64,000 bases of DNA from positions 1 through 64,000 of the forward strand of contig JAQGDQ010000007.1 in assembly GCA_030141605.1 (NCBI GenBank). Reading direction: 5' to 3'. Positions 1 to 64,000 of the stretch are shown here, piece by piece. The translations under genes and the position numbers were made by a program. The notes below the pieces were generated by a model. That model did no database searches. It saw nothing but the letters and a program-made list of their open reading frames with translations, and had not been told where the DNA came from. The stretch's first letter is position 1; the number at the start of each line of letters is the position of its first letter. This stretch comes from Tubiluchus corallicola. Taxonomy: Eukaryota > Priapulida > Priapulimorpha > Priapulimorphida > Tubiluchidae.

Positions 1-67
1 TAAGCCGTTAACTAACTTGTAGTAAAACTAAGTCATAATTAAATTTAACTTACAATTGGTTTTCCAG

Positions 68-275
68 TTACTTACACGTGTGACTCGGGTTATTACAATG
101 GAAGATCTAAATGCCTGGAAAAACAGTCTGCAACTACCTCTTTAGGAGCAGCTTTGGCCAAGTGTCCTCAGCCTAAGAGAGTTTTACACATGACGTCACC
201 TCAAGACCTCATCAGACTGCAGACTATGTACTTTCTCAGTGACTATTATGAGCAATATGAAGGATATTACTCGTA
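68..275 (+). CDS. C-type lectin-like domain exon 1
   Basis: 208 nt. The acceptor is tttccag and the donor gtaagt directly after codon fragment TA. The frame reads YTCDSGYYNGRSKCLEKQS, followed by further residues with one more Cys, consistent with the N-terminal half of a C-type lectin-like fold. It starts in phase 1 and ends in phase 2. The next exon supplies the completing T, which avoids an in-frame TAG. The upstream exon is outside the window. Confidence 0.72.
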
Positions 276-3200
276 GTAAGTTATCATTTTTAAACTAAAA
301 GCTTGTATAACCACAACAGACATAGAAGATTTTTTAACACATTATTATCGTTACACAAAATATTCTTAGTTATTATTAAGCAAAGGAGACTTGTCAGGTA
401 AATAACTTACCTTTTTCTGTTGAATCATAAAGTGATAAAAAAATCAGAAGAAACAAGTTTTACAGTAAGTTTACAATATTCGTAATAAAAGGATGATTTT
501 AAGTTGTAAAAGATTAGTAATGAAGCACCCCTTTCTTTGACTCAGTAGCCATTAGACTAATTGTTTTTGTCTAATATAAGCCAGATTTGTAAGTTTTGGT
601 TTGTCACAGGTAAACGTGAATGGAACTTCATATTGTGAAATTTGTGGTTAATCATACTCTCAAACCAATGTTATAATTTTCTACTACACACTTTACAGCT
701 GTGGCTTCCCAAATGTTTCTACATCAATAAGAAGCTTCCTTGGTTGTCCAGTCCAGTCAAGTCATTTTTTCTGAATTAATTTAGCACTAACTTCATTTGC
801 TGTTTTTTAAGTTACAATAAAGGCAATGTTTGGCTTTCACCGAGGCTTTTGCGCGCGACTGGAGAGTACGAAACATTAGAAGGTGAAATCGTTGGAGCTT
901 TTGAAAGTCCAACAAAGCTCAACTGGATAGGATATTCAATCTGGTCAAATGAAGTGCATGCTCACGAAGAGGTATGTTGTAATGATCTTTATGCTGCAGC
1001 AGAGGTACTTTGCTCTTTCTTGTATGCTTCGAAAGTACTATTCAGTGCTCTTTTTTGTTTGCTGCAGCAAAAATAACTTTTACTGCTCTTTCTTGTAAAC
1101 TCTAGCAAAGGTGCTTTGTAGTGCCCTCTCTCTTATACACTCTAGTAGAGGTGCCTTGTTAGGCTCTTTCTTGTTTGCTTCAGCTAAGGTTCTTTATAGG
1201 GATCTTTCTTGCACATGCCAGCAAAGGTGCCTTTCAGGGCTATTTCTTGTACAATCCAGCATACGTGCCTCGTAGTTCTCTTTCTTACACTCTGCAGCAG
1301 AAGTATTTTGTAGTGCTCTTTCTTGTACTTTCTATTTGTAGGCGTCTTAGTAAAACTTACTGTTTCATCATCTTTAGCCTTTAGCAAAGCTTCGGATTCA
1401 CTTTGGTTTATTTTTCTTCCACCACCACAAAATGTAACGTTAGGTCCTGTTGAACCCAAATACTACTTTGTAATGCTACTTTCCGATTTTAACTAGTGCA
1501 CAATGATGTTACTGCGGATCTAATAGTGGCACATTAAACAATTTGTAATTATTTGTAATATCTAAAAAACAGTAAACTGCTGTTTTTTGTTTGTTGGTGT
1601 GACCCACTATTACAGGGTGAAAAACAGTAGCAAGCTCTATTTGTACAGGTTTCCACTGAATTGCAAAAAATGTCAGTTTTACCTGCTTTTAACTTTCATA
1701 ACATTGTTTATTTTCTTATTGTTTTTTAAAAAAGTAGCTGATTATTAGAGAAATGCCTTAGAATGCAGTTGAGCAAGGTTTTCCAATTAACCTGTTTTTC
1801 ACTTCATTTAAATAATTTGTAAAAAAATTTAATGGGTAATAGCAGCTAATGGGAAGTCAATGTACCTGCTGCTGTAGCTGCAACTTAACTAGCTATATTT
1901 TTTCGTATGAGCTTTTAAATATAGTTAGATGCTTTATCAAATCAATGGCTATAACCTAGCATAGCTTACTTCATTTTTTTGCTTTATGTTGCACTGCTGT
2001 TAGAAGCTCTTTCTTATGTACTCCAGCAGAGGCACCGTGTGCCAAAAGACATTTTCTTGTATGTTGTTAGTGCTTGTGGTCTGGATTAAATTTTTATTAT
2101 TATCAAGGCTAATTCTACGGGATGGAATACAGAGCTGGTAGAGGTGTCCAGACCACACACAGATGCAGAAAAAAATTGCCCAGAAACAGTTTTGCAGCCG
2201 TCACCTATCCAATTTCCTACCAGGCCTGACACATTTTACTTTGTCACCCGTCCACTTTCTGATCAGGCCTGATGCAGCTTCATTTTGCTTCCTATGCGCA
2301 CACCTAAACCAATCATCAAGTTCCTTCACACCAAAAAATTAATGTTGGAAAATTTTTTAATATGGACAAGCATTTGTTTACGCTGCCACTATTTAGAGTA
2401 TCAACGTCATCAAACGGACTCAATTCTGACAGATTTTGCTGGGTTTTATAGTCATTCTTCCATACTTTAACTACAGCCTATCTAAATAATTTTTGCTTTG
2501 TGAATAACAATTAACACATTCTATTATTTTGCTACATAGGACTGGGAAGCATATTGTGCTGTGTGGGTAGACGAACATGCAGGATACGTGGAAACTTTTT
2601 GTACTGCCACTCACCCTTTCATCTGTGAAGCAGTGTTTACATCTGACGAGATGGGTAATTTTATAGGAAAATTTCTTTTCTAAACAGAACTTACAACACT
2701 AATGAGCTGCTAGTGCACTGAAATTGTCATTATATTCTCACAAGCAACTAGATAATAGTGATTGGCGTAAATTATTATAGTTTTAATTTTATTGACCGAG
2801 CTTTACTATTCACTTAGACTTTCATTTAGTTATTTTGTGAATCAACTGGTATTCCATACATAACTGTGTTCGTGGTCATGCTTGTCGATGCTGCTTATCG
2901 AAGTACCGTTTTTCGTGATACCATATATTTATATACTTGTCGTCAACTGCACTAAAACGATTAATAAATGTACATAAGCATGAACACTTGCTGCCTTTGA
3001 AAGTGAGAGGATGATGTTCCAAACAAGGTGCATCTACTCTAGCTAACTCTAATGGTAAGCATCAAACATCATTTATGATTTTCCACCAAGGAATTTTCCA
3101 CAAATGATAGTTTCTGCTATTAAGGACTGATAAGGCTCGTGTACTCTTCCATGACTCAGATAGAAAGAATTTGACAAGTAACAATATACCTTTGCAGTTT

Positions 3201-6200
3201 AGTTTTGGCATAGAGACGTTTTTAAGCAAAAGCCAGGCCTCTTGGGAAGCTGGATTTATTTTAATATTTGAGAAAGACGTTAGAAAGTTTTAGCAATAGA
3301 ATTGTTGTGTGCAACTTTTGTAATTAGTGAAATCAGTTTAAAGTCGCGAATTGCTTCATTTTTTTACATATATGCTCATCTTGAACAAATAATGACGTCA
3401 TCCGGTTACCATACAATTCAGTTAAACACAAAGCTTTAGTCAACTAGAATATCGGAGTTTCTGAGTGAACTACAGAAGTATTGTAACTTGTGTTTTCAAT
3501 GTTATCCACCAGCTTATGTCATGTTTTTTCAAATGTGTCCGAAGCAAATCTCGCTAAGTGGGAGATATGAACTATTTAATTTTTTGCAATTTTAAACAAG
3601 GCATATTAAATACAATGAATGTTGTTCAAGAGTTGGCTTTCTTTTAACATTAGATAAACAAAACTAATAAAAAATGTAGCTTGAGTAGTGCTTCGGAATA
3701 GCAGTGTACCTGAAAACGTATTTTTATTGCTTATGTGTAATAATATAGATTCTATAATTATTATTGATAGTAGACACTTTTATACGCAAATGAGTCTAGA
3801 ATAAAATGTTTAAATGAATCGAACTGTAGCTTGCATACCTTTTGTTCTGCAGATGTCAGCACTGCTATCACAGAAAGTTCTACATACAGCAGTGAATCTG
3901 CATCTGCTGATTACACAAGCACTGATAACAGCTTAAGCTCTGAAGTTACTGAACATTCAACTATTTATAATACATCAAGCACCATGGAAACTACCAATGG
4001 TACTATATATAGCAAATTATAATTATTTTTTACTTTATTCTTCTATAAACTTATTTTTATTTTATTGCTACCATTAGTACCAGTACAGTTGTTCGCTGGT
4101 CAAACATACCTTATGTAATTTGTAGTGCTTAATTGAAAATATATACATGCGATGACAGAATAAAATTCTGTTTTTCTAACAATACAATTTCGAATTATCG
4201 TTAATGTCTAAGAAAATGAGACAATGTATGGTCGGCCGGTCGCAAAAAGGTGTTGCTAGTTTAGATTGAGTATTAAGACAATTTATATCTAATAGAAATA
4301 AATTGCAAAAGTCTACTTTGAAGGCTCCCTCTACTCATGTTATACAAAGGTCAATCGAGCATGTAATGCTTTACAGTTACTCTATGATAACCACACGTAC
4401 AACTGGGATCCACATTGTTGCCGGTTGCATGTGTGACTGCTAAGATCATTCAGTTGCAAAAGCCTAGCTCTTAATCTTGTATGATGTGTAACATTTTATA
4501 AAAGCCATATACATAGAATTATCAATAACAGTAAGAGTTTATAAATACTGTGTGTTTTTATTTTTTGGAAAAACTTTAGATAGATGAGCCTGCTCTGATG
4601 TTATCAGATAATTGTTCCATTCAGTCACTGATACAGGCATAAATCTGGACGAAACTTAAACTGCACCAATCTGTATGCTAACCTCTTGTAAGACCTAAAG
4701 TTTTTGAGCCATGCTGATATAAAAGGTTTCCAGCAGGAACTAATGCAGAAAAGTCAATGGAAAAATATCACTTTGAAACATTTTAGCATTAAACTCATAC
4801 TAATTTTGTCATTCAGCTCATAGTGATCGAAGCATTTTGATAATGGGCTTATAGTAATGTGTTACAAGAATTGTTGCACAACTTCAACTCTGAGTGTGCA
4901 TTGGGAAGTAAGGATTAACATCGAACATTCGAAATTGATTTGAACCTAAAATTATGGATTCCAATAATTCAGCACTTCAACTACATACATTCTTTATCAT
5001 TAAAATGTTTCAAAAAATTCTGCCATCAGCACAATCTACATGCAATTTCTGTTCACAATTTTTCCTAAGTAATTATTAGTGTTTTTACTGCACCTTACCG
5101 CATAAAATCAAATAATATGAATGATCTTTTGTGAGACAGATTTTTAATAGTAATTCAAAAATTGAATTTGAATTCGATTTGGATTCAAAAATGCTGAAAT
5201 TTAGTTTTATTGGAGTTCAAAAGTCACAAATTCGATTCAATTCGAATTTGCTTTCTGATAGAGAATGGAGAATGCTAACCCCTACAGGGAAGTGTCATTG
5301 GGTAGTGTACACTATTCAAGTGTGGCAGTTGAAGCCACACACTGTATCCCACTCTTCAAATTAAAACGACCTACTGATGAACTTTGTAATTAACTGTACT
5401 ACATCCTGAGCAGCCTACTTTTTTATAATCTAGATATCAGCACTGCAGCCACAGAAAATCCTGTATATAGCAGTGGATCTGTGTCTACTGATTACACAAG
5501 CACTGAAGTTACTGAACAGTCAACTGATTATAGTATGTTAAGCACCATGGAAACTAGCACAGGTATTATCAAAGTAAACATTGACTTAAATTTAAAGCCC
5601 GTAACTTTTTTCCTCAATGTGGATTACAGTAAATTTTCAATATGTAAGTAATAGTAACTGTTTTACGTGTACATCACAAAAACAACCAAAATGCTGCTCA
5701 AGAGGATTTTCGAACTAATTAAAACCTCAGCATATGTTTATTTTGCAGATGTCAGCACCATTGTCTCACAAACTTCTATGTACAGTGCTGAAATTGTGTC
5801 TACTGATTACACAAATACAGACAACTCCTTGACATCAGAAGCTAGTGAACAGTCAACTACTTACAGTATGTTAAACACCATGGAAACTAGCACTGGTACT
5901 GTCAATAACATATTATTATTAATCTCATATTATATTTCTTTGATATTGTGGAGTGACTGCTTCTTCTTTCTGAAATGAATTTATCGGTACCTATTATTTT
6001 GCAGACGTCAGCACCAGTGTCACAGAAAGTTCTACATACAGCAGTGAATCTGTATTTACTGATTATGCAAGCACTGGTAGCAGCTTAAGCTCTGGAGCTA
6101 CTGAACAGTCAACTGTTTACAGTATGTTAAGCACCATGGAAACTGAAACAGGTACAGTCAACAGCTAGTCTGTGTTATTTTTGTACATCATATTTTTCAG

Positions 6201-9200
6201 TTAAGGTAGTGTTGTAGCAAACAGCACATTATAAACAGCTAACTCATGTGTATATGGACATAGTACGGTTGAGTAAGGCTGTATAAAACTGAGAATATAA
6301 ACACCTACAATAACTACCAGACACAGTCATTTGACCATTGTTTATCTGTTAAGAAATTAGAATGAGTTTTAGTATAAACATACTATTTTAGTTTATGAAT
6401 AATCTTTGTAGTGATAGTGCAGTTGTTTTTAATTAGTGCAAACTGTTTAAATCTCCGATAATTTTCTTTTCTGCAACTCTAAGCATTTCAAAGAAACAAG
6501 AGTGGTAATTATAAGTTTTTTAATCGTATAATCTTTAATCTCTTTTCTGTTTCTATTCTATCTGCCTTATAATGGTGTGCCAATTGTTAAAAGAATACAA
6601 ATGGCCTCAAAGTTGTGTGTCTGCTTCTGCCACCTCTTAAATAGGTGCTCTTGAATGGGAAATTGTTCAGAATATTTAATTATGAATTGCAAAATTACTT
6701 ATTTCTCTTTATGCAAGGCTTATCAGAGTGTAAGACCTTTTGCATTTCTTCTATTACATTGAATTTCTTAAATGATGGGAAAGTGATGGCATTTGCACTT
6801 TCACTCGCAGGGGAAGTTTATATTTACAGTAACCAGCAATCATTTTACATAGTTTGCATCGCAATTACAATTACAGTAAAATAGTTTAAACAGTTAAAAT
6901 TTAAAATATCTAGGTTCTGGATTATTAAATATTAAAATTTATTAATAATAATATTAGAATTTAAAGTCCTGGATGAGTTCTCAGTCCTTCTCAGTTCCTT
7001 TTTTTTAGCAGATGTCAGCACCAGTGTCACAGAAAGTTCTACATATAGCAGTGATTACGCAAGCACTGATAGCAGCTTAAACTCTGACTCTGCTGAACAG
7101 TCAACTGATTACACTGTGTTAAGCACCATGGAATCTAGTACAGGTACAGTCAGTAGCTAAACTGTTAATTTTGCATACGAAACACTGAACACCCCCAGGA
7201 TGCTTAGCCAATACCCATGTAAATACACCTGTCCTCCATGGAAAAATAGCCAGCATGATGAGTAAGACCACTGACGGTGAGACGTAAACACTGTGGTTAC
7301 CCAGCCATTTATGAAGCAGGCTTAGTGTTGCTAAACTTCAGTTGGTAAGCACTGACAGTGACCGCTCAGCTATTGCTTCCTTCAACCTGAATATGTTGCA
7401 AGTCAATAATGTAATAATTGTGATTCAAACAGCCTGAAGGATGTGATGGTGACAATGACGATGACGATGATGTCTATATTCCTAATGATATTTAATGTAA
7501 AATATTGGCACTATTTCTTTTTCTTTTGTGGTGCTTTTTGAGCAAAATAACTTTAAGAGATATAATAGTATCTACAAAAAGGTCCTGCATGAGTTCTCAT
7601 CCCTCCCAGTAGAACACCTTACATGATTTACATTTTCTTCAGTGATCTTTGCTAACTGTTTATCACAAGTAACTTTTTATTTTCTTTTTTAGCGTTTTGA
7701 ACAGTCATGTAATAGTAGTCAACATACAGTATCTTAGTGATTAAATTCTACTGGCGGCTTGTATCCTGCTAATGAAATGTACAAGTGCACGTGGTCTTTA
7801 TTTGTGAAAAAATTGCATTAGGAGGAATACAGAGCTTTTTATTAGAATTGTTTGTCTGTTCCACATGCGCACGTTGTTTATGCACGCAAGTTGTTTTTGC
7901 GACTCTCCCTGCTGCAGAAGCAATTTCTCTTGCGTTTCTATATTAAAATGATGATGAATTATCTGGTAGATTAACAAAAATAAAAATGATACCGATAAGT
8001 TAAAGTTAATGTTTTTTTCTTTTTGGCATTTAAAGCCCTGGGAATATGGTGTCAGACCCTTTTACAGATATTTTGGTGTAAAAGTTATTATTTCTGAAAA
8101 TTAGTATAGATTTCTCTATTTACATAATTATCTGCACTGTACTGAACGAATGATTTATTGGTTGCACAATTTTTCGAAGTTTTAAATAACATGGGTAAGT
8201 GTATCCATTCTATGCTGCCTTGCTTATTGTAATCAAATGGTAAGTACTGTTGCTTTTTCCATATGGTACTAACTTTTTGTCTAAACTAGTGCCATGCCAC
8301 ATAAGTTAGGTACTAAACCAAGTTTGCAGGTAAGTATAAATGTTTTTGTCGTTCACATCAGGAAAACATCCTACCATTCTTTGCCTTTTGTCCATCAAAA
8401 AGTGTATGTGAAGGTGCACATACTTGGGTGTGTATAAGGTATGCCTGTGAATGTGTATGAAGTGCATGTGTGCCTGTTAATGTGTCGCCATGACATGCAT
8501 GTGTAAATGTAAAGTGAATGCACTGTGTTTGCAAACTGAGCATATGCTTCGCAATATGCATATTTTGGTTGCTTCTCTGTTTCAAAAAATACTTAGCCAG
8601 TAAACATTGACTTCAATTTAATGCTCATACCTTTTTTCTTCAAAGTGGATTTCAAGGGATTTTCAATATGTAAGTAAGAATAACTGTTTTACATGTACAT
8701 CACAAAAACAACCAAAATGTTGCTCAAGAAAATTTTCAAACTAATTAAAACCTCAGCATACGCTTATTTTGCAGATGTCAGCACCACTGTCACACAAACT
8801 TCTATGCGAAGTGCTGAAATTGTGTCTACTGATTACACAAATACTGACAAAACCTTCACCTCAGAAGCTAGTGAACAGTCAACTGATTACAGTATGTTAA
8901 ACACCGTTGAAACTAGCACTGGTACTGTCAATAAGATGGTTTTATTAATGTACATATTATATTTGTTTGATATTGTGGAGTGACGCCTCCTCATTTCTGA
9001 AATGAATTTAGCCGTATCTTGTGTACCTTTTATTTAGCAAATGTTAGCACCAGTGTCACAGAAAGTTCTACATACAGCAGTGAATCTGTATTTACTGATT
9101 ATACAAGCACTGATCACAGCTTAAGCTCCGAAGCTACTGAACAGTCAACTGTTTACAGTATGTTAAGCACCATGGAAACTGAAACAGGTACAGTCAACAG

Positions 9201-12200
9201 CTAGTCTGTGTTATTTTTGTACATCATATTTTTCAGTTATAGTAGTGTTGTAGCAAACAGCACATTTAAAAAAAATAACTCATTTTTTCTATGACATTGA
9301 ATTTCTTAAACAATGGGAAAGTGATGGCATTTGCACTTTCACTCACAGTGGAAGTTTATATTTACAGTAGCCAGCAAACATTTTACGTGGTTTGCATCGC
9401 AATTACGGCTTACAGTAAAATAGTTTAAGCAGTTAAATATTAAAATTTAATAATGATATTATTAAAATTTAAAGTCCTGGATGAGTTCTCACACCCTCTC
9501 AGTGCCTTTTATTTAGCAAATGTTAGCACCAGTGTCACAGAAAGTTCTACATACAGCAGTGAATCTGTATTTACTGATCTCAGCTTAAGCTTTGAAACTA
9601 CTGAACAATCAACTGTTCACAGTATGTTAAGCACCATGGAAACTGGCACAGGTACAGGGCAACAGCCAAACAGTTATTTTTGTTTATTTCTTTCAGTATG
9701 CAGCGGCGTATAAAGATTTCACAATGCCCTAGTCTGATAGATCTGTCCTGCCCATCTGTTTTGTGAATTTATAATTGATTATGTACTGAACAGGTTCAAC
9801 AATTACATGTAGTGTATTAGTAGTAATATTAACCTAGTTTCTTAATGATCTTTGTTCGTTATATGGCAAATATATAGTAACCGGTTTCAATAACTGCCTG
9901 TGGTATGTTATACAATGCCTGTTATACAGTGCCTAAAATGTAGTGCCCCCAAGTGTGGTGCCTTTGGTACCCTAGGCTATAGCCTAATTAGCCTATTGGT
10001 TAATATGCCCCTGTCAGTATGGTAGCAAGCACCACATTATAAAAACATAATTTGTATATATATAGATATGTGTGTATGTATATATATATATATCGAGATA
10101 ACCATAACTCAGAATAAAGTTTTGAAACCAGTTGTATGTGTGTGAGTACAAGTTTGGAATGAAATTTTTAAATGAATCGAACTGCATACATTTTATTATG
10201 CAGATATAAGCACTACTGTCACAGAAAGTTCTACGTACAGCAGTGAATTTGCATCTACTGCTTACACAAGCACTGATAACAGCTTAAGCTCTGAAGTTAC
10301 TGAACAGTCAATTGATCACAGCGTGTTAAGCACCATGGAAACTAGAACCGGTACAGCCAATAGTGAATTATTATTTCTATGTATTCTATATTATTTTGAT
10401 ATGTTTTTTCTTGGACATAGAGTATTGACTGCTTTTTATGTTTCTTACAGTTCTGCATAATGAGCAACACATAATAGGGCAATCAGTGGAAGCTTGGTAT
10501 TTCTAATTACAAGACAAACTGGCTTACAGTCATGATTATCAACTCTTACAGACACAATTAATACAAAATGTCACCTGTAATTTTGCTTGCCAATCACTTT
10601 TATGTTCCTTTTTTCTGACTCGAAACAATTTGTCGGACAAAGTGAAAAACCTAACACAGTGATTAATATTTTTAAGCTAGCTATATGTTGCATGGCTTCA
10701 TACTGAAAAACAGCAAGAATCAGGACAGAAAAAAGGCAATTACGAAATAGTTTTTTTGTATGGTATTTGGTATTGAACGTTTCACACGGAACTGCATGAC
10801 TGCACACCTCTAACCAACTAAGAAATTGCAGACTACTGTCATGCGACATACCATGCACTCGAGTGGCATGATTGAATCTAGTTTCCATGTGAAATTAAAT
10901 AGATAAATTTGATTTTGTATGCTAGTAAAATGGCAATATTTCTTCACAGTGTAATTGAGCAATCATGAAACTTCATCAAATCAAATTCATTAATAAAATG
11001 TTTCAGTAGTATATTCATTTCGCTACTTAGAATAGAAGTAAAGAAATTTGAGGGTAATAATAAACACAGTCAAACTTCTTTATACTGCCTACTTATGGAC
11101 TGCAGAAAAAAGCTGGCATTAAGGGAGTTTATTATTATAATAAGGTACGTTATTACATGCATGTCTGTGCAAATATAGACATTTTGTTTTATCAAAATAT
11201 GGTCTTTAAGTGAGGTTGACATTATAAAGGTGGGCAATATAGCGAGATTTGAATGTAGCTATTGACAATATTTTTAAATTTATATATTTTTATATTTGGT
11301 TATTTTATTTTGCTTTTCTATTACTTTCTGTCTTAATTTTATTTCAAATGCAAGTTGTGTATATTCATATTGGCAGATTCGACTTTTGCCATAGAATAGA
11401 TAATACTTTTTGCCAGTTTTCCGACAATCATTGAACATTATTTTAGTTTTTTAGCAGTTTACAACTGATGCAGCGAACTCTAATAAAATTTATTGAAATG
11501 AATTGAATTGCATCTTGTACACCTAATTCTGTTGTTTTTTCATGAGGCAGACCAGCCTAATGAAGCACATTAGTATTACAGTCAACAGAAGATGCTAACG
11601 TTAACACAGCGTTTTTTCTTTTGCAGCTACCACTGTTACAGAAAGTTCAACACACAGCAGTGAATCTACATCAATCTACAGCTAAACTAGTATTTTTGTT
11701 TATCCTTTTTTTCACTAGGGTGGATGGTAGCAGTCCAGTTATAACCATAAATACATATTTTGAAATATGTAAAATTGTATTTAGAGTGACTTTAATTTTG
11801 CAGATGTCAATATCAATGTCACAGAAAGTTCAACATACAACAGTGAATCTGCATCTACTGATTATACAAGCACTGATAGCAGCTTAAGCTCTGAAGCTGC
11901 TGAACAGTCAACTGATTACAGTATGTTAAGCACTGTGGAATCTAGTACAGGTACAGTCAGTAGCTAAACTGTTATTTTTGCATACAAAATACTGAACAAT
12001 CAATTTTAAATTTATAGGTTCTGGATTATTAAATATTAAAATTTATTAATAATAATATTAGAATTTAAAGTCCTGGATGAGTGCTCAGTCCTTCTCAGTA
12101 CCTTTTATTTAGCAGATGTCAGCACCAGTGTCACAGAAAGTTCTACATACAGCAGTGAATCTGTATCTACTGTTTACACAAGTACTGATAAGAACTTAAG

Positions 12201-15200
12201 CTTTGAAGCTACTGAAAATTCGCCTGTTTACAGTTCTTTAAGCACCACGGAAACCAGCACAGGTACTGTCTACAACTAAAGTGGTATTTTTGTTTATCCT
12301 GTTTTCACAGGATAGTAAATAGAAATGTGTCTACGGCAGTTGGAATTTTGCAGATTCAATTGTCACAGAAAGTTCTACTTACAGCGTGAATCTGTGTCTA
12401 CTGACTACACATGCACTAATAACAGTTTATGCTTTGAATCTATGGAAGAATCAACTGATTACAGTACACCAAGTATGATGAAAACTAGCACGGTTACTGT
12501 CACTGTTGTTCATACCATTTCCTACCTCTGTTAGGAGATCAGGGAAGGGGTGTAATTATTTAAAATACATAGTTATAATAAATAGTGAAGTAGCTTTTAT
12601 ATTGCTCTTGCATTTCTAAAAGTTTTTGTTCGTTGTCTTCTTTTATTTATGCTAAGGGATGTTAAAGCAGAATGCATATGTTATTTGCAATTTTAGCAAA
12701 TTGCTCAACTAATACAGACACACCATATATAATATAATGTAATGTAACGTAATGTAATGTAATATAATAATAATGATAATAACCTTTATTTAGAGTTGTC
12801 TTTAAATTCAATCGACAACAAAAGCCTGCCATGAGGTTTTTGTCACCTAATCAACTACAATTACAACTACGTAACAAATTATTATTATTACCCCACTTTT
12901 ACCCTAAATACTATCATGAATACTGCACAACCTTGTCCTCTAACCTGCCTTTCTTTGTTTCTTTCCGACCTTACAGGCAAGATTTGTTCCTATGTGGGTT
13001 ATTTGCAGGTATGCAATGGCTTATTTACCGAGAGCTGCCTCTTTCACATGCATTTAAGAGTTTTGCTGCAATTTATTTGTATCTACTGCATGTGCGTATC
13101 TGTGTATAACAGGCACATTTTAAAGAGCTGTTATGTGTCTTTAAGGTTTTCAAAATGCTTAAGGGTTTGTTCAGTACACTTCCTAGATTTTGAACTTTGG
13201 TTTTTTGTATTTTGTATTCTGTCGTGAAATAAAATGAAGTATTAAGAAGCTTAGTCTGCTTTCTATCTCTCTAAACAATGCTTGTTGCTATTATAGGCCT
13301 ATATATTCCAATAACTCAAAAGTTATATGTTTCTTAATAGCTCCAAACTATGTGTGTTGATAACTCCAAAAGTAAATGGCTTTTGTAGTTCTAAAAGCCC
13401 TTTGCTAACCTAGAATATTCAGTTTGTAGTTCAGACTTTCATGGTTAAAGTGTACAGTCACCATACTCGATCATAATTGCATCCTGTGTCCCGGTGCCTT
13501 TTTATGTAGTTACTTCCCTTAACTTTTGAACATGTCTATGCCTCTGGGCAGCGTATAAGGGGCGACTTGTTGATGATGGCTTTATGGCTTCAAAATAAAC
13601 AATGAATGAAATGTAATACCTAATAAACAGTGAATTCAGTGAAGCAATGTGCAGATTTAAATTAATGCACTGCAGGGGTAGCATAGCATAGCTGTCTCTA
13701 TTTTGCCTCTTCTGTCTACTTACTCTCTGTTTCACCTCTTTTTTCAATTCGCTTAACAGTTTTTTTTACACTAGCTACTATGCATCATTACACTAAGGAA
13801 GTAACGTGACACTTCGTGACAGACCTGATATGCTCAATGTTTAGCAGAAATAAGGATGCTTGCCTTGATACAAAACCGAAATATACAACACTGTCTGGTA
13901 AAAATTAATAACCCTATAACAATAAGCCTTTCACAGTTTCAGCAGTTGATGATGATCATGAAAAGGTCAAAAGGTTACCAGACAGCGCATTTGTATAAAC
14001 TTGACCATGCTTGTAATTGCAGGATGTAAAGACTACCACTATAACTGTGAATACTGGAGTGATCAGGGTGAATGTGAGAACAATCCAGGTTGGATGGCAG
14101 CCAATTGCAGGAAATCTTGCAGATATTGTTGCACTGGTATACATTTATAAACACTTTATTTTTTATTTCTATTCATTGCTACAGTTATATTTACCTTAAA
14201 TATATCACACTTTTTAGTTTTTAACAATGTATTTAATGCATTTTAGTTTCTATGAATTTGTGTCATTATGGTCAGTAATAATGATTGTGATTCAGTGGCT
14301 TCTTGGCTTGCTAACCTAGTTTACTATAATGGCTCAAAGGCATTCTTGAGTTATTTCAAAAAGTTGCTGTGTTTAGCAGAGAATTTGAACATCTGTACGG
14401 TTTATTATTTCGAGTTGAGATTAATGCTCGTAAAGTAGTTAATAAGTCCACAAAGTTATTACAGCAATTAATATCCACAAAGTTAATACAACAATTAATA
14501 AGTTTGCAAAGTTATTACAACAGTTAATTTGTCCACAGAGTTATTACAACAGTTCTAATAAAAGTATTTAAAATATTTTCTTGCTATGCAGGAATCTTAG
14601 GAAACAAAAAGAACATAACCAACAATGTGATAAACATGCCCACTGGCATTTATTTAGAAATTCTCCAGGATATGTTTCCCCAATGGTCATTTTCATTACT
14701 CCATATAAACATAATCTATTTGTTTTGTGCTTTTGTAGATTTTGGATTGAAAATGAGCATTAGGAATGGGCTTTGTTTTTTGTGGTGTTTTTTTTGGGTT
14801 TTGTTTTTGTTTTTTTTTGTTTTTGTGTTGTGTTTTTGTGGGTTGGTTTGGTTTGTTTGTTTTTTGTGTGGGTGTGTGTTTTGTGTTTGTTTGTTTTTGT
14901 TTGTTGTTTGTTTGTTTTTGTTTTTTTTTTTTAGTTGTTTCTCAAAAATTTGTTTTTACAGAGGGGCCGGAACCTTGCAGCGATGAAAAGTACAGTACGG
15001 ATGGCACTGGTGATGTAACTGGTGACTGTGCAATCTGGGCTAGTCAAGGCGAATGTGTTAATAATCCTAATTTCCTACTATACAGGTGCAAACTGTCATG
15101 TGGTGTTTGTACAGGTAAGCTATTACAATATTGTCATGAACAGCATCGGGGATGTACCTAGGTAATGATCCACAGTACATTGTTTGTAAAAATAGGGTTA

Positions 15201-18200
15201 AAATTACATCATTTGTGGTATAGTATGTGCTTCACCAATATGTCTGACCTGAATGTGGTTTTAATTTTCCAACTGATTTGTAATTGAATATTTCTAGTTG
15301 GCTTGCAAAAGTGCTGTGACAATGGTACAAGGTTTCGTTGAAACATAAACAATAATTTGCCATGGTTTTATCAACAGCAGTGTTTTGTTTGCATTACAGG
15401 TTTAACTTTGATTTCAACAGCATCTCAGGAACCTCTTAATAGCTTAAACACTAATAATTAAGAAGAACAGTTTTTCAAAGACTGGTTTTTTGCTTAGTTA
15501 TTTCGATTGTATTGCTTGTAAATGTATGGCTGTATGTGTCTTCTTTGATTATAAAGCTCCCAATGTAATTTTGGTTTCATAAATGTCCTCGTAAAGTATA
15601 GCTTTGAAGTGTAGGCTTGATGAAGAAACTGTACAATTAATAAAGGAAAAAATACAATGTTTCAAGCTACCACTGTAGTCTGTAGATAAACCGCAGTGGT
15701 AGTTTGAAAAATCATGTTCTTCCTCTCTTAATTTTAGGATTTTTTTCATTAATTGTCACTAATTAACCTTAAAAAATAAATTTGTGTTATTGAATTGTAT
15801 TCATTAGGTGATTTCTTACCTTATGAACCTTGTGACGTGAACGAATGTGGTGCTGGAGATCCTACACATAATTGCGATCCTAACTTTGGCAGCTGCATTA
15901 ATACTAATGGAAGTTTTACCTGTCAGTGCATAGATGGAGCTATTGACATAAGCACACCAGAGGATGGTCCAGGAACCACTTGCTCGGGTAAGAACCAATA
16001 AATGTGTACATGAATAATACTTTTGGATCCGGAATAAGCAGTGATGGTACTGTTGGTGTTGTTCTAGCATTTATCTTTAAAAGCAATCACAGGCCACAGT
16101 TTTCATTGTATGAGGCTGAAATCTTGTCTGAAGTTATAGGGCCTTTTAGCAGACCATAGCAGAGCGAGATTTTTTTACTTTGTCGAAAGTGTTATCACGT
16201 CAATAAATACCTGGCAAGTTCATTTCAGTTAGTTTTGAGAAAAATTGTTTCACTTGCCAAAAAGCAATGGGTTAAAGGAAAATTGATATTATGCTTTTGT
16301 TGACTAATGGGTTAAGGACATAAGCCCATCTAGTAATGTAATTTTAAACAGCACAAGCATTGCATGAGTATGTTGCATGTGTTAGCACATGTATGCCACA
16401 TCACAGCTGAAGCACATCTGAAGTGAGAGGTACAGTGCCTGTGTATTTATGCAATGCATTTCCGGGATGGAGGCGCTAATGCCCACCCAACTAGTGAATG
16501 GCAATATATGTGTAACAGCAAAGAACTAGCCGTACTTGTGTGGTAATATTCTTTTATGTAAATCATTCTTTAAAAACAGTATATTCCTTTTCACTGTTTT
16601 ATGAGACAGATTTTTTCGATACAGTTTAAGATTGGGCCCAGTTTTCCTTTTAATGAATCACAGTAACATTTGAATATGTATCAAAAGTTGCTTTACTATT
16701 CAGTAAAACAAAAAAAGAAAGTAGTTTTTAAATTAATGGACTTACCAGGTTCTAAATGAAAATTTGCGTCTCCATTGTGTACTGCTTGTTTTCAGAAAGC
16801 AGGACTTTTTAGATTCCTACTTGTGTTCAACTGAGAAAGACTTGCCAATCGCGCTATTCCTTTGCCAGGCACTGTACGGTTTAACCCCTCAAGCCCCTCG
16901 TGTTCAACAAAAACTGGTGCAATATTTATTTGTCAATATCTCGCCTAATAAGCCTCAGATCTTCAAATTGTTTTGTGATAAGATGCATCGTTATACTAAG
17001 AATAATTTTTTTGCCCAAAAATTGACTTACTACATTTCGCGTGAAGATAGGAGAAATATACCTGTTAAAGGGATCTACTGCACTGATATGCTGTTGTGGT
17101 TTGTTTCGGTCTATGTTGTTAGATAGTTACCTAGGCACTGTACTAGGTTTGGAGAATTATTTTCTAAACCAGAAATACACTCTGTAATAGACAAACGTTA
17201 TAGACAGAGTCTATTTCCAGCTTATGAATAAAGATAATAGGCAGCATCTCAACTGCATAGCAAATAGGAGAGCAAGGGGAGCAACCACTCCTCTCGAGCA
17301 ATTTTTCAAAATTGGCACCTAGCTGCCTCCAACATGCCTCCCCTGTTTTTGAAATGAATGTGGATTTATGCAACACATTTGTCAAGGTTGACTGATTGAA
17401 CCAAGGATCAAATTGCCCAAATCCAATTTGGGCTTCAAAATAAACAATGGGTAAAATAAAATACCTAATAAACAGTGAATTCAATGAAGCCATGTAAAGT
17501 TTAGAATTACTTGCACATTGCAGATTTAAATGAATGTGATGTCAACAATCCAACTCACAACTGCGATCCTGATCTTGCCATTTGCTTGAACGTTGAGGGG
17601 AGTTTTTCTTGTCAGTGCCTTAATGGGACAGTTGACCTGAATGAAGCAAACACTCCAGGGACCGTCTGCTCAGGTAAAAGACAAGTATTATTTTGTTATG
17701 GTGTTTGCGTATTGTAGCTCAGGACTGGATTGTATAGAGTGAAGTCTCGAACTGACACAAACAATGAACTGTAGTCTTCATGAAGAACACTTCAGCAGAG
17801 AAAATTATTTCTTTGCTAGTCTAAAACAAAGTACAATATCAATAAAGTTTCACTTCATATAGAATTGCAGAGTATAGCATAGTTGTCTCTATTTTGCCTC
17901 TTCTGTCTGTTCTCTGCTTCACCTCTTTTTTTCAGTTCCCTGAACAGCAGCCCATGCTGTTGTAAAAGTAACAATTTTAACAGCTAGTTAGAACCTTACC
18001 TTGTTCATTTTAGCAGATGTCAGCACCAGTGTCACAGAAAGTTCTACATATAGCAGTGATTACGCAAGCACTGATAGCAGCTTGAACTCTGAAGCTAGTG
18101 AACAGTCAACTGATTACACTGTGTTAAGCACCATGGAATCTAGTACAGGTACAGTCAGTAGCTAAACTGTTATTTTTGCATATGAAACACTGAACACCCC

Positions 18201-19794
18201 CAGGATGCTTAGCCAATACCCATGTAAATACACCTATCCTCCATGGAAAAATAGCCAGCATGATGAGTAAAACCACTGACAGTGAGACTTGAGCACTGTG
18301 ACTACCCAGTCATTTATGAAGCAGGTTTAGTGTTGCTAAACTTCAGTTGGTAAGCACTGACAGTGACCGCTCAGCTATTGCTTCCTTCAACCTGAATATG
18401 TTGCAAGTCAATAATGTAATAATTGTGATTCAAACAGTCTGAAGGATGTGATGGTGACAATGACGATGACAATGATGTCTATATTCCTAATGATATTTAA
18501 TGAAAAATATTGGCACTATTTCTTTTTCTTTTGTGGTACTTTTTGAGCAAAATAACTTTAAGAGATATAATAGTATAGATGGTATTATTAATGTACATAT
18601 TATATTTGTTTGATATTGTGGAGTGAAGCCTCCTCATTTCAGAAATGAATTTAGCCGTATCTTGTGTACCTTTTATTTAGCAAATGTCAGCACCAGTGTC
18701 ACAGAAAGTTCTACATACAGCAGTGAATCTGTATCTACTGATTACACAAGTACTGATAACAACTTAAGCTTTGAAGCTACTGAAAATTTGCCTGTTTACA
18801 GTTCTTTAAGCACCACGGAAACCAGCACAGGTACTGTCTACAACTAAAGTGGTATTTTTGTTTATCCTGTTTTCACAGGATAGTAAATAGAAATGTGTCT
18901 AGGGCAGTTGGAATTTTGCAGATTCAGTTGTCACAGAAAGTTCTACTTACAGCGTGAATCTGTGTCTACTGACTACACATGCACTAATAACAGTTTATGC
19001 TCTGAATCTACAGAAGAATCAACTGATTACAGTACACCAAGTATGATAAAAACTAGCACGGTTACTGTCACTGTTGTTCATACCATTTCCTACCTCTGTT
19101 AGGAGATCAGGGAAGGGGTGTAATTATTTAAAATACATAGTTATAATAAATAGCGAATTAGCTTTTATCGATTTTGGTGCTGCACTTTGTGCAGAAGTTC
19201 TTTTGACGTAATTTACCATGCGTCACAATACAAAACAAAGTACATTCTGAAAAGACCTGTGCATTTCTCATACATTTTCTGCTTGCAGATTTAAGCAGCA
19301 TTGTTTTGGAAAATTCTTCTTACAACAGTGAGACTACGTCGACTGATTACACAAATACCGATGTTAGTTTTACATTTAAAACTCCCGAAGATGTATCTGG
19401 TGCTACTGTACTAAGTACCATAGAAACTAATGCAGGTATTATTGATGGTAAAAGTTTATTTTACCTCTTTTTTTAACTCTTAGAGTTTGGAAAATGTGTA
19501 AGTATGCAATCTGTATAGTTATTGCTTGGAAGTCTGTAACCTACTTAATAGGTATTCATTGATAATCTGGAAAGAATGTGAGCCGAAAAAGTTGCATGCA
19601 GGTTTGTATTTTACCACAGAACTTTATTATACAACTCTGTAGAGTGATAACCCAGACATGAAAAAAAATTCAGTCTGTGATGCCTGGTTTTAGTAATAAA
19701 ATGGTAAGTACATTTGGTTTTTCCATACAAAACAGTACTTTATATTAGAAAAATCCGGCCTATTAATCTCTGCCTTTTCTGTGTGGAAAATGTG

Positions 19795-19825
<31 letters not shown>

Positions 19826-20217
19826 GTGCATGCGTGACACATTTGTAAATCAATGCACTTGTGAAACAGAGCATTTGTTCCATGCATCAGCAAAATTATG
19901 GAACAAGCTTTTTTTTTATTTAAACAGGCTATCAAAACATTGCATCATAACAAAGTGTTGCAGTCTTTTACTCGTAGTTTTAAATTATGAAGCACCTGAA
20001 GCATTTTGTCAGGTTCTCATTTTTATTGACAATTAGTAATCCTTAATGGTTCATAATTGCTCTTGCATTTCTAGAAGTTTTTGTTCGTTGTTTTCTTTTA
20101 TTTATGCTAAGGGATGTTAAAGCAGAATGCATATGTCATTTGCAATTTTAGCAAATTGCTCAACTAATACAGACACACCATATATAATATAATGTTATGT
20201 AACGTAATGTAATGTAA

Positions 20218-20250
<33 letters not shown>

Positions 20251-23200
20251 CTTTATTTAGAGTTGTCTTTAAATTCAATCGACAACAAAAGCCTGCCATG
20301 AGGTTTTTGTCACCTAATCAACTACAATTACAACTACGTAACAAATTATTATTATTACCCCACTTTTACCCTAAATACTATCATGAATACTGCACAACCT
20401 TGTCCTCTAACCTGCCTTTCTTTGTTTCTTTCCGACCTTACAGGCAAGATTTGTTCCTATGTGGGTTATTTGCAGGTATGCAATGGCTTATTTACCGAGA
20501 GCTGCCTCTTTCACATGCATTTAAGAGTTTTGCTGCAATTTATTTGTATCTACTGCATGTACGTATCTGTGTATAACAGGCACATTTTAAAGAGCTGTTA
20601 TGTGTCTTTAAGGTTTTCAAAATGCTTAAGGGTTTGTTCAGTACACTTCCTAGATTCTGAACTTTGGTTTTTTGCATTTTGTATTCTGTAGTGAAATAAA
20701 ATGAAGTATTAAGAACCTTAGTCTGCTTTCTATCTCTCTAAACATTGCTTGTTACTATTATGGACCTATATATTCCAATAACTCAAAAATTATATGTTGC
20801 TTCATAGCTCCAAACTATGTGTGTTGATAACTCCAAAAGTAAATGGCTTTTGTAGCTCTAAAAGCCCTTTGCTAACCTAGAATATTCAGTTTGTAGTTCA
20901 GACTTTCAAGGTTAAAGTGCACAGTCACCATACTTGATCAGCTGATTACAATATACATTTTATAGTCCGGATTTTAAGTCAGTTGTTTCTAAATTAGAAG
21001 TTCAATAATACTACAAAGACTTGTTATCTGTATGGTCTGGATTTAGATTAGCTAAGCCTGAATAACTATTGTTGCTCAGTTTTTTGGAACTTTTTGCTTT
21101 GCTAACAGTGAGTATTTGTATATTTTGCTATTGGTTTACAGAATTTTTGCGTGTTGTCTAACAGTCTTTTTTCAGAATGTCAGAGCAAACAACTGTTCAA
21201 GCCCATAGCCAGGCCAAGAAAATCATGAAATCCCCTGGATATGCAAAACGTGTTGAATCTGATACCTCGGCAGACGAGGAGACCCAGATAGCTGACTTTG
21301 AAGTTAACATTGCTAAGAACTGTAGTGATGCACCTCAGCCAGTTAAGCTAGCAAACCAGCCGGAGCATGATGCAGTTTCTTCCAATGCAACTGATTCAGT
21401 TGGTGATATTGGCTTTCTGACAATCATTTAGCATTATTTTAGCTTTTTAGCAATTTACAACTGATACAGCGAACTCTAATAAAATTTATTGAAATGAATT
21501 GAACTGCATCTTGTGCACCTACAGCTTGTACAATTTTAGCACATTTCCACATAAAATTCTGTTGTTTTTTCAAGAGGCAGACCAGCCTAATGAAGCACAT
21601 TAGTATTACAGTCAACAGAAGATGCTAACGTTGACACAGAACAAAGTCTTGAAATGTACAGAATTATATCTAAAGCGTTTTTTCTTTTGCAGCTACCACT
21701 GTTACAGAAAGTTCAACACACAGCAGTGAATCTACCTCAATCTACAGCTAAACTAGTATTTTTGTTTATCCTTTTTTTCACTAGGGTGGATGGTAGCAGT
21801 CCAGTCCAGTCCAGCAACCATAAATACATATTTTGAAATATGTAAAATTGTATTTAGAGTGACTTTAATTTTGCAGATGTCAATATCAATGTCACAGAAA
21901 ATTCAACATACAGCAGTGAATCTGCATCTACTGATTACACAAGCACTGATAGCAGCTTAAGCTCTGAAGCTACTGAACAGTCAACTGATTACAGTATGTT
22001 AAGCACCATGGAATCTAGTACAGGTACAGTCAGTAGCTAAACTGTTATTTTTGCGTACGAAATACTGAACAATCAATTTTAAATTTATAGGTTCTGGATT
22101 ATTAAATATTAAAATTTATTAATAATAATATTAGAATTTAAAGTCCTGGATGAGTGCTCAGTCCTTCTCAGTACCTTTTATTTAGCAGATGTCAGCACCA
22201 GTGTCACAGAAAGTTCTACATACAGCAGTGAATCTGTATCTACTGATTACACAAGTACTGATAACAACTTAAGCTTTGAAGCTACTGAAAATTCGCCTGT
22301 TTACAGTTCTTTAAGCACCACGGAAACCAGCACAGGTACTGTCTACAACTAAAGTGGTATTTTTGTTTATCCTGTTTTCACAGGATAGTAAATAGAAATG
22401 TGTCTAGGGCAGTTGGAATTTTGCAGATTCAGTTGTCACAGAAAGTTCTACTTACAGCGTGAATCTGTGTCTACTGACTACACATGCACTAGATTTAGAT
22501 TTTTTAGATTTTAATAGATTTATTTCGCATTAAACATATACATATACATCACATTACATTACATGTGCATCAGGTTTTGTTAATACAAAAATATGATAAA
22601 ATTCATGTATACTGCGCTAGAGACCTAGGAAGCTAGCTTATGGTAGGCCACTAGAATTACGAAAAAAATTGCAATATATACAACATTACAACATTACAAT
22701 ATACAACATTACAATATACAACATTACAATATACAACATTACATATACAACATAGATACAACATTACAATATATACAAATATAAATATAAATACGGGTGG
22801 GAAGTATTAAAAATTTTATTTTACTATACAGTTTTTGAAAAAGAAAACAACAAATCATGATTGAGTCATCAGTTATATGTTTCGAGTACGTTTAATTTAT
22901 ATATTTTTTTAAATATGGAAAGCGAGTTGACATTTTTAATAGCTGGAGCAATTGAATTCCATATGTAAGGGCCATTGTATTTAATAGAAAATTTTCTAAC
23001 ATTAGTGTTACACTGTATGTAGTGATAGTGCAGCCTATAACGTGTGCCGTAATTATGTATCTCAGCATTCAAACAAAAATAATCAGTCAAATAAGGGAGG
23101 CAATAATTTATGAGAGAATTTGTACATGAAAATGGCAGTTTGGAACTTATTAATGTCGTAAATGTTTAGAAAGTTTAGTCTTTTAAATATTGGCTGTGTA

Positions 23201-26200
23201 TGGTCCTGATAACCGGCAAATGTTATAGCTCGCACTATTTTCTTCTGAATCAGATGAATTTTTTTCAATCGACTGGAGTATGTGCTTCCCCAAATAATGT
23301 TCGAATTATTTAGATATGGTAAAAAAAAGAGAATTATATAATAATACAAGTACTGAGCTAGGCAATTTGTGTCTAACTCTATATATAATGCCTATGATTT
23401 TTGAGATTTTGCTTTTGATAAATCTAAGATGTTCTTGCCAAGTTAAGTGTTCATCAATGATGATGCCTAAGAACTTAGTATATTTTACTTGATTTATTGG
23501 AACTTCATCGATTTTTACTATAAAATTACTAGGGATTCTTTTATTTTTATTTGTGAATACAATAAATTTGGTTTTTTCAATATTCAGTGATAACTTATTA
23601 GCTTTAAACCAGGTGGAGAGATGTACAAGTTCTTGGTTTACAGTATTTATCATGTAATAACGGTTTAATAACTAATAACAGTTTATGCTCTAATAACAGT
23701 TTATGCTCTGAATCTACAGAAGAATCAACTGATTACAGTACACCAAGTATGATAAAAACTAGCACGGTTACTGTCACTGTTGTTCATACCATTTCCTACC
23801 TCTGTTAGGAGATCAGGGAAGGGATGTAATTATTTAAAATACATAGTTATAATAAATAGCGAAGTAGCTTTTATCGATTTTGGTGCTGCACTTTGTGCAG
23901 AAGTTCTTTTGACGTAATTTACCATGCGTCACAATACAAAACAAAGTACATTCTGAAAAGACCTGTGCATTTCTCATACATTTTCTGCTTGCAGATTTAA
24001 GCAGCATTGTTTTGGAAAATTCTTCTTACAACAGTGAGACTACGTCGACTGATTACACAAATACCGATGTTAGTTTTACATTTAAAACTCCCGAAGATGT
24101 ATCTGGTGCTATTGTACTAAGTACCATAGAAACTAATGCAGGTATTATTGATGGTAAAAGTTTATTTTACCTCTTTTTTTAACTCTTAGAGTTTGGAAAA
24201 TGTGTAAGTATGCAATCTGTATAGTTATTGCTTGGAAGTCTGTAACCTACTTAATAGGTATTCATTGATAATCTGGAAAGAATGTGAGCCGAAAAAGTTG
24301 CATGCAGGTTTGTATTTTACCACAGAACTTTATTATACAACTCTGTAGAGTGATAACCCAGACATAAAAAAAAATTCAGTCTGTGATGCCTGGTTTTAGT
24401 AATAAAATGGTAAGTACATTTGGTTTTTCCATACAAAACAGTACTTTATATTAGAAAAATCCTGCCTATTAATCTCTGCCTTTTCTGTGTGGAAAATGTG
24501 TGTGTGTGTGTGTGTGCAAGTGTGGGTGCATGCGTGACACATTTGTAAATCAATGCACTTGTGAAACAGAGCATTTGTTCCATGCATCAGCAAAATTATG
24601 GAACAAGCTTTTTTTTTATTTAAACAGGCTATCAAAACATTGCATCATAACAAAGTGTTGCAGTCTTTTACTCGTAGTTTTAAATTATGAAGCACCTGAA
24701 GCATTTTGTCAGGTTCTCATTTTTATTGACAATTAGTAATCCTTAATGGTTCATAATTGCTCTTGCATTTCTAGAAGTTTTTGTTCGTTGTTTTCTTTTA
24801 TTTATGCTAAGGGATGTTAAAGCAGAATGCATATGTCATTTGCAATTTTAGCAAATTGCTCAACTAATACAGACACACCATATATAATATAATGTTATGT
24901 AACGTAATGTAATGTAAAATAATAATAATAATAATAATAATAACCTTTATTTAGAGTTGTCTTTAAATTCAATCGACAACAAAAGCCTGCCATGAGGTTT
25001 TTGTCACCTAATCAACTACAATTACAACTACGTAACAAATTATTATTATTACCCCACTTTTACCCTAAATACTATCATGAATACTGCACAACCTTGTCCT
25101 CTAACCTGCCTTTCTTTGTTTCTTTCCGACCTTACAGGCAAGATTTGTTCCTATGTGGGTTATTTGCAGGTATGCAATGGCTTATTTACCGAGAGCTGCC
25201 TCTTTCACATGCATTTAAGAGTTTTGCTGCAATTTATTTGTATCTACTGCATGTACGTATCTGTGTATAACAGACACATTTTAAAGAGCTGTTATGTGTC
25301 TTTAAGGTTTTCAAAATGCTTAAGGGTTTGTTCAGTACACTTCCTAGATTTTGAACTTTGGTTTTTTGCATTTTGTATTCTGTAGTGAAATAAAATGAAG
25401 TATTAAGAACCTTAGTCTGCTTTCTATCTCTCTAAACATTGCTTGTTACTATTATGGGCCTATATATTCCAATAACTCAAAAATTATATGTTGCTTCATA
25501 GCTCCAAACTATGTGTGTTGATAACTCCAAAAGTAAATGGCTTTTGTAGCTCTAAAAGCCCTTTGCTAACCTAGAATATTCAGTTTGTAGTTCAGACTTT
25601 CAAGGTTAAAGTGTACAGTCACCATACTCGATCAGCTGATTACAATATACATTTTATAGTCCGGATTTTAAGTCAGTTGTTTCTAAATTAGAAGTTCAAT
25701 AATGCTACAAAGACTTGTTATCTGTATGGTCTGGATTTAGATTAGCTAAGCCTGAATAACTATTGTTGCTCAGTTTTTTGGAACTTTTTGCTTTGCTAAC
25801 AGTGAGTATTTGTATATTTTGCTATTGGTTTACAGAATTTTTGCGTGTTGTCTAACAGTCTTTTTTCAGAATGTCAGAGCAAACAACTGTTCAAGCCCAT
25901 AGCCAGGCCAAGAAAATCATGAAATCCCCTGGATATGCAAAACGTGTTGAATCTGATACCTCGGCAGACGAGGAGACCCAGATAGCTGACTTTGAAGTTA
26001 ACATTGCTAAGAACTGTAGTGATGCACCTCAGCCAGTTAAGCTAGCAAACCAGCCGGAGCATGATGCAGTTTCTTCCAATGCAACTGATTCAGTTGGTGA
26101 TATTGGCTTTCTGACAATCATTTAACATTATTTTAGCTTTTTAGCAATTTACAACTGATACAGCGAACTCTAATAAAATTTATTGAAATGAATTGAACTG

Positions 26201-27635
26201 CATCTTGTGCACCTACAGCTTGTACAATTTTAGCACATTTCCACATAAAATTCTGTTGTTTTTTCAGAGGCAGACCAGCCTAATGAAGCACATTAGTATT
26301 ACAGTCAACAGAAGATGCTAACGTTGACACAGAACAAAGTCTTGAAATGTACAGAATTATATCTAAAGCGTTTTTTCTTTTGCAGCTACCACTGTTACAG
26401 AAAGTTCAACACACAGCAGTGAATCTACCTCAATCTACAGCTAAACTAGTATTTTTGTTTATCCTTTTTTTCACTAGGGTGGATGGTAACAGTCCAGTCC
26501 AGTCCAGCAACCATAAATACATATTTTGAAATATGTAAAATTGTATTTAGAGTGACTTTAATTTTGCAGATGTCAATATCAATGTCACAGAAAATTCAAC
26601 ATACAGCAGTGAATCTGCATCTACTGATTACACAAGCACTGATAGCAGCTTAAGCTCTGAAGCTACTGAACAGTCAACTGATTACAGTATGTTAAGCACC
26701 ATGGAATCTAGTACAGGTACAGTCAGTAGCTAAACTGTTATTTTTGCGTACGAAATACTGAACAATCAATTTTAAATTTATAGGTTCTGGATTATTAAAT
26801 ATTAAAATTTATTAATAATAATATTAGAATTTAAAGTCCTGGATGAGTGCTCAGTCCTTCTCAGTACCTTTTATTTAGCAGATGTCAGCACCAGTGTCAC
26901 AGAAAGTTCTACATACAGCAGTGAATCTGTATCTACTGATTACACAAGTACTGATAACAACTTAAGCTTTGAAGCTACTGAAAATTCGCCTGTTTACAGT
27001 TCTTTAAGCACCACGGAAACCAGCACAGGTACTGTCTACAACTAAAGTGGTATTTTTGTTTATCCTGTTTTCACAGGATAGTAAATAGAAATGTGTCTAG
27101 GGCAGTTGGAATTTTGCAGATTCAGTTGTCACAGAAAGTTCTACTTACAGTGCGAATCTGTGTCTACTGACTACACATGCACTAATAACAGTTTATGCTC
27201 TGAATCTACAGAAGAATCAACTGATTACAGTACACCAAGTATGATAAAAACTAGCACGGTTACTGTCACTGTTGTTCATACCATTTCCTACCTCTGTTAG
27301 GAGATCAGGGAAGGGGTGTAATTATTTAAAATACATAGTTATAATAAATAGTGAAGTAGCTTTTATCGATTTTGGTGCTGCACACTTTGTGCAGAAGTTC
27401 TTTTGACGTAATTTGCCATGCATGACAATACAAAACAAAGTACATTCTGAAAAGACCTGTGCATTTCTCATACATTTTCTGCTTGCAGATTTAAGCAGCA
27501 TTGTTTTGGAAAATTCTTCTTACAACAGTGAGACTACGTCGACTGATTACACAAATACCGATGTTAGTTTTACATTTAAAACTCCCGAAGATGTAACTGG
27601 TGCTATTGTACTAAGTACCATAGAAACTAATGCAG
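68..27635 (+). CDS. Mosaic lectin / Ser-Thr repeat / ShK / EGF gene (partial, multi-exon span)
   Basis: Gene-level entry. Exons recognised in order: three lectin-domain exons, 11 intact Ser/Thr-repeat exons, two ShK exons, two calcium-binding EGF exons, then 9 more intact Ser/Thr-repeat exons. From the end of the third lectin exon onward all joins are phase 1 (first base G of a codon before the intron), so the exon chain stays open. The 5' end, with any signal peptide, lies left of the window. No transmembrane segment, GPI signal or terminal exon was identified. The domain mix is that of secreted or cell-surface recognition or mucin-like proteins; this is inference. I do not recognise a named orthologue. 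Which exons are joined in real transcripts cannot be seen. Confidence 0.72.
276..811. other. Intron between lectin exons 1 and 2
   Basis: AT-rich, no coding or RNA signal seen. Confidence 0.5.
812..971 (+). CDS. C-type lectin-like domain exon 2
   Basis: 160 nt. The acceptor ttttttaag at 811 leaves one base to complete the previous codon (TA+T = Tyr), and the donor is GAG^gtatgt. It encodes LNWIGYSIW, the WIGL-type core motif of C-type lectin domains. I preferred the acceptor at 811 over AG at 843-844 because the latter would require the weaker donor gtagta in exon 1. The intron after it opens directly into a roughly 40-bp minisatellite. Confidence 0.75.
985..1340. repeat. Degenerate minisatellite, about 35-44 bp period
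   Basis: Repeated unit with ctctttcttg, a variable stretch, then ctccagcaaaggtgc..tttgtag. About nine copies start immediately inside the intron after the lectin exon at 812-971. A stray unit lies near 2005-2040. Confidence 0.75.
2540..2654 (+). CDS. C-type lectin-like domain exon 3
   Basis: 115 nt, phase 0 start, phase 1 end. It encodes DWEAYCAVW, then FCTATHPFICEA, matching the C-terminal lectin signature (Cys, aromatic, ...FICE). The three lectin exons supply the paired Cys pattern and the WIG core. I did not see a clear EPN/QPD plus WND calcium/sugar-binding motif, so carbohydrate binding is unproven. The phase 1 end feeds the Ser/Thr-repeat array. Confidence 0.75.
2655..3852. other. Intron between lectin domain and repeat array
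   Basis: About 1.2 kb, no repeat-exon homology, no ORF worth keeping. Nothing further seen. Confidence 0.5.
3853..3999 (+). CDS. Ser/Thr-repeat exon 1
   Basis: 147 nt = 49 codons, phase 1-1. Acceptor ctgcag, donor AATG^gtacta. Contains TAITESSTYSSESAS and DYTSTDNSLSSE, dense in Ser/Thr with periodic Tyr and Glu, as in mucin-like O-glycosylated stalks. Read past its donor, the frame stops after seven codons. Confidence 0.78.
4000..5433. other. Intron; AT-rich, with a self-complementary AATTCGAA-type tract
   Basis: No exon found. Around 5145-5255 short motifs such as aattcgaa, gaatttgaattc and aaattcgattc recur on both strands, a self-complementary low-complexity tract. Confidence 0.45.
5434..5562 (+). 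CDS. Ser/Thr-repeat exon 2 (short, 43 codons)
   Basis: 129 nt, phase 1-1; acceptor aatctag, donor ACAG^gtatta. It lacks 18 nt (the DNSLSS segment) relative to the 147-nt form, an in-frame deletion. Begins DISTAATENPVYSSGSVSTD. Confidence 0.72.
5749..5895 (+). CDS. Ser/Thr-repeat exon 3
   Basis: 147 nt, phase 1-1; acceptor ttttgcag, donor ACTG^gtactg. A diverged subtype with SQTSMYSAEIVSTDYTNTD. Its exon and upstream intron are duplicated at 8660-8990. Confidence 0.78.
6005..6151 (+). CDS. Ser/Thr-repeat exon 4
   Basis: 147 nt, phase 1-1; acceptor attttgcag, donor ACAG^gtacag. Contains SSESVFTDYASTGSSLSSG. Exon and downstream intron resemble those at 9038-9250. Unspliced, the frame ends at TAG five codons past the donor. 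Confidence 0.78.
7012..7143 (+). CDS. Ser/Thr-repeat exon 5 (44 codons)
   Basis: 132 nt, phase 1-1; acceptor ttagcag, donor ACAG^gtacag. In-frame loss of five codons gives STYSSDYASTDSS. Exon plus about 430 nt of downstream intron recurs at 18017-18575. Confidence 0.78.
7144..8774. other. Intron with a copy shared with 18149-18575
   Basis: The first 430 nt duplicate the intron after 18148. A GATG-rich stretch lies near 7445-7475 and a TG/CATG-rich stretch at about 8400-8520. No gene seen. Confidence 0.5.
8775..8921 (+). CDS. Ser/Thr-repeat exon 6
   Basis: 147 nt, phase 1-1; acceptor ttttgcag, donor ACTG^gtactg. Paralogue of the exon at 5749: TQTSMRSAEIVSTDYTNTD. The upstream intron is also conserved between the two copies. 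Confidence 0.78.
9038..9187 (+). CDS. Ser/Thr-repeat exon 7 (shifted acceptor)
   Basis: 150 nt, phase 1-1. The usual tagCAG acceptor reads tagCAA, so splicing is predicted at the upstream TAG. This adds one codon and changes the start from D-V-S-T to A-N-V-S-T, which contains an N-V-S sequon. Donor ACAG^gtacag. Confidence 0.7.
9517..9651 (+). CDS. Ser/Thr-repeat exon 8 (shifted acceptor, short)
   Basis: 135 nt, phase 1-1. Same CAG to CAA change and predicted upstream acceptor as the exon at 9038, giving A-N-V-S-T. An in-frame deletion joins SVFTD to LSLSFETTEQS. Donor ACAG^gtacag. Confidence 0.68.
10204..10350 (+). CDS. Ser/Thr-repeat exon 9
   Basis: 147 nt, phase 1-1; acceptor ttatgcag, donor ACCG^gtacag. 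Begins DISTTVTESSTYSSEFASTA. Preceded by a TA-rich simple repeat at about 10060-10095. Confidence 0.76.
10351..11626. other. Intron before unit 0
   Basis: No exon found. The segment from about 11415 (gacaatcatt...) is the native sequence to which the gag fragment is joined in the duplicated units. Confidence 0.5.
11627..11685 (+). pseudogene. Truncated repeat exon with in-frame stop (unit 0)
   Basis: A strong acceptor (ttttcttttgcag) is followed by a repeat start (TTVTESSTHSSESTS) that ends IYS-stop. A deletion removed the second half and the donor, fusing directly to sequence that normally lies downstream of a donor. It may be a dead exon, or a usable terminal exon giving a short C-terminus. 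Same structure at 21693 and 26386. Confidence 0.6.
11804..11950 (+). CDS. Ser/Thr-repeat exon 10
   Basis: 147 nt, phase 1-1; acceptor attttgcag, donor ACAG^gtacag. Begins DVNINVTESSTYNSESASTD; N-V-T is a potential N-glycosylation site. This is the ancestral-looking member of the type copied at 21877 and 26570. Confidence 0.78.
12116..12262 (+). CDS. Ser/Thr-repeat exon 11
   Basis: 147 nt, phase 1-1; acceptor ttagcag, donor ACAG^gtactg. Contains STDKNLSFEATENSPVYSS. Copies of this type lie at 18681, 22189 and 26882. Last intact repeat exon before the ShK exons. Confidence 0.78.
12354..12493 (+). pseudogene. Frameshifted repeat exon (unit 0)
   Basis: Repeat-exon homology with acceptor tttgcag, but a 1-nt deletion in the AGCAGTGAA segment (AGCGTGAA) breaks the frame, and the donor context is changed from ACAGgtactg to ACGgttactg. 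The downstream frame still looks repeat-like (ESVSTDYTCTNNSL), so the damage is recent relative to the duplication history. Confidence 0.68.
12601..13473 (+). repeat. LTR-like module, unit 0 (solo copy)
   Basis: About 870 bp matching the modules at 20055, 24755 and 28251, from attgctcttgcatttct to catactcgatca (TG...CA ends possible). It includes an (AAT)n-type tract and a pyrimidine-rich centre. Leader and gag do not follow it here. Read as a solo LTR or truncated copy of the BEL/Pao-like element; the LTR identity is inferred from its position ahead of gag in the other copies. Confidence 0.55.
13540..13745 (+). pseudogene. Relic of an EGF exon locus with the exon body deleted
   Basis: Intron sequence matching that before the EGF exon at 17524 (aataaacaatg, cctaataaacagtgaattca) leads to cagATTTAAATTAATG, the first bases of that exon with a stop. 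It then jumps directly to sequence matching about 17870-17945, downstream of the EGF exon. A third EGF exon once stood here and was deleted. Confidence 0.55.
14023..14136 (+). CDS. ShK domain exon 1
   Basis: 114 nt, phase 1-1; acceptor attgcag, donor ACTG^gtatac. Encodes GCKDYHYNCEYWSDQGEC then NNPGWMAANCRKSCRYC: the six-Cys ShK pattern (C-x-D, C-x-x-W, G-E-C, N-P-x-W-M, C-x-x-S-C-x-x-C) plus one extra Cys at the end. ShK domains occur in ion-channel toxins but also in many ordinary secreted enzymes and matrix proteins. Here the mosaic context argues for a structural or binding module rather than a free toxin. Confidence 0.85.
14440..14557. repeat. About 33-bp tandem repeat, four copies
   Basis: Units of the form gtccacaaagttattacaac followed by agttaataa variants, in the intron between the two ShK exons. 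Confidence 0.7.
14768..14935. repeat. T/G-rich low-complexity tract before ShK exon 2
   Basis: Nearly pure T and G on the plus strand (ttttgtttttg, tgtgggtg). It acts as an exaggerated polypyrimidine/G-T tract upstream of the acceptor at 14961 and creates spurious Phe/Cys-rich ORFs. Confidence 0.8.
14962..15114 (+). CDS. ShK domain exon 2
   Basis: 153 nt, phase 1-1; acceptor tttttacag, donor ACAG^gtaagc. Six Cys in ShK order with CAIWASQGECVNNPNF and RCKLSCGVC. Compared with the first ShK exon it has a longer first loop rich in Gly/Thr/Asp and lacks the C-terminal extra Cys. The intron before it is an extreme T/G-rich tract. Confidence 0.85.
15115..15807. other. Intron between ShK exon 2 and EGF exon 1
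   Basis: No coding signal seen. Contains a short imperfect inverted repeat (gctaccactgtagtc... / ...accgcagtggtag, about 15664-15700). Confidence 0.45.
15808..15987 (+). CDS. Calcium-binding EGF-like exon 1
   Basis: 180 nt, phase 1-1; acceptor ttcattag, donor TCGG^gtaaga. Encodes DVNECGAGDPTHNCDP, then CINTNGSFTCQC. D-x-N-E-C and C-x-N-x(4)-F-x-C-x-C match the calcium-binding and Asn-hydroxylation signatures of cbEGF modules. Six Cys are present, ending TTCSG. Confidence 0.87.
15988..17523 (+). other. Intron between EGF exons, with an unassigned open stretch
   Basis: Positions 16764-17126 are open for 120 codons (contains FRKQDFLDSYLCSTEKDLP and KLTYYISREDRRN), longer than expected for AT-rich DNA, but no ATG start, splice signals or recognisable family were found. 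It may be a fragment of a mobile element. A dispersed repeat at about 17265-17320 (tttttcaaaattggc) recurs near 38350. Confidence 0.35.
17524..17673 (+). CDS. Calcium-binding EGF-like exon 2
   Basis: 150 nt, phase 1-1; acceptor cattgcag, donor TCAG^gtaaaa. Encodes DLNECDVNNPTHNCDPDL, then CLNVEGSFSCQC. Same module class as the exon at 15808, with the shared NPTHNCDP loop indicating duplication of one module. Tandem cbEGF pairs usually form rigid calcium-stiffened rods. Confidence 0.87.
18017..18148 (+). CDS. Ser/Thr-repeat exon 12 (44 codons)
   Basis: 132 nt, phase 1-1; acceptor ttagcag, donor ACAG^gtacag. Nearly identical to the exon at 7012, including the five-codon deletion, and followed by the same intron sequence to about 18575. 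It is therefore a dispersed copy placed after the EGF exons. Confidence 0.78.
18681..18830 (+). CDS. Ser/Thr-repeat exon 13 (shifted acceptor)
   Basis: 150 nt, phase 1-1. Acceptor tttag^CAAATGTC with the CAG to CAA change, giving A-N-V-S-T. The body is otherwise of the 12116 type (NNLSFEATEN). Its upstream 105 nt matches the intron before the exon at 9038, so the copy is a recombinant. Confidence 0.72.
18922..19060 (+). pseudogene. Frameshifted repeat exon (unit X)
   Basis: Copy of the exon at 12354 with the same 1-nt deletion and the same altered donor. The lesion therefore predates the duplication of units. Confidence 0.68.
19289..19435 (+). CDS. Ser/Thr-repeat exon 14 (divergent subtype, copy X)
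   Basis: 147 nt, phase 1-1; acceptor gcttgcag, donor GCAG^gtatta. Encodes DLSSIVLENSSYNSETTSTD then TFKTPEDVSGATVLSTIE. Most divergent repeat subtype, kept in frame in all three units X, Y and Z. Confidence 0.78.
19790..19818. repeat. (TG)n microsatellite, unit X
   Basis: Longest of the three unit copies; unit Y (about 24498-24516) is shorter and unit Z (about 27990-28003) is interrupted by C. Confidence 0.8.
20055..20940 (+). repeat. LTR-like module, unit X
   Basis: Copy of the 870-885 bp module, followed by a leader and gag start. Differs from the others mainly in AAT-repeat length and scattered substitutions. Confidence 0.58.
21177..21431 (+). pseudogene. BEL/Pao-like gag N-terminal fragment, unit X
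   Basis: Opens MSEQTTVQAHSQAKKIMKSP and runs 84 codons; the final codons cross the duplication junction near 21415. The leader upstream ends in a splice-like tttttcag. The rest of gag-pol is absent, replaced by host intron. Confidence 0.6.
21693..21751 (+). pseudogene. Truncated repeat exon with in-frame stop (unit Y)
   Basis: Copy of the exon at 11627: good acceptor, repeat start, stop TAA at 21749-21751, no donor. Preserved structure in the duplicate. Confidence 0.6.
21877..22023 (+). CDS. Ser/Thr-repeat exon 15 (unit Y)
   Basis: 147 nt, phase 1-1; acceptor attttgcag, donor ACAG^gtacag. Copy of the 11804 type with DVNINVTENSTYSSESASTD; N-V-T and N-S-T are both potential N-glycosylation sites. 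Nearly identical to the exon at 26570. Confidence 0.78.
22189..22335 (+). CDS. Ser/Thr-repeat exon 16 (unit Y)
   Basis: 147 nt, phase 1-1; acceptor ttagcag (unchanged CAG), donor ACAG^gtactg. Copy of the 12116 type; nearly identical to 26882. Contains STDNNLSFEATENSPVYSS. Confidence 0.78.
22427..23764 (+). pseudogene. Frameshifted repeat exon split by a LINE insertion (unit Y)
   Basis: Copy of the frameshifted exon. The first part is 22427 to about 22491 and the remainder about 23672-23764. The interval is filled by a 5'-truncated LINE in minus orientation. An 18-bp segment (taataacagtttatgctc) is tandemly doubled at the right border. Copies in units X and Z lack the insertion. Confidence 0.7.
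22491..23672 (-). mobile_element. 5'-truncated CR1-like LINE fragment
   Basis: Minus-strand pieces include LSTWFKANKLSLNIEKTKF and VKYTKFLGIIIDEHLTWQEH, matching the C-terminal part of the LINE RT at 55708-57702. Frames are broken near 23306-23349 and 23083. The 3' end (low coordinate) has a short AATCT-type repeat. Tandem acaacattacaatat units lie at about 22675-22775. It interrupts a dead repeat exon in unit Y only. Confidence 0.75.
23995..24141 (+). CDS. Ser/Thr-repeat exon 17 (divergent subtype, unit Y)
   Basis: 147 nt, phase 1-1; acceptor gcttgcag, donor GCAG^gtatta. Copy of the 19289 exon, differing at one visible residue (VSGAIVLS instead of VSGATVLS). Flanking introns are also near-identical. 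Confidence 0.78.
24755..25634 (+). repeat. LTR-like module, unit Y
   Basis: Copy of the same module, nearly identical to unit X. Confidence 0.58.
25871..26125 (+). pseudogene. BEL/Pao-like gag N-terminal fragment, unit Y
   Basis: Same 84-codon fragment and same junction to host intron as at 21177. The identical breakpoint shows both came from one duplication structure. Confidence 0.6.
26386..26444 (+). pseudogene. Truncated repeat exon with in-frame stop (unit Z)
   Basis: Third copy of the stop-ended short exon; stop TAA at 26442-26444. Acceptor and stop are unchanged relative to 21693. Confidence 0.6.
26570..26716 (+). CDS. Ser/Thr-repeat exon 18 (unit Z)
   Basis: 147 nt, phase 1-1; acceptor attttgcag, donor ACAG^gtacag. 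Copy of the exon at 21877 with the same NVTENSTYSS start. Unspliced read-through gives a stop five codons past the donor. Confidence 0.78.
26882..27028 (+). CDS. Ser/Thr-repeat exon 19 (unit Z)
   Basis: 147 nt, phase 1-1; acceptor ttagcag, donor ACAG^gtactg. Copy of the exon at 22189; unspliced read-through ends TVYN-stop. Confidence 0.78.
27120..27258 (+). pseudogene. Frameshifted repeat exon (unit Z)
   Basis: Fourth copy of the frameshifted exon. Here the deletion region reads CAGTGCGAATCTG, a further change at the same point, and the frame is still broken. Donor context ACGgtt as in the other copies. Confidence 0.66.
27489..27635 (+). CDS. Ser/Thr-repeat exon 20 (divergent subtype, unit Z; last one found)
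   Basis: 147 nt, phase 1-1; acceptor gcttgcag, donor GCAG^gtatta. Copy of 19289/23995 with EDVTGAIVLS. It is the last repeat exon seen. About 600 nt downstream the BEL-like element begins, and no later host exon was found, so the gene may be truncated or its terminal exon is unrecognised. Confidence 0.76.
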
Positions 27636-28250
27636 GTATTATTGATGGTAAAAGTTTATTTTACCTCTTTTTTTAACTCTTAGAGTTTGGAAAACGTGTA
27701 AGTATGCAATCTGTATAGTTATTGCTTGGAAGTCTGTAACCTACTTAATAGGTATTCATTGATAATCTGGAAAGAATGTGAGCCGAAAAAGTTGCATGCA
27801 GGTTTGTATTTTACCACAGAACTTTATTATACAACTCTGTAGAGTGATAACCCAGACATGAAAAAAAATTCAGTCTGTGATGCCTGGTTTTAGTAATAAA
27901 ATGGTAAGTACATTTGGTTTTTCCATGCAAAACAGTACTTTATATTAGAAAAATCCTGCCTATTAATCTCTGCCTTTTCTGTGTGGAAAATGTGTGCGTG
28001 TGCAAGCGTGGGTGCGTGCGTGACACATATGTAAATCAATGCACTTGTGAAACAGAGCATTTGTTCCATGCATCAGCAAAATTATGGAACAAGCTTTTTT
28101 TTATTTAAACAGGCTATCAAAACATTGCATCATAACAAAGTGTTGCAGTCTTTTACTCGTAGTTTTAAATTATGAAGCACCTGAAGCATTTTGTCAGGTT
28201 CTCATTTTTATTGACAATTAGTAATCCTTAATGGTTCATAATTGCTCTTG

Positions 28251-28401
28251 CATTTCTAAAAGTTTTTGTTCGTTGTTTTCTTTTATTTATGCTAAGGGAT
28301 GTTAAAGCAGAATGCATATGTTATTTGCAATTTTAGCAAATTGCTCAACTAATACAGACACACCATATATAATATAATGTAATGTAACGTAATGTAATGT
28401 A

Positions 28402-28444
<43 letters not shown>

Positions 28445-29134
28445 CTTTATTTAGAGTTGTCTTTAAATTCAATCGACAACAAAAGCCTGCCATGAGGTTT
28501 TTGTCACCTAATCAACTACAATTACAACTACGTAACAAATTATTATTATTACCCCACTTTTACCCTAAATACTATCATGAATACTGCACAACCTTGTCCT
28601 CTAACCTGCCTTTCTTTGTTTCTTTCCGACCTTACAGGCAAGATTTGTTCCTATGTGGGTTATTTGCAGGTATGCAATGGCTTATTTACCGAGAGCTGCC
28701 TCTTTCACATGCATTTAAGAGTTTTGCTGCAATTTATTTGTATCTACTGCATGTACGTATCTGTGTATAACAGGCACATTTTAAAGAGCTGTTATGTGTC
28801 TTTAAGGTTTTCAAAATGCTTAAGGGTTTGTTCAGTACTCTTCCTAGATTTTGAACTTTGGTTTTTTGCATTTTGTATTCTGTAGTGAAATAAAATGAAG
28901 TATTAAGAACCTTAGTCTGCTTTCTATCTCTCTAAACATTGCTTGTTACTATTATAGGCCTATATATTCAAATAACTCAAAAGTTATATGTTTCTTAATA
29001 GCTCCAAACTATGTGTGTTGATAACTCCAAAAGTAAATGGCTTTTGTAGCTCTAAAAGCCCTTTGCTAACCTAGAATATTCAGTTTGTAGTTCAGACTTT
29101 CAAGGTTAAAGTGTACAGTCACCATACTCGATCA
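28251..29134 (+). repeat. LTR-like module, unit Z (5' end of the longest BEL copy)
   Basis: Copy of the module with a longer (AAT)n tract (about 28405-28443). Here leader, gag and pol remains follow, which supports reading the module as the 5' LTR. Confidence 0.6.
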
Positions 29135-29370
29135 GCTGATTACAATATACATTTTATAGTCTGGATTTTAAGTCAGTTGTTTCTAAATTAGAAGTTCAGT
29201 AATACTACAAAGACTTGTTATCTGTATGGTCTGGATTTAGATTAGCTAAGCCTGAATAACTATTGTTGCTCAGTTTTTTGGAACTTTTTGCTTTGCTAAC
29301 AGTGAGTATTTGTATATTTTGCTATTGGTTTACAGAATTTTTGCGTGTTGTCTAACAGTCTTTTTTCAGA

Positions 29371-29559
29371 ATGTCAGAGCAAGCAACTGTTCAAGCCCAT
29401 AGCAAGGCCAAGAAAATCATAAAATCCCCTGGATATGCAAAACGTGTTGAATCTGATACCTCGGCAGACGAGGAGACCCCGATAGCTGACTTTGAAGTTA
29501 ACATTGCTAAGAACTGTAGTGATGCAGCTCAGCTAGTTAAGCTAGCAAACAAACCTTAA
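29371..29559 (+). pseudogene. BEL/Pao-like gag N-terminus, unit Z
   Basis: Opens MSEQATVQAHSKAKKIIKSP; ends at a stop after ADAAQ-like sequence (..CSDAAQLVKLANKP). Diverges from the X and Y copies only at its 3' end, where they cross toward the host-intron junction. Confidence 0.6.
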
Positions 29560-29710
29560 GATACTTAAGACTTGCATGGTTTTTTAGATAGGCTAAATAG
29601 ATAGATACCTAAATCTAATTTTTAGATAGTTACCTAAATCTGTGCTTGTAGCTTTTTGAGATTGAACAGAGAAGCGGAAGTCTTGGACCACCGAAGAGCT
29701 TCGTGACCGT

Positions 29711-30379
29711 TTGCAGAATTATGATGTCAACTTGGAGGCTGTTGAAGAAGAAGCTTTTTCACTTCGGCTTCTTCAGGAGCCAGATCACTTCAACCGTAAG
29801 CCAGATTATTTCAAATCACAGAGTGTTCCTCGAGGTGAGAGTGTATTGCAAGTTGTGGATCAGCCCAGTCAGGGCAAAAATCCAATAACACTTTTGGTAG
29901 GAAAATTCTTTGTACATTTTGTAAATCAAACCAGCATTATAGCAATGGATGTACTGTTCATTCTACTGTTGCAGCTCGTAAAGCACTTTTTGCCGGTAGG
30001 TGCTTTTAAGTGTTTAAGCATTAACCATTATGCACTTAACTGCAAGTCTTCACATGTTTGTATCCATTACAGCCTACCAGGTCATCATCAAAGTCTTTGT
30101 TTAAAAAAGTTTTCCTCTGGAACAGGTGCTGTCATCCTGCTGACTACAACATCTGCTTCAGAAAAGGCTTTGTGTTCAACTACCTCGGAGAGTGTATGTA
30201 TGCAAACTGCTTCTTGCATTGTAAGTAATCATGTTACTAATCAAAGGGTTCGGGTGTATGCAACGCTTGATTCAGAAAGTGCTTGTTCTTATATAACTAC
30301 ATGTTTAGCTATGCAATTAGGCATTAAACCAACTAAATGTTTCCTTTGGCAGTATTATGCTAACACTAAATTAGCATAA
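29711..30379 (+). pseudogene. BEL/Pao-like gag zinc-knuckle and protease region
   Basis: Open for 222 codons. Contains KCLSINHYALNCKSSHVC and HYSLPGHHQSLC, the paired Cys/His knuckles of Pao gag (the first Cys appears lost), then ATLDSESACSYITTCLAMQL, a retropepsin-like site in which the expected D-S-G reads D-S-E. The protease is probably inactive. Confidence 0.65.
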
Positions 30380-30500
30380 TTTAGCTCTGGGTAAACACCC
30401 AGAGAGCTAGCACTAAATTAAGAATAGTTTATAATGCCTCTGCTAAGGTGAATAAATCTAGTCCATCCCTAAATGACTGCTTATACTGAGGCCTGTTCTA

Positions 30501-31290
30501 ATGCCTGACTTATGCAGTGTACTTCGTCATTTCAGGATGCACGAGTATGAATTAGTTAGTGACATTGAGAAGTCCTTCCTTGCAGTTGGTTTACATGAGC
30601 CTGATCAAGACGTCACACATTTTCTTTGGCTAAAGGTATTAGTAACACTGATCCTACTGGTAACTTGCAAATATTTTGTTTTACTCGCTGTCTGTTTGGA
30701 ATTCTGTGTAGCCCATGGATGCTAGCAGCCCATGTTGCCAAAACTGATGAAGCCATTTCCTTCTACAAATTAGCTAAAGATCTCTTTTCAACGGCATCTA
30801 TGAATTTGAGGGAATTTGGTTCTAATAACATAAAGTTTGTTGCTTCTCTACCCGAGAAAGATAAAATTGCATCCTCAGAAATAAAAGTATTAGGATTAAA
30901 ATGGAGCGCCAAGGATGACACATTGTCTATTTCGCATAAGATTGTTGTAAACATACACAATAATCCGCTAAACACGAGATATTAAAACAAGTTGCAAGTC
31001 TGTTTGACACCTGTGGTTATGTATCTCCGCTTACACTTGATGCAAAGTTGTTTTTAGCTGAACTTTGGGTAGAAAAGTATGGCTGGGACCAGTCACTTAG
31101 TGAGCGTCATTTAGAACAATGGGAATTGATTGCTGATCTTCGCATATACCCCGTTGTATTTGTACTAATGTGGATGATGATATTTTATTTAATCTGTTGT
31201 GTTTTACTGATGCTTCTATGTATGCTTATGCTTATGTTGTCTTTTTACACCAGGTACCTCATGATGGGCAAGTTAGAGTGGATTAGGTCT
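30501..31290 (+). pseudogene. BEL/Pao-like reverse transcriptase and RNase H remnants
   Basis: Contains DIEKSFLAVGLHEPDQD and FLWLK, then FGILCSPWMLAAHV (RT), SMNLREFGSN, VASLFDTCGYVSPLTLDAK (connection) and FTDASMYAYAYVVF (RNase H), spread over several frames. The segment that should carry the catalytic Tyr-Val-Asp motif, between AAHV and AKTDEAISFY, is deleted. Confidence 0.7.
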
Positions 31291-31420
31291 TTTCCAAGAA
31301 CTGCCTCGCTCCATTCCATGCTTAGAATTTCTAGGAGATTTAGTTGGCGCTCGTGCTGATAACTACGTTCGTCAAGAACTTAAATTAAGTACCGTAGCAT
31401 GTACACTGTCTACAGACTTT

Positions 31421-32450
31421 TTGTGCGTATTATACTGGTTAAAGTCTAGTAAACCTCTTACTGCATTTATGCAGAAGAGGGTAGCAAAAATGTGTAGGTT
31501 TGACAATTTTTTTTCCTTTCGCTGTGTACTATCTGTGCAGAACATTGCTGATTGTGCTACCAGGCCAAATTCTGGTCAGTTATCTGAAAGTTGGTTTCAT
31601 GAGCCTGAATTTTTGCTTTCTGAAAAATCGGAATGGCCTACTTGTGATTTGCCTCCTCTTACATCTTTGCAATTAAAGCAGATAGAGGCAGAGATCAAAA
31701 CTAAAGAGTCTAAAGAAATGATTGCTTTTGAATCTGTTCTTAGTGCTACAGATAATGTAACATGTGATCTTACTGTCATATCAGTTAATAAGTTCTCTTC
31801 TCTTCTCAGGTTACTTCAAACGACATGTTACATCTTTAAAGCTGTGAGGCTGTTTTGTAATCTTCCCGTTAGTGCACGTGTCTCTACTGCTGACTTGGAA
31901 GAGCGAACTTTAGCATGGGTGAGGCAGGCACAGCATTCTTTCACTTCTGAGCAGCTGAGGCATTTGAAAAATTTAGATCTCATTCCTGGATAAGGATGTT
32001 ATTATTCGATGTACAGAACGCTTAGGTAACCTAGTTTATTATGATTCTCAGAGGCCTATCCTCTTACCTAAGGACTATGAATGTTCATGTTACTAATTGC
32101 ATACGGGCCCATCTCAGACACTCGCAAAAATGAGTCAAAAATGTTTGATTCACAGTGGGCGTGTTGTTAACCACCGGGTTTTGTCTGGCTATCGATCATT
32201 CATAGGGGTCCTTATGCCTTACCTAAAATGGCGCACCTTTATCATGGATACAAACCACTAAACCTTTTTTGTATTGTGGAATCGACTACCTCGGTCCAGT
32301 AAGGACAAATATTTTTAGAGGGGGTAACATTGTGTACAAGAAGGCATGGATTTGTCTCTTTACATGTTTTGTCACCCTTGGGGTCCACTTAGACAATTTT
32401 TGCTAGGCATGGACTTCCAAAGTTTATTCTCTCTGATGTACGGGAAAATA
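31421..32450 (+). pseudogene. BEL/Pao-like RNase H end and integrase remnants
   Basis: The 190-codon open stretch at 31421-31993 has QNIADCATRPNSGQLSESWF, matching the Pao segment after RNase H. Then in broken frames come YYDSQRPILLPKDYE (integrase zinc-binding region), IDYLGPVRTNIFRGG and RHGLPKFILSD (integrase core). Frameshifts and stops make it non-functional. Confidence 0.66.
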
Positions 32451-32821
32451 TTTGAGCTAAAACCTAGTGCTGACTCATCAATGCAATAACGTAGACTTCA
32501 ACATCTAAAACTGTGCATGACCCTTCTTGTTCTTCTATGAATAATGCTGCTTCATTTGCAGGTGCAAATAAATCAGCCGATGATGTCATCAAGTCATGTG
32601 ACACACCTAGCACCAGTACTTCACGACCTCAGCATCAGTCAGCAAAGAAGGCTTGTCAGTTTTTGCAGCAGATGATTGATGAAGATGAATCAAAGCATGA
32701 CATATTCCTCATATGGTTCCAGCAGTTTCTTCACCTCAAAGTTCATTGGGCACACATTTTCCATGGTTTGCTGGTTGTTGGTGCTGGCTGGTTCTCAAGT
32801 TTACAGTTTACGCTTTCTTAA

Positions 32822-35800
32822 ATAGTACTTGATCTAGTACTCAAGACTTTAGTGGACAGACTATGTTCCTGATAAAATATGTTTTATTGGCGATGTAAAT
32901 ACATTCCACTGAAAGAAGAAAACATAAAAAAGATTACAACAGGAAACTCAAAAATAATCACCATGTATCCTCATCGTATTATACACCATTTGTTACTTAT
33001 TATTACATTTTTTATGCTACAAACCCAATTATGCTCATGTATTGTCATTTGATTTGTCTTGTTGATGATTTATTTGATTTGTTAGACATTATTTAGTTGA
33101 TTACCACTGTTTGCAATTGATCACATATTTTAATCTCTAGTGGCATCCAGTATTATCCGTACATTCAGAGATTTCGGTGTCCCTATGACTATTTTTTCTT
33201 TTTGATTTCGGGAGAGTCGGGAAATCACATATATATTTCCCGATGTTAAATTTAATCTTGTGTGTTAGTCTAAGTTTGCCCCAAATTTCTCTAACATTTT
33301 TTCCAGTTCATGAATTTTCCTTTAACTACAATCTTATAATATAGCCTTGAATGTTAAACTTAAATTTGCCCTAGGTCTGTAGGTAGTTTCATACCATACA
33401 AGTATGTATTGCATGAAGCCCACTACTTAGATTAATTTATGAAGGAAAAGTTTATATAAAGCCGCTCGATTCTCTTAGCTTTCACTGGCTAACGGAGCAA
33501 GTCCCTTTATATACGCCTATAGTGCTAAATAATAATTAAAATTATGGTGCACCTAACGTAAATTTATATTATGCCTTTTAAGGTGATTATTGTGCTTTAG
33601 TGCATTGTGCTATTTGTGAAAATATGCTATTCATGTAATCGGTAATATGTAAGTAAACATTTATGATAATTAACTAACACCTTATATTTGTGAAATTTAT
33701 GATGTTAGGACCAAACTATAATTTGTGAAGTCTGTATAGTCAATGAATTGAATGAAATAATTATTTACTTTGTTGTGACCACTTTTTAATCAAATTTTGT
33801 CTGTTTTTATTGTTGGTTTGTGGACTTTTGAATTAGGAAGTAAGAATGACTAAATAAAAATGATTATACGTTCAAAATAGTGAGATTCAAGCAATTAAAG
33901 AAATACATATCGAGTTTTACTTTAAAAATGGATAATAGCATAACCCTATCTTAACGGCAATCAAAAATATTTCTGTCAGTTTCAGTCCTGTTACAAATAG
34001 ATTATCAGGATAACGTCCTATAGGTTTCTCCCCTGAGTTTTTTTAACATAAAAATTGTAAACAATAAAACAAACTTTCAATACAGAGGAAGAAAAGGCAA
34101 TGTTAAATTATGAGCCAAAAAACTTTCCATGCAAATCTATATTACTTAGCATTTCGCTTACTTACTGACTTACGTAACTAGACTAATAATTTAAAATGAT
34201 TGTGCCAATTGATAAAATGTTGCTGACTCACCCTCCAGGGTGCACCACTCATTATTATTCACAAGATACGGTAATTTAAAATTTTACTTAGTTAGCAACA
34301 TTTGTGCTACGAATGCTCTAATTATTTTTTCAAGCTTTACTTAATGTTATCAAAACTTGTTTCAAACGACCTACCATTAAAATAGCTGTGGCTAACGGTC
34401 ATCGCGGAAGTTTAAATTTACACGTTTTATACAGCGTTACGGCCGATACAAGCCGTGTATACGAAAAGGTAGTATGTAAATGGTATAAAATTTTGAGACG
34501 AATGTAAGTGGAGGGTTTTCTTGTGCTTTAAACAGTGTTTTATTCAGCGTCTTAGAACTTGTGTTTTTTATAGTAACAGTCTCTGTCTTTCTACTCCTTG
34601 TCATACATATTTATAGATATTACATTACAATGCTCCAGCACAACGGTGTTTTTCAAGGAACCACCCACGATATCTTGATCCTCATACAGAATATCATGGT
34701 CTAGTTTTTTGCGTTGGAATTCTTATGTACTGCGTTTATTAGCAAGAAAAAATAAGCTGTTAAAGACTACTCCATATCCTGTTAAAGACCACTTCAGGAA
34801 GATCCGCCAGTACATGATGATGATGATGATGTGATTGTGATGCTGCTGACAATGATGACGATGATGATGTGATAATTATGATACTAACTTTTTCATTTCA
34901 TTGCAATTTTTACAATTTAAGAAACTGCAACCACACTTTTTTATGAAAGACCCAATCAGCTAAACAACCAAGTTTGCAATAAAATGAAAGGAGACCAAAC
35001 TTTGAACGTTTTCTCTTTTCTTGAATAAGAGCCAAAGAGCTAACACAAACTTTGTGCAAAGCAAGCTAAAAATTTGCGCAGGAGCAGAGGCCACAACAAT
35101 AGCAACAGTCCCAGAGGTGACAGCAGCAACAGCACGAGGCAAAAAGACTTTAAGATGGCGATCTTTATGGCAATACACGCGCTCGAAATTCGCCCAAAAA
35201 AGGTAAGTTATTTAGTTTATAAGTGTCTGTTGGGGCTATAATAGGTTTTTAATACTACCTGCAAAAAGTTTTTCGGACATCCCGTTTGTCTAGTCGGTGT
35301 TTCAATGTTCTAAGCTCATAATAAAAACTTCCAAACATCTGTCATTTCCTTTTGGGTTTCATTATTATTGTATTAAACTTTCTCCCCCTAAGAAGTGCAT
35401 GCAGGGTTCTGTACTCATAAATAAAGCGGTTTCCTCAGTTTGGATTCTCATGACCTTTCGCATGGTAGGTGCCCCTTTTTCCGAGGTTTTTTTTACAAAA
35501 TGATCGATTTTTTCCTCTTCCAATTCTTTTAAAATGCAATTTCTAAAACTAGAAAAATAGCCCCTGCAGCATGTTACAGAGTTGCAGGGACTGCAAATAG
35601 CAATGAATTTTACAATGCCATCTTACAGATTAAACTGACAAGTTTCTATCTTCATCCGATGATGTTGCGCACACATCAATCCAATTCGAGGAGGGGCAAC
35701 TAAAGCGTCCCATTATTACACTGGTGTCAGAAGTAGGATACAGAGCTTCATGATGTCTGATATTGTGATATTTGCATTCCTTAGTATTTCATTTGTAGCC

Positions 35801-36038
35801 CTCGGGTATTATTTATTATTATTCATGCTTTGGACTGCCAATGACCACAACTGCTATGTTATACTAAACACAAAACACGAAAGTTATTCATTTTAGATAT
35901 TTTCTTTTCTTACAAATCTCAAACTGTTACAAAACATCAATTGCCGTTGTATAAACAACTCACAAACATTTAAAACACTGCTGGCATAAAATTTTCATTT
36001 CGTGTTTCCCATAAATTTGCATAACTACGTCTGAACTC
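32822..36038. other. Intergenic stretch between retroelement and transglutaminase unit B
   Basis: AT-rich. A GATGAT-type repeat lies at about 34815-34870. A stretch at 35156-35202 (aagATGGCG... to AAAAAG^gtaagt) could be a short plus-strand first exon, MAIFMAIHALEIRPKK, but no partner exon was found. Otherwise nothing seen. Confidence 0.4.
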
Positions 36039-36180
36039 CTAAACATCGATGTTAATAGTCAGGCTGCCATCAACATCAGAAAGTTCGTCTGATTTAAAAT
36101 AAGCTATCAGTGTTCTGCTACCAGCTTTCGAAGGAGTACACTCAGTGGTTATCCGAGCTTCTGCACGCGAAGGAACATCT
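36039..36180 (-). CDS. Transglutaminase unit B, last C-terminal exon
   Basis: Frame DVPSRAEARITTECTPSKAG, then TLIAYFKSDELSDVDGSL, ending NIDV-stop at 36039. It matches the end of the second transglutaminase C-terminal barrel (..L-I-A-x-F-x-S-x-x-L-x-x-V-x-G..) and its paralogue at 47536. The acceptor tttcag is intact. Its upstream partner exon is damaged, so expression as part of a full enzyme is doubtful. Confidence 0.72.
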
Positions 36181-36400
36181 CTGAAACATATAAAAAGACT
36201 TCCTACCCGACAGTAACACAAAGTACAATCAACTTAATGTAACTTCTTATTGCAGCAGTGTTGTGACAGCAAGAAGTCTCAAAGAATTGCGCTATTGCTC
36301 TGAGGAACTTGAATTATAGACATATTGCTGTTAAAGTAAAGTGAATGAAAAAACAAAAACGTAATGCGACTGGAACAAACTAAAAACCTACTAACCATAC

Positions 36401-36540
36401 CTGCAGGTTATCTCCCTTGACCTTTCTATTCCTGGACCTTCGATGACAAACTTACAACGGTGTAATGTTCTATTTAGCAATGGGTTTTTAGCCTGCATTC
36501 AACCTCGAAAGGTCTGCTGACTTGATAAGGTGGAAAACCA
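36401..36540 (-). pseudogene. Transglutaminase unit B, damaged C-terminal exon
   Basis: Homologous to the exon at 49049-49188: PPYQV..PF.VEC then KNPLLNRTLHRCKF and EGPGIERSREITC in a second frame. Two lesions are visible against the paralogue: the acceptor acacag has become atgcatg (AG lost), and one base is missing before the AAAAAC stretch, shifting the frame. The donor TGCAG^gtatgg is intact. Confidence 0.75.
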
Positions 36541-36611
36541 TGCATAAAATAAATGACCTAGTAAGTAAGAGAAAATCTTCAGAGATAACTTTAAGAATTA
36601 TAAGCTTGCTG

Positions 36612-36668
36612 GGCATCCCATGGCCAATAGTCATTCGTCTTTGGCATCCCATGGCCAATAGTCATTCG
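36612..36668. repeat. 31-bp tandem duplication
   Basis: ggcatcccatggccaatag followed by tcattcg, repeated once at a 31-bp spacing. Confidence 0.85.
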
Positions 36669-36906
36669 GCTTTGGTGATATGTTATTAGTAAGTAAGAAT
36701 TATCTATACATAATTCATTTATCTTTATTTTAGGTGCGGATCATAAACCCAGTTGCTTGCCAGTTAAAAGAAGCGATATACATTTGTGTTAATACATGCC
36801 TTAAATCTTGATAGTAAAACTTTTTAGAGTACCAGAAAATGGTACGTAACACCAATATGTATGCTAAGGTATTTACTCATGTGGTAGAGCTGCAGCGAAA
36901 ACCAAA

Positions 36907-38150
36907 AGATGCAGTCTGGTCTGTTATCCGAAAAAAGGAGACTGACTGGATACAACTAGCAAATTTTCAGGAATGTTTTCTTTAGGTCATTTCAACAGCG
37001 TTTTGTACACTTTTTATAAAATTTTGCATTTTGGAGCGCTGTCCGAAGACACTAAAAGGTAACGAAATGGTCCACTACTTTAGAGACTTATAACTTCAGA
37101 ACGTTCACAGATAGACGCTTGGGTACTGTTAGGGACGAATAGAAACTTATATGTGGTCTTTCATTTGGTAATACGACTAGTGATCCAGGAGCACACGAAA
37201 TGGCCAAATAACGTCATCGGGACCCCTCTATCCTGTTCCCAAAATCAAATGTTTGTACATGACTTGCAAGCGAAGCCGTAAAATGTGTTGTTGCAAAACT
37301 CGTTGTCAGAAAATATTAGCACACGGGAACTGCGGTGAACTGCGCAAGTGTCACTGCTTGGATCGGAGAAATTAAGTAAGTTACATGCATGTTCCCTATA
37401 CAATGTAACGCAGAAGCTGATGACGTCAATATTATCGGCATTAAGGTACGGAGACGTCATAATGTGATGTTACTTAACGCTTAAAACATTTTTCATGTGA
37501 GTAGTTTATTAACAATCAGTTACTGATTTTGCCCATTTTTGTAACATTTTAGTGTTTTTGCCATAACTATTAATAACTTTAATGACGTCATTACCTGCAA
37601 ACTAGCTATATTGAACAAAAAAGCTGCGCATCAGTTTCTCATATTTTTTATCACCATTTGATCTATTTTATGATTACTCACAGTTATTCGACCCTTATCA
37701 CTGTCTTTGGCGTATAACGTAGAACCAAAATTCTTGTAGCAAATGGTTGATTTCCTGTTAGTCCATAATACATTTCGTCACATTTTATAGCTTCGCTTGC
37801 AAGATGCAAATATTTTGGATAGAGAGGTATCGATGACGTAATTTGGTCTTTCGTGTGTCCCTGGTTCACCAAAACGCACTACCAAATGAAAGCCCACATA
37901 TAAGTTACTATTTGTCCGTAATAGTACCTAGATATCTATCTGTGAACGTTTTGAAGTTATAAGCCTCCAAAATAGAGGACAATTTCGTGACACTTTAGTG
38001 TCCCGAGGCAGCGGCACAAAATGCAAAATTTTGTAAAGGAAAATGTCCAAAAAACGCTGTTAGAATGACTTAAAGAAAGCATTCCTGAAAATTTGGTAGC
38101 TGTATTAAGTCAATCCCCTTTTCTCGGCTAACAGACCGGACTAATGGACT
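36907..38150. mobile_element. Long-arm foldback element (MITE-like)
   Basis: The left arm (about 36907-37290) and the reverse complement of the right arm (about 37785-38150) match along their length: ggtctgttatccg / ggtctgttagccg, caaattttcaggaatg in both, aacgttcacagatag in both, cttgcaagcgaagc in both. No transposase was recognised between the arms. It sits in the intron where the unit B catalytic core would be expected. Confidence 0.75.
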
Positions 38151-41097
38151 TAGTTGCAGTGACGAAGTATCGTGGAATAACATGTCGATATGACCACTCT
38201 TCAAAGTTGATAATGTATTCGTATTCGTTTTGCCTCACTGAATTGCACATACAACTTTTAAGGTTTCTTTTACAGTTTTGTGAAATTGATTACAAGCTAC
38301 GATTGTTGCCAATCGCGTAGATAATAGCGCAGCAGCCGCTCCCCGAGAACATTTTTCAAAATTGGCGCCTTTTCAACGGCACCAAAACTCATTCATTTTG
38401 TTCGCATTTTACGTTTAGAATTTAAATAACACACATGCTTTTATGTTGTTTTGAGATTTAGGAAAAACTGCAATAATACGTACTATTATTATGTTTAATT
38501 TTAAATACAAAATGAAAATTACGTACTTCATTTAAAACTGTATGCTTCTTTTGTTTCGATTTTAAACACAAAATTAAAACGTTTAGCGTACAAATGCGCT
38601 AAAAATTGTATGTGATGTTTCACAGCGCCTTTTTTATGTGCTTGCTCCCCCTAACTTTAGTAGCGGACTGCGCCCCTGGATATGGTTTAGTCAAAGCAAT
38701 AATGCACCATTTCGCAATAAAATTAGTCGATACAAAACATGCCTTCATGACAACAAACTGACTGAACTTAGTAATCACATGTCAGTAATTATACTATTAA
38801 TTTTATCAGTCGGTGTAACCAACTCCTGTTTTAAATTGTGTAAGTATAATCACCATTGCAGAAATAGTTCTCGTGACAGCAATAGGATTTCCTCGTGTTG
38901 ATTCTTTTCTCAAAGTTCCAGATCGTAAAATACAAAAAAGCTTTATAATAACTTAACAAATGGATCTTCTTTTTTCTCCTACTTATTTTTTATTGGATAA
39001 AGGTTTTTTTACAAATGATTTTTAAAAGTTTTTAATACTAAAACATTTGATGTTTTCTTGATTTTTTTCACACGTCTGTTTTCCATCAAGTACAGTGTAG
39101 GCTACTTCTTATTTGGTTTCACTGCCAGACTGTGTAAAGCCCTGTTTACACTACGGAGAAGATGCGTGACGCGACCTGGGTCTTCTCAGTCCCTTTCACG
39201 CCTTTATATGAATGTCGACTTACATCATTGCTTATACAACTGCTTACAGATGTGAGGACTTATTTTGTATCGTTAAAAACACTCTGCCAAGCCTCCAAAT
39301 GCACATCGAAAGCCGATTTTGGCCGGTTTTTTGTTGAAGGTGCCTGAAACCATGTTCTAACAGAATCTAAAAAGAAACATCCTATTGCAACTTGTTTTAG
39401 GTTACTTGTTATCTTTACCCGCCTATGCCGATAGTGATTGTTTGCGGCTAAAAGGTCTATAACTAGACATTTTTCAGGCCCATACTTGTAGCTGGCATCC
39501 AATAACATGTTTACCTCACCAAAATTTTCTCTAAACTGCCAAAAGGAATTTGAAGGTCTGTTTCTGGTGATGTCCTGTCACTTGAAAATTTAGTAACCTA
39601 TGTTTTGGTTAGTGGACCAACACCACGAGTTCAAAAATTCATTGCCCACTGACGCCGCTGAAGAGTGTACATAAAATTATTACGGAAAATTAAGGAAAAT
39701 TACGCACAGGGTTCGAAATATTATTTAAACCAGAATACCTAGTATCATTTAGACAGTTTTGACTAACTTGCACTTGTCATTCACCTTTTCAATCAATACA
39801 ACAAAATTCTTGTAATGCGCAGGCTCAGCCACCAAATAATAATAAACTGGTTTCTGTTGTAATTGCTATAAATTTTTAATAAATATTTGTAAATAATGAG
39901 TAGTTTTGTAACACCCTGTATATCACATTACATAAATAACTTCTGCATTTGTCTTTCGGTTCGGTGAACATAAATCAAAGAGGAAAAATAGGATTTATTC
40001 AACTGATCAGAGTCAGACCTAGTGATTCAGACAAACCAGACAAGAACCTTTCGTCAAGAACAGATACAAACTGACCACAAACCATGGCCAATCCCACTTA
40101 AGTTTGTTACACATATTTAACGCATCATTATTGTTACATAATGACGCAAAAATAGTTGCATAATAATCGAAAAATTGTAACATAGTAGCTGTTACGTAAT
40201 GACGAATTACAATATGTTATTATGATACATTTTTGTTCCATAGTGTTGTAGGTATTGTTTTGTTAAATGACAAACCTTAACACTAGCAGTATATAATGTG
40301 AAAAGCACTTCTAACCCATTTCAATTTTTGAGGAACACTCGATTAGAAATCTCCTTTGAATACTTTGTGTTTCGTCCCTTCCTTACAGAGCAATTATTAA
40401 AGTAGACCGTGGTATTATTTTACAAGTAAAATTTCAGGGCATGTACATATTTTGCCCAAATCTTGCTTTTTGTTAATAAAATTATTATTACAAAAAACTG
40501 TGTAACTAAATGTTTCTCTAGTCAGCTTGTTGAAAATTATTTTATGTATTATTATTGTCCAAAGTCATTATATTTATCATTACGTAACAGGCCTAGACAT
40601 TATGAAGTTGAACTCAAAATCTAAATGTATTTAATTTTCGTCGTTGATTCATAAATTCTTAGTCAAAAATGTTTTCGTATTACATGACAGACATGACCTG
40701 TTTTTCACTTAAAATATAATAATGTTAATTTCTTTATTTTATGCAAGACTGACCCTATTCCAAAGTATTTTCTCTATTTTGGATTGTTAATTATACAGTA
40801 AATGTCATAATTCTAAATATTAATAGTGTTCCCTAAATTAAACCATTAATTTTCTTACCAACCACTGTCTAACGATCATTTTCTGTATCGTGTAAAGAAT
40901 CGCAGACTAGCTAACTTTTTTAGTCTTTTCGCTATCCTTCCTCTAGTTCTATAATTATCTATTTGTAACAATTCTTCAAGGCGTACTCGTTAATTCTGTT
41001 ATTAATAATGTTCAATTATAAATTTCAAAAAACATAAATAAAATGAAATTGAATTGAACTGGATTTGTATTAGACTATAATTCTGTAAGGTGCTTAC
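38151..41097. other. Intron or decayed region of unit B without core exons
   Basis: Searched by eye on the minus strand for the transglutaminase core (Cys motif G-Q-C-W-V, His and Asp segments); none seen. A dispersed repeat (ccgagaacatttttcaaaattggcgcc, about 38350) resembles 17290. An unassigned minus-strand open stretch at 39260-39508 contains APSTKNRPKSAFDVHLEAWQ and is of unknown origin. Confidence 0.5.
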
Positions 41098-41225
41098 CTG
41101 GCCAAACGACCAAGCACGATGGCTCATCTGATCATGCGAGCCAGTAAAGATAATTCCGGTATCGTGCAGATTCTGCAGAACGTACTCACTGCGCAGTGAG
41201 TCATCTTCAAGGTACACGCTGTCTT
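41098..41225 (-). CDS. Transglutaminase unit B, core-entry exon
   Basis: 128 nt, phase 1 start, phase 0 end, donor GGCCAG^gtaagc. Encodes EDSVYLEDDSLRSEYVLQNL, then GIIFTGSHDQMSHRAWSFGQ. This is the canonical start of the transglutaminase core (D-x-V-Y-L ... R-x-E-Y-V-L ... G ... W-x-F-G-Q). It is the last exon before the expected catalytic Cys exon, which was not found. Confidence 0.85.
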
Positions 41226-41274
41226 CTGCGTTTAAAAAAAACGACGGAAACTGTTGTATATAGGAAAAAGGCAT

Positions 41275-41425
41275 TTAAGCGTGCTTAACTTCTTTCAGGA
41301 AAATAGTAACAAACAACATAGAAAAACACAGAATACCCAATAGCATATACAAGAAAAAGCACATACAGGAAAAACGCATTTAAGCGTGCTTAACTTCTCT
41401 CACAAATATAGTAACAAATACACTA
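41275..41425. repeat. Direct repeat of about 40 bp, two copies
   Basis: gcatttaagcgtgcttaact, then tct.tc..aaatagtaacaaa, occurs at about 41271 and 41377, next to the core-entry exon of unit B. Confidence 0.7.
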
Positions 41426-42100
41426 AAATAGTAACAACACGAAACAGTAATATCTAAATGGCATTATCAGATGGCAAAAATATAGAATGTATTCAGAAAA
41501 CATTTCGGCACCCAAACGCCACCATCATCAAAATTAATGTTATAACAAAATGCTTAACTTTAGAATATAGATAGAAGGAAATGGATACGGTCAGACTTAA
41601 TTGGATGTTCATTAACTTTTTAGGTGAACTATTTTGCAAACCATGGGTTTGTGATTTTCGTCTGCGTGCGACCAAACCCACACTAAAAATGTTTTATTTT
41701 TTTCTTTATTGCAAAATTCTCAGTAAGGCTTTGCTAAACATAAACGAGTTTAACGATTTTGTTCATCCAGTCAACTAACTTGGTAAAATAGGCAAATAAA
41801 TAATCTATTATTCTCAACATAAACTGATTACTAATCCTAAGTTCTGGAACAAGCATTGACTTCTTATATATAAGTTAGAGCGAAAAGTAAACGAAACTAA
41901 ATATCAAAATGAGTATTTAATAAATATAGCATTGTATAGATATACAACCAACAATGAACTGTGGTATAAAAATGACCAGTACTAATAATTTTTACAAACA
42001 AAACAGTATATAAAGTACATTACGATATGCTATGATGCGTAGTAGGTCTACTATTAAGTAATAATGTGTACTTCGATAAACCTTTTTGTGTTTAGCTCAC

Positions 42101-42173
42101 CTTTGCACCAAGGGTTGAACAATATACAAACTTTCGATGAAGCTTGATATGTCTCTATGCGTGATCGGTCATT
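42101..42173 (-). CDS. Transglutaminase unit B, FNPWC exon
   Basis: 73 nt; acceptor atttttag, donor AAAG^gtgagc. Frame NDRSRIETYQASSKVCILFNPWCK: the I-L-F-N-P-W-C motif precedes D-x-V-Y-L in the family, and the split codon joins in phase 1 to the next exon. The exact 5' border may be slightly downstream, because the preceding donor is uncertain. Confidence 0.8.
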
Positions 42174-42812
42174 CTAAAAATAAAATTGAATGTTTACAGG
42201 CGGCATTTGTGATAAATATCTAGCAATAATTCATTCACCAGATATTTTGTGGGTATATTTATGAGTGGGTTTTTATTTTTCACTGTTTTCTTGGCGGTTA
42301 CTGAAGAATTTGCGACAACCTACAACTCAAATGAACCATCTCAGTCTCCCACCATACAAAAGTGGATACACTTTTGGACTTCTAACAGTAATTTAAACCT
42401 AAGAAACATGGTGTTCAAAATAAATTACTTGTATTCAAGGACGGATTATGACTTTTTGGGGCCTTACTCTAATGAAATAATGAAATCAGACCGAGCCACC
42501 TGTAAATCGCCCGTATCTGTCTGGACATTGTTTACTCGTGATATATTTTAGTGACATTTACATAGCCTGAAGTAAACTTATTGCAAACTCTTTAAATAAA
42601 CAGGCATAGCCACCTTTTGTTTGTCCATAAAAAATATACTTTACGAAATGCCACGATTTTACTATTTATTGCAAACCAAATTAGCACATATTTCAATGCA
42701 ATCGTAGAGAACAACAGATTTTTTACCAAACGTTATGAAAGCTTGAGTGGCGCTAGGCTACAGCCTACTACTAGCCTACAAGATAATCTGGCCCTGCATG
42801 TTTTACACAAAC

Positions 42813-43068
42813 TTGCCGTTGGGTTTGTCATCACATAACAAGTCCAATTGCCAACACAGCAGGCATAAGGCGTTATGAGATCCACTGTGTGTCTAGTCCC
42901 TGAAGAAGCAGTTAATTTTGCTGCAAATGTGTCATTAGCTAATAAGGCGCTTTTGTCTTGTAAAGAAAAAATTGCCCGAGTGCCATTACTTTCAATTGCA
43001 TAATCCCCAAAGTCCATTTTGATACGAATCTCATGCTTTTCTGGATCATATTCACTCGACGTGTGGAC
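42813..43068 (-). CDS. Transglutaminase unit B, N-terminal domain exon 2
   Basis: Acceptor tctttcag, phase 0. Encodes VHTSSEYDPEKHEIRIKMDF, then ITPYACCVGNWTCYVMT, matching the second half of the N-terminal beta-sandwich (..p-x-A-x-V-G-x-Y/W..). The 3' border is uncertain: a weak donor at GCAA^gtttgt is assumed. Other family members have a Trp-containing strand in the middle that here reads less conserved. Confidence 0.72.
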
Positions 43069-43767
43069 CTGAAAGATTATAGGTGTACGTGGGCGTTAAA
43101 AATTACTCTTACAGAATTTCAATCAATAAAAATGTTTGTTTTTTTGTAAAACTTTCGCGTAGGAAATCACAGAAATGATAAGTGTATATATACAAACACA
43201 AACAAAAAGGGAGGCTAACATCAAGCTTTTCTGCTAGTATTAATGAAGTATAGTTACACATTTCTACTTTGTAAGCTTATCGTTCTTTGAAAAGGTTTAA
43301 ATAGTGATAATAATTTATCATTTATATAACTCAATCACATCGACTGACTTCGATGCGCTTTACAATTAAAAGTCTGATATCAATTGGTATATGAGCCCTA
43401 CGACTCTACAATCATTATAAAATTATTCATTCTAAAATCGTTATAAATTATTGTGATTGCGAGCAGTACTATAGAATTATAAATTCGATTTTAGAAACCA
43501 CTTACTCTATTTCAATGTGTGTAGGTAATGATCTATAATGCAGCTAAAATGTGCTCTTTTAAGTGCATTTTAAAATCTTGTAATGACGACAATTGACGCC
43601 TGGATAACTGTTGCTGCTGGGGTGTTATTTTTGTTGTTGTCATTGTTGTTGTGTTGTCGTCTTGGTCGTCGTCACCGCCGCTGCTGCTACCTATCGTTTA
43701 GAACTTACTCTAGGCACACACAAGTCAGTTCGTTTTTAAGTGTTTTCTTGACAATAAATATACATAC

Positions 43768-43913
43768 CACCCAGCGCACCAGCTTTCCCCGCCGAATGAC
43801 GGGCCGCCCTTCATTGATGACACAGTCATATTCATCTGTAAAATGCACCTTTGCATTCATGAGTGATTGAAACTCGACGTCAGTAATCTTTGCTGAAGAC
43901 GTAATGGATTCAA
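43768..43913 (-). CDS. Transglutaminase unit B, N-terminal domain exon 1
   Basis: 146 nt, phase 1 start, phase 0 end; acceptor tcttttag, donor GGGTG^gtatgt. Encodes NAKVHFTDEYDCVINEGRPV then IRRGKLVRWV. H-x-T-D-E-Y ... R-R-G is the signature of the transglutaminase N-terminal domain, but the usual R-R-G-Q-P-F reads R-R-G-K-L-V here. Confidence 0.82.
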
Positions 43914-45103
43914 CTAAAAGAAACTTGAACAATTAAAGTACAAGAAAACACACTTTATACATAAATTCCAACAAATCCGTCTAGAAATTTTATATCACTT
44001 TCATATGTTGTTTTATTTGCGAATGCAGAGCTTGCGTTGACAGTAACGCTGTATGCGACTTGCAAATTTAAACTCCAGCTATAACTCTTCACTAACTAAG
44101 CAAAAGTATAATTTATTTTATCCTGTTAGTAAGATCGATAGTGTGTTTTTGGTGAACAAGTGACGCACACTGGGGCAGCTTTGTTTTACCAGGTGGCAAG
44201 AATATTTTAGATTATTAAGAATACCTGTCGTTAATAATAGATCAGTTGCGTCTTCCTTGAAGCGAGTAACATTGTAGCAATCAAAAAATCTCTTTTTGTT
44301 TTTTTTTGGTAAAGAATGCCGCAGGTAAAAAATCAGAGGGGAAAAGGGATTTATATGCACCTAAGAGTGTCCGAAAGCAATGATGCAATGATGCCTTGTG
44401 GCACCATTAACATGCAATTACCATAAAGTGCATTTACCAATCTTTTGTGTAATTCTGTCGATATTTTTTCATGTTTACATAATATGTACCACAAAACAGT
44501 AAACAAAAAGACTTAATGAAAAATCAGTATTTCAAAATACCACTATAAGACATAGAAAATGAATATTTAAACAAAGAACAGAGGATTAGTGAATTAAATA
44601 TTGAAAAAAGGGTTAGTAAGTGTATATTCCCATATGTATTTTTACACAAAAACACATCAAAATGATCGTAACCATTTTCTGCACCTATTCTAGATGCAGT
44701 GGATTACAACCTGCCTACGGTAAGCAAAAAACTTTATGAAAATTAAAATAGTGGGCCGCTTTTAATTTTCCAATAGTATTAAGATTAAAGGTGTTCTAGA
44801 GGATAGAGCTTTTAAAAAATGAACATGAAGATTAAAATCATGTTCGCATTCAATCGGTTCTCCTTGCAAAGTTACATTAGCAAGGCTGACATTCCTAAAT
44901 GCATTTGGAATAAAGTACAGTTTTCGTTTTCGACTAGCCATTATTATACCTAATTATATTTTTCAATAACTCCATTTTTGTATCATCATGTGTCTGTTTT
45001 GCTAATATACTGCACAATTCACAACATTAGAGAAAACAAAATTGATTGAAATAAGCTGACATGTGTCAATTACTATAATTATGTAAGTGAATAAATATCA
45101 CAC
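43914..45103. other. Intron of unit B
   Basis: No exon recognised; AT-rich. Confidence 0.45.
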
Positions 45104-45181
45104 CTGAACCACCCCCATCTGGAGTTGATATTCCAGAATCTGGATCTGGAACTTCTGGTTTTGGATGAATTGGTGGATAGA
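45104..45181 (-). CDS. Transglutaminase unit B, Pro-rich linker exon
   Basis: 78 nt, phase 1-1; acceptor gttacag, donor TCAG^gtgtga. Encodes VYPPIHPKPEVPDPDSGIS then TPDGGGSG, a proline/acidic/glycine linker ahead of the N-terminal domain. Such N-terminal extensions differ between transglutaminases. Assignment rests on good splice sites and phase match on both sides. Confidence 0.62.
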
Positions 45182-45424
45182 CTGTAACAACGGAAAAACT
45201 AGATTTTTTACATGCATGCTACTTGATAAAAGTTGGTTTATTTTATATTTCTAGTATGTTCTATTATTCGTCATTTGATATTATATCGCTGTCTCATATC
45301 TTATGACTACATGTATACATAATAAAAGCTCTTACGCTGCAAAATGTGAATAGAATAAGGTATGTCCACGTTATAGTCACCTAACCTACGAATTGCAATC
45401 AATTTTATAAAACAAATTTTTTAC

Positions 45425-45488
45425 CTGGGTACCATCCACCAGGATATAGATTACTGAAACTGTATAACGTGTAGCCGTTCCCCGACAT
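45425..45488 (-). CDS. Transglutaminase unit B, first coding exon
   Basis: ATG at 45488-45486, reading MSGNGYTLYSFSNLYPGGWY, donor CCCAG^gtaaaa, phase 1, matching the next exon. No signal peptide, as is usual in transglutaminases. The start is chosen as the only ATG ahead of a good in-phase donor. Upstream lies a triple tandem repeat. Confidence 0.6.
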
Positions 45489-45570
45489 GTTGGTAAAATT
45501 GGGGTTCCTCGAGCATGCGAATTACTCGGGAATGCCAGCTCGCTCTTCTGGTTGCCGATGTTTCTAACGA

Positions 45571-45676
45571 ACCACTCAGAACAAAGCTGAGCCTACAGCT
45601 ATCTAACCCACCCAGAACAAAGCTGAGGCTACAGCTATCTAGCCACCCAGAACAAAGCTGAGGCTACAGCTATCAG
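45571..45676. repeat. Three tandem copies of a roughly 36-bp unit upstream of unit B ATG
   Basis: Each unit reads cagaacaaagctgaggctac then agctatct with small differences. It lies about 80-190 nt upstream of the predicted ATG, in the likely promoter or 5' UTR. Confidence 0.8.
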
Positions 45677-45689
45677 ATTTTACAAAATC

Positions 45690-47535
45690 CACTCCGAATA
45701 AACAGAATGATGTCACGTGTGATGGCATGCGACGATCAAAAAGCCTTGATACGCGTTGTCAAGGTGTAATGTCATGTTTGACTAATATTTAGGTGGGTAT
45801 GCTAGAGCTAGAAGTCCGCTAATAATCATTTGCGTACATACTTGTAACTGATTCAATGAATAAAAATAAAAGGGTAAAAATCTCGGATTTACCTTTACAT
45901 TTTTAGAGAAAATAGCGTAACGTAGAGCGGATAGTGCTGGTACTGGCGTACTTGTGAAGAAAACGTAAAAAAGCAGTAATAACAGTGACCTATAGAACTA
46001 AGTAACTCGCCAGATTTCTAATCCATTTCGCAATGCTGGTTGTCATTGCGGAACTGGCGTTGAAGTTGAAAACCCGTCGGCCCACTGAACCGATGATGCC
46101 ATTTCATAGCGACAATTTTATACTATGCAATGGCTTCGCATAGACGACACTACCACAATGTAGAAGGCTAAATCAAAAATGACAATGCGCAACGTAACAC
46201 TAGGTACACTTGCAACTTGCAATGTGCCTACATCTTACAGATGCTTTAATGCTTACGATTTGGCCTTATGGCGAAAACTGAATTAAACAGGACCCAAGAA
46301 ACATTCAGCAAGATCGGGAGAGAAATTGATGGTTTACAGCAATTTGATCAGTACAGTACCAAATCATCTTATTAATAAGAACTGAAATATAATAAACATT
46401 TGACATTCGATGAAGAAGTAAACCGATTTTGATAAGAACAAAAAGAAGTGACTATAGTGCTACTATGAGCGGCTCTATATTCATTGCAGTGATGCTAACT
46501 TCATTGACGAAGTTGTTTCACGTGTTTTGTGAACTAAACTTGTCTTTGCAGTACTTATGATCGGCACTAATACGTAATAAAAACAATTTATTTTTGTGCA
46601 TTTTCGTTCTCTTGTAGTGCTTGAAAGATGTGCAAAGATGCAATTGAATTGGTGACAAGCAGTTTAACACCTGGTAGCTCTCCATGCATTAACTACATGG
46701 CAATTTAGAATTTTAGCAGAAAATTTGGCTTCTTTCTCCAACTCATTACTCACAATGGGTAATAATTGGTAAAATAAACCGCAATGGTTTATACAAACTC
46801 TGGCAATCATAACTAATTAATAATTTCTGCAAATTTTGGTAAATCTACGGACGTGTTAGGGTAGTAATTCCTCATACACAATTAATTTATTTTTGTGCAT
46901 TTTATGGTCTTTCCGCAATGCAACGATGCAAACGTTTTGCGAACATAAAATACAACTGAAAACTAAAAAACCTTAATTTAAAGAGGTATAGTTATTATGA
47001 ATTAATTGGCAATTAACGCAAGGCAATATTTTACAAATTTAAGTAAGTGTAAGCTTGTTCGAAAATGGTTCGGACAAATTCCGTATGTAACTAACGTTTT
47101 AGTTCTATTCCGAATTTAGATCACAAAAAATCTATTGTCATTTACATAAACACAGAAAAATATCAGTTTTTAACATTTTCGTTTTTTTATAAGTTTATAG
47201 CAATTTGTTACACTCGAGTTCTGATTTTAGACCATACAAGATCTACTGTATATTCACTGAAGACACAAAAACATAAAATTTCGTTTTTTAACATTTTCTT
47301 TTCATAAGAGATTGTTTGCTATAGTCCAGGATCATTTAATCAATCTTAGAAAACACTAAAAATGCGATGTAATAAAAAATATCACACGTTTGAAATGAGG
47401 AAATTCCGTACATCATGACCTTTTTCTTAGATGCACAAATAACAATTGCGAGAGAGATTACTGGCATTTTTTCTTTCTCAGAAATTTTTTATGCCATTAG
47501 CAGGAAATTTTGGAATTGTATGCCTGTTTTAAGGC
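45690..47535. other. Intergenic between transglutaminase units A and B
   Basis: Contains 5' flank of B and 3' flank of A. A diverged direct repeat of about 105 bp lies at about 47100-47200 and 47210-47310 (shared tttttaacattttc). No gene seen. Confidence 0.5.
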
Positions 47536-47701
47536 TTAGACGTTTGCCATAGTCGGCAAAGGTTGAATGAAAATATTCATGCTTCCATCAGCATCGTCAA
47601 TAAGTTCGTTTGCTGAAAAACATGCTATGAGAACTCTTTCACCAGATTTTGATGGAGTGCACGTAGTGGTTATCATAGCTTCTCCTCCTGGCGCAACATC
47701 G
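47536..47701 (-). CDS. Transglutaminase unit A, last exon
   Basis: 166 nt; acceptor atgtttcag; stop TAA at 47536-47538. Encodes DVAPGGEAMITTTCTPSKSG, then VLIACFSANELIDDADGSMN. It is the end of the second C-terminal barrel and completes the codon begun at TGCAG in the exon at 49049. Paralogue at 36039. Confidence 0.85.
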
Positions 47702-49048
47702 CTGAAACATTTTTAAAAAAATGCTAGATTTAAGTACATATTAATTATTTAATCAATTTTTACAATGCATGTATATACAGTTTGCACATATTTACAACAT
47801 ATAATTATAGCCCATAAGGTCTCCAGACTGCAAATAAACACGGAGACATTTCAATTAAAATAAATAAAATTCAATAAAGATAAATTACTATAATCGTGCA
47901 GTTAAATAAGCTAACCATAAATTAATTATTTCATTACAATAACTCATAGCATCAAAATTGTAAAGTAAGTACCAAGAGCAACAGAAATAACTTAATTGGA
48001 TTAAAAGCAATCACACTGATTAAACAAATTGTACATAACGGCCTCAGAAATTTTATTGCAACTGTATATAAAAATAGTTTTTTTAACAAAAGACGGTAAC
48101 CAGATCACATCTTCAAACAACTATAGGAAACGATTAGGTACGAATTCAGCATCATTAACTCTGCGTTTTTAAACTTACAAATAATAGTCTGGTCCTTATC
48201 ATTTTTATTTTACATAGACAAGGCTTTGGGGGAAAACGATTCACAAAAGATGGAATACTCGTTTTGAACAAAAACAAGTCATACAAATTTCTCAAATTAC
48301 GTTTATTTTCTCATTTGTTTTCTCTTGTCAACAGAGTCTGCACTATACATCTATATATATATATATAGATATGGTTAGACCTGCCACTCTGTGATGGTTC
48401 CCATTTGCCTTCGTTGCTTGCTACCTCTGACAACACCAGCTGCTTCAAGTTGTACACGTATATCATTTGCCAGTTTGTCTTTTTCATTTGGGAACAAATG
48501 TTCAGCAGTACATCACCGCATCCCTATACTAATTGGTCTTACATTTCTACGTCTAACATATACATTTTTCAACCTCTGTTAGCATAGTTTAAACATTACC
48601 CCTTAAAATGTCAAAATCATATGCATACACCCGTCGGTTAAGGTTAACAATCTGTGGGGTGTCGTTAATGTAAACCTTGAAACGTTCTGGCCCAAAAATT
48701 GAACACTGCGGCATCCTGTCCGTACTGATAAGTTTACTCCTTTATAATAACACGCCTCTTACGATCGGTCAGATAACTAAGATATTATGGAAAGTGCAAA
48801 AAATAACTTTCACTTAGTTAATAACACCAACATAATTTAGTATTTACTTGAATATGTTTTTATAGGAAAAGTAATCCACGGGAAAATTATCAATTGACAA
48901 AGCTACAAATCCACTATTCTTCACATTACAGCAAAAAAGTTTGAGCGTGGAGCTATTGGAGTGTGGAAAGAGGAACCTTTTACAGCAGAAAAGTTGGGCA
49001 TGTAGCACACCTTTACAATACAGCAAATAAGTTGGGTGTGTAGCATAC

Positions 49049-49188
49049 CTGCAAGTAATCTCACGTGATTTTTCTATTCCAGGACCTTCAAGAAAAAACT
49101 TACACTCGTGCAACGTTATATTTGGCAACGGGTTTTTCAGTGTGCAATCAACATTGAAAGGTGTTCCAACTTGGTAAGGCGGAGTAGC
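49049..49188 (-). CDS. Transglutaminase unit A, second C-terminal barrel exon
   Basis: 140 nt; acceptor ttacacag, donor TTGCAG^gtatgc, phase 0 to 2. Encodes ATPPYQVGTPFNVDCTLKNP and LPNITLHECKFFLEGPGIEK. L-x-N-P-L and C-x-F-x-x-E-G-x-G match the Transglut_C family. Intact, in contrast to the unit B copy at 36401. Confidence 0.85.
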
Positions 49189-49868
49189 CTGTGTAAAATA
49201 AATGACGCTGTGAGATGAAGCACAAAACTGCAGTTATTTTTGTATGGGTAACGAAAAGACAATAAGCCCATTATTGCTGATAACAACAATTAAATAAGGA
49301 AAGGCTAATGATGCAACTAAAAACATCACGTGATAATATAATAAGACAATTAAACAGGATAATATTAATATTTGTGTTAACACGTGATTAACATGCTATG
49401 AAATCAATGAGAACATGGTTACATAAGTGGTGCGCGCACATTAGGAAGATGTTACACAAATCAAATGCAAAGAAAAAACAAAACAAAAACAGTGCACAGG
49501 TAGGTGATGCGCACCCTCACAATTACAAAACCTTGGGATAAACCTTGTCCTAGAAACGACAGTTTAACAGTTTGAAAATGTTACACAAATGCTTGTTGAA
49601 ACTTGTGATATTAAATGATTTTAAATGTGATATTACAGTGAACAACAAATTTGTAACCAATTCTATATCAAAACAAGTCATACATTTATGTAACTCACTG
49701 CCCAGTGAAGTAAAACCAATAAAATTTCCCCCACTGTAGTATATTTCAGCTTCCAACTTGTGCTTCTGACACTAATTACATAGACCCTACTTTTGTCTAC
49801 CCCACACCTGATCTAGTTAAAAATATGTGTAATATTATTATTATTGCTCCTGCTGCTGTTGTTGTTGC

Positions 49869-49968
<100 letters not shown>

Positions 49969-50153
49969 CGTAAAAAACAATTACGCATTTTTACTGCTGT
50001 TTACTCTTTCATTAAATAGTGCCGAAAAGAATTTTAAATTCTAACCACACTAATTATATAAAAAGTATAAAGCCAGCGGACAATGACGCAGTTTTCGCAA
50101 TAAAAGGCAGTACTATGATAGATATTAGAAAGGTAATAAGTACTGGCCTGTAC

Positions 50154-50308
50154 GACAACACTGGGCATTCCAACCGTGAAAGTATTTCCTCCGCAATACG
50201 GTTGGTTGGTTTCTTTAACATGAGCGATGACTGATATTTTAAACGCACGTTGTTCTACAAGCAGATGTAGGTACTCCTCGGGTTTTACTTGGGTTTTACA
50301 CTGGGCAC
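50154..50308 (-). CDS. Transglutaminase unit A, first C-terminal barrel exon 2
   Basis: 155 nt; acceptor ttttccag, donor GTTGTC^gtacag. Encodes QCKTQVKPEEYLHLLVEQRA and FKISVIAHVKETNQPYCGGN. It corresponds to the second half of the first C-terminal barrel; joins in phase 1 from 53680 and leaves in phase 0 to 49188. Confidence 0.78.
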
Positions 50309-53300
50309 CTGGAAAATTCACCTTTTAGATCAGAAAACAAATAAAACCGCCGTTTGGTAGTTTGGTAGCAGTCCAGTCCAACCTGGTATATACCAACAAC
50401 TAATGTAATTAGATTCGAAGGTATTGTAATCTATTTGACATTTTGTGCTGTCAAACTATTAAAGGTGGTCTCCAGAATAATTTTATCTGTAGAATCCATT
50501 TCTGCTAGGCACATTTTATAATTTTGCAATTATTTTATAACTAGTAATATAATTTACATATTTGAAAACGCTAACATTTCAACTATATAATAACCGGAAA
50601 TTGTGTCATATCTTGAGTATGGTGACTTGTTTTCCTATAAGTTTGATTTAACTTCTTTAATTATAATACCACATTATTGGACTTTAATGTGCCTTATTAA
50701 CATATTTTACGCGAGTATGCAAAAAAACAGAATTAGTCATGCTGTTTTAGTATTGCTTCATTATATGAAAATAAACAATTATAAAACAATGAAGCAGAGC
50801 CATCTTAACGTATACTAAGAGCTCATGCTAATCTATGTATGATTTCTTACTTCTCGCATAGTTTTCGAAGAGAATGGACGTGTTACCGAGAGAGCTCTGC
50901 AGTAATTAATGAAGTGGAACACAAATGATTTTACGTAATAGTCAAAAGGTTTCGTAGTGCGCTGACTTTATAAGTCAAAATAGTTTTTTAAGTTAATGAT
51001 TTTGCTTAGAAAAACCAACTCAGTGAAATAAGTTCATCTTGTGAAAACAGTGAAGTGAAATCTAATGAAAAAACACTGTAAAATAGAAGCCGAAAAATAT
51101 GAAGCACTGCAAAAAATCATCATACTTGAGCAGCTTCAAAGAAAAAGTAAAATCTACTATTAACAACAAAATTGCTATGAAATGGATAAAGGAACACGTA
51201 TAGTCTCGAGAAATATTTTGTAGCGCTTGTAATATAAATGAAGTAAAAGGAAAGATCGTTCAAACAAATCCAACAGCACTGTATCAAGAAAAATATGCAA
51301 GAAGGACGTATACACTGTTACAACATTAAGGATGCCTGATATTAAACAAGTCACAAGATTAAGTGTCTAAAAAACAGAAGTGATCACAATAAGTGGAGGA
51401 GGCTGCAAAAAGAGGACTGAAAAAACCTAGTGTGTTAAATACAATTATTGTTAAACATTAAAACAAAAGATGAACAAGAATCATCAGCACAGGAAGAAAT
51501 GATAAATTGTTCTCAGGAAATTAGAGCCTCGGATACATGTTCTAGATTTAGTTCTCTCCCCAGGCATGAGTTCGACGTTTTCTAACAGTGGTGGTTTAGA
51601 AACAGCCACTACAGTGTCACATCGGAACCAGTGTGATAGTGTCATCACAGAACCAATAATTCTTATGGATCTATAGATGTCTTTTTCTGTTCTGGCCAAA
51701 ACTCAGGAGCAAACCCCTAAAAAACAATTGACTTCACTCTCCGTTCAGATCGATCAAATTCTGCATGAAGTAGAGCGTTCCATGTTGTAGAAGTCAACAG
51801 CAAACAACTATATCGGATAAGGTCCAGCAAAAATAATCAACTAAATCGCTTTTTGTTCCAAATGTCTACAACGTTGAGGGAAGGCAAACTGCATGGTCAG
51901 GTAGTGTTACATACAATAACGCTGGTAGAGTCAGTTTTACCTGTCCACCTCCGGATAGCATCGGTGCTATGAATAAAGCAGATAGAAACAACGAAAATAC
52001 AATTGAAACAAGGTCAACGTTTTGAATCAACATGATTTTACGGGAAATGCGCTTGTTATTGGTGATTCTAGAACAGTATAAAGGTGAAATAGTGAATAAT
52101 GGGGCCAAAAGTCGACCACCTGACTCCGACTTTAAACAGTGTCTTGAACAGCTTCTTAGCAGCAGTGAAGCAGACAATGACCTAGAGTCACTGGTAGTCG
52201 ATCACAATAGATATATAGATATACATATATATCTGTGTTGGATAACCCCTTCAATCATTATGAACTACTGTTATCAATAAGCAGAACACAAGCAAAATGG
52301 CCGCTCTTCATGCAATACAGACGTATTGGTTTAAATACTTACCCCTGATTGGATTTCAGACATCTTGCATATTTTAAATACTGTATTCTTACAAGGCCTA
52401 TTCCTAGAAAGATGGAGCTTCTCTAAGCTAGTCGTATTATATAAGAAAGGTAATCCTGCAGAATGCAAAAATAGCTCTACGATAGCTTATAAGCGAACAC
52501 TTAAAACTGTGGTTCTTATGGATGCTGCAGCCGTATTCAGGAAAAATTGTTCATTTTATTCATTCACTTTGAAAAAGCCTATGACAAGGTAGACAGAGCG
52601 ATAAGGATTAGAGTGTTAAAGGAGTATGAATGTGGGTCGACCGTGCTAAAAGCCATTGCTAGAATGTACAATAGCACTAGTGGTGTTATGGGAAATGAAT
52701 CCTTCAGTTATAGATATGGCGTAAAGCAGGCACCCCACACCCCCCACACCCCACACCCCCTATATGCGCAGAACCGAAAAACAAGGCCTTTTTCATCAAC
52801 CACATGGAAAACAAATAGCTTCATATCCTCAAACAACATGCTTTTTATTAGGAAGAACTACGACTTTCCTTACTGGATCAAGAAAAAAGTTCTAGACTGT
52901 GTCCTTCTCGAAAGTGTTTTCTACAGCGCAGACACATAAAATTCTGATGCAATCGTGCAATTCCGCACACCATATATCTTGAATTGGTCAAACCGCTACC
53001 ATTAATCGAATCTTGTTTTAAGACTTGAGTAAAAGCTCATCAAATAAAATATGGAGAAGCAAAACGGAGAATGCCGAAAAACACTCGCTTGTGATGATAG
53101 CATCTTCATGTAATGAAACACTATCCAGGTGTTTAAGCCATCCATCGAACGGCAATATCCAGGAGTTCGTTAACACAAATAATCGAAAGATATTGGGTAC
53201 TCTATAGCAGAGAGGAACTCATCGAAGCGGGTTACTTATAAAATTTTTAATCGCTCCTTAAATACACCTTGCAAAATCCAGTATTGAGCTGCAGCGCGTT

Positions 53301-53679
53301 GCATTTACCCGCATGACAGACTGCAGGCGCATAAATTAAAGAGTGAAACCGGATAATGTAACTAATTTACAAGCATTTACCAAAACATTTGTAAGCATCT
53401 ACCGAAGCATTTATAAGGCACCTTAATATAGTAAGGTGCCAAAAGGGATCATATTCGAGAAATGCACAAACAAATCATCCCAAAGCGCCTAGGTAAATGC
53501 GATACCTCGTTACGGTCTACAGAAAAATCAATAACAAAAGTATCTAAATAAATAAACCGCTGGCAACTTTTTTTCAAGTAGACCCTCTAATGACGCCTGC
53601 GCATTCCCTAGACAAGAAGCGGAAACCTGGAAAAACTATATTTTACAGAAAACAGCCGGTTGAGTTAATTTTTTCTTAC
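50309..53679. other. Large intron of unit A with a retroelement relic
   Basis: Holds decayed plus-strand RT sequence (separate entry). A C/A-rich simple tract at about 52733-52760 (ccccacacc repeats). No host exon recognised. Confidence 0.5.
52365..52760 (+). pseudogene. Decayed LINE reverse-transcriptase relic
   Basis: Two frames contain FLERWSFSKLVVLYKKGNPA (RT region before motif A) and FEKAYDKVDRAIRIRVLKEY (motif A, D-x-x-K-A-Y/F-D), followed by a G-V-K-Q-like site. Upstream 52032-52200 (PDSDFKQCLEQLLSS) may belong to it. It is a different lineage from the CR1-like copies. Frames are broken and no catalytic DD motif was seen. Confidence 0.6.
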
Positions 53680-53857
53680 CATTATTCGGTGGTATATTGA
53701 CTGGAAATGTCTGTTGTTTGACTTTGTGGGCTTTGACGCCCGTATAGAACACAGTCTGTACTTCCACTCTGACGTTGACATTTCGACCTTCAGAACTGTC
53801 GTTTTGCATTTTCAAATAAATCTCAAATGGTTGCCCAATGTAGACAGCTTTACTTTC
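53680..53857 (-). CDS. Transglutaminase unit A, first C-terminal barrel exon 1
   Basis: 178 nt; acceptor tattgtag, donor AATG^gtaaga. Encodes ESKAVYIGQPFEIYLKMQND, then VFYTGVKAHKVKQQTF. I-G-Q-P-F-x-I-x-L-K-x-x-N and V-x-Y-T-G match the start of the first Transglut_C barrel. Phase 0 to 1. Confidence 0.85.
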
Positions 53858-54540
53858 CTACAATATTAATTTGCAAAAGTGTGAATTGACTTTGACAGAA
53901 TTACGCTAAAGCCTAAATTAGTATAAAAAAGCGTTTCAAGTGAAATGTGGTCACAGCAATCTACATTTCTTTTCTCAAGTTTATGAGTCTTGTGGTGTTT
54001 GTTTTATAAAATCTGGCGTTTATCTAGCTAAATTACTCAGGACGATTCAATTCGTCTTGAGTCTTTATCATCTGTGATATCTGTAATTGAAAATTACAAA
54101 TGTACCTTGCTTTACAGTTTCTGTGTAATATTCATCAAATATAATTGTTATATGGTGTAGTGGGGTATTTTCGGCCATTGGTCAATGTCCGCCATCCAGC
54201 TTTCATACAATCAAATTAGATCATGTCGACCTAAACTGGCTTTTTATAGTATATATAAAATATTTACGTAATATTTATGTAAATATGCCCAGTAAACATT
54301 GCCATTACTGCTATTACATTAACGTACGGTACAGCACAAGCAAACGAAACCGGCAATCGGGCCAGTAACTTGCCTGTACCGCGTTTGCACTGGCCTTATT
54401 TTGGCAACTAGCGCTGGCCCAGCACGGGACTGGTTACTGTGCCCGAATAATCTGTATTAAGGGGATTTAAGGCTGCATTAAGGCCCAATTCATTGGGGCA
54501 ATGTATTAAGGCAACCTAAGTAAACCCCACTGAGCGAGTC

Positions 54541-54797
54541 TAGTAATTGTTTTCAAGTCTAGCTTTGTTCATAGTATTGTAATTCCATGACTGAATTTGG
54601 GCATTATTATGTATTTATGCAACTACAGTAAATACAACTAGAATTCGCTTAACTGCAGTAACAGTTAAAAAGTTCTAGTCTCATTCACTGTAGTTTCGTA
54701 AACACATGAGCATTATATAAACTCAAATGCTCATAATGTAGCCATGGAATTACAGTACTGAGAACAAAGCCAGAAGTGAAAACAACTACTATACTGG
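54541..54797. mobile_element. Short foldback element
   Basis: The left arm (gctttgttc, tagtattgtaattccatg) matches the reverse complement of the right arm (catggaattacagtactg, gaacaaagc), with the centre near gttctagt / actagaac. No coding content; MITE-like, in an intron of unit A. Confidence 0.65.
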
Positions 54798-55257
54798 CTT
54801 AATTAGGCTGCCTGGATGAAACATTAATACAGCCAATTCTGGCACTGTAATCCGGTTTCAAGTTACAGTACTGACAGCAAAACAAGTCAAAACATTTACT
54901 GTACATAGGCTCATGAGATAGGCTAATTGTTGTAGACAAACTATACAAATCAGCAATGAAAATATATATAAATTTATTAAACAAAATTTCTTAGAATGCT
55001 AATAAAAATCTTATAAAATCAGCCATGTCGTTATAATTACAATAAAAAGGTTACAATATAGATAGATAAGATTAAGACGCAATACGTATATGGAGGTTCC
55101 TTTCAACGTAAGTTTGTTGCATACATGTATTTGGTAAGCAATCGCAGATCTTGTTGAAACACCCGACTGAATTAATCATAATTAACTGTTATAGAGAATT
55201 ACAATTGCAACTTTTGCATGCACGCTAGATTGAGAAAAAGCTAGGCATTAAATCCAT

Positions 55258-57735
55258 GTCATAGTCATAGTCATAGTCATTTATTTCACCATACACATTT
55301 ACAGGTTACATATACAATATCAGTGAAAGGGCCTACACTGGATATAATACAAATAAAAAATACTGCACAGAAAAGCCTCAAGCACTATTTACTTATACAC
55401 GAATGTAAATGTGTTGTGGGCAATCAAAAAGCAGGGCTTGTTAGATTGTCCCACACAGTGATAGAGAAAAAAAAAAGTAATGGAGATAATCTGAAAATTT
55501 AAAGTGAATCGTGATAAAAAAAAACGTTAGTGCTTAAAATGGAATGATGTAATGAATGAAACTCATATATGGAATGATATAAAAGATAGAAAGACTATTA
55601 TTTTTTAATAGTATGTAAAATTAAAATAACTTGATTAAGTTAACACCACTGTTTTGCAACTACTGTGAGGATGGATACAGATAGAAATTTTAATTGCTCA
55701 CTGATACTTACTTAAAATTTGATTTTTTTAGCATTATTTTAAATCTAGTAATAGATCTGCTATTTTTTGCAGATTGACAAATCTCATTCCAGACTTTTGG
55801 TCCTTGATATATTATAAAATGTTTAGCTATGTTGGTTCTACAGAAAGGCACAATGTATTGATTAAATCTTGTATTATGTCTCTTAGATGTCAATTTGACA
55901 GGAATTGCAAAAAACTTAGGAAATAGTCTATAATTGCATTTATACATGAATACTGCAATATTCAATTTGATTAAATCATCTAATTGCATAATTCTACATT
56001 CACGGTAAAGAAGTAAAGGTACTTCACTACGTTTCATTAGGCCATACATTAACCTTAAAAATTTTCGTTGCAACGTTTTTAAGCATATTAGTTTAGATGG
56101 ATATGTGGGGCCCCAAATAATGCTGCAGTAATTGAGATAAGGTAAAACCAGACTATTATGCAAGATTAGTAAGTGTTCTTTCGAAAGACTGTGTTTAATG
56201 TGAGTAATGATGCCTATATTTTTAGCAATTTTAAGTCTGATGTAAGAGATATGTGATTGCCAGTCTAAGTGTTCATGTATGACAATACCTAAGAATTTAA
56301 TCTGTTTTACTTGTTGAATATAACTATTTTCAATTTGTAATGTCAAATTTGGCATTCTCTTGTTTCTTGATCTAAAAACTACAAATTTAGTTTTGGAAGC
56401 ATTTAGTGATAATTTATTACTCCTAAACCAGTTTGATATTTGCTGCAATTCATTGTTTATTTCAGCTTCATTAACAGTATTGTAATATTTAAATATTAAA
56501 CTGGTGTCATCAGCAAACTGCAGGATTTTTCCATTATTAATACAATGTTTTATATCATTAATGTACACAAGAAACAAGAGTGGGCCAAGTATCGACCCTT
56601 GTGGAACACCACAAGATATTAATTTTGAGTTAGATATATAGTTATTATACTTTACTGCTTGTAACCTGCCAGATAGGTAACATACAAACCAATTATTCGC
56701 AACACCTCTTATTCCATAGTGGTATAATTTGTTAATTAAAATTTTATGATCAACAGTGTCAAAAGCTTTTGATAGATCACAGAAAATACTCACAGATAAC
56801 TTATTATCTTCAATATCTCTGATTATGTTGGTCAGCATATCAATTAAAGCCATTTCTGTAGTACTGCCTTGACGAAATCCATACTGTGTGTCATTTAATA
56901 TGCTTTGTTTATGTAAATAATCTGTAAGTTGCAAAGACACACATTTCTCAATAATTTTCGAAAAACATGGCAGTAATGAAATGGGCCTATAATTATTTAT
57001 ACAGTGTGGATCATCAGCTTTATGAATAGGAACTATTATGGACTGCTTTAGCTTATTAGGAACAATTCCAGAGGTAAGTGATAAATTAATAATATGGGTT
57101 AAAGGTATGGCAATATATTCAATAATATCAAGCATTATTCTGGGAGAGAGCTGATCAATACCGGTACTTTTATTTGGGTGGAATGACTTGCAGATTCTAA
57201 TGATTTCATCTTTAGTTACAGGTTGAAAGAAGAAGGAATGTGGGTAATTTCTTTTAAGATAAGAATTTGGGTCAGTATTTGTAGGTTCAATGTTGTTTGA
57301 TAATAAAGGGCCAATGTTTACAAAGTAGTCATTAAAAGCATTAGCAATTATATTTTTGTCATTAGTTAAATGGTCATTTACTTTTATAGAAGCAGGCAAG
57401 GATTCACGAGATTTATGCATCAATTCCTTCATTACATTCCAGGTTTTTTTTATATTATTTTGATAAGTTAGTAATTTCTGTTGATAATAGTTTTGCTTGG
57501 AAATTTTTATCAAATTAGTAAGTTGATTTCTGTACTGTGTATATTGTTCCTTGTTGATTTTGTTTTTAAGCACAGATCGATAAAGTTTGTTTTTATGTTG
57601 AATGCTTTTTAACATAGCTTTAGTTACCCAAGGTTTTTTTATTTTAGGTAGTAATTGGTCAGCTGAAGTTTTAACGTGAGTATGGTAAATATTGCTTAAC
57701 ATTTCATGAAATTTTTCATATGCTGAATATGAAAT
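55258..57735 (-). mobile_element. CR1-like LINE, 5'-truncated
   Basis: Minus-strand non-LTR retrotransposon. The 3' end (low coordinate) carries a gtcata short tandem repeat at 55258-55280, typical of CR1/L2-type tails. An in-frame TGA lies just upstream of the RT ORF, and no apurinic endonuclease domain was found, so the 5' part is missing. Confidence 0.8.
55708..57702 (-). CDS. LINE reverse transcriptase ORF (664 aa)
   Basis: Non-LTR reverse transcriptase without the upstream endonuclease. Motifs in order: NNYRPISLLPCFSKIIEKCV near residue 236, DLSKAFDTVDHKIL near 309, GVPQGSILGPLLF near 365, and catalytic FADD near 396, then the thumb/C-terminal region with KFLGIVIHEHLDWQSH. The open frame of 664 codons has no break, so this insertion is fairly young. 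It is related to, but clearly different from, the fragment at 22491-23672. The annotated Met is only the first ATG in a frame that continues upstream a few codons to a stop. Confidence 0.9.
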   Translation of the reverse strand: MLSNIYHTHVKTSADQLLPKIKKPWVTKAMLKSIQHKNKLYRSVLKNKINKEQYTQYRNQLTNLIKISKQNYYQQKLLTYQNNIKKTWNVMKELMHKSRESLPASIKVNDHLTNDKNIIANAFNDYFVNIGPLLSNNIEPTNTDPNSYLKRNYPHSFFFQPVTKDEIIRICKSFHPNKSTGIDQLSPRIMLDIIEYIAIPLTHIINLSLTSGIVPNKLKQSIIVPIHKADDPHCINNYRPISLLPCFSKIIEKCVSLQLTDYLHKQSILNDTQYGFRQGSTTEMALIDMLTNIIRDIEDNKLSVSIFCDLSKAFDTVDHKILINKLYHYGIRGVANNWFVCYLSGRLQAVKYNNYISNSKLISCGVPQGSILGPLLFLVYINDIKHCINNGKILQFADDTSLIFKYYNTVNEAEINNELQQISNWFRSNKLSLNASKTKFVVFRSRNKRMPNLTLQIENSYIQQVKQIKFLGIVIHEHLDWQSHISYIRLKIAKNIGIITHIKHSLSKEHLLILHNSLVLPYLNYCSIIWGPTYPSKLICLKTLQRKFLRLMYGLMKRSEVPLLLYRECRIMQLDDLIKLNIAVFMYKCNYRLFPKFFAIPVKLTSKRHNTRFNQYIVPFCRTNIAKHFIIYQGPKVWNEICQSAKNSRSITRFKIMLKKSNFK

Positions 57736-60708
57736 TATTCAGCTACTACAAACAAAATCCAAACTATTACAATCAAGCCTTGAAAATCTGCCTTCCATTT
57801 ATTCATTTGCATCTAAAGACAAAACGTTCACTGCTAGATTTTGTCCGATGTCCGACGAATACTTAGTATAAACTCTCAATTTAATATTACAGTATTACAC
57901 CGAAAAAGGTGAATGCTGAAACACCGATGATTCGATAAAAATAGATATTATTTTCCATTGCAATAATGTAGTTAATAGACCATCAGTGTCACAAGACGAC
58001 TGGTATACGTGGGGCAGAAACGATCAGTTTGCACAGTCACGAAACGGTGATAGTAACTGTTATGACAGACAAATATAGAAGTGACAAACACAACATAGCC
58101 TAAAACGTGAATTGTACAAAAAAGTGGAAAATAGTTTATAATCTCAAAATATATGTAAAGTTTTAATCCATTCTTGAATTGGCCAAATAAAAATTCGAAA
58201 CCATTGTTTTGCTTAAACATCGGCTAATTAGTCTTTCTGTTATTTTGGCACCACTTTATTTTATGGGGGGGGGGAGGATAATACAACAAATCATAAAAAA
58301 CAACACCACAAACCTTTCCACTTCTCTGGCAGTCTATTGTTATTTGTTGCACTTCGCAAAAGAATTCCCTTTGTGAAATAAAAGCTGGCGTTTCAAAAAC
58401 GCCGTACTTGTTGTAAAACCGCCACGTTGCTTTTGTTCCATAAATAAATGCTTGTCAGATTTTGCGACATTAATTTGGACCATGTTGTAAAGTTTGACAG
58501 CAGACGTCAATAGAAAATTTACTCACTACATGCCACAGATATGCGCTGATGGTACTTAAGTTGCTTTCGCAACATGCACTGGTAATAACAGTAGTAATAC
58601 TATAAAATCACTTCACACGCTTACAACACCATTCTCTGAGCGAATTTTCAAACTTTTGTTTAGGCCGGTGAAAGCAGCGATAAATATGACGTTCACCGCT
58701 GCAGATTCTGAGTTGGTAAGGACCTTGCACGTGATTAAACATCTTCACTAGAGACGTGTCTTTTTAGTCACGCCTGTAGCTTAACCTTTGCTCCATCTTA
58801 CGGGTGCAAACACTAAGAAAACGTTATTCTCTTATTTTAAGAAAATGTTGGAATCGCCTACAAAGCGGGCTTATTTCAATTCAAAAAGATTAATATCGAA
58901 GTAAAATTTAATAATGGCCATTCCACTAGCTCAGAATAAGATTCTTTTATTTTATCAGATGTACAATAATTATTCGACATATATTGACATTTTCAATTAT
59001 TGTTATTAAATAAACAAGGACAACGACTCAATTCGTGACCTGTCTCTATTGTCTTCATGGGCAGCCCATGTACGACACGTCCTACCTGGACTAGCCCATG
59101 TACGCCAATTGTCCTACTTCAGCTAATGTCCTACTCCGCTCCCAACACGCTGTTCGGCATGGCAAAACTAATAAAGAGAATGAAAGCAAGTTTCCCCTTG
59201 CTTGCTTGGTGGTTAAAAATAGCCTAACTGAATGCCAGCAGTACAGCTTGTACTGGGTATAAACAGTATTTATGAAATATTAATGCAAATACAAAATAAA
59301 TCATTGAACAAAATCTAAATTTGGCCGACATTCCCCCAGCATACCCTACATTAAGATGTAAATGTTTTGATTTTCTCTACAAATTGCTTTTTTACAAAAT
59401 GTGTGATCAGTTAACTGGCTATATATTTTACAAAAACAATTTGTAGATTTAATATCTTAAATGTATATTTGCCTCTCTTCGTCTTATTGCATAAATCTTA
59501 CTCTTGATGTACTCCACAAAATCAAAATGCTTTAAATCAGATATGCACTTCTCTTATCAGAGCAGCAATTTTGCGCATTAGTTCTAATATCGGTATAAAA
59601 ATCACCACAAGATGTCAAATCAGGAAAACACGGTACCAACTTGAAAGGACCTCGGTGACCATTCAGTTAGTAAGACTCACTGCGCACAAACTAAGAAAGT
59701 CTTTCGCTGTTTTCAAGTAGTGAGAATGGTTTCCTAATGACAACAAGCTTCGTTGTTAACATTGGCGGCTGCTGCTAACTATAGACAAGTATAATCTTGA
59801 AGCATAGACGTCAATACCTGTAATGATTTCTCAGACACCCGAAATATTTTATAAGGCTAGCAGTCTTTATAATATGCCAAAAGATACGGGTACGGGTTTC
59901 TTTCTAAATTTTAAAAGCAGTGCTATCGGCAAAATGCGAATTTTGAAAACAGCTTTATTAGCAACAGGTTGATTTTGAAAACACCACTATCGTTGAACAG
60001 CGTCGAATCACTGCGTCGAACAGCTAAAGTATCATTAGGTTAATTTTTCTCAAATCGTGTTGTGCCGGTTTGGAACTCATTGCCTGCATATTTTGATGGT
60101 GCGCCTCGCTGCACAAAATATTAAGCTATTTAAAAGCGCTTATATGAAATTAACTATTAGCTACAGGTTGATTTTGAAAACAGCAATATTGGCTGCAGGT
60201 TGATTTTGAAAACAACGCTATAACCTACACGTGAATTTTCAAAAACAGCTCTTACAGCTACACGTGGATTTCAAAAAAACTCTATTAGCTATCGGCTATA
60301 CTTGGACTTTGAAAACAGCTATATTAACTTCATGTTGATTTTGAAACAGCACTATCGGCTACACGTAGATGTTGAAAACAGCACTATTGGTCATAGGTGG
60401 ATTTTGAAAACAGCACTACAAGCTACAAGTTGATTTTGAAAACGGCACTATCAAATACACATATATTTTGAAAACAGAGCTATTACCTACATGTGGATCT
60501 TGAAAACAGCCTTATTGCCTACACGCGGATTTTGAAAACAATGTTCAAAAATTACAGGGCACGGGGAGGTTTAATTTTTAATCGTAATTTCAACTGCAAT
60601 GGATGGAGTTATGATTCAGCCAAAAATGTAACCTGCTTAAAGCGAAAACAGACTGTAATTATCAAAAAGCAAGCAAAATAAATGAGTGATTAAACCAAAT
60701 TAACTTAC
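57736..60708. other. Intron of unit A, upstream part
   Basis: A G-run at about 58264-58273, a short direct repeat of gcccatgtacg near 59065 and 59095, and the minisatellite at 59930-60545. No exon seen. Confidence 0.45.
59930..60545. repeat. Degenerate minisatellite, about 31-33 bp period
   Basis: Unit approximately ctacaggttgattttgaaaa followed by cagcactattgg, about fifteen diverged copies, densest at 60165-60540. Ends about 165 nt before the unit A exon at 60709. Confidence 0.82.
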
Positions 60709-60815
60709 TTCCAGACTAAACGAAACGTCTGCTTTTTCGTAGTTGTAATAGTGAAGATTATCGCAGTTAACTTTACCCAATGCATTAAAGACTGCGGCTC
60801 GCTCCTCCCGTGACC
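60709..60815 (-). CDS. Transglutaminase unit A, end-of-core exon (most 5' exon in window)
   Basis: 107 nt; acceptor tttcttag, donor CTGGAA^gtaagt, starting with two bases that complete a split codon. Encodes GSREERAAVFNALGKVNC and NYEKADVSFSLE. G-S-x-E-E-R is the conserved sequence just after the catalytic core (Y-K-Y-P-E-G-S-x-E-E-R). The preceding catalytic exons were not found up to 64000 and should lie to the right. Confidence 0.78.
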
Positions 60816-61295
60816 CTAAGAAATTAAGCAAAGTTACAAATTTAATATTGAAATTTTTGGTATGTACAGAAGTTTAGAAACGTTTTTCGGCTGCTTTTCA
60901 AAAATCATTGCAAAAAATCGTTAAAACAACAAAACAACGGATTTTAAAACCCATAAGGAGAGGACTTGTTTGGTCAGCATCACTGATTACGCCTCATTAT
61001 TCTTAAAATCTGTTGTCATGCTGTTTTTGGTAACTTTCTGGAGTGTTTACAGGTAAGAATCAGACAAGAACATTTTTAGACTTGTGAAAATATGCCAATA
61101 AACTTTTGCGCCATTTGCTATGCATGAAAAGATTTTTGTGCTGCACAATTAAATAAACTGAAAGTTTGCGAAAAACTATTGACAGTGATGTATGAATCCC
61201 GTATGTAAACGTTACAGAAATTAATGTAGGAACAGGAAATCACATTTTCCCGTTGTTTTATGAATAACAAGCGCTGCAAAGAAGTTAACCGTCTT

Positions 61296-61625
61296 CTCAG
61301 CTGATTTTGCAAGATTTTGTACTATTCATTTTTTCAGCTTAAGAACTCCAGTTTTCTCAGCTGGTTTTGTATGATTTTGAATGTGCATGCTTTTGTGTTA
61401 TTCTTTTTTCAGCTCACGATTACCCGTTTTTTTCTGCTGAACGTGCACGATTCAGCACTATTCTTTATTTCAGCTTACCCGTCCTTTTAGCTAAATGTGC
61501 ATGATTTAGCAATTTTTCAGCTTGCCTATTTTTCCAGCTGAACGTGCGTAATTTAGCACTATTCTTTATTTCAGCTTACCTTTTTCAGCTGCATGTGTAT
61601 CATTTAACACTATTCTTTTTTCAGA
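61296..61625. repeat. Degenerate minisatellite, about 60 bp period
   Basis: Recurrent pattern ttcagctgaacgtgcatgat, then ttagcactattctttatttcagc; five to six diverged copies. Confidence 0.7.
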
Positions 61626-61754
61626 AAAAATTCTGCGAAATTGCACCATTATTTATTCTGATCTGCAATTATTCCTGATCTATAAAATGGACTACATGTA
61701 AAGTAAATCAAGGGAAACTATAGCAGGCAGACCATGTTTCTTCCCCAAAGTTGT

Positions 61755-61915
61755 GGAAGAACAACAACAAAACAACGACAATAGCAACAAACAACAACAG
61801 TAACAGCGACAACGACATCTACAACTACAGCGAGCAACAACAACAAAACAGCAAAAGACAACAAGAATAACGACAACGACAACGACAAGAATAATGACAG
61901 TAACAATGGCAATAC
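61755..61915. repeat. Degenerate (CAA/CGA)n tract
   Basis: Runs of aacaacaac, cgacaacgac and acagtaac make a purine-poor trinucleotide tract. It explains the Leu/Val-rich minus-strand shadow ORF here. Confidence 0.85.
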
Positions 61916-64000
61916 AGGAAGAACAAACATGTCTAATACGTAATGTAGGTCATAGGTCATGTAGGGTATAAAGCTCATTCAAAACTTTTAGAGATTACAT
62001 ATCCTATATATTTTTGGAAAGTTGAGTATCTGCCTTAATATGAAAATTATCTTTCCATTTTTTCCAAAATCAGCTAGGCAAAAGTGCATAAGGACTAGAC
62101 TACAAACTAAGTCAATGACAATTTTGTTGTTATTATATAAATATAATCATTTTATGTAATTATTATCTGATCAGGAGAAACAGAAAACGAAAATGTTCAC
62201 TTCCTGTTTCTCTCATTTCAGCTACAGCCATTAACATTCATCTAGATTACAAGAATTCTTGAGTTTTATTTTGTGCATTAAAGCGCGAGATACTATTGGG
62301 CTTTGGACTACAACGCACTAAGGAGGTCACAAATCCCCAAACATATTAAATACCCTAACCGTAAACCCACCCGTAATTTTAACCCTAACTGTTAGTGTCT
62401 CTTAGAGGCATATGTGACAGCTTTTCAATCTCAGTTAAATTTTATGTAAACCACTGATCTTTATTTCTGCAGTATTTAAAATTAAAATAGAAAAGCTAAA
62501 TCGACTGGCACTTCGCCAGTTTTATGAAAAGTTACATAGCGTAGTTAGACTGACAGTTAAATAAATCAATCAAAATATGAATGAATAAATCAAAATAAAA
62601 ATTAAATAGAAACTAGTTGACAATGTTTCTGACGTTGTCAGAAACTGAAGATTTTGCAAACAATAGTTTTAAATTCAGCCTTAAAAACGGAGAGATGACC
62701 GCTGTGACAGCCCTATACATTAGTGCTCTATTAAACTAATTAAATTTCGTACTAATTAATCTATCGTACTAATTAAATTTCTACAACTAAGTTTGCTAAG
62801 TTAAGCGGAGTAGCGCCAATGAGTTTAATTTTTGTAGTGCTAAATGAAAAGTTTGTTTTGTTTATCTATGTAATTATTATCTCTCAGGCTAGTATAGTTG
62901 TGCCATCTACTGTCAACTTTGTTTATCAAAGGAAGAAACCAGGGACATGAACTTGACAGGTGTACTTCCTTATTTTGCAAGTTTGATCACCAATCCTGAG
63001 AGATGATAAATAGAACATTCATAGGTGCTACTCTTTATAACGTGTTTGATGGGTCAGATTTAGGTGATGAACCAACCCTTACATGTTATACAGCCATTCA
63101 CCTTAGAGCAAACAGGTTTCTTCCCTCCAAATCACCCATATTTTGCCATGTCCAACTTGGCCCCACCTAACCATATACCAAATATTGTCGCCCTAGCCCG
63201 AAAACTGTGGATGAATCCTAAAGAAGAATAAATGAAGACCCGAGCGATCTGTGACCTTTGACCCGGCAACTGGGTCAGGTGTATACGTATATAACTTTGG
63301 CCAGAGAGTGTACCATGCGAGTTTTGTGTCCCTAGCACTCAGCGTGTAAAAGGTCATAAATTGGGGCACCCCAAATTTTGCATTTTGGCCCCTCACTCGG
63401 GCACTTAAAGCTTGTCAGCTTTTTATAACCCCAGGTGCACACCTCGCCCCACAGTACCCAAATACTTGTGAAAAGAATTGGAAAAGAACGAAAGCCCTAT
63501 AAGGAGTTGCGATCTAAAGGAAAAACTGATCGACGCCCACTACCCTTCCCCTTGACCAGTGGTCAGCGGTTACTATACTGTTGTACGTCACCAGCCCAGG
63601 GCTACCTACCCTGCGAGTTTGGTGACCCTAGCTTACAGGGCTTACGAGTTATTAAGCGTTAAAGTGGCAGAGAATAAATAACTCAATGATAAACAGTAAG
63701 ATTTTGCTATAGTTTAATCTTAATAAACTTACATCGTTGCGGCATATATCTAATGATAAATTACGCTAGCTTGCTCATATACTACAGGAGAGCATAATGA
63801 CAACTGGGTCAATGCCCGCACTCAAAGTTTCCAGCTACATGGAGACGTCTTGGCTGCAAATTTAAAATTCATTAAGCCAGGTTCACACTGGCCTTAATAC
63901 TAACCTAACCCTAATCCTAATCCTAACCCAAAACCTACCCCAACCAAACCCTAATCCGCTTTACAAACTAATTCCCTGCGTGTAGGGACTTGTAAACTCC

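Follow-up and report, generated by a model that had tools for sequence, protein, structure and literature searches.

The window, meaning the whole stretch of 64,000 nucleotides of Tubiluchus corallicola DNA analyzed here, is the start of contig C1831 in an assembly of 343.5 Mb and 2344 contigs. Its plus strand carries a three-exon lectin-like domain, two ShK exons, two EGF exons, and 27 copies derived from a Ser/Thr-rich repeat exon, 20 of them intact and seven broken. Repeat exons were found by a profile scan and their borders were fixed from splice signals. The modules, by position in the window, are listed below; intact repeat exons are numbered.

68..2654, plus: lectin-like domain CTLD3 (exons 68-272, 812-971, 2540-2654), phase 1 in, phase 1 out
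3853..3999, plus: intact repeat exon 1, subtype a, 147 nt
5434..5562, plus: intact repeat exon 2, subtype a, 129 nt, minus 6 codons
5749..5895, plus: intact repeat exon 3, subtype b, 147 nt
6005..6151, plus: intact repeat exon 4, subtype c, 147 nt
7012..7143, plus: intact repeat exon 5, subtype e, 132 nt, minus 5 codons
8775..8921, plus: intact repeat exon 6, subtype b, 147 nt
9038..9187, plus: intact repeat exon 7, subtype c, 150 nt, upstream AG, plus 1 codon
9517..9651, plus: intact repeat exon 8, subtype c, 135 nt, upstream AG, minus 5 codons
10204..10350, plus: intact repeat exon 9, subtype a, 147 nt
11627..11685, plus: broken copy, truncated, no donor, in-frame TAA
11804..11950, plus: intact repeat exon 10, subtype f, 147 nt
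12116..12262, plus: intact repeat exon 11, subtype d, 147 nt
12354..12498 (end approximate), plus: broken copy, frameshifted, GTTACT where intact copies have GTAC or GTAT donors
14023..14136, plus: ShK exon A, 114 nt, phase 1-1, Pfam ShK 2.1e-11
14962..15114, plus: ShK exon B, 153 nt, phase 1-1, Pfam ShK 1.8e-6
15808..15987, plus: EGF exon 1, 180 nt, phase 1-1, Pfam EGF_CA 1e-9
17524..17673, plus: EGF exon 2, 150 nt, phase 1-1, Pfam EGF_CA 1.7e-9
18017..18148, plus: intact repeat exon 12, subtype e, 132 nt, its acceptor tract holding a cassette breakpoint (see below)
18681..18830, plus: intact repeat exon 13, subtype d, 150 nt
18922..19066 (end approximate), plus: broken copy, frameshifted
19289..19435, plus: intact repeat exon 14, divergent subtype T, 147 nt, or 159 nt by a second in-frame donor 12 nt on
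21693..21751, plus: broken copy, truncated, TAA
21877..22023, plus: intact repeat exon 15, subtype f, 147 nt
22189..22335, plus: intact repeat exon 16, subtype d, 147 nt
22427..23770 (end approximate), plus: broken copy, frameshifted and split by a LINE-like insert
23995..24141, plus: intact repeat exon 17, subtype T, 147 nt
26386..26444, plus: broken copy, truncated, TAA
26570..26716, plus: intact repeat exon 18, subtype f, 147 nt
26882..27028, plus: intact repeat exon 19, subtype d, 147 nt
27120..27264 (end approximate), plus: broken copy, frameshifted
27489..27635, plus: intact repeat exon 20, subtype T, 147 nt

All 20 intact repeat exons, which span 3853-27635, have an AG acceptor, a GT donor, phase 1 at both ends, and a length divisible by three (fourteen of 147 nt, two of 150, two of 132, and one each of 135 and 129). 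The original prediction of at least 20 intact phase 1-1 repeat exons is thereby borne out by the splice-border calls, and the lengths it gave for repeats (129–150 nt) and for ShK/EGF exons (114, 153, 180, and 150 nt) are right for intact exons. Its further statement that every exon is 1-1 and that all are interchangeable goes too far, since seven of the 27 repeat copies are broken. Four of these are frameshifted (12354, 18922, 22427, and 27120); the other three (11627, 21693, and 26386) lack the second half and the donor and run on into a TAA. Because the repeat exons are copies of each other, their common phase does not amount to 20 independent observations. More independent evidence for the frame is small. 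Three shortened repeat exons lost whole codons (6, 5, and 5), as had been predicted, one ShK copy has a 3-base gap, and gaps in compared pairs were multiples of three in 2/2 cases within exons vs 12/45 within introns. The frameshifted repeat type counts against frame preservation.

A second contig, C2343, overlaps the window (C2343 position = window position + 93796). The two were identical in the compared stretches of 4204, 797, and 6000 bases, except for 13 differences within window bases 1-16. This mismatch resembles a contig that starts at a branch of the assembly graph, and a second haplotype could lie on the alternative branch. Upstream of the window and on the same strand, C2343 carries two ShK-ShK-EGF groups, five near-equal EGF exons spaced 1.8–2.0 kb apart, a divergent EGF exon, and two further three-exon lectin-like domains (CTLD1 and CTLD2). 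With these 12 ShK/EGF exons and two lectin-like domains on C2343, the gene extends past the window, and the known modules together cover 54 kb. All four ShK/EGF exons in the window score above the Pfam cut-off (two ShK, two EGF_CA), and exon borders coincide with domain borders, with one ShK or EGF_CA domain per exon. Phase 1-1 with splice sites was found for 4/4 of these exons in the window and for 11/12 upstream, the twelfth, a divergent EGF at C2343:85554, being a 1-1 candidate only.

Further upstream on C2343 lies GTPBP3, whose top match, among the best 120 of 7946, is from Priapulus caudatus (457 bits vs 347 for the next) with clear differences. As far as one gene can tell, the DNA would come from a priapulid other than P. 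caudatus. A tandem repeat with steps of ~0.76 kb, 75–84% alike, occupies C2343:53079-55066 between GTPBP3 and the ShK exons. Downstream of the array, the window holds the following.

29341..32900 (approximate), plus: remains of a Pao/BEL-type retroelement, with Pfam Peptidase_A17 at 30964-31356
34556..34704, plus: candidate last exon, phase 1 in, with a transmembrane helix, a short tail, and a stop
42733..43095 and 53636..53857, minus: transglutaminase exons (Pfam Transglut_N, Transglut_C)
55711..57738, minus: LINE with an open 676-aa reverse transcriptase frame (Pfam RVT_1)

Two other open pieces of the Pao/BEL-type remains had no Pfam match. The minus-strand order of the transglutaminase exons suggests two tandem transglutaminase genes; their region also contains a pure (TTA)32 microsatellite (49871-49967) and a 32-base minisatellite (60153-60540).

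Next, we considered the lectin-like domains. CTLD1 matches Pfam Lectin_C (5.3e-8, 34 bits vs a cut-off of 22.6), CTLD2 has no Pfam match, and for CTLD3 no Pfam family, Lectin_C included, was found at E<=1. The "lectin domain" that had been predicted in the window therefore goes beyond what Pfam returns, as Lectin_C fits only the upstream CTLD1. CTLD3 also gave no significant BLASTP match to CTLD1, and a PDB sequence search with it returned two weak, unrelated matches. In structure, all three consist of three exons and have phase 1 at either end (the borders of CTLD1 and CTLD2 were set by eye). The first intron of CTLD3 is in phase 2 as in CTLD1, while its second is in phase 0 vs phase 1 in CTLD1 (by eye). 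We call CTLD3 lectin-like on the strength of its neighbor, its first-intron phase, and our reading by eye.

We then examined how the array was assembled. Self-comparison, together with a reading of the junctions of the cassette, revealed nested duplication events and the following larger units.

13474..18011, plus: cassette of ShK-ShK-EGF-EGF with introns
18666..22170, plus: tandem unit U1, 3.5 kb
22171..26863, plus: tandem unit U2, with a LINE-like insert at ~22492-23684 absent from U1 and U3
26864..29550, plus: tandem unit U3, incomplete (2.7 of 3.5 kb), with the Pao-type remains next to it

U1, U2, and the partial U3 are 99.2, 97.6, and 97.5% alike in pairwise comparison. The insert in U2 is 69% alike to the LINE at 55.7–57.7 kb over 229 bases, and an open piece within it had no Pfam match. 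Another partial copy of the 3.5-kb unit, lacking the T exon, lies at 11418-13473; its two parts join at 12600/12601, where no common bases are visible. The stretch 29341-29550 recurs in U1 and U2, and its assignment to the Pao/BEL-type element is a guess. Four copies of a 300-base stretch (12764-13063, 20231-20530, 24925-25224, and 28425-28724) are 100% identical although their flanks differ, which may reflect gene conversion or an unrecognized element.

The cassette matches parts of C2343:71640-75727 in three blocks that cover 3.7 of its 4.5 kb and are 98.8, 99.3, and 98.1% alike. It carries ~0.5 kb of EGF intron that is absent there but present in other upstream EGF2 copies, so the present upstream block is not its exact source and both come from a common form. 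At the right end of the cassette, an EGF intron is joined to the poly-T of the acceptor of the repeat exon at 18017 (gttcatttt, then agcag, then ATGTCAGC), with a T-run on both sides; at the left end, at most one base is common with the partner. One breakpoint thus lies within an intron and the other in the acceptor tract of an intron, as for a transfer via intron recombination, and we infer that the ShK/EGF block was copied toward the array. Read from the DNA in this way, the array is a product of recent class 1-1 exon shuffling. The phases, the 97.5–99.2% units, and the cassette back the earlier description of a modular extracellular protein of phase 1-1 exons with repeat subtypes, and they support fast growth and recent gain of copies.

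Such recent copies raise the question of whether copy number differs between alleles or individuals, that is, a germline length polymorphism like that of mucin VNTRs, with no splicing diversity. The likeness of the three units, the insert found in U2 only, and the upstream EGF2 units, which are mutually 95.8–98.5% alike, all speak for it. On the other hand, no second haplotype was seen, C2343 being equal to the window in the compared stretches bar the first 16 bases, and we put this reading at somewhat less than an even chance. It is, by comparison, unlikely that the 18.6–29.5 kb array is in large part a 3' end in decay or a duplication made by the assembly, and that the working gene ends earlier. 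Five of the seven broken copies do fall within this part, which has a LINE-like insert inside it and Pao-type remains behind it, and a certain last exon was not found; yet from 18017 onward each of the nine intact exons is open with splice sites, three differing units cannot be merely two haplotypes, and the same units appear on two contigs.

To assess coding signal, we placed the changes among the 20 intact repeat exons on their tree by parsimony. The 180 changes are spread 49/66/65 over the three codon positions, by contrast to the ShK/EGF exons, whose variable positions (5/8/19) show the usual third-position excess of constrained domains. From 180 changes, 4.7–7.2 stops would be expected in the intact repeat exons and none is present (P ~0.003 at kappa 2), a test favored by the choice of open copies as intact, although no copy was excluded for a point stop alone. 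Neutral simulation along the exon tree (500 runs per setting) was done for all 20 exons and for the 17 non-T exons, each at kappa 2 and 3. Ser+Thr content reached the observed level in 2 and 0 of 500 runs (all 20 exons; kappa 2 and 3) and in 5 and 0 (non-T exons); stop-free runs numbered 0 and 2, and 6 and 9, respectively, again out of 500 each. Since Ser+Thr content exceeds the neutral simulation and yet the changes are spread almost evenly over codon positions, composition is kept and sequence is not; selection on the repeat exons seems to maintain frame and composition while leaving the sequence free. The dN/dS comparison across repeat exons that had been proposed as a check gave 0.63 when pooled over 15 of the 20, and recent pairs held too few changes for it. 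Exon divergence is close to intron divergence in the youngest pairs; among older pairs, it is the lower of the two in several (0.075/0.114, 0.044/0.117, and 0.059/0.240, exon/intron) and the higher in one (0.067/0.049).

The repeats contain 48.8% Ser+Thr, a level that qualifies as mucin-like, together with 14.8% Asp+Glu and 0.8% proline. PTS domains of mucins have proline above about 5%. The repeats fall below this, which is unusual for a mucin. Seventeen N-glycosylation motifs are present in a reading of the array without EGF exon 1.

Searches for the ends and relatives of the gene were less productive. No start exon was found when C2343:1-67 kb was scanned for open frames. A search for a last exon over 27.6–36.5 kb gave two matches, one of them within the Pao-type remains and the other the candidate at 34556-34704; matches as hydrophobic as the latter arise ~0.2–0.3 times per 8.9 kb on both strands. 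A protein search with a composite of CTLD3, three repeats, two ShK, and two EGF modules returned no relative of the repeats or of CTLD3, but four matches that carry ShK or EGF domains and cover 17–23% of the query, and a search with the three joined lectin-like domains returned none at 1e-5; both reach only proteins that have exact words in common with the query and are 0.55–1.75 times as long. Among the papers listed for Priapulus C-type lectins or mucins, and for lectin + ShK + EGF + mucin-like proteins, none treats this gene in its title or the abstract shown. Elsewhere in the assembly, C1326:134000-146000 holds a partial, apparently decayed copy of the repeat exons and two ShK-like exons. 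We considered this contig as the site of a second array and rejected it, as 116001-166000 has these elements and no such array.

Taken together, it is likely that the window holds the central and 3' portions of a single large animal gene that encodes a mosaic protein, extracellular and probably bound to the membrane. The DNA itself shows the exon structure, the phases, the duplications with their breakpoints, the open frames, and the composition. The protein would carry ShK and EGF modules, followed by three C-type-lectin-like domains and a long, acidic, Ser/Thr-rich stalk in which each repeat has its own exon and which a second ShK-ShK-EGF-EGF block interrupts. Since the intact module exons share phase 1-1, the frame survives duplications and deletions that break within introns, and in this manner the stalk would have grown and come to hold the ShK/EGF block. 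All modules presumably share one transcript, and the product is expected at the cell surface. The stalk is probably glycosylated and would act as a spacer that keeps the lectin-like head at a distance from the cell; repeats that are open, rich in Ser/Thr, and free in sequence are as expected for such a spacer. With seven of 27 repeat copies broken, either splicing bypasses them or parts of the array no longer function, and we think that most intact exons are used as a fixed set and the broken ones skipped. Several points count against this reading: neither a start exon nor a proven last exon was found, some repeat copies are broken, proline is low, CTLD2 and CTLD3 have no Pfam match, and CTLD3 differs from CTLD1 in second-intron phase and has no significant BLASTP match to it.

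The original prediction had further proposed that the array could yield a large family of stalk lengths and glycosylation patterns, possibly differing between alleles and individuals. In a combinatorial system of this kind, varying subsets of repeat and ShK/EGF exons would be included within each individual. All 20 intact repeat exons can be interchanged in frame, but any class 1-1 exon has this property, and it is no proof of use. The splice sites offer some support, in that all 20 repeat donors lack A at +4 and G at +5 (GTACAG in nine, GTACTG in six, GTATTA in four, and GTACTA in one), which predicts weak inclusion; ShK/EGF donors have A at +4 in 13/15 and G at +5 in 6/15. Among the repeat acceptors, five read TAGCAG and three have the upstream AG only, so one-codon variants are possible. 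However, repeat donors copied from one ancestor count as one observation, 9/15 ShK/EGF donors likewise lack G at +5, in the three T exons a better donor lies in frame 12 nt farther on, and broken copies, if included, would truncate the protein. We therefore regard combinatorial isoforms as improbable. A still bolder proposal is an individually variable priapulid recognition receptor, in which lectin-like heads sit on variable stalks. Fast turnover of exon copies in the germline, together with exon skipping allowed by weak repeat donors, would determine the length, the glycan load, and the internal ShK/EGF block of these stalks, such that each animal would have its own set of stalk forms; this we consider a long shot.

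How does this locus compare with known systems? In Patthy's account (PMC8001218), shuffled extracellular modules of animals are class 1-1 and 3n long, and hence suited to skipping, duplication, and moving in frame. To call the locus an undescribed system, as had been done, is thus too much, because in-frame mobile phase 1-1 exons are the rule for such modules, according to that source (PMC8001218). The likeness to class 1-1 mosaic proteins, as described there, extends to modules that are exons or exon groups with phase 1 ends, to an extracellular product, and to frame-safe shuffling and skipping (PMC8001218). Unlike in typical cases, the transfer here is recent (98–99%) with readable breakpoints, and what has been duplicated is for the most part a Ser/Thr repeat that looks disordered. 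Dscam/FREP-type diversified receptors are extracellular and have arrays of duplicated exons that can be exchanged for one another. The present array is similar in this respect, but may differ in that its intact 1-1 exons can be joined in series in frame and, instead of undergoing exclusive or somatic choice, could all be included together. With mammalian VNTR mucins the locus has in common Ser/Thr-rich repeats that gain and lose copies; in those mucins, according to a 2026 study, a large exon harbors the tandem repeats (PMC13345508), whereas here each repeat has its own exon and proline is at 0.8%. What we describe is a mucin-like stalk that grows by whole exons rather than by a repeat tract in one exon, probably in a phylum that has seen little molecular work.

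In mode of working, the nearest analogue found here is the Xenopus FIM mucins, which likewise have shuffled cysteine-rich modules, and of which FIM-C.1 is polymorphic via alternative splicing (PMC7177656). Those are vertebrate proteins with trefoil modules, while the present locus has ShK, EGF, and lectin-like modules and is known from genomic DNA. Class 1-1 shuffling has usually been inferred from old genes; here the cassette, its near-identical sister block, and the junctions, one of them within a splice acceptor tract, can be read directly, which opens the process to study at one locus. The locus is a clear, recent case of a well-known mode of growth of animal surface proteins.
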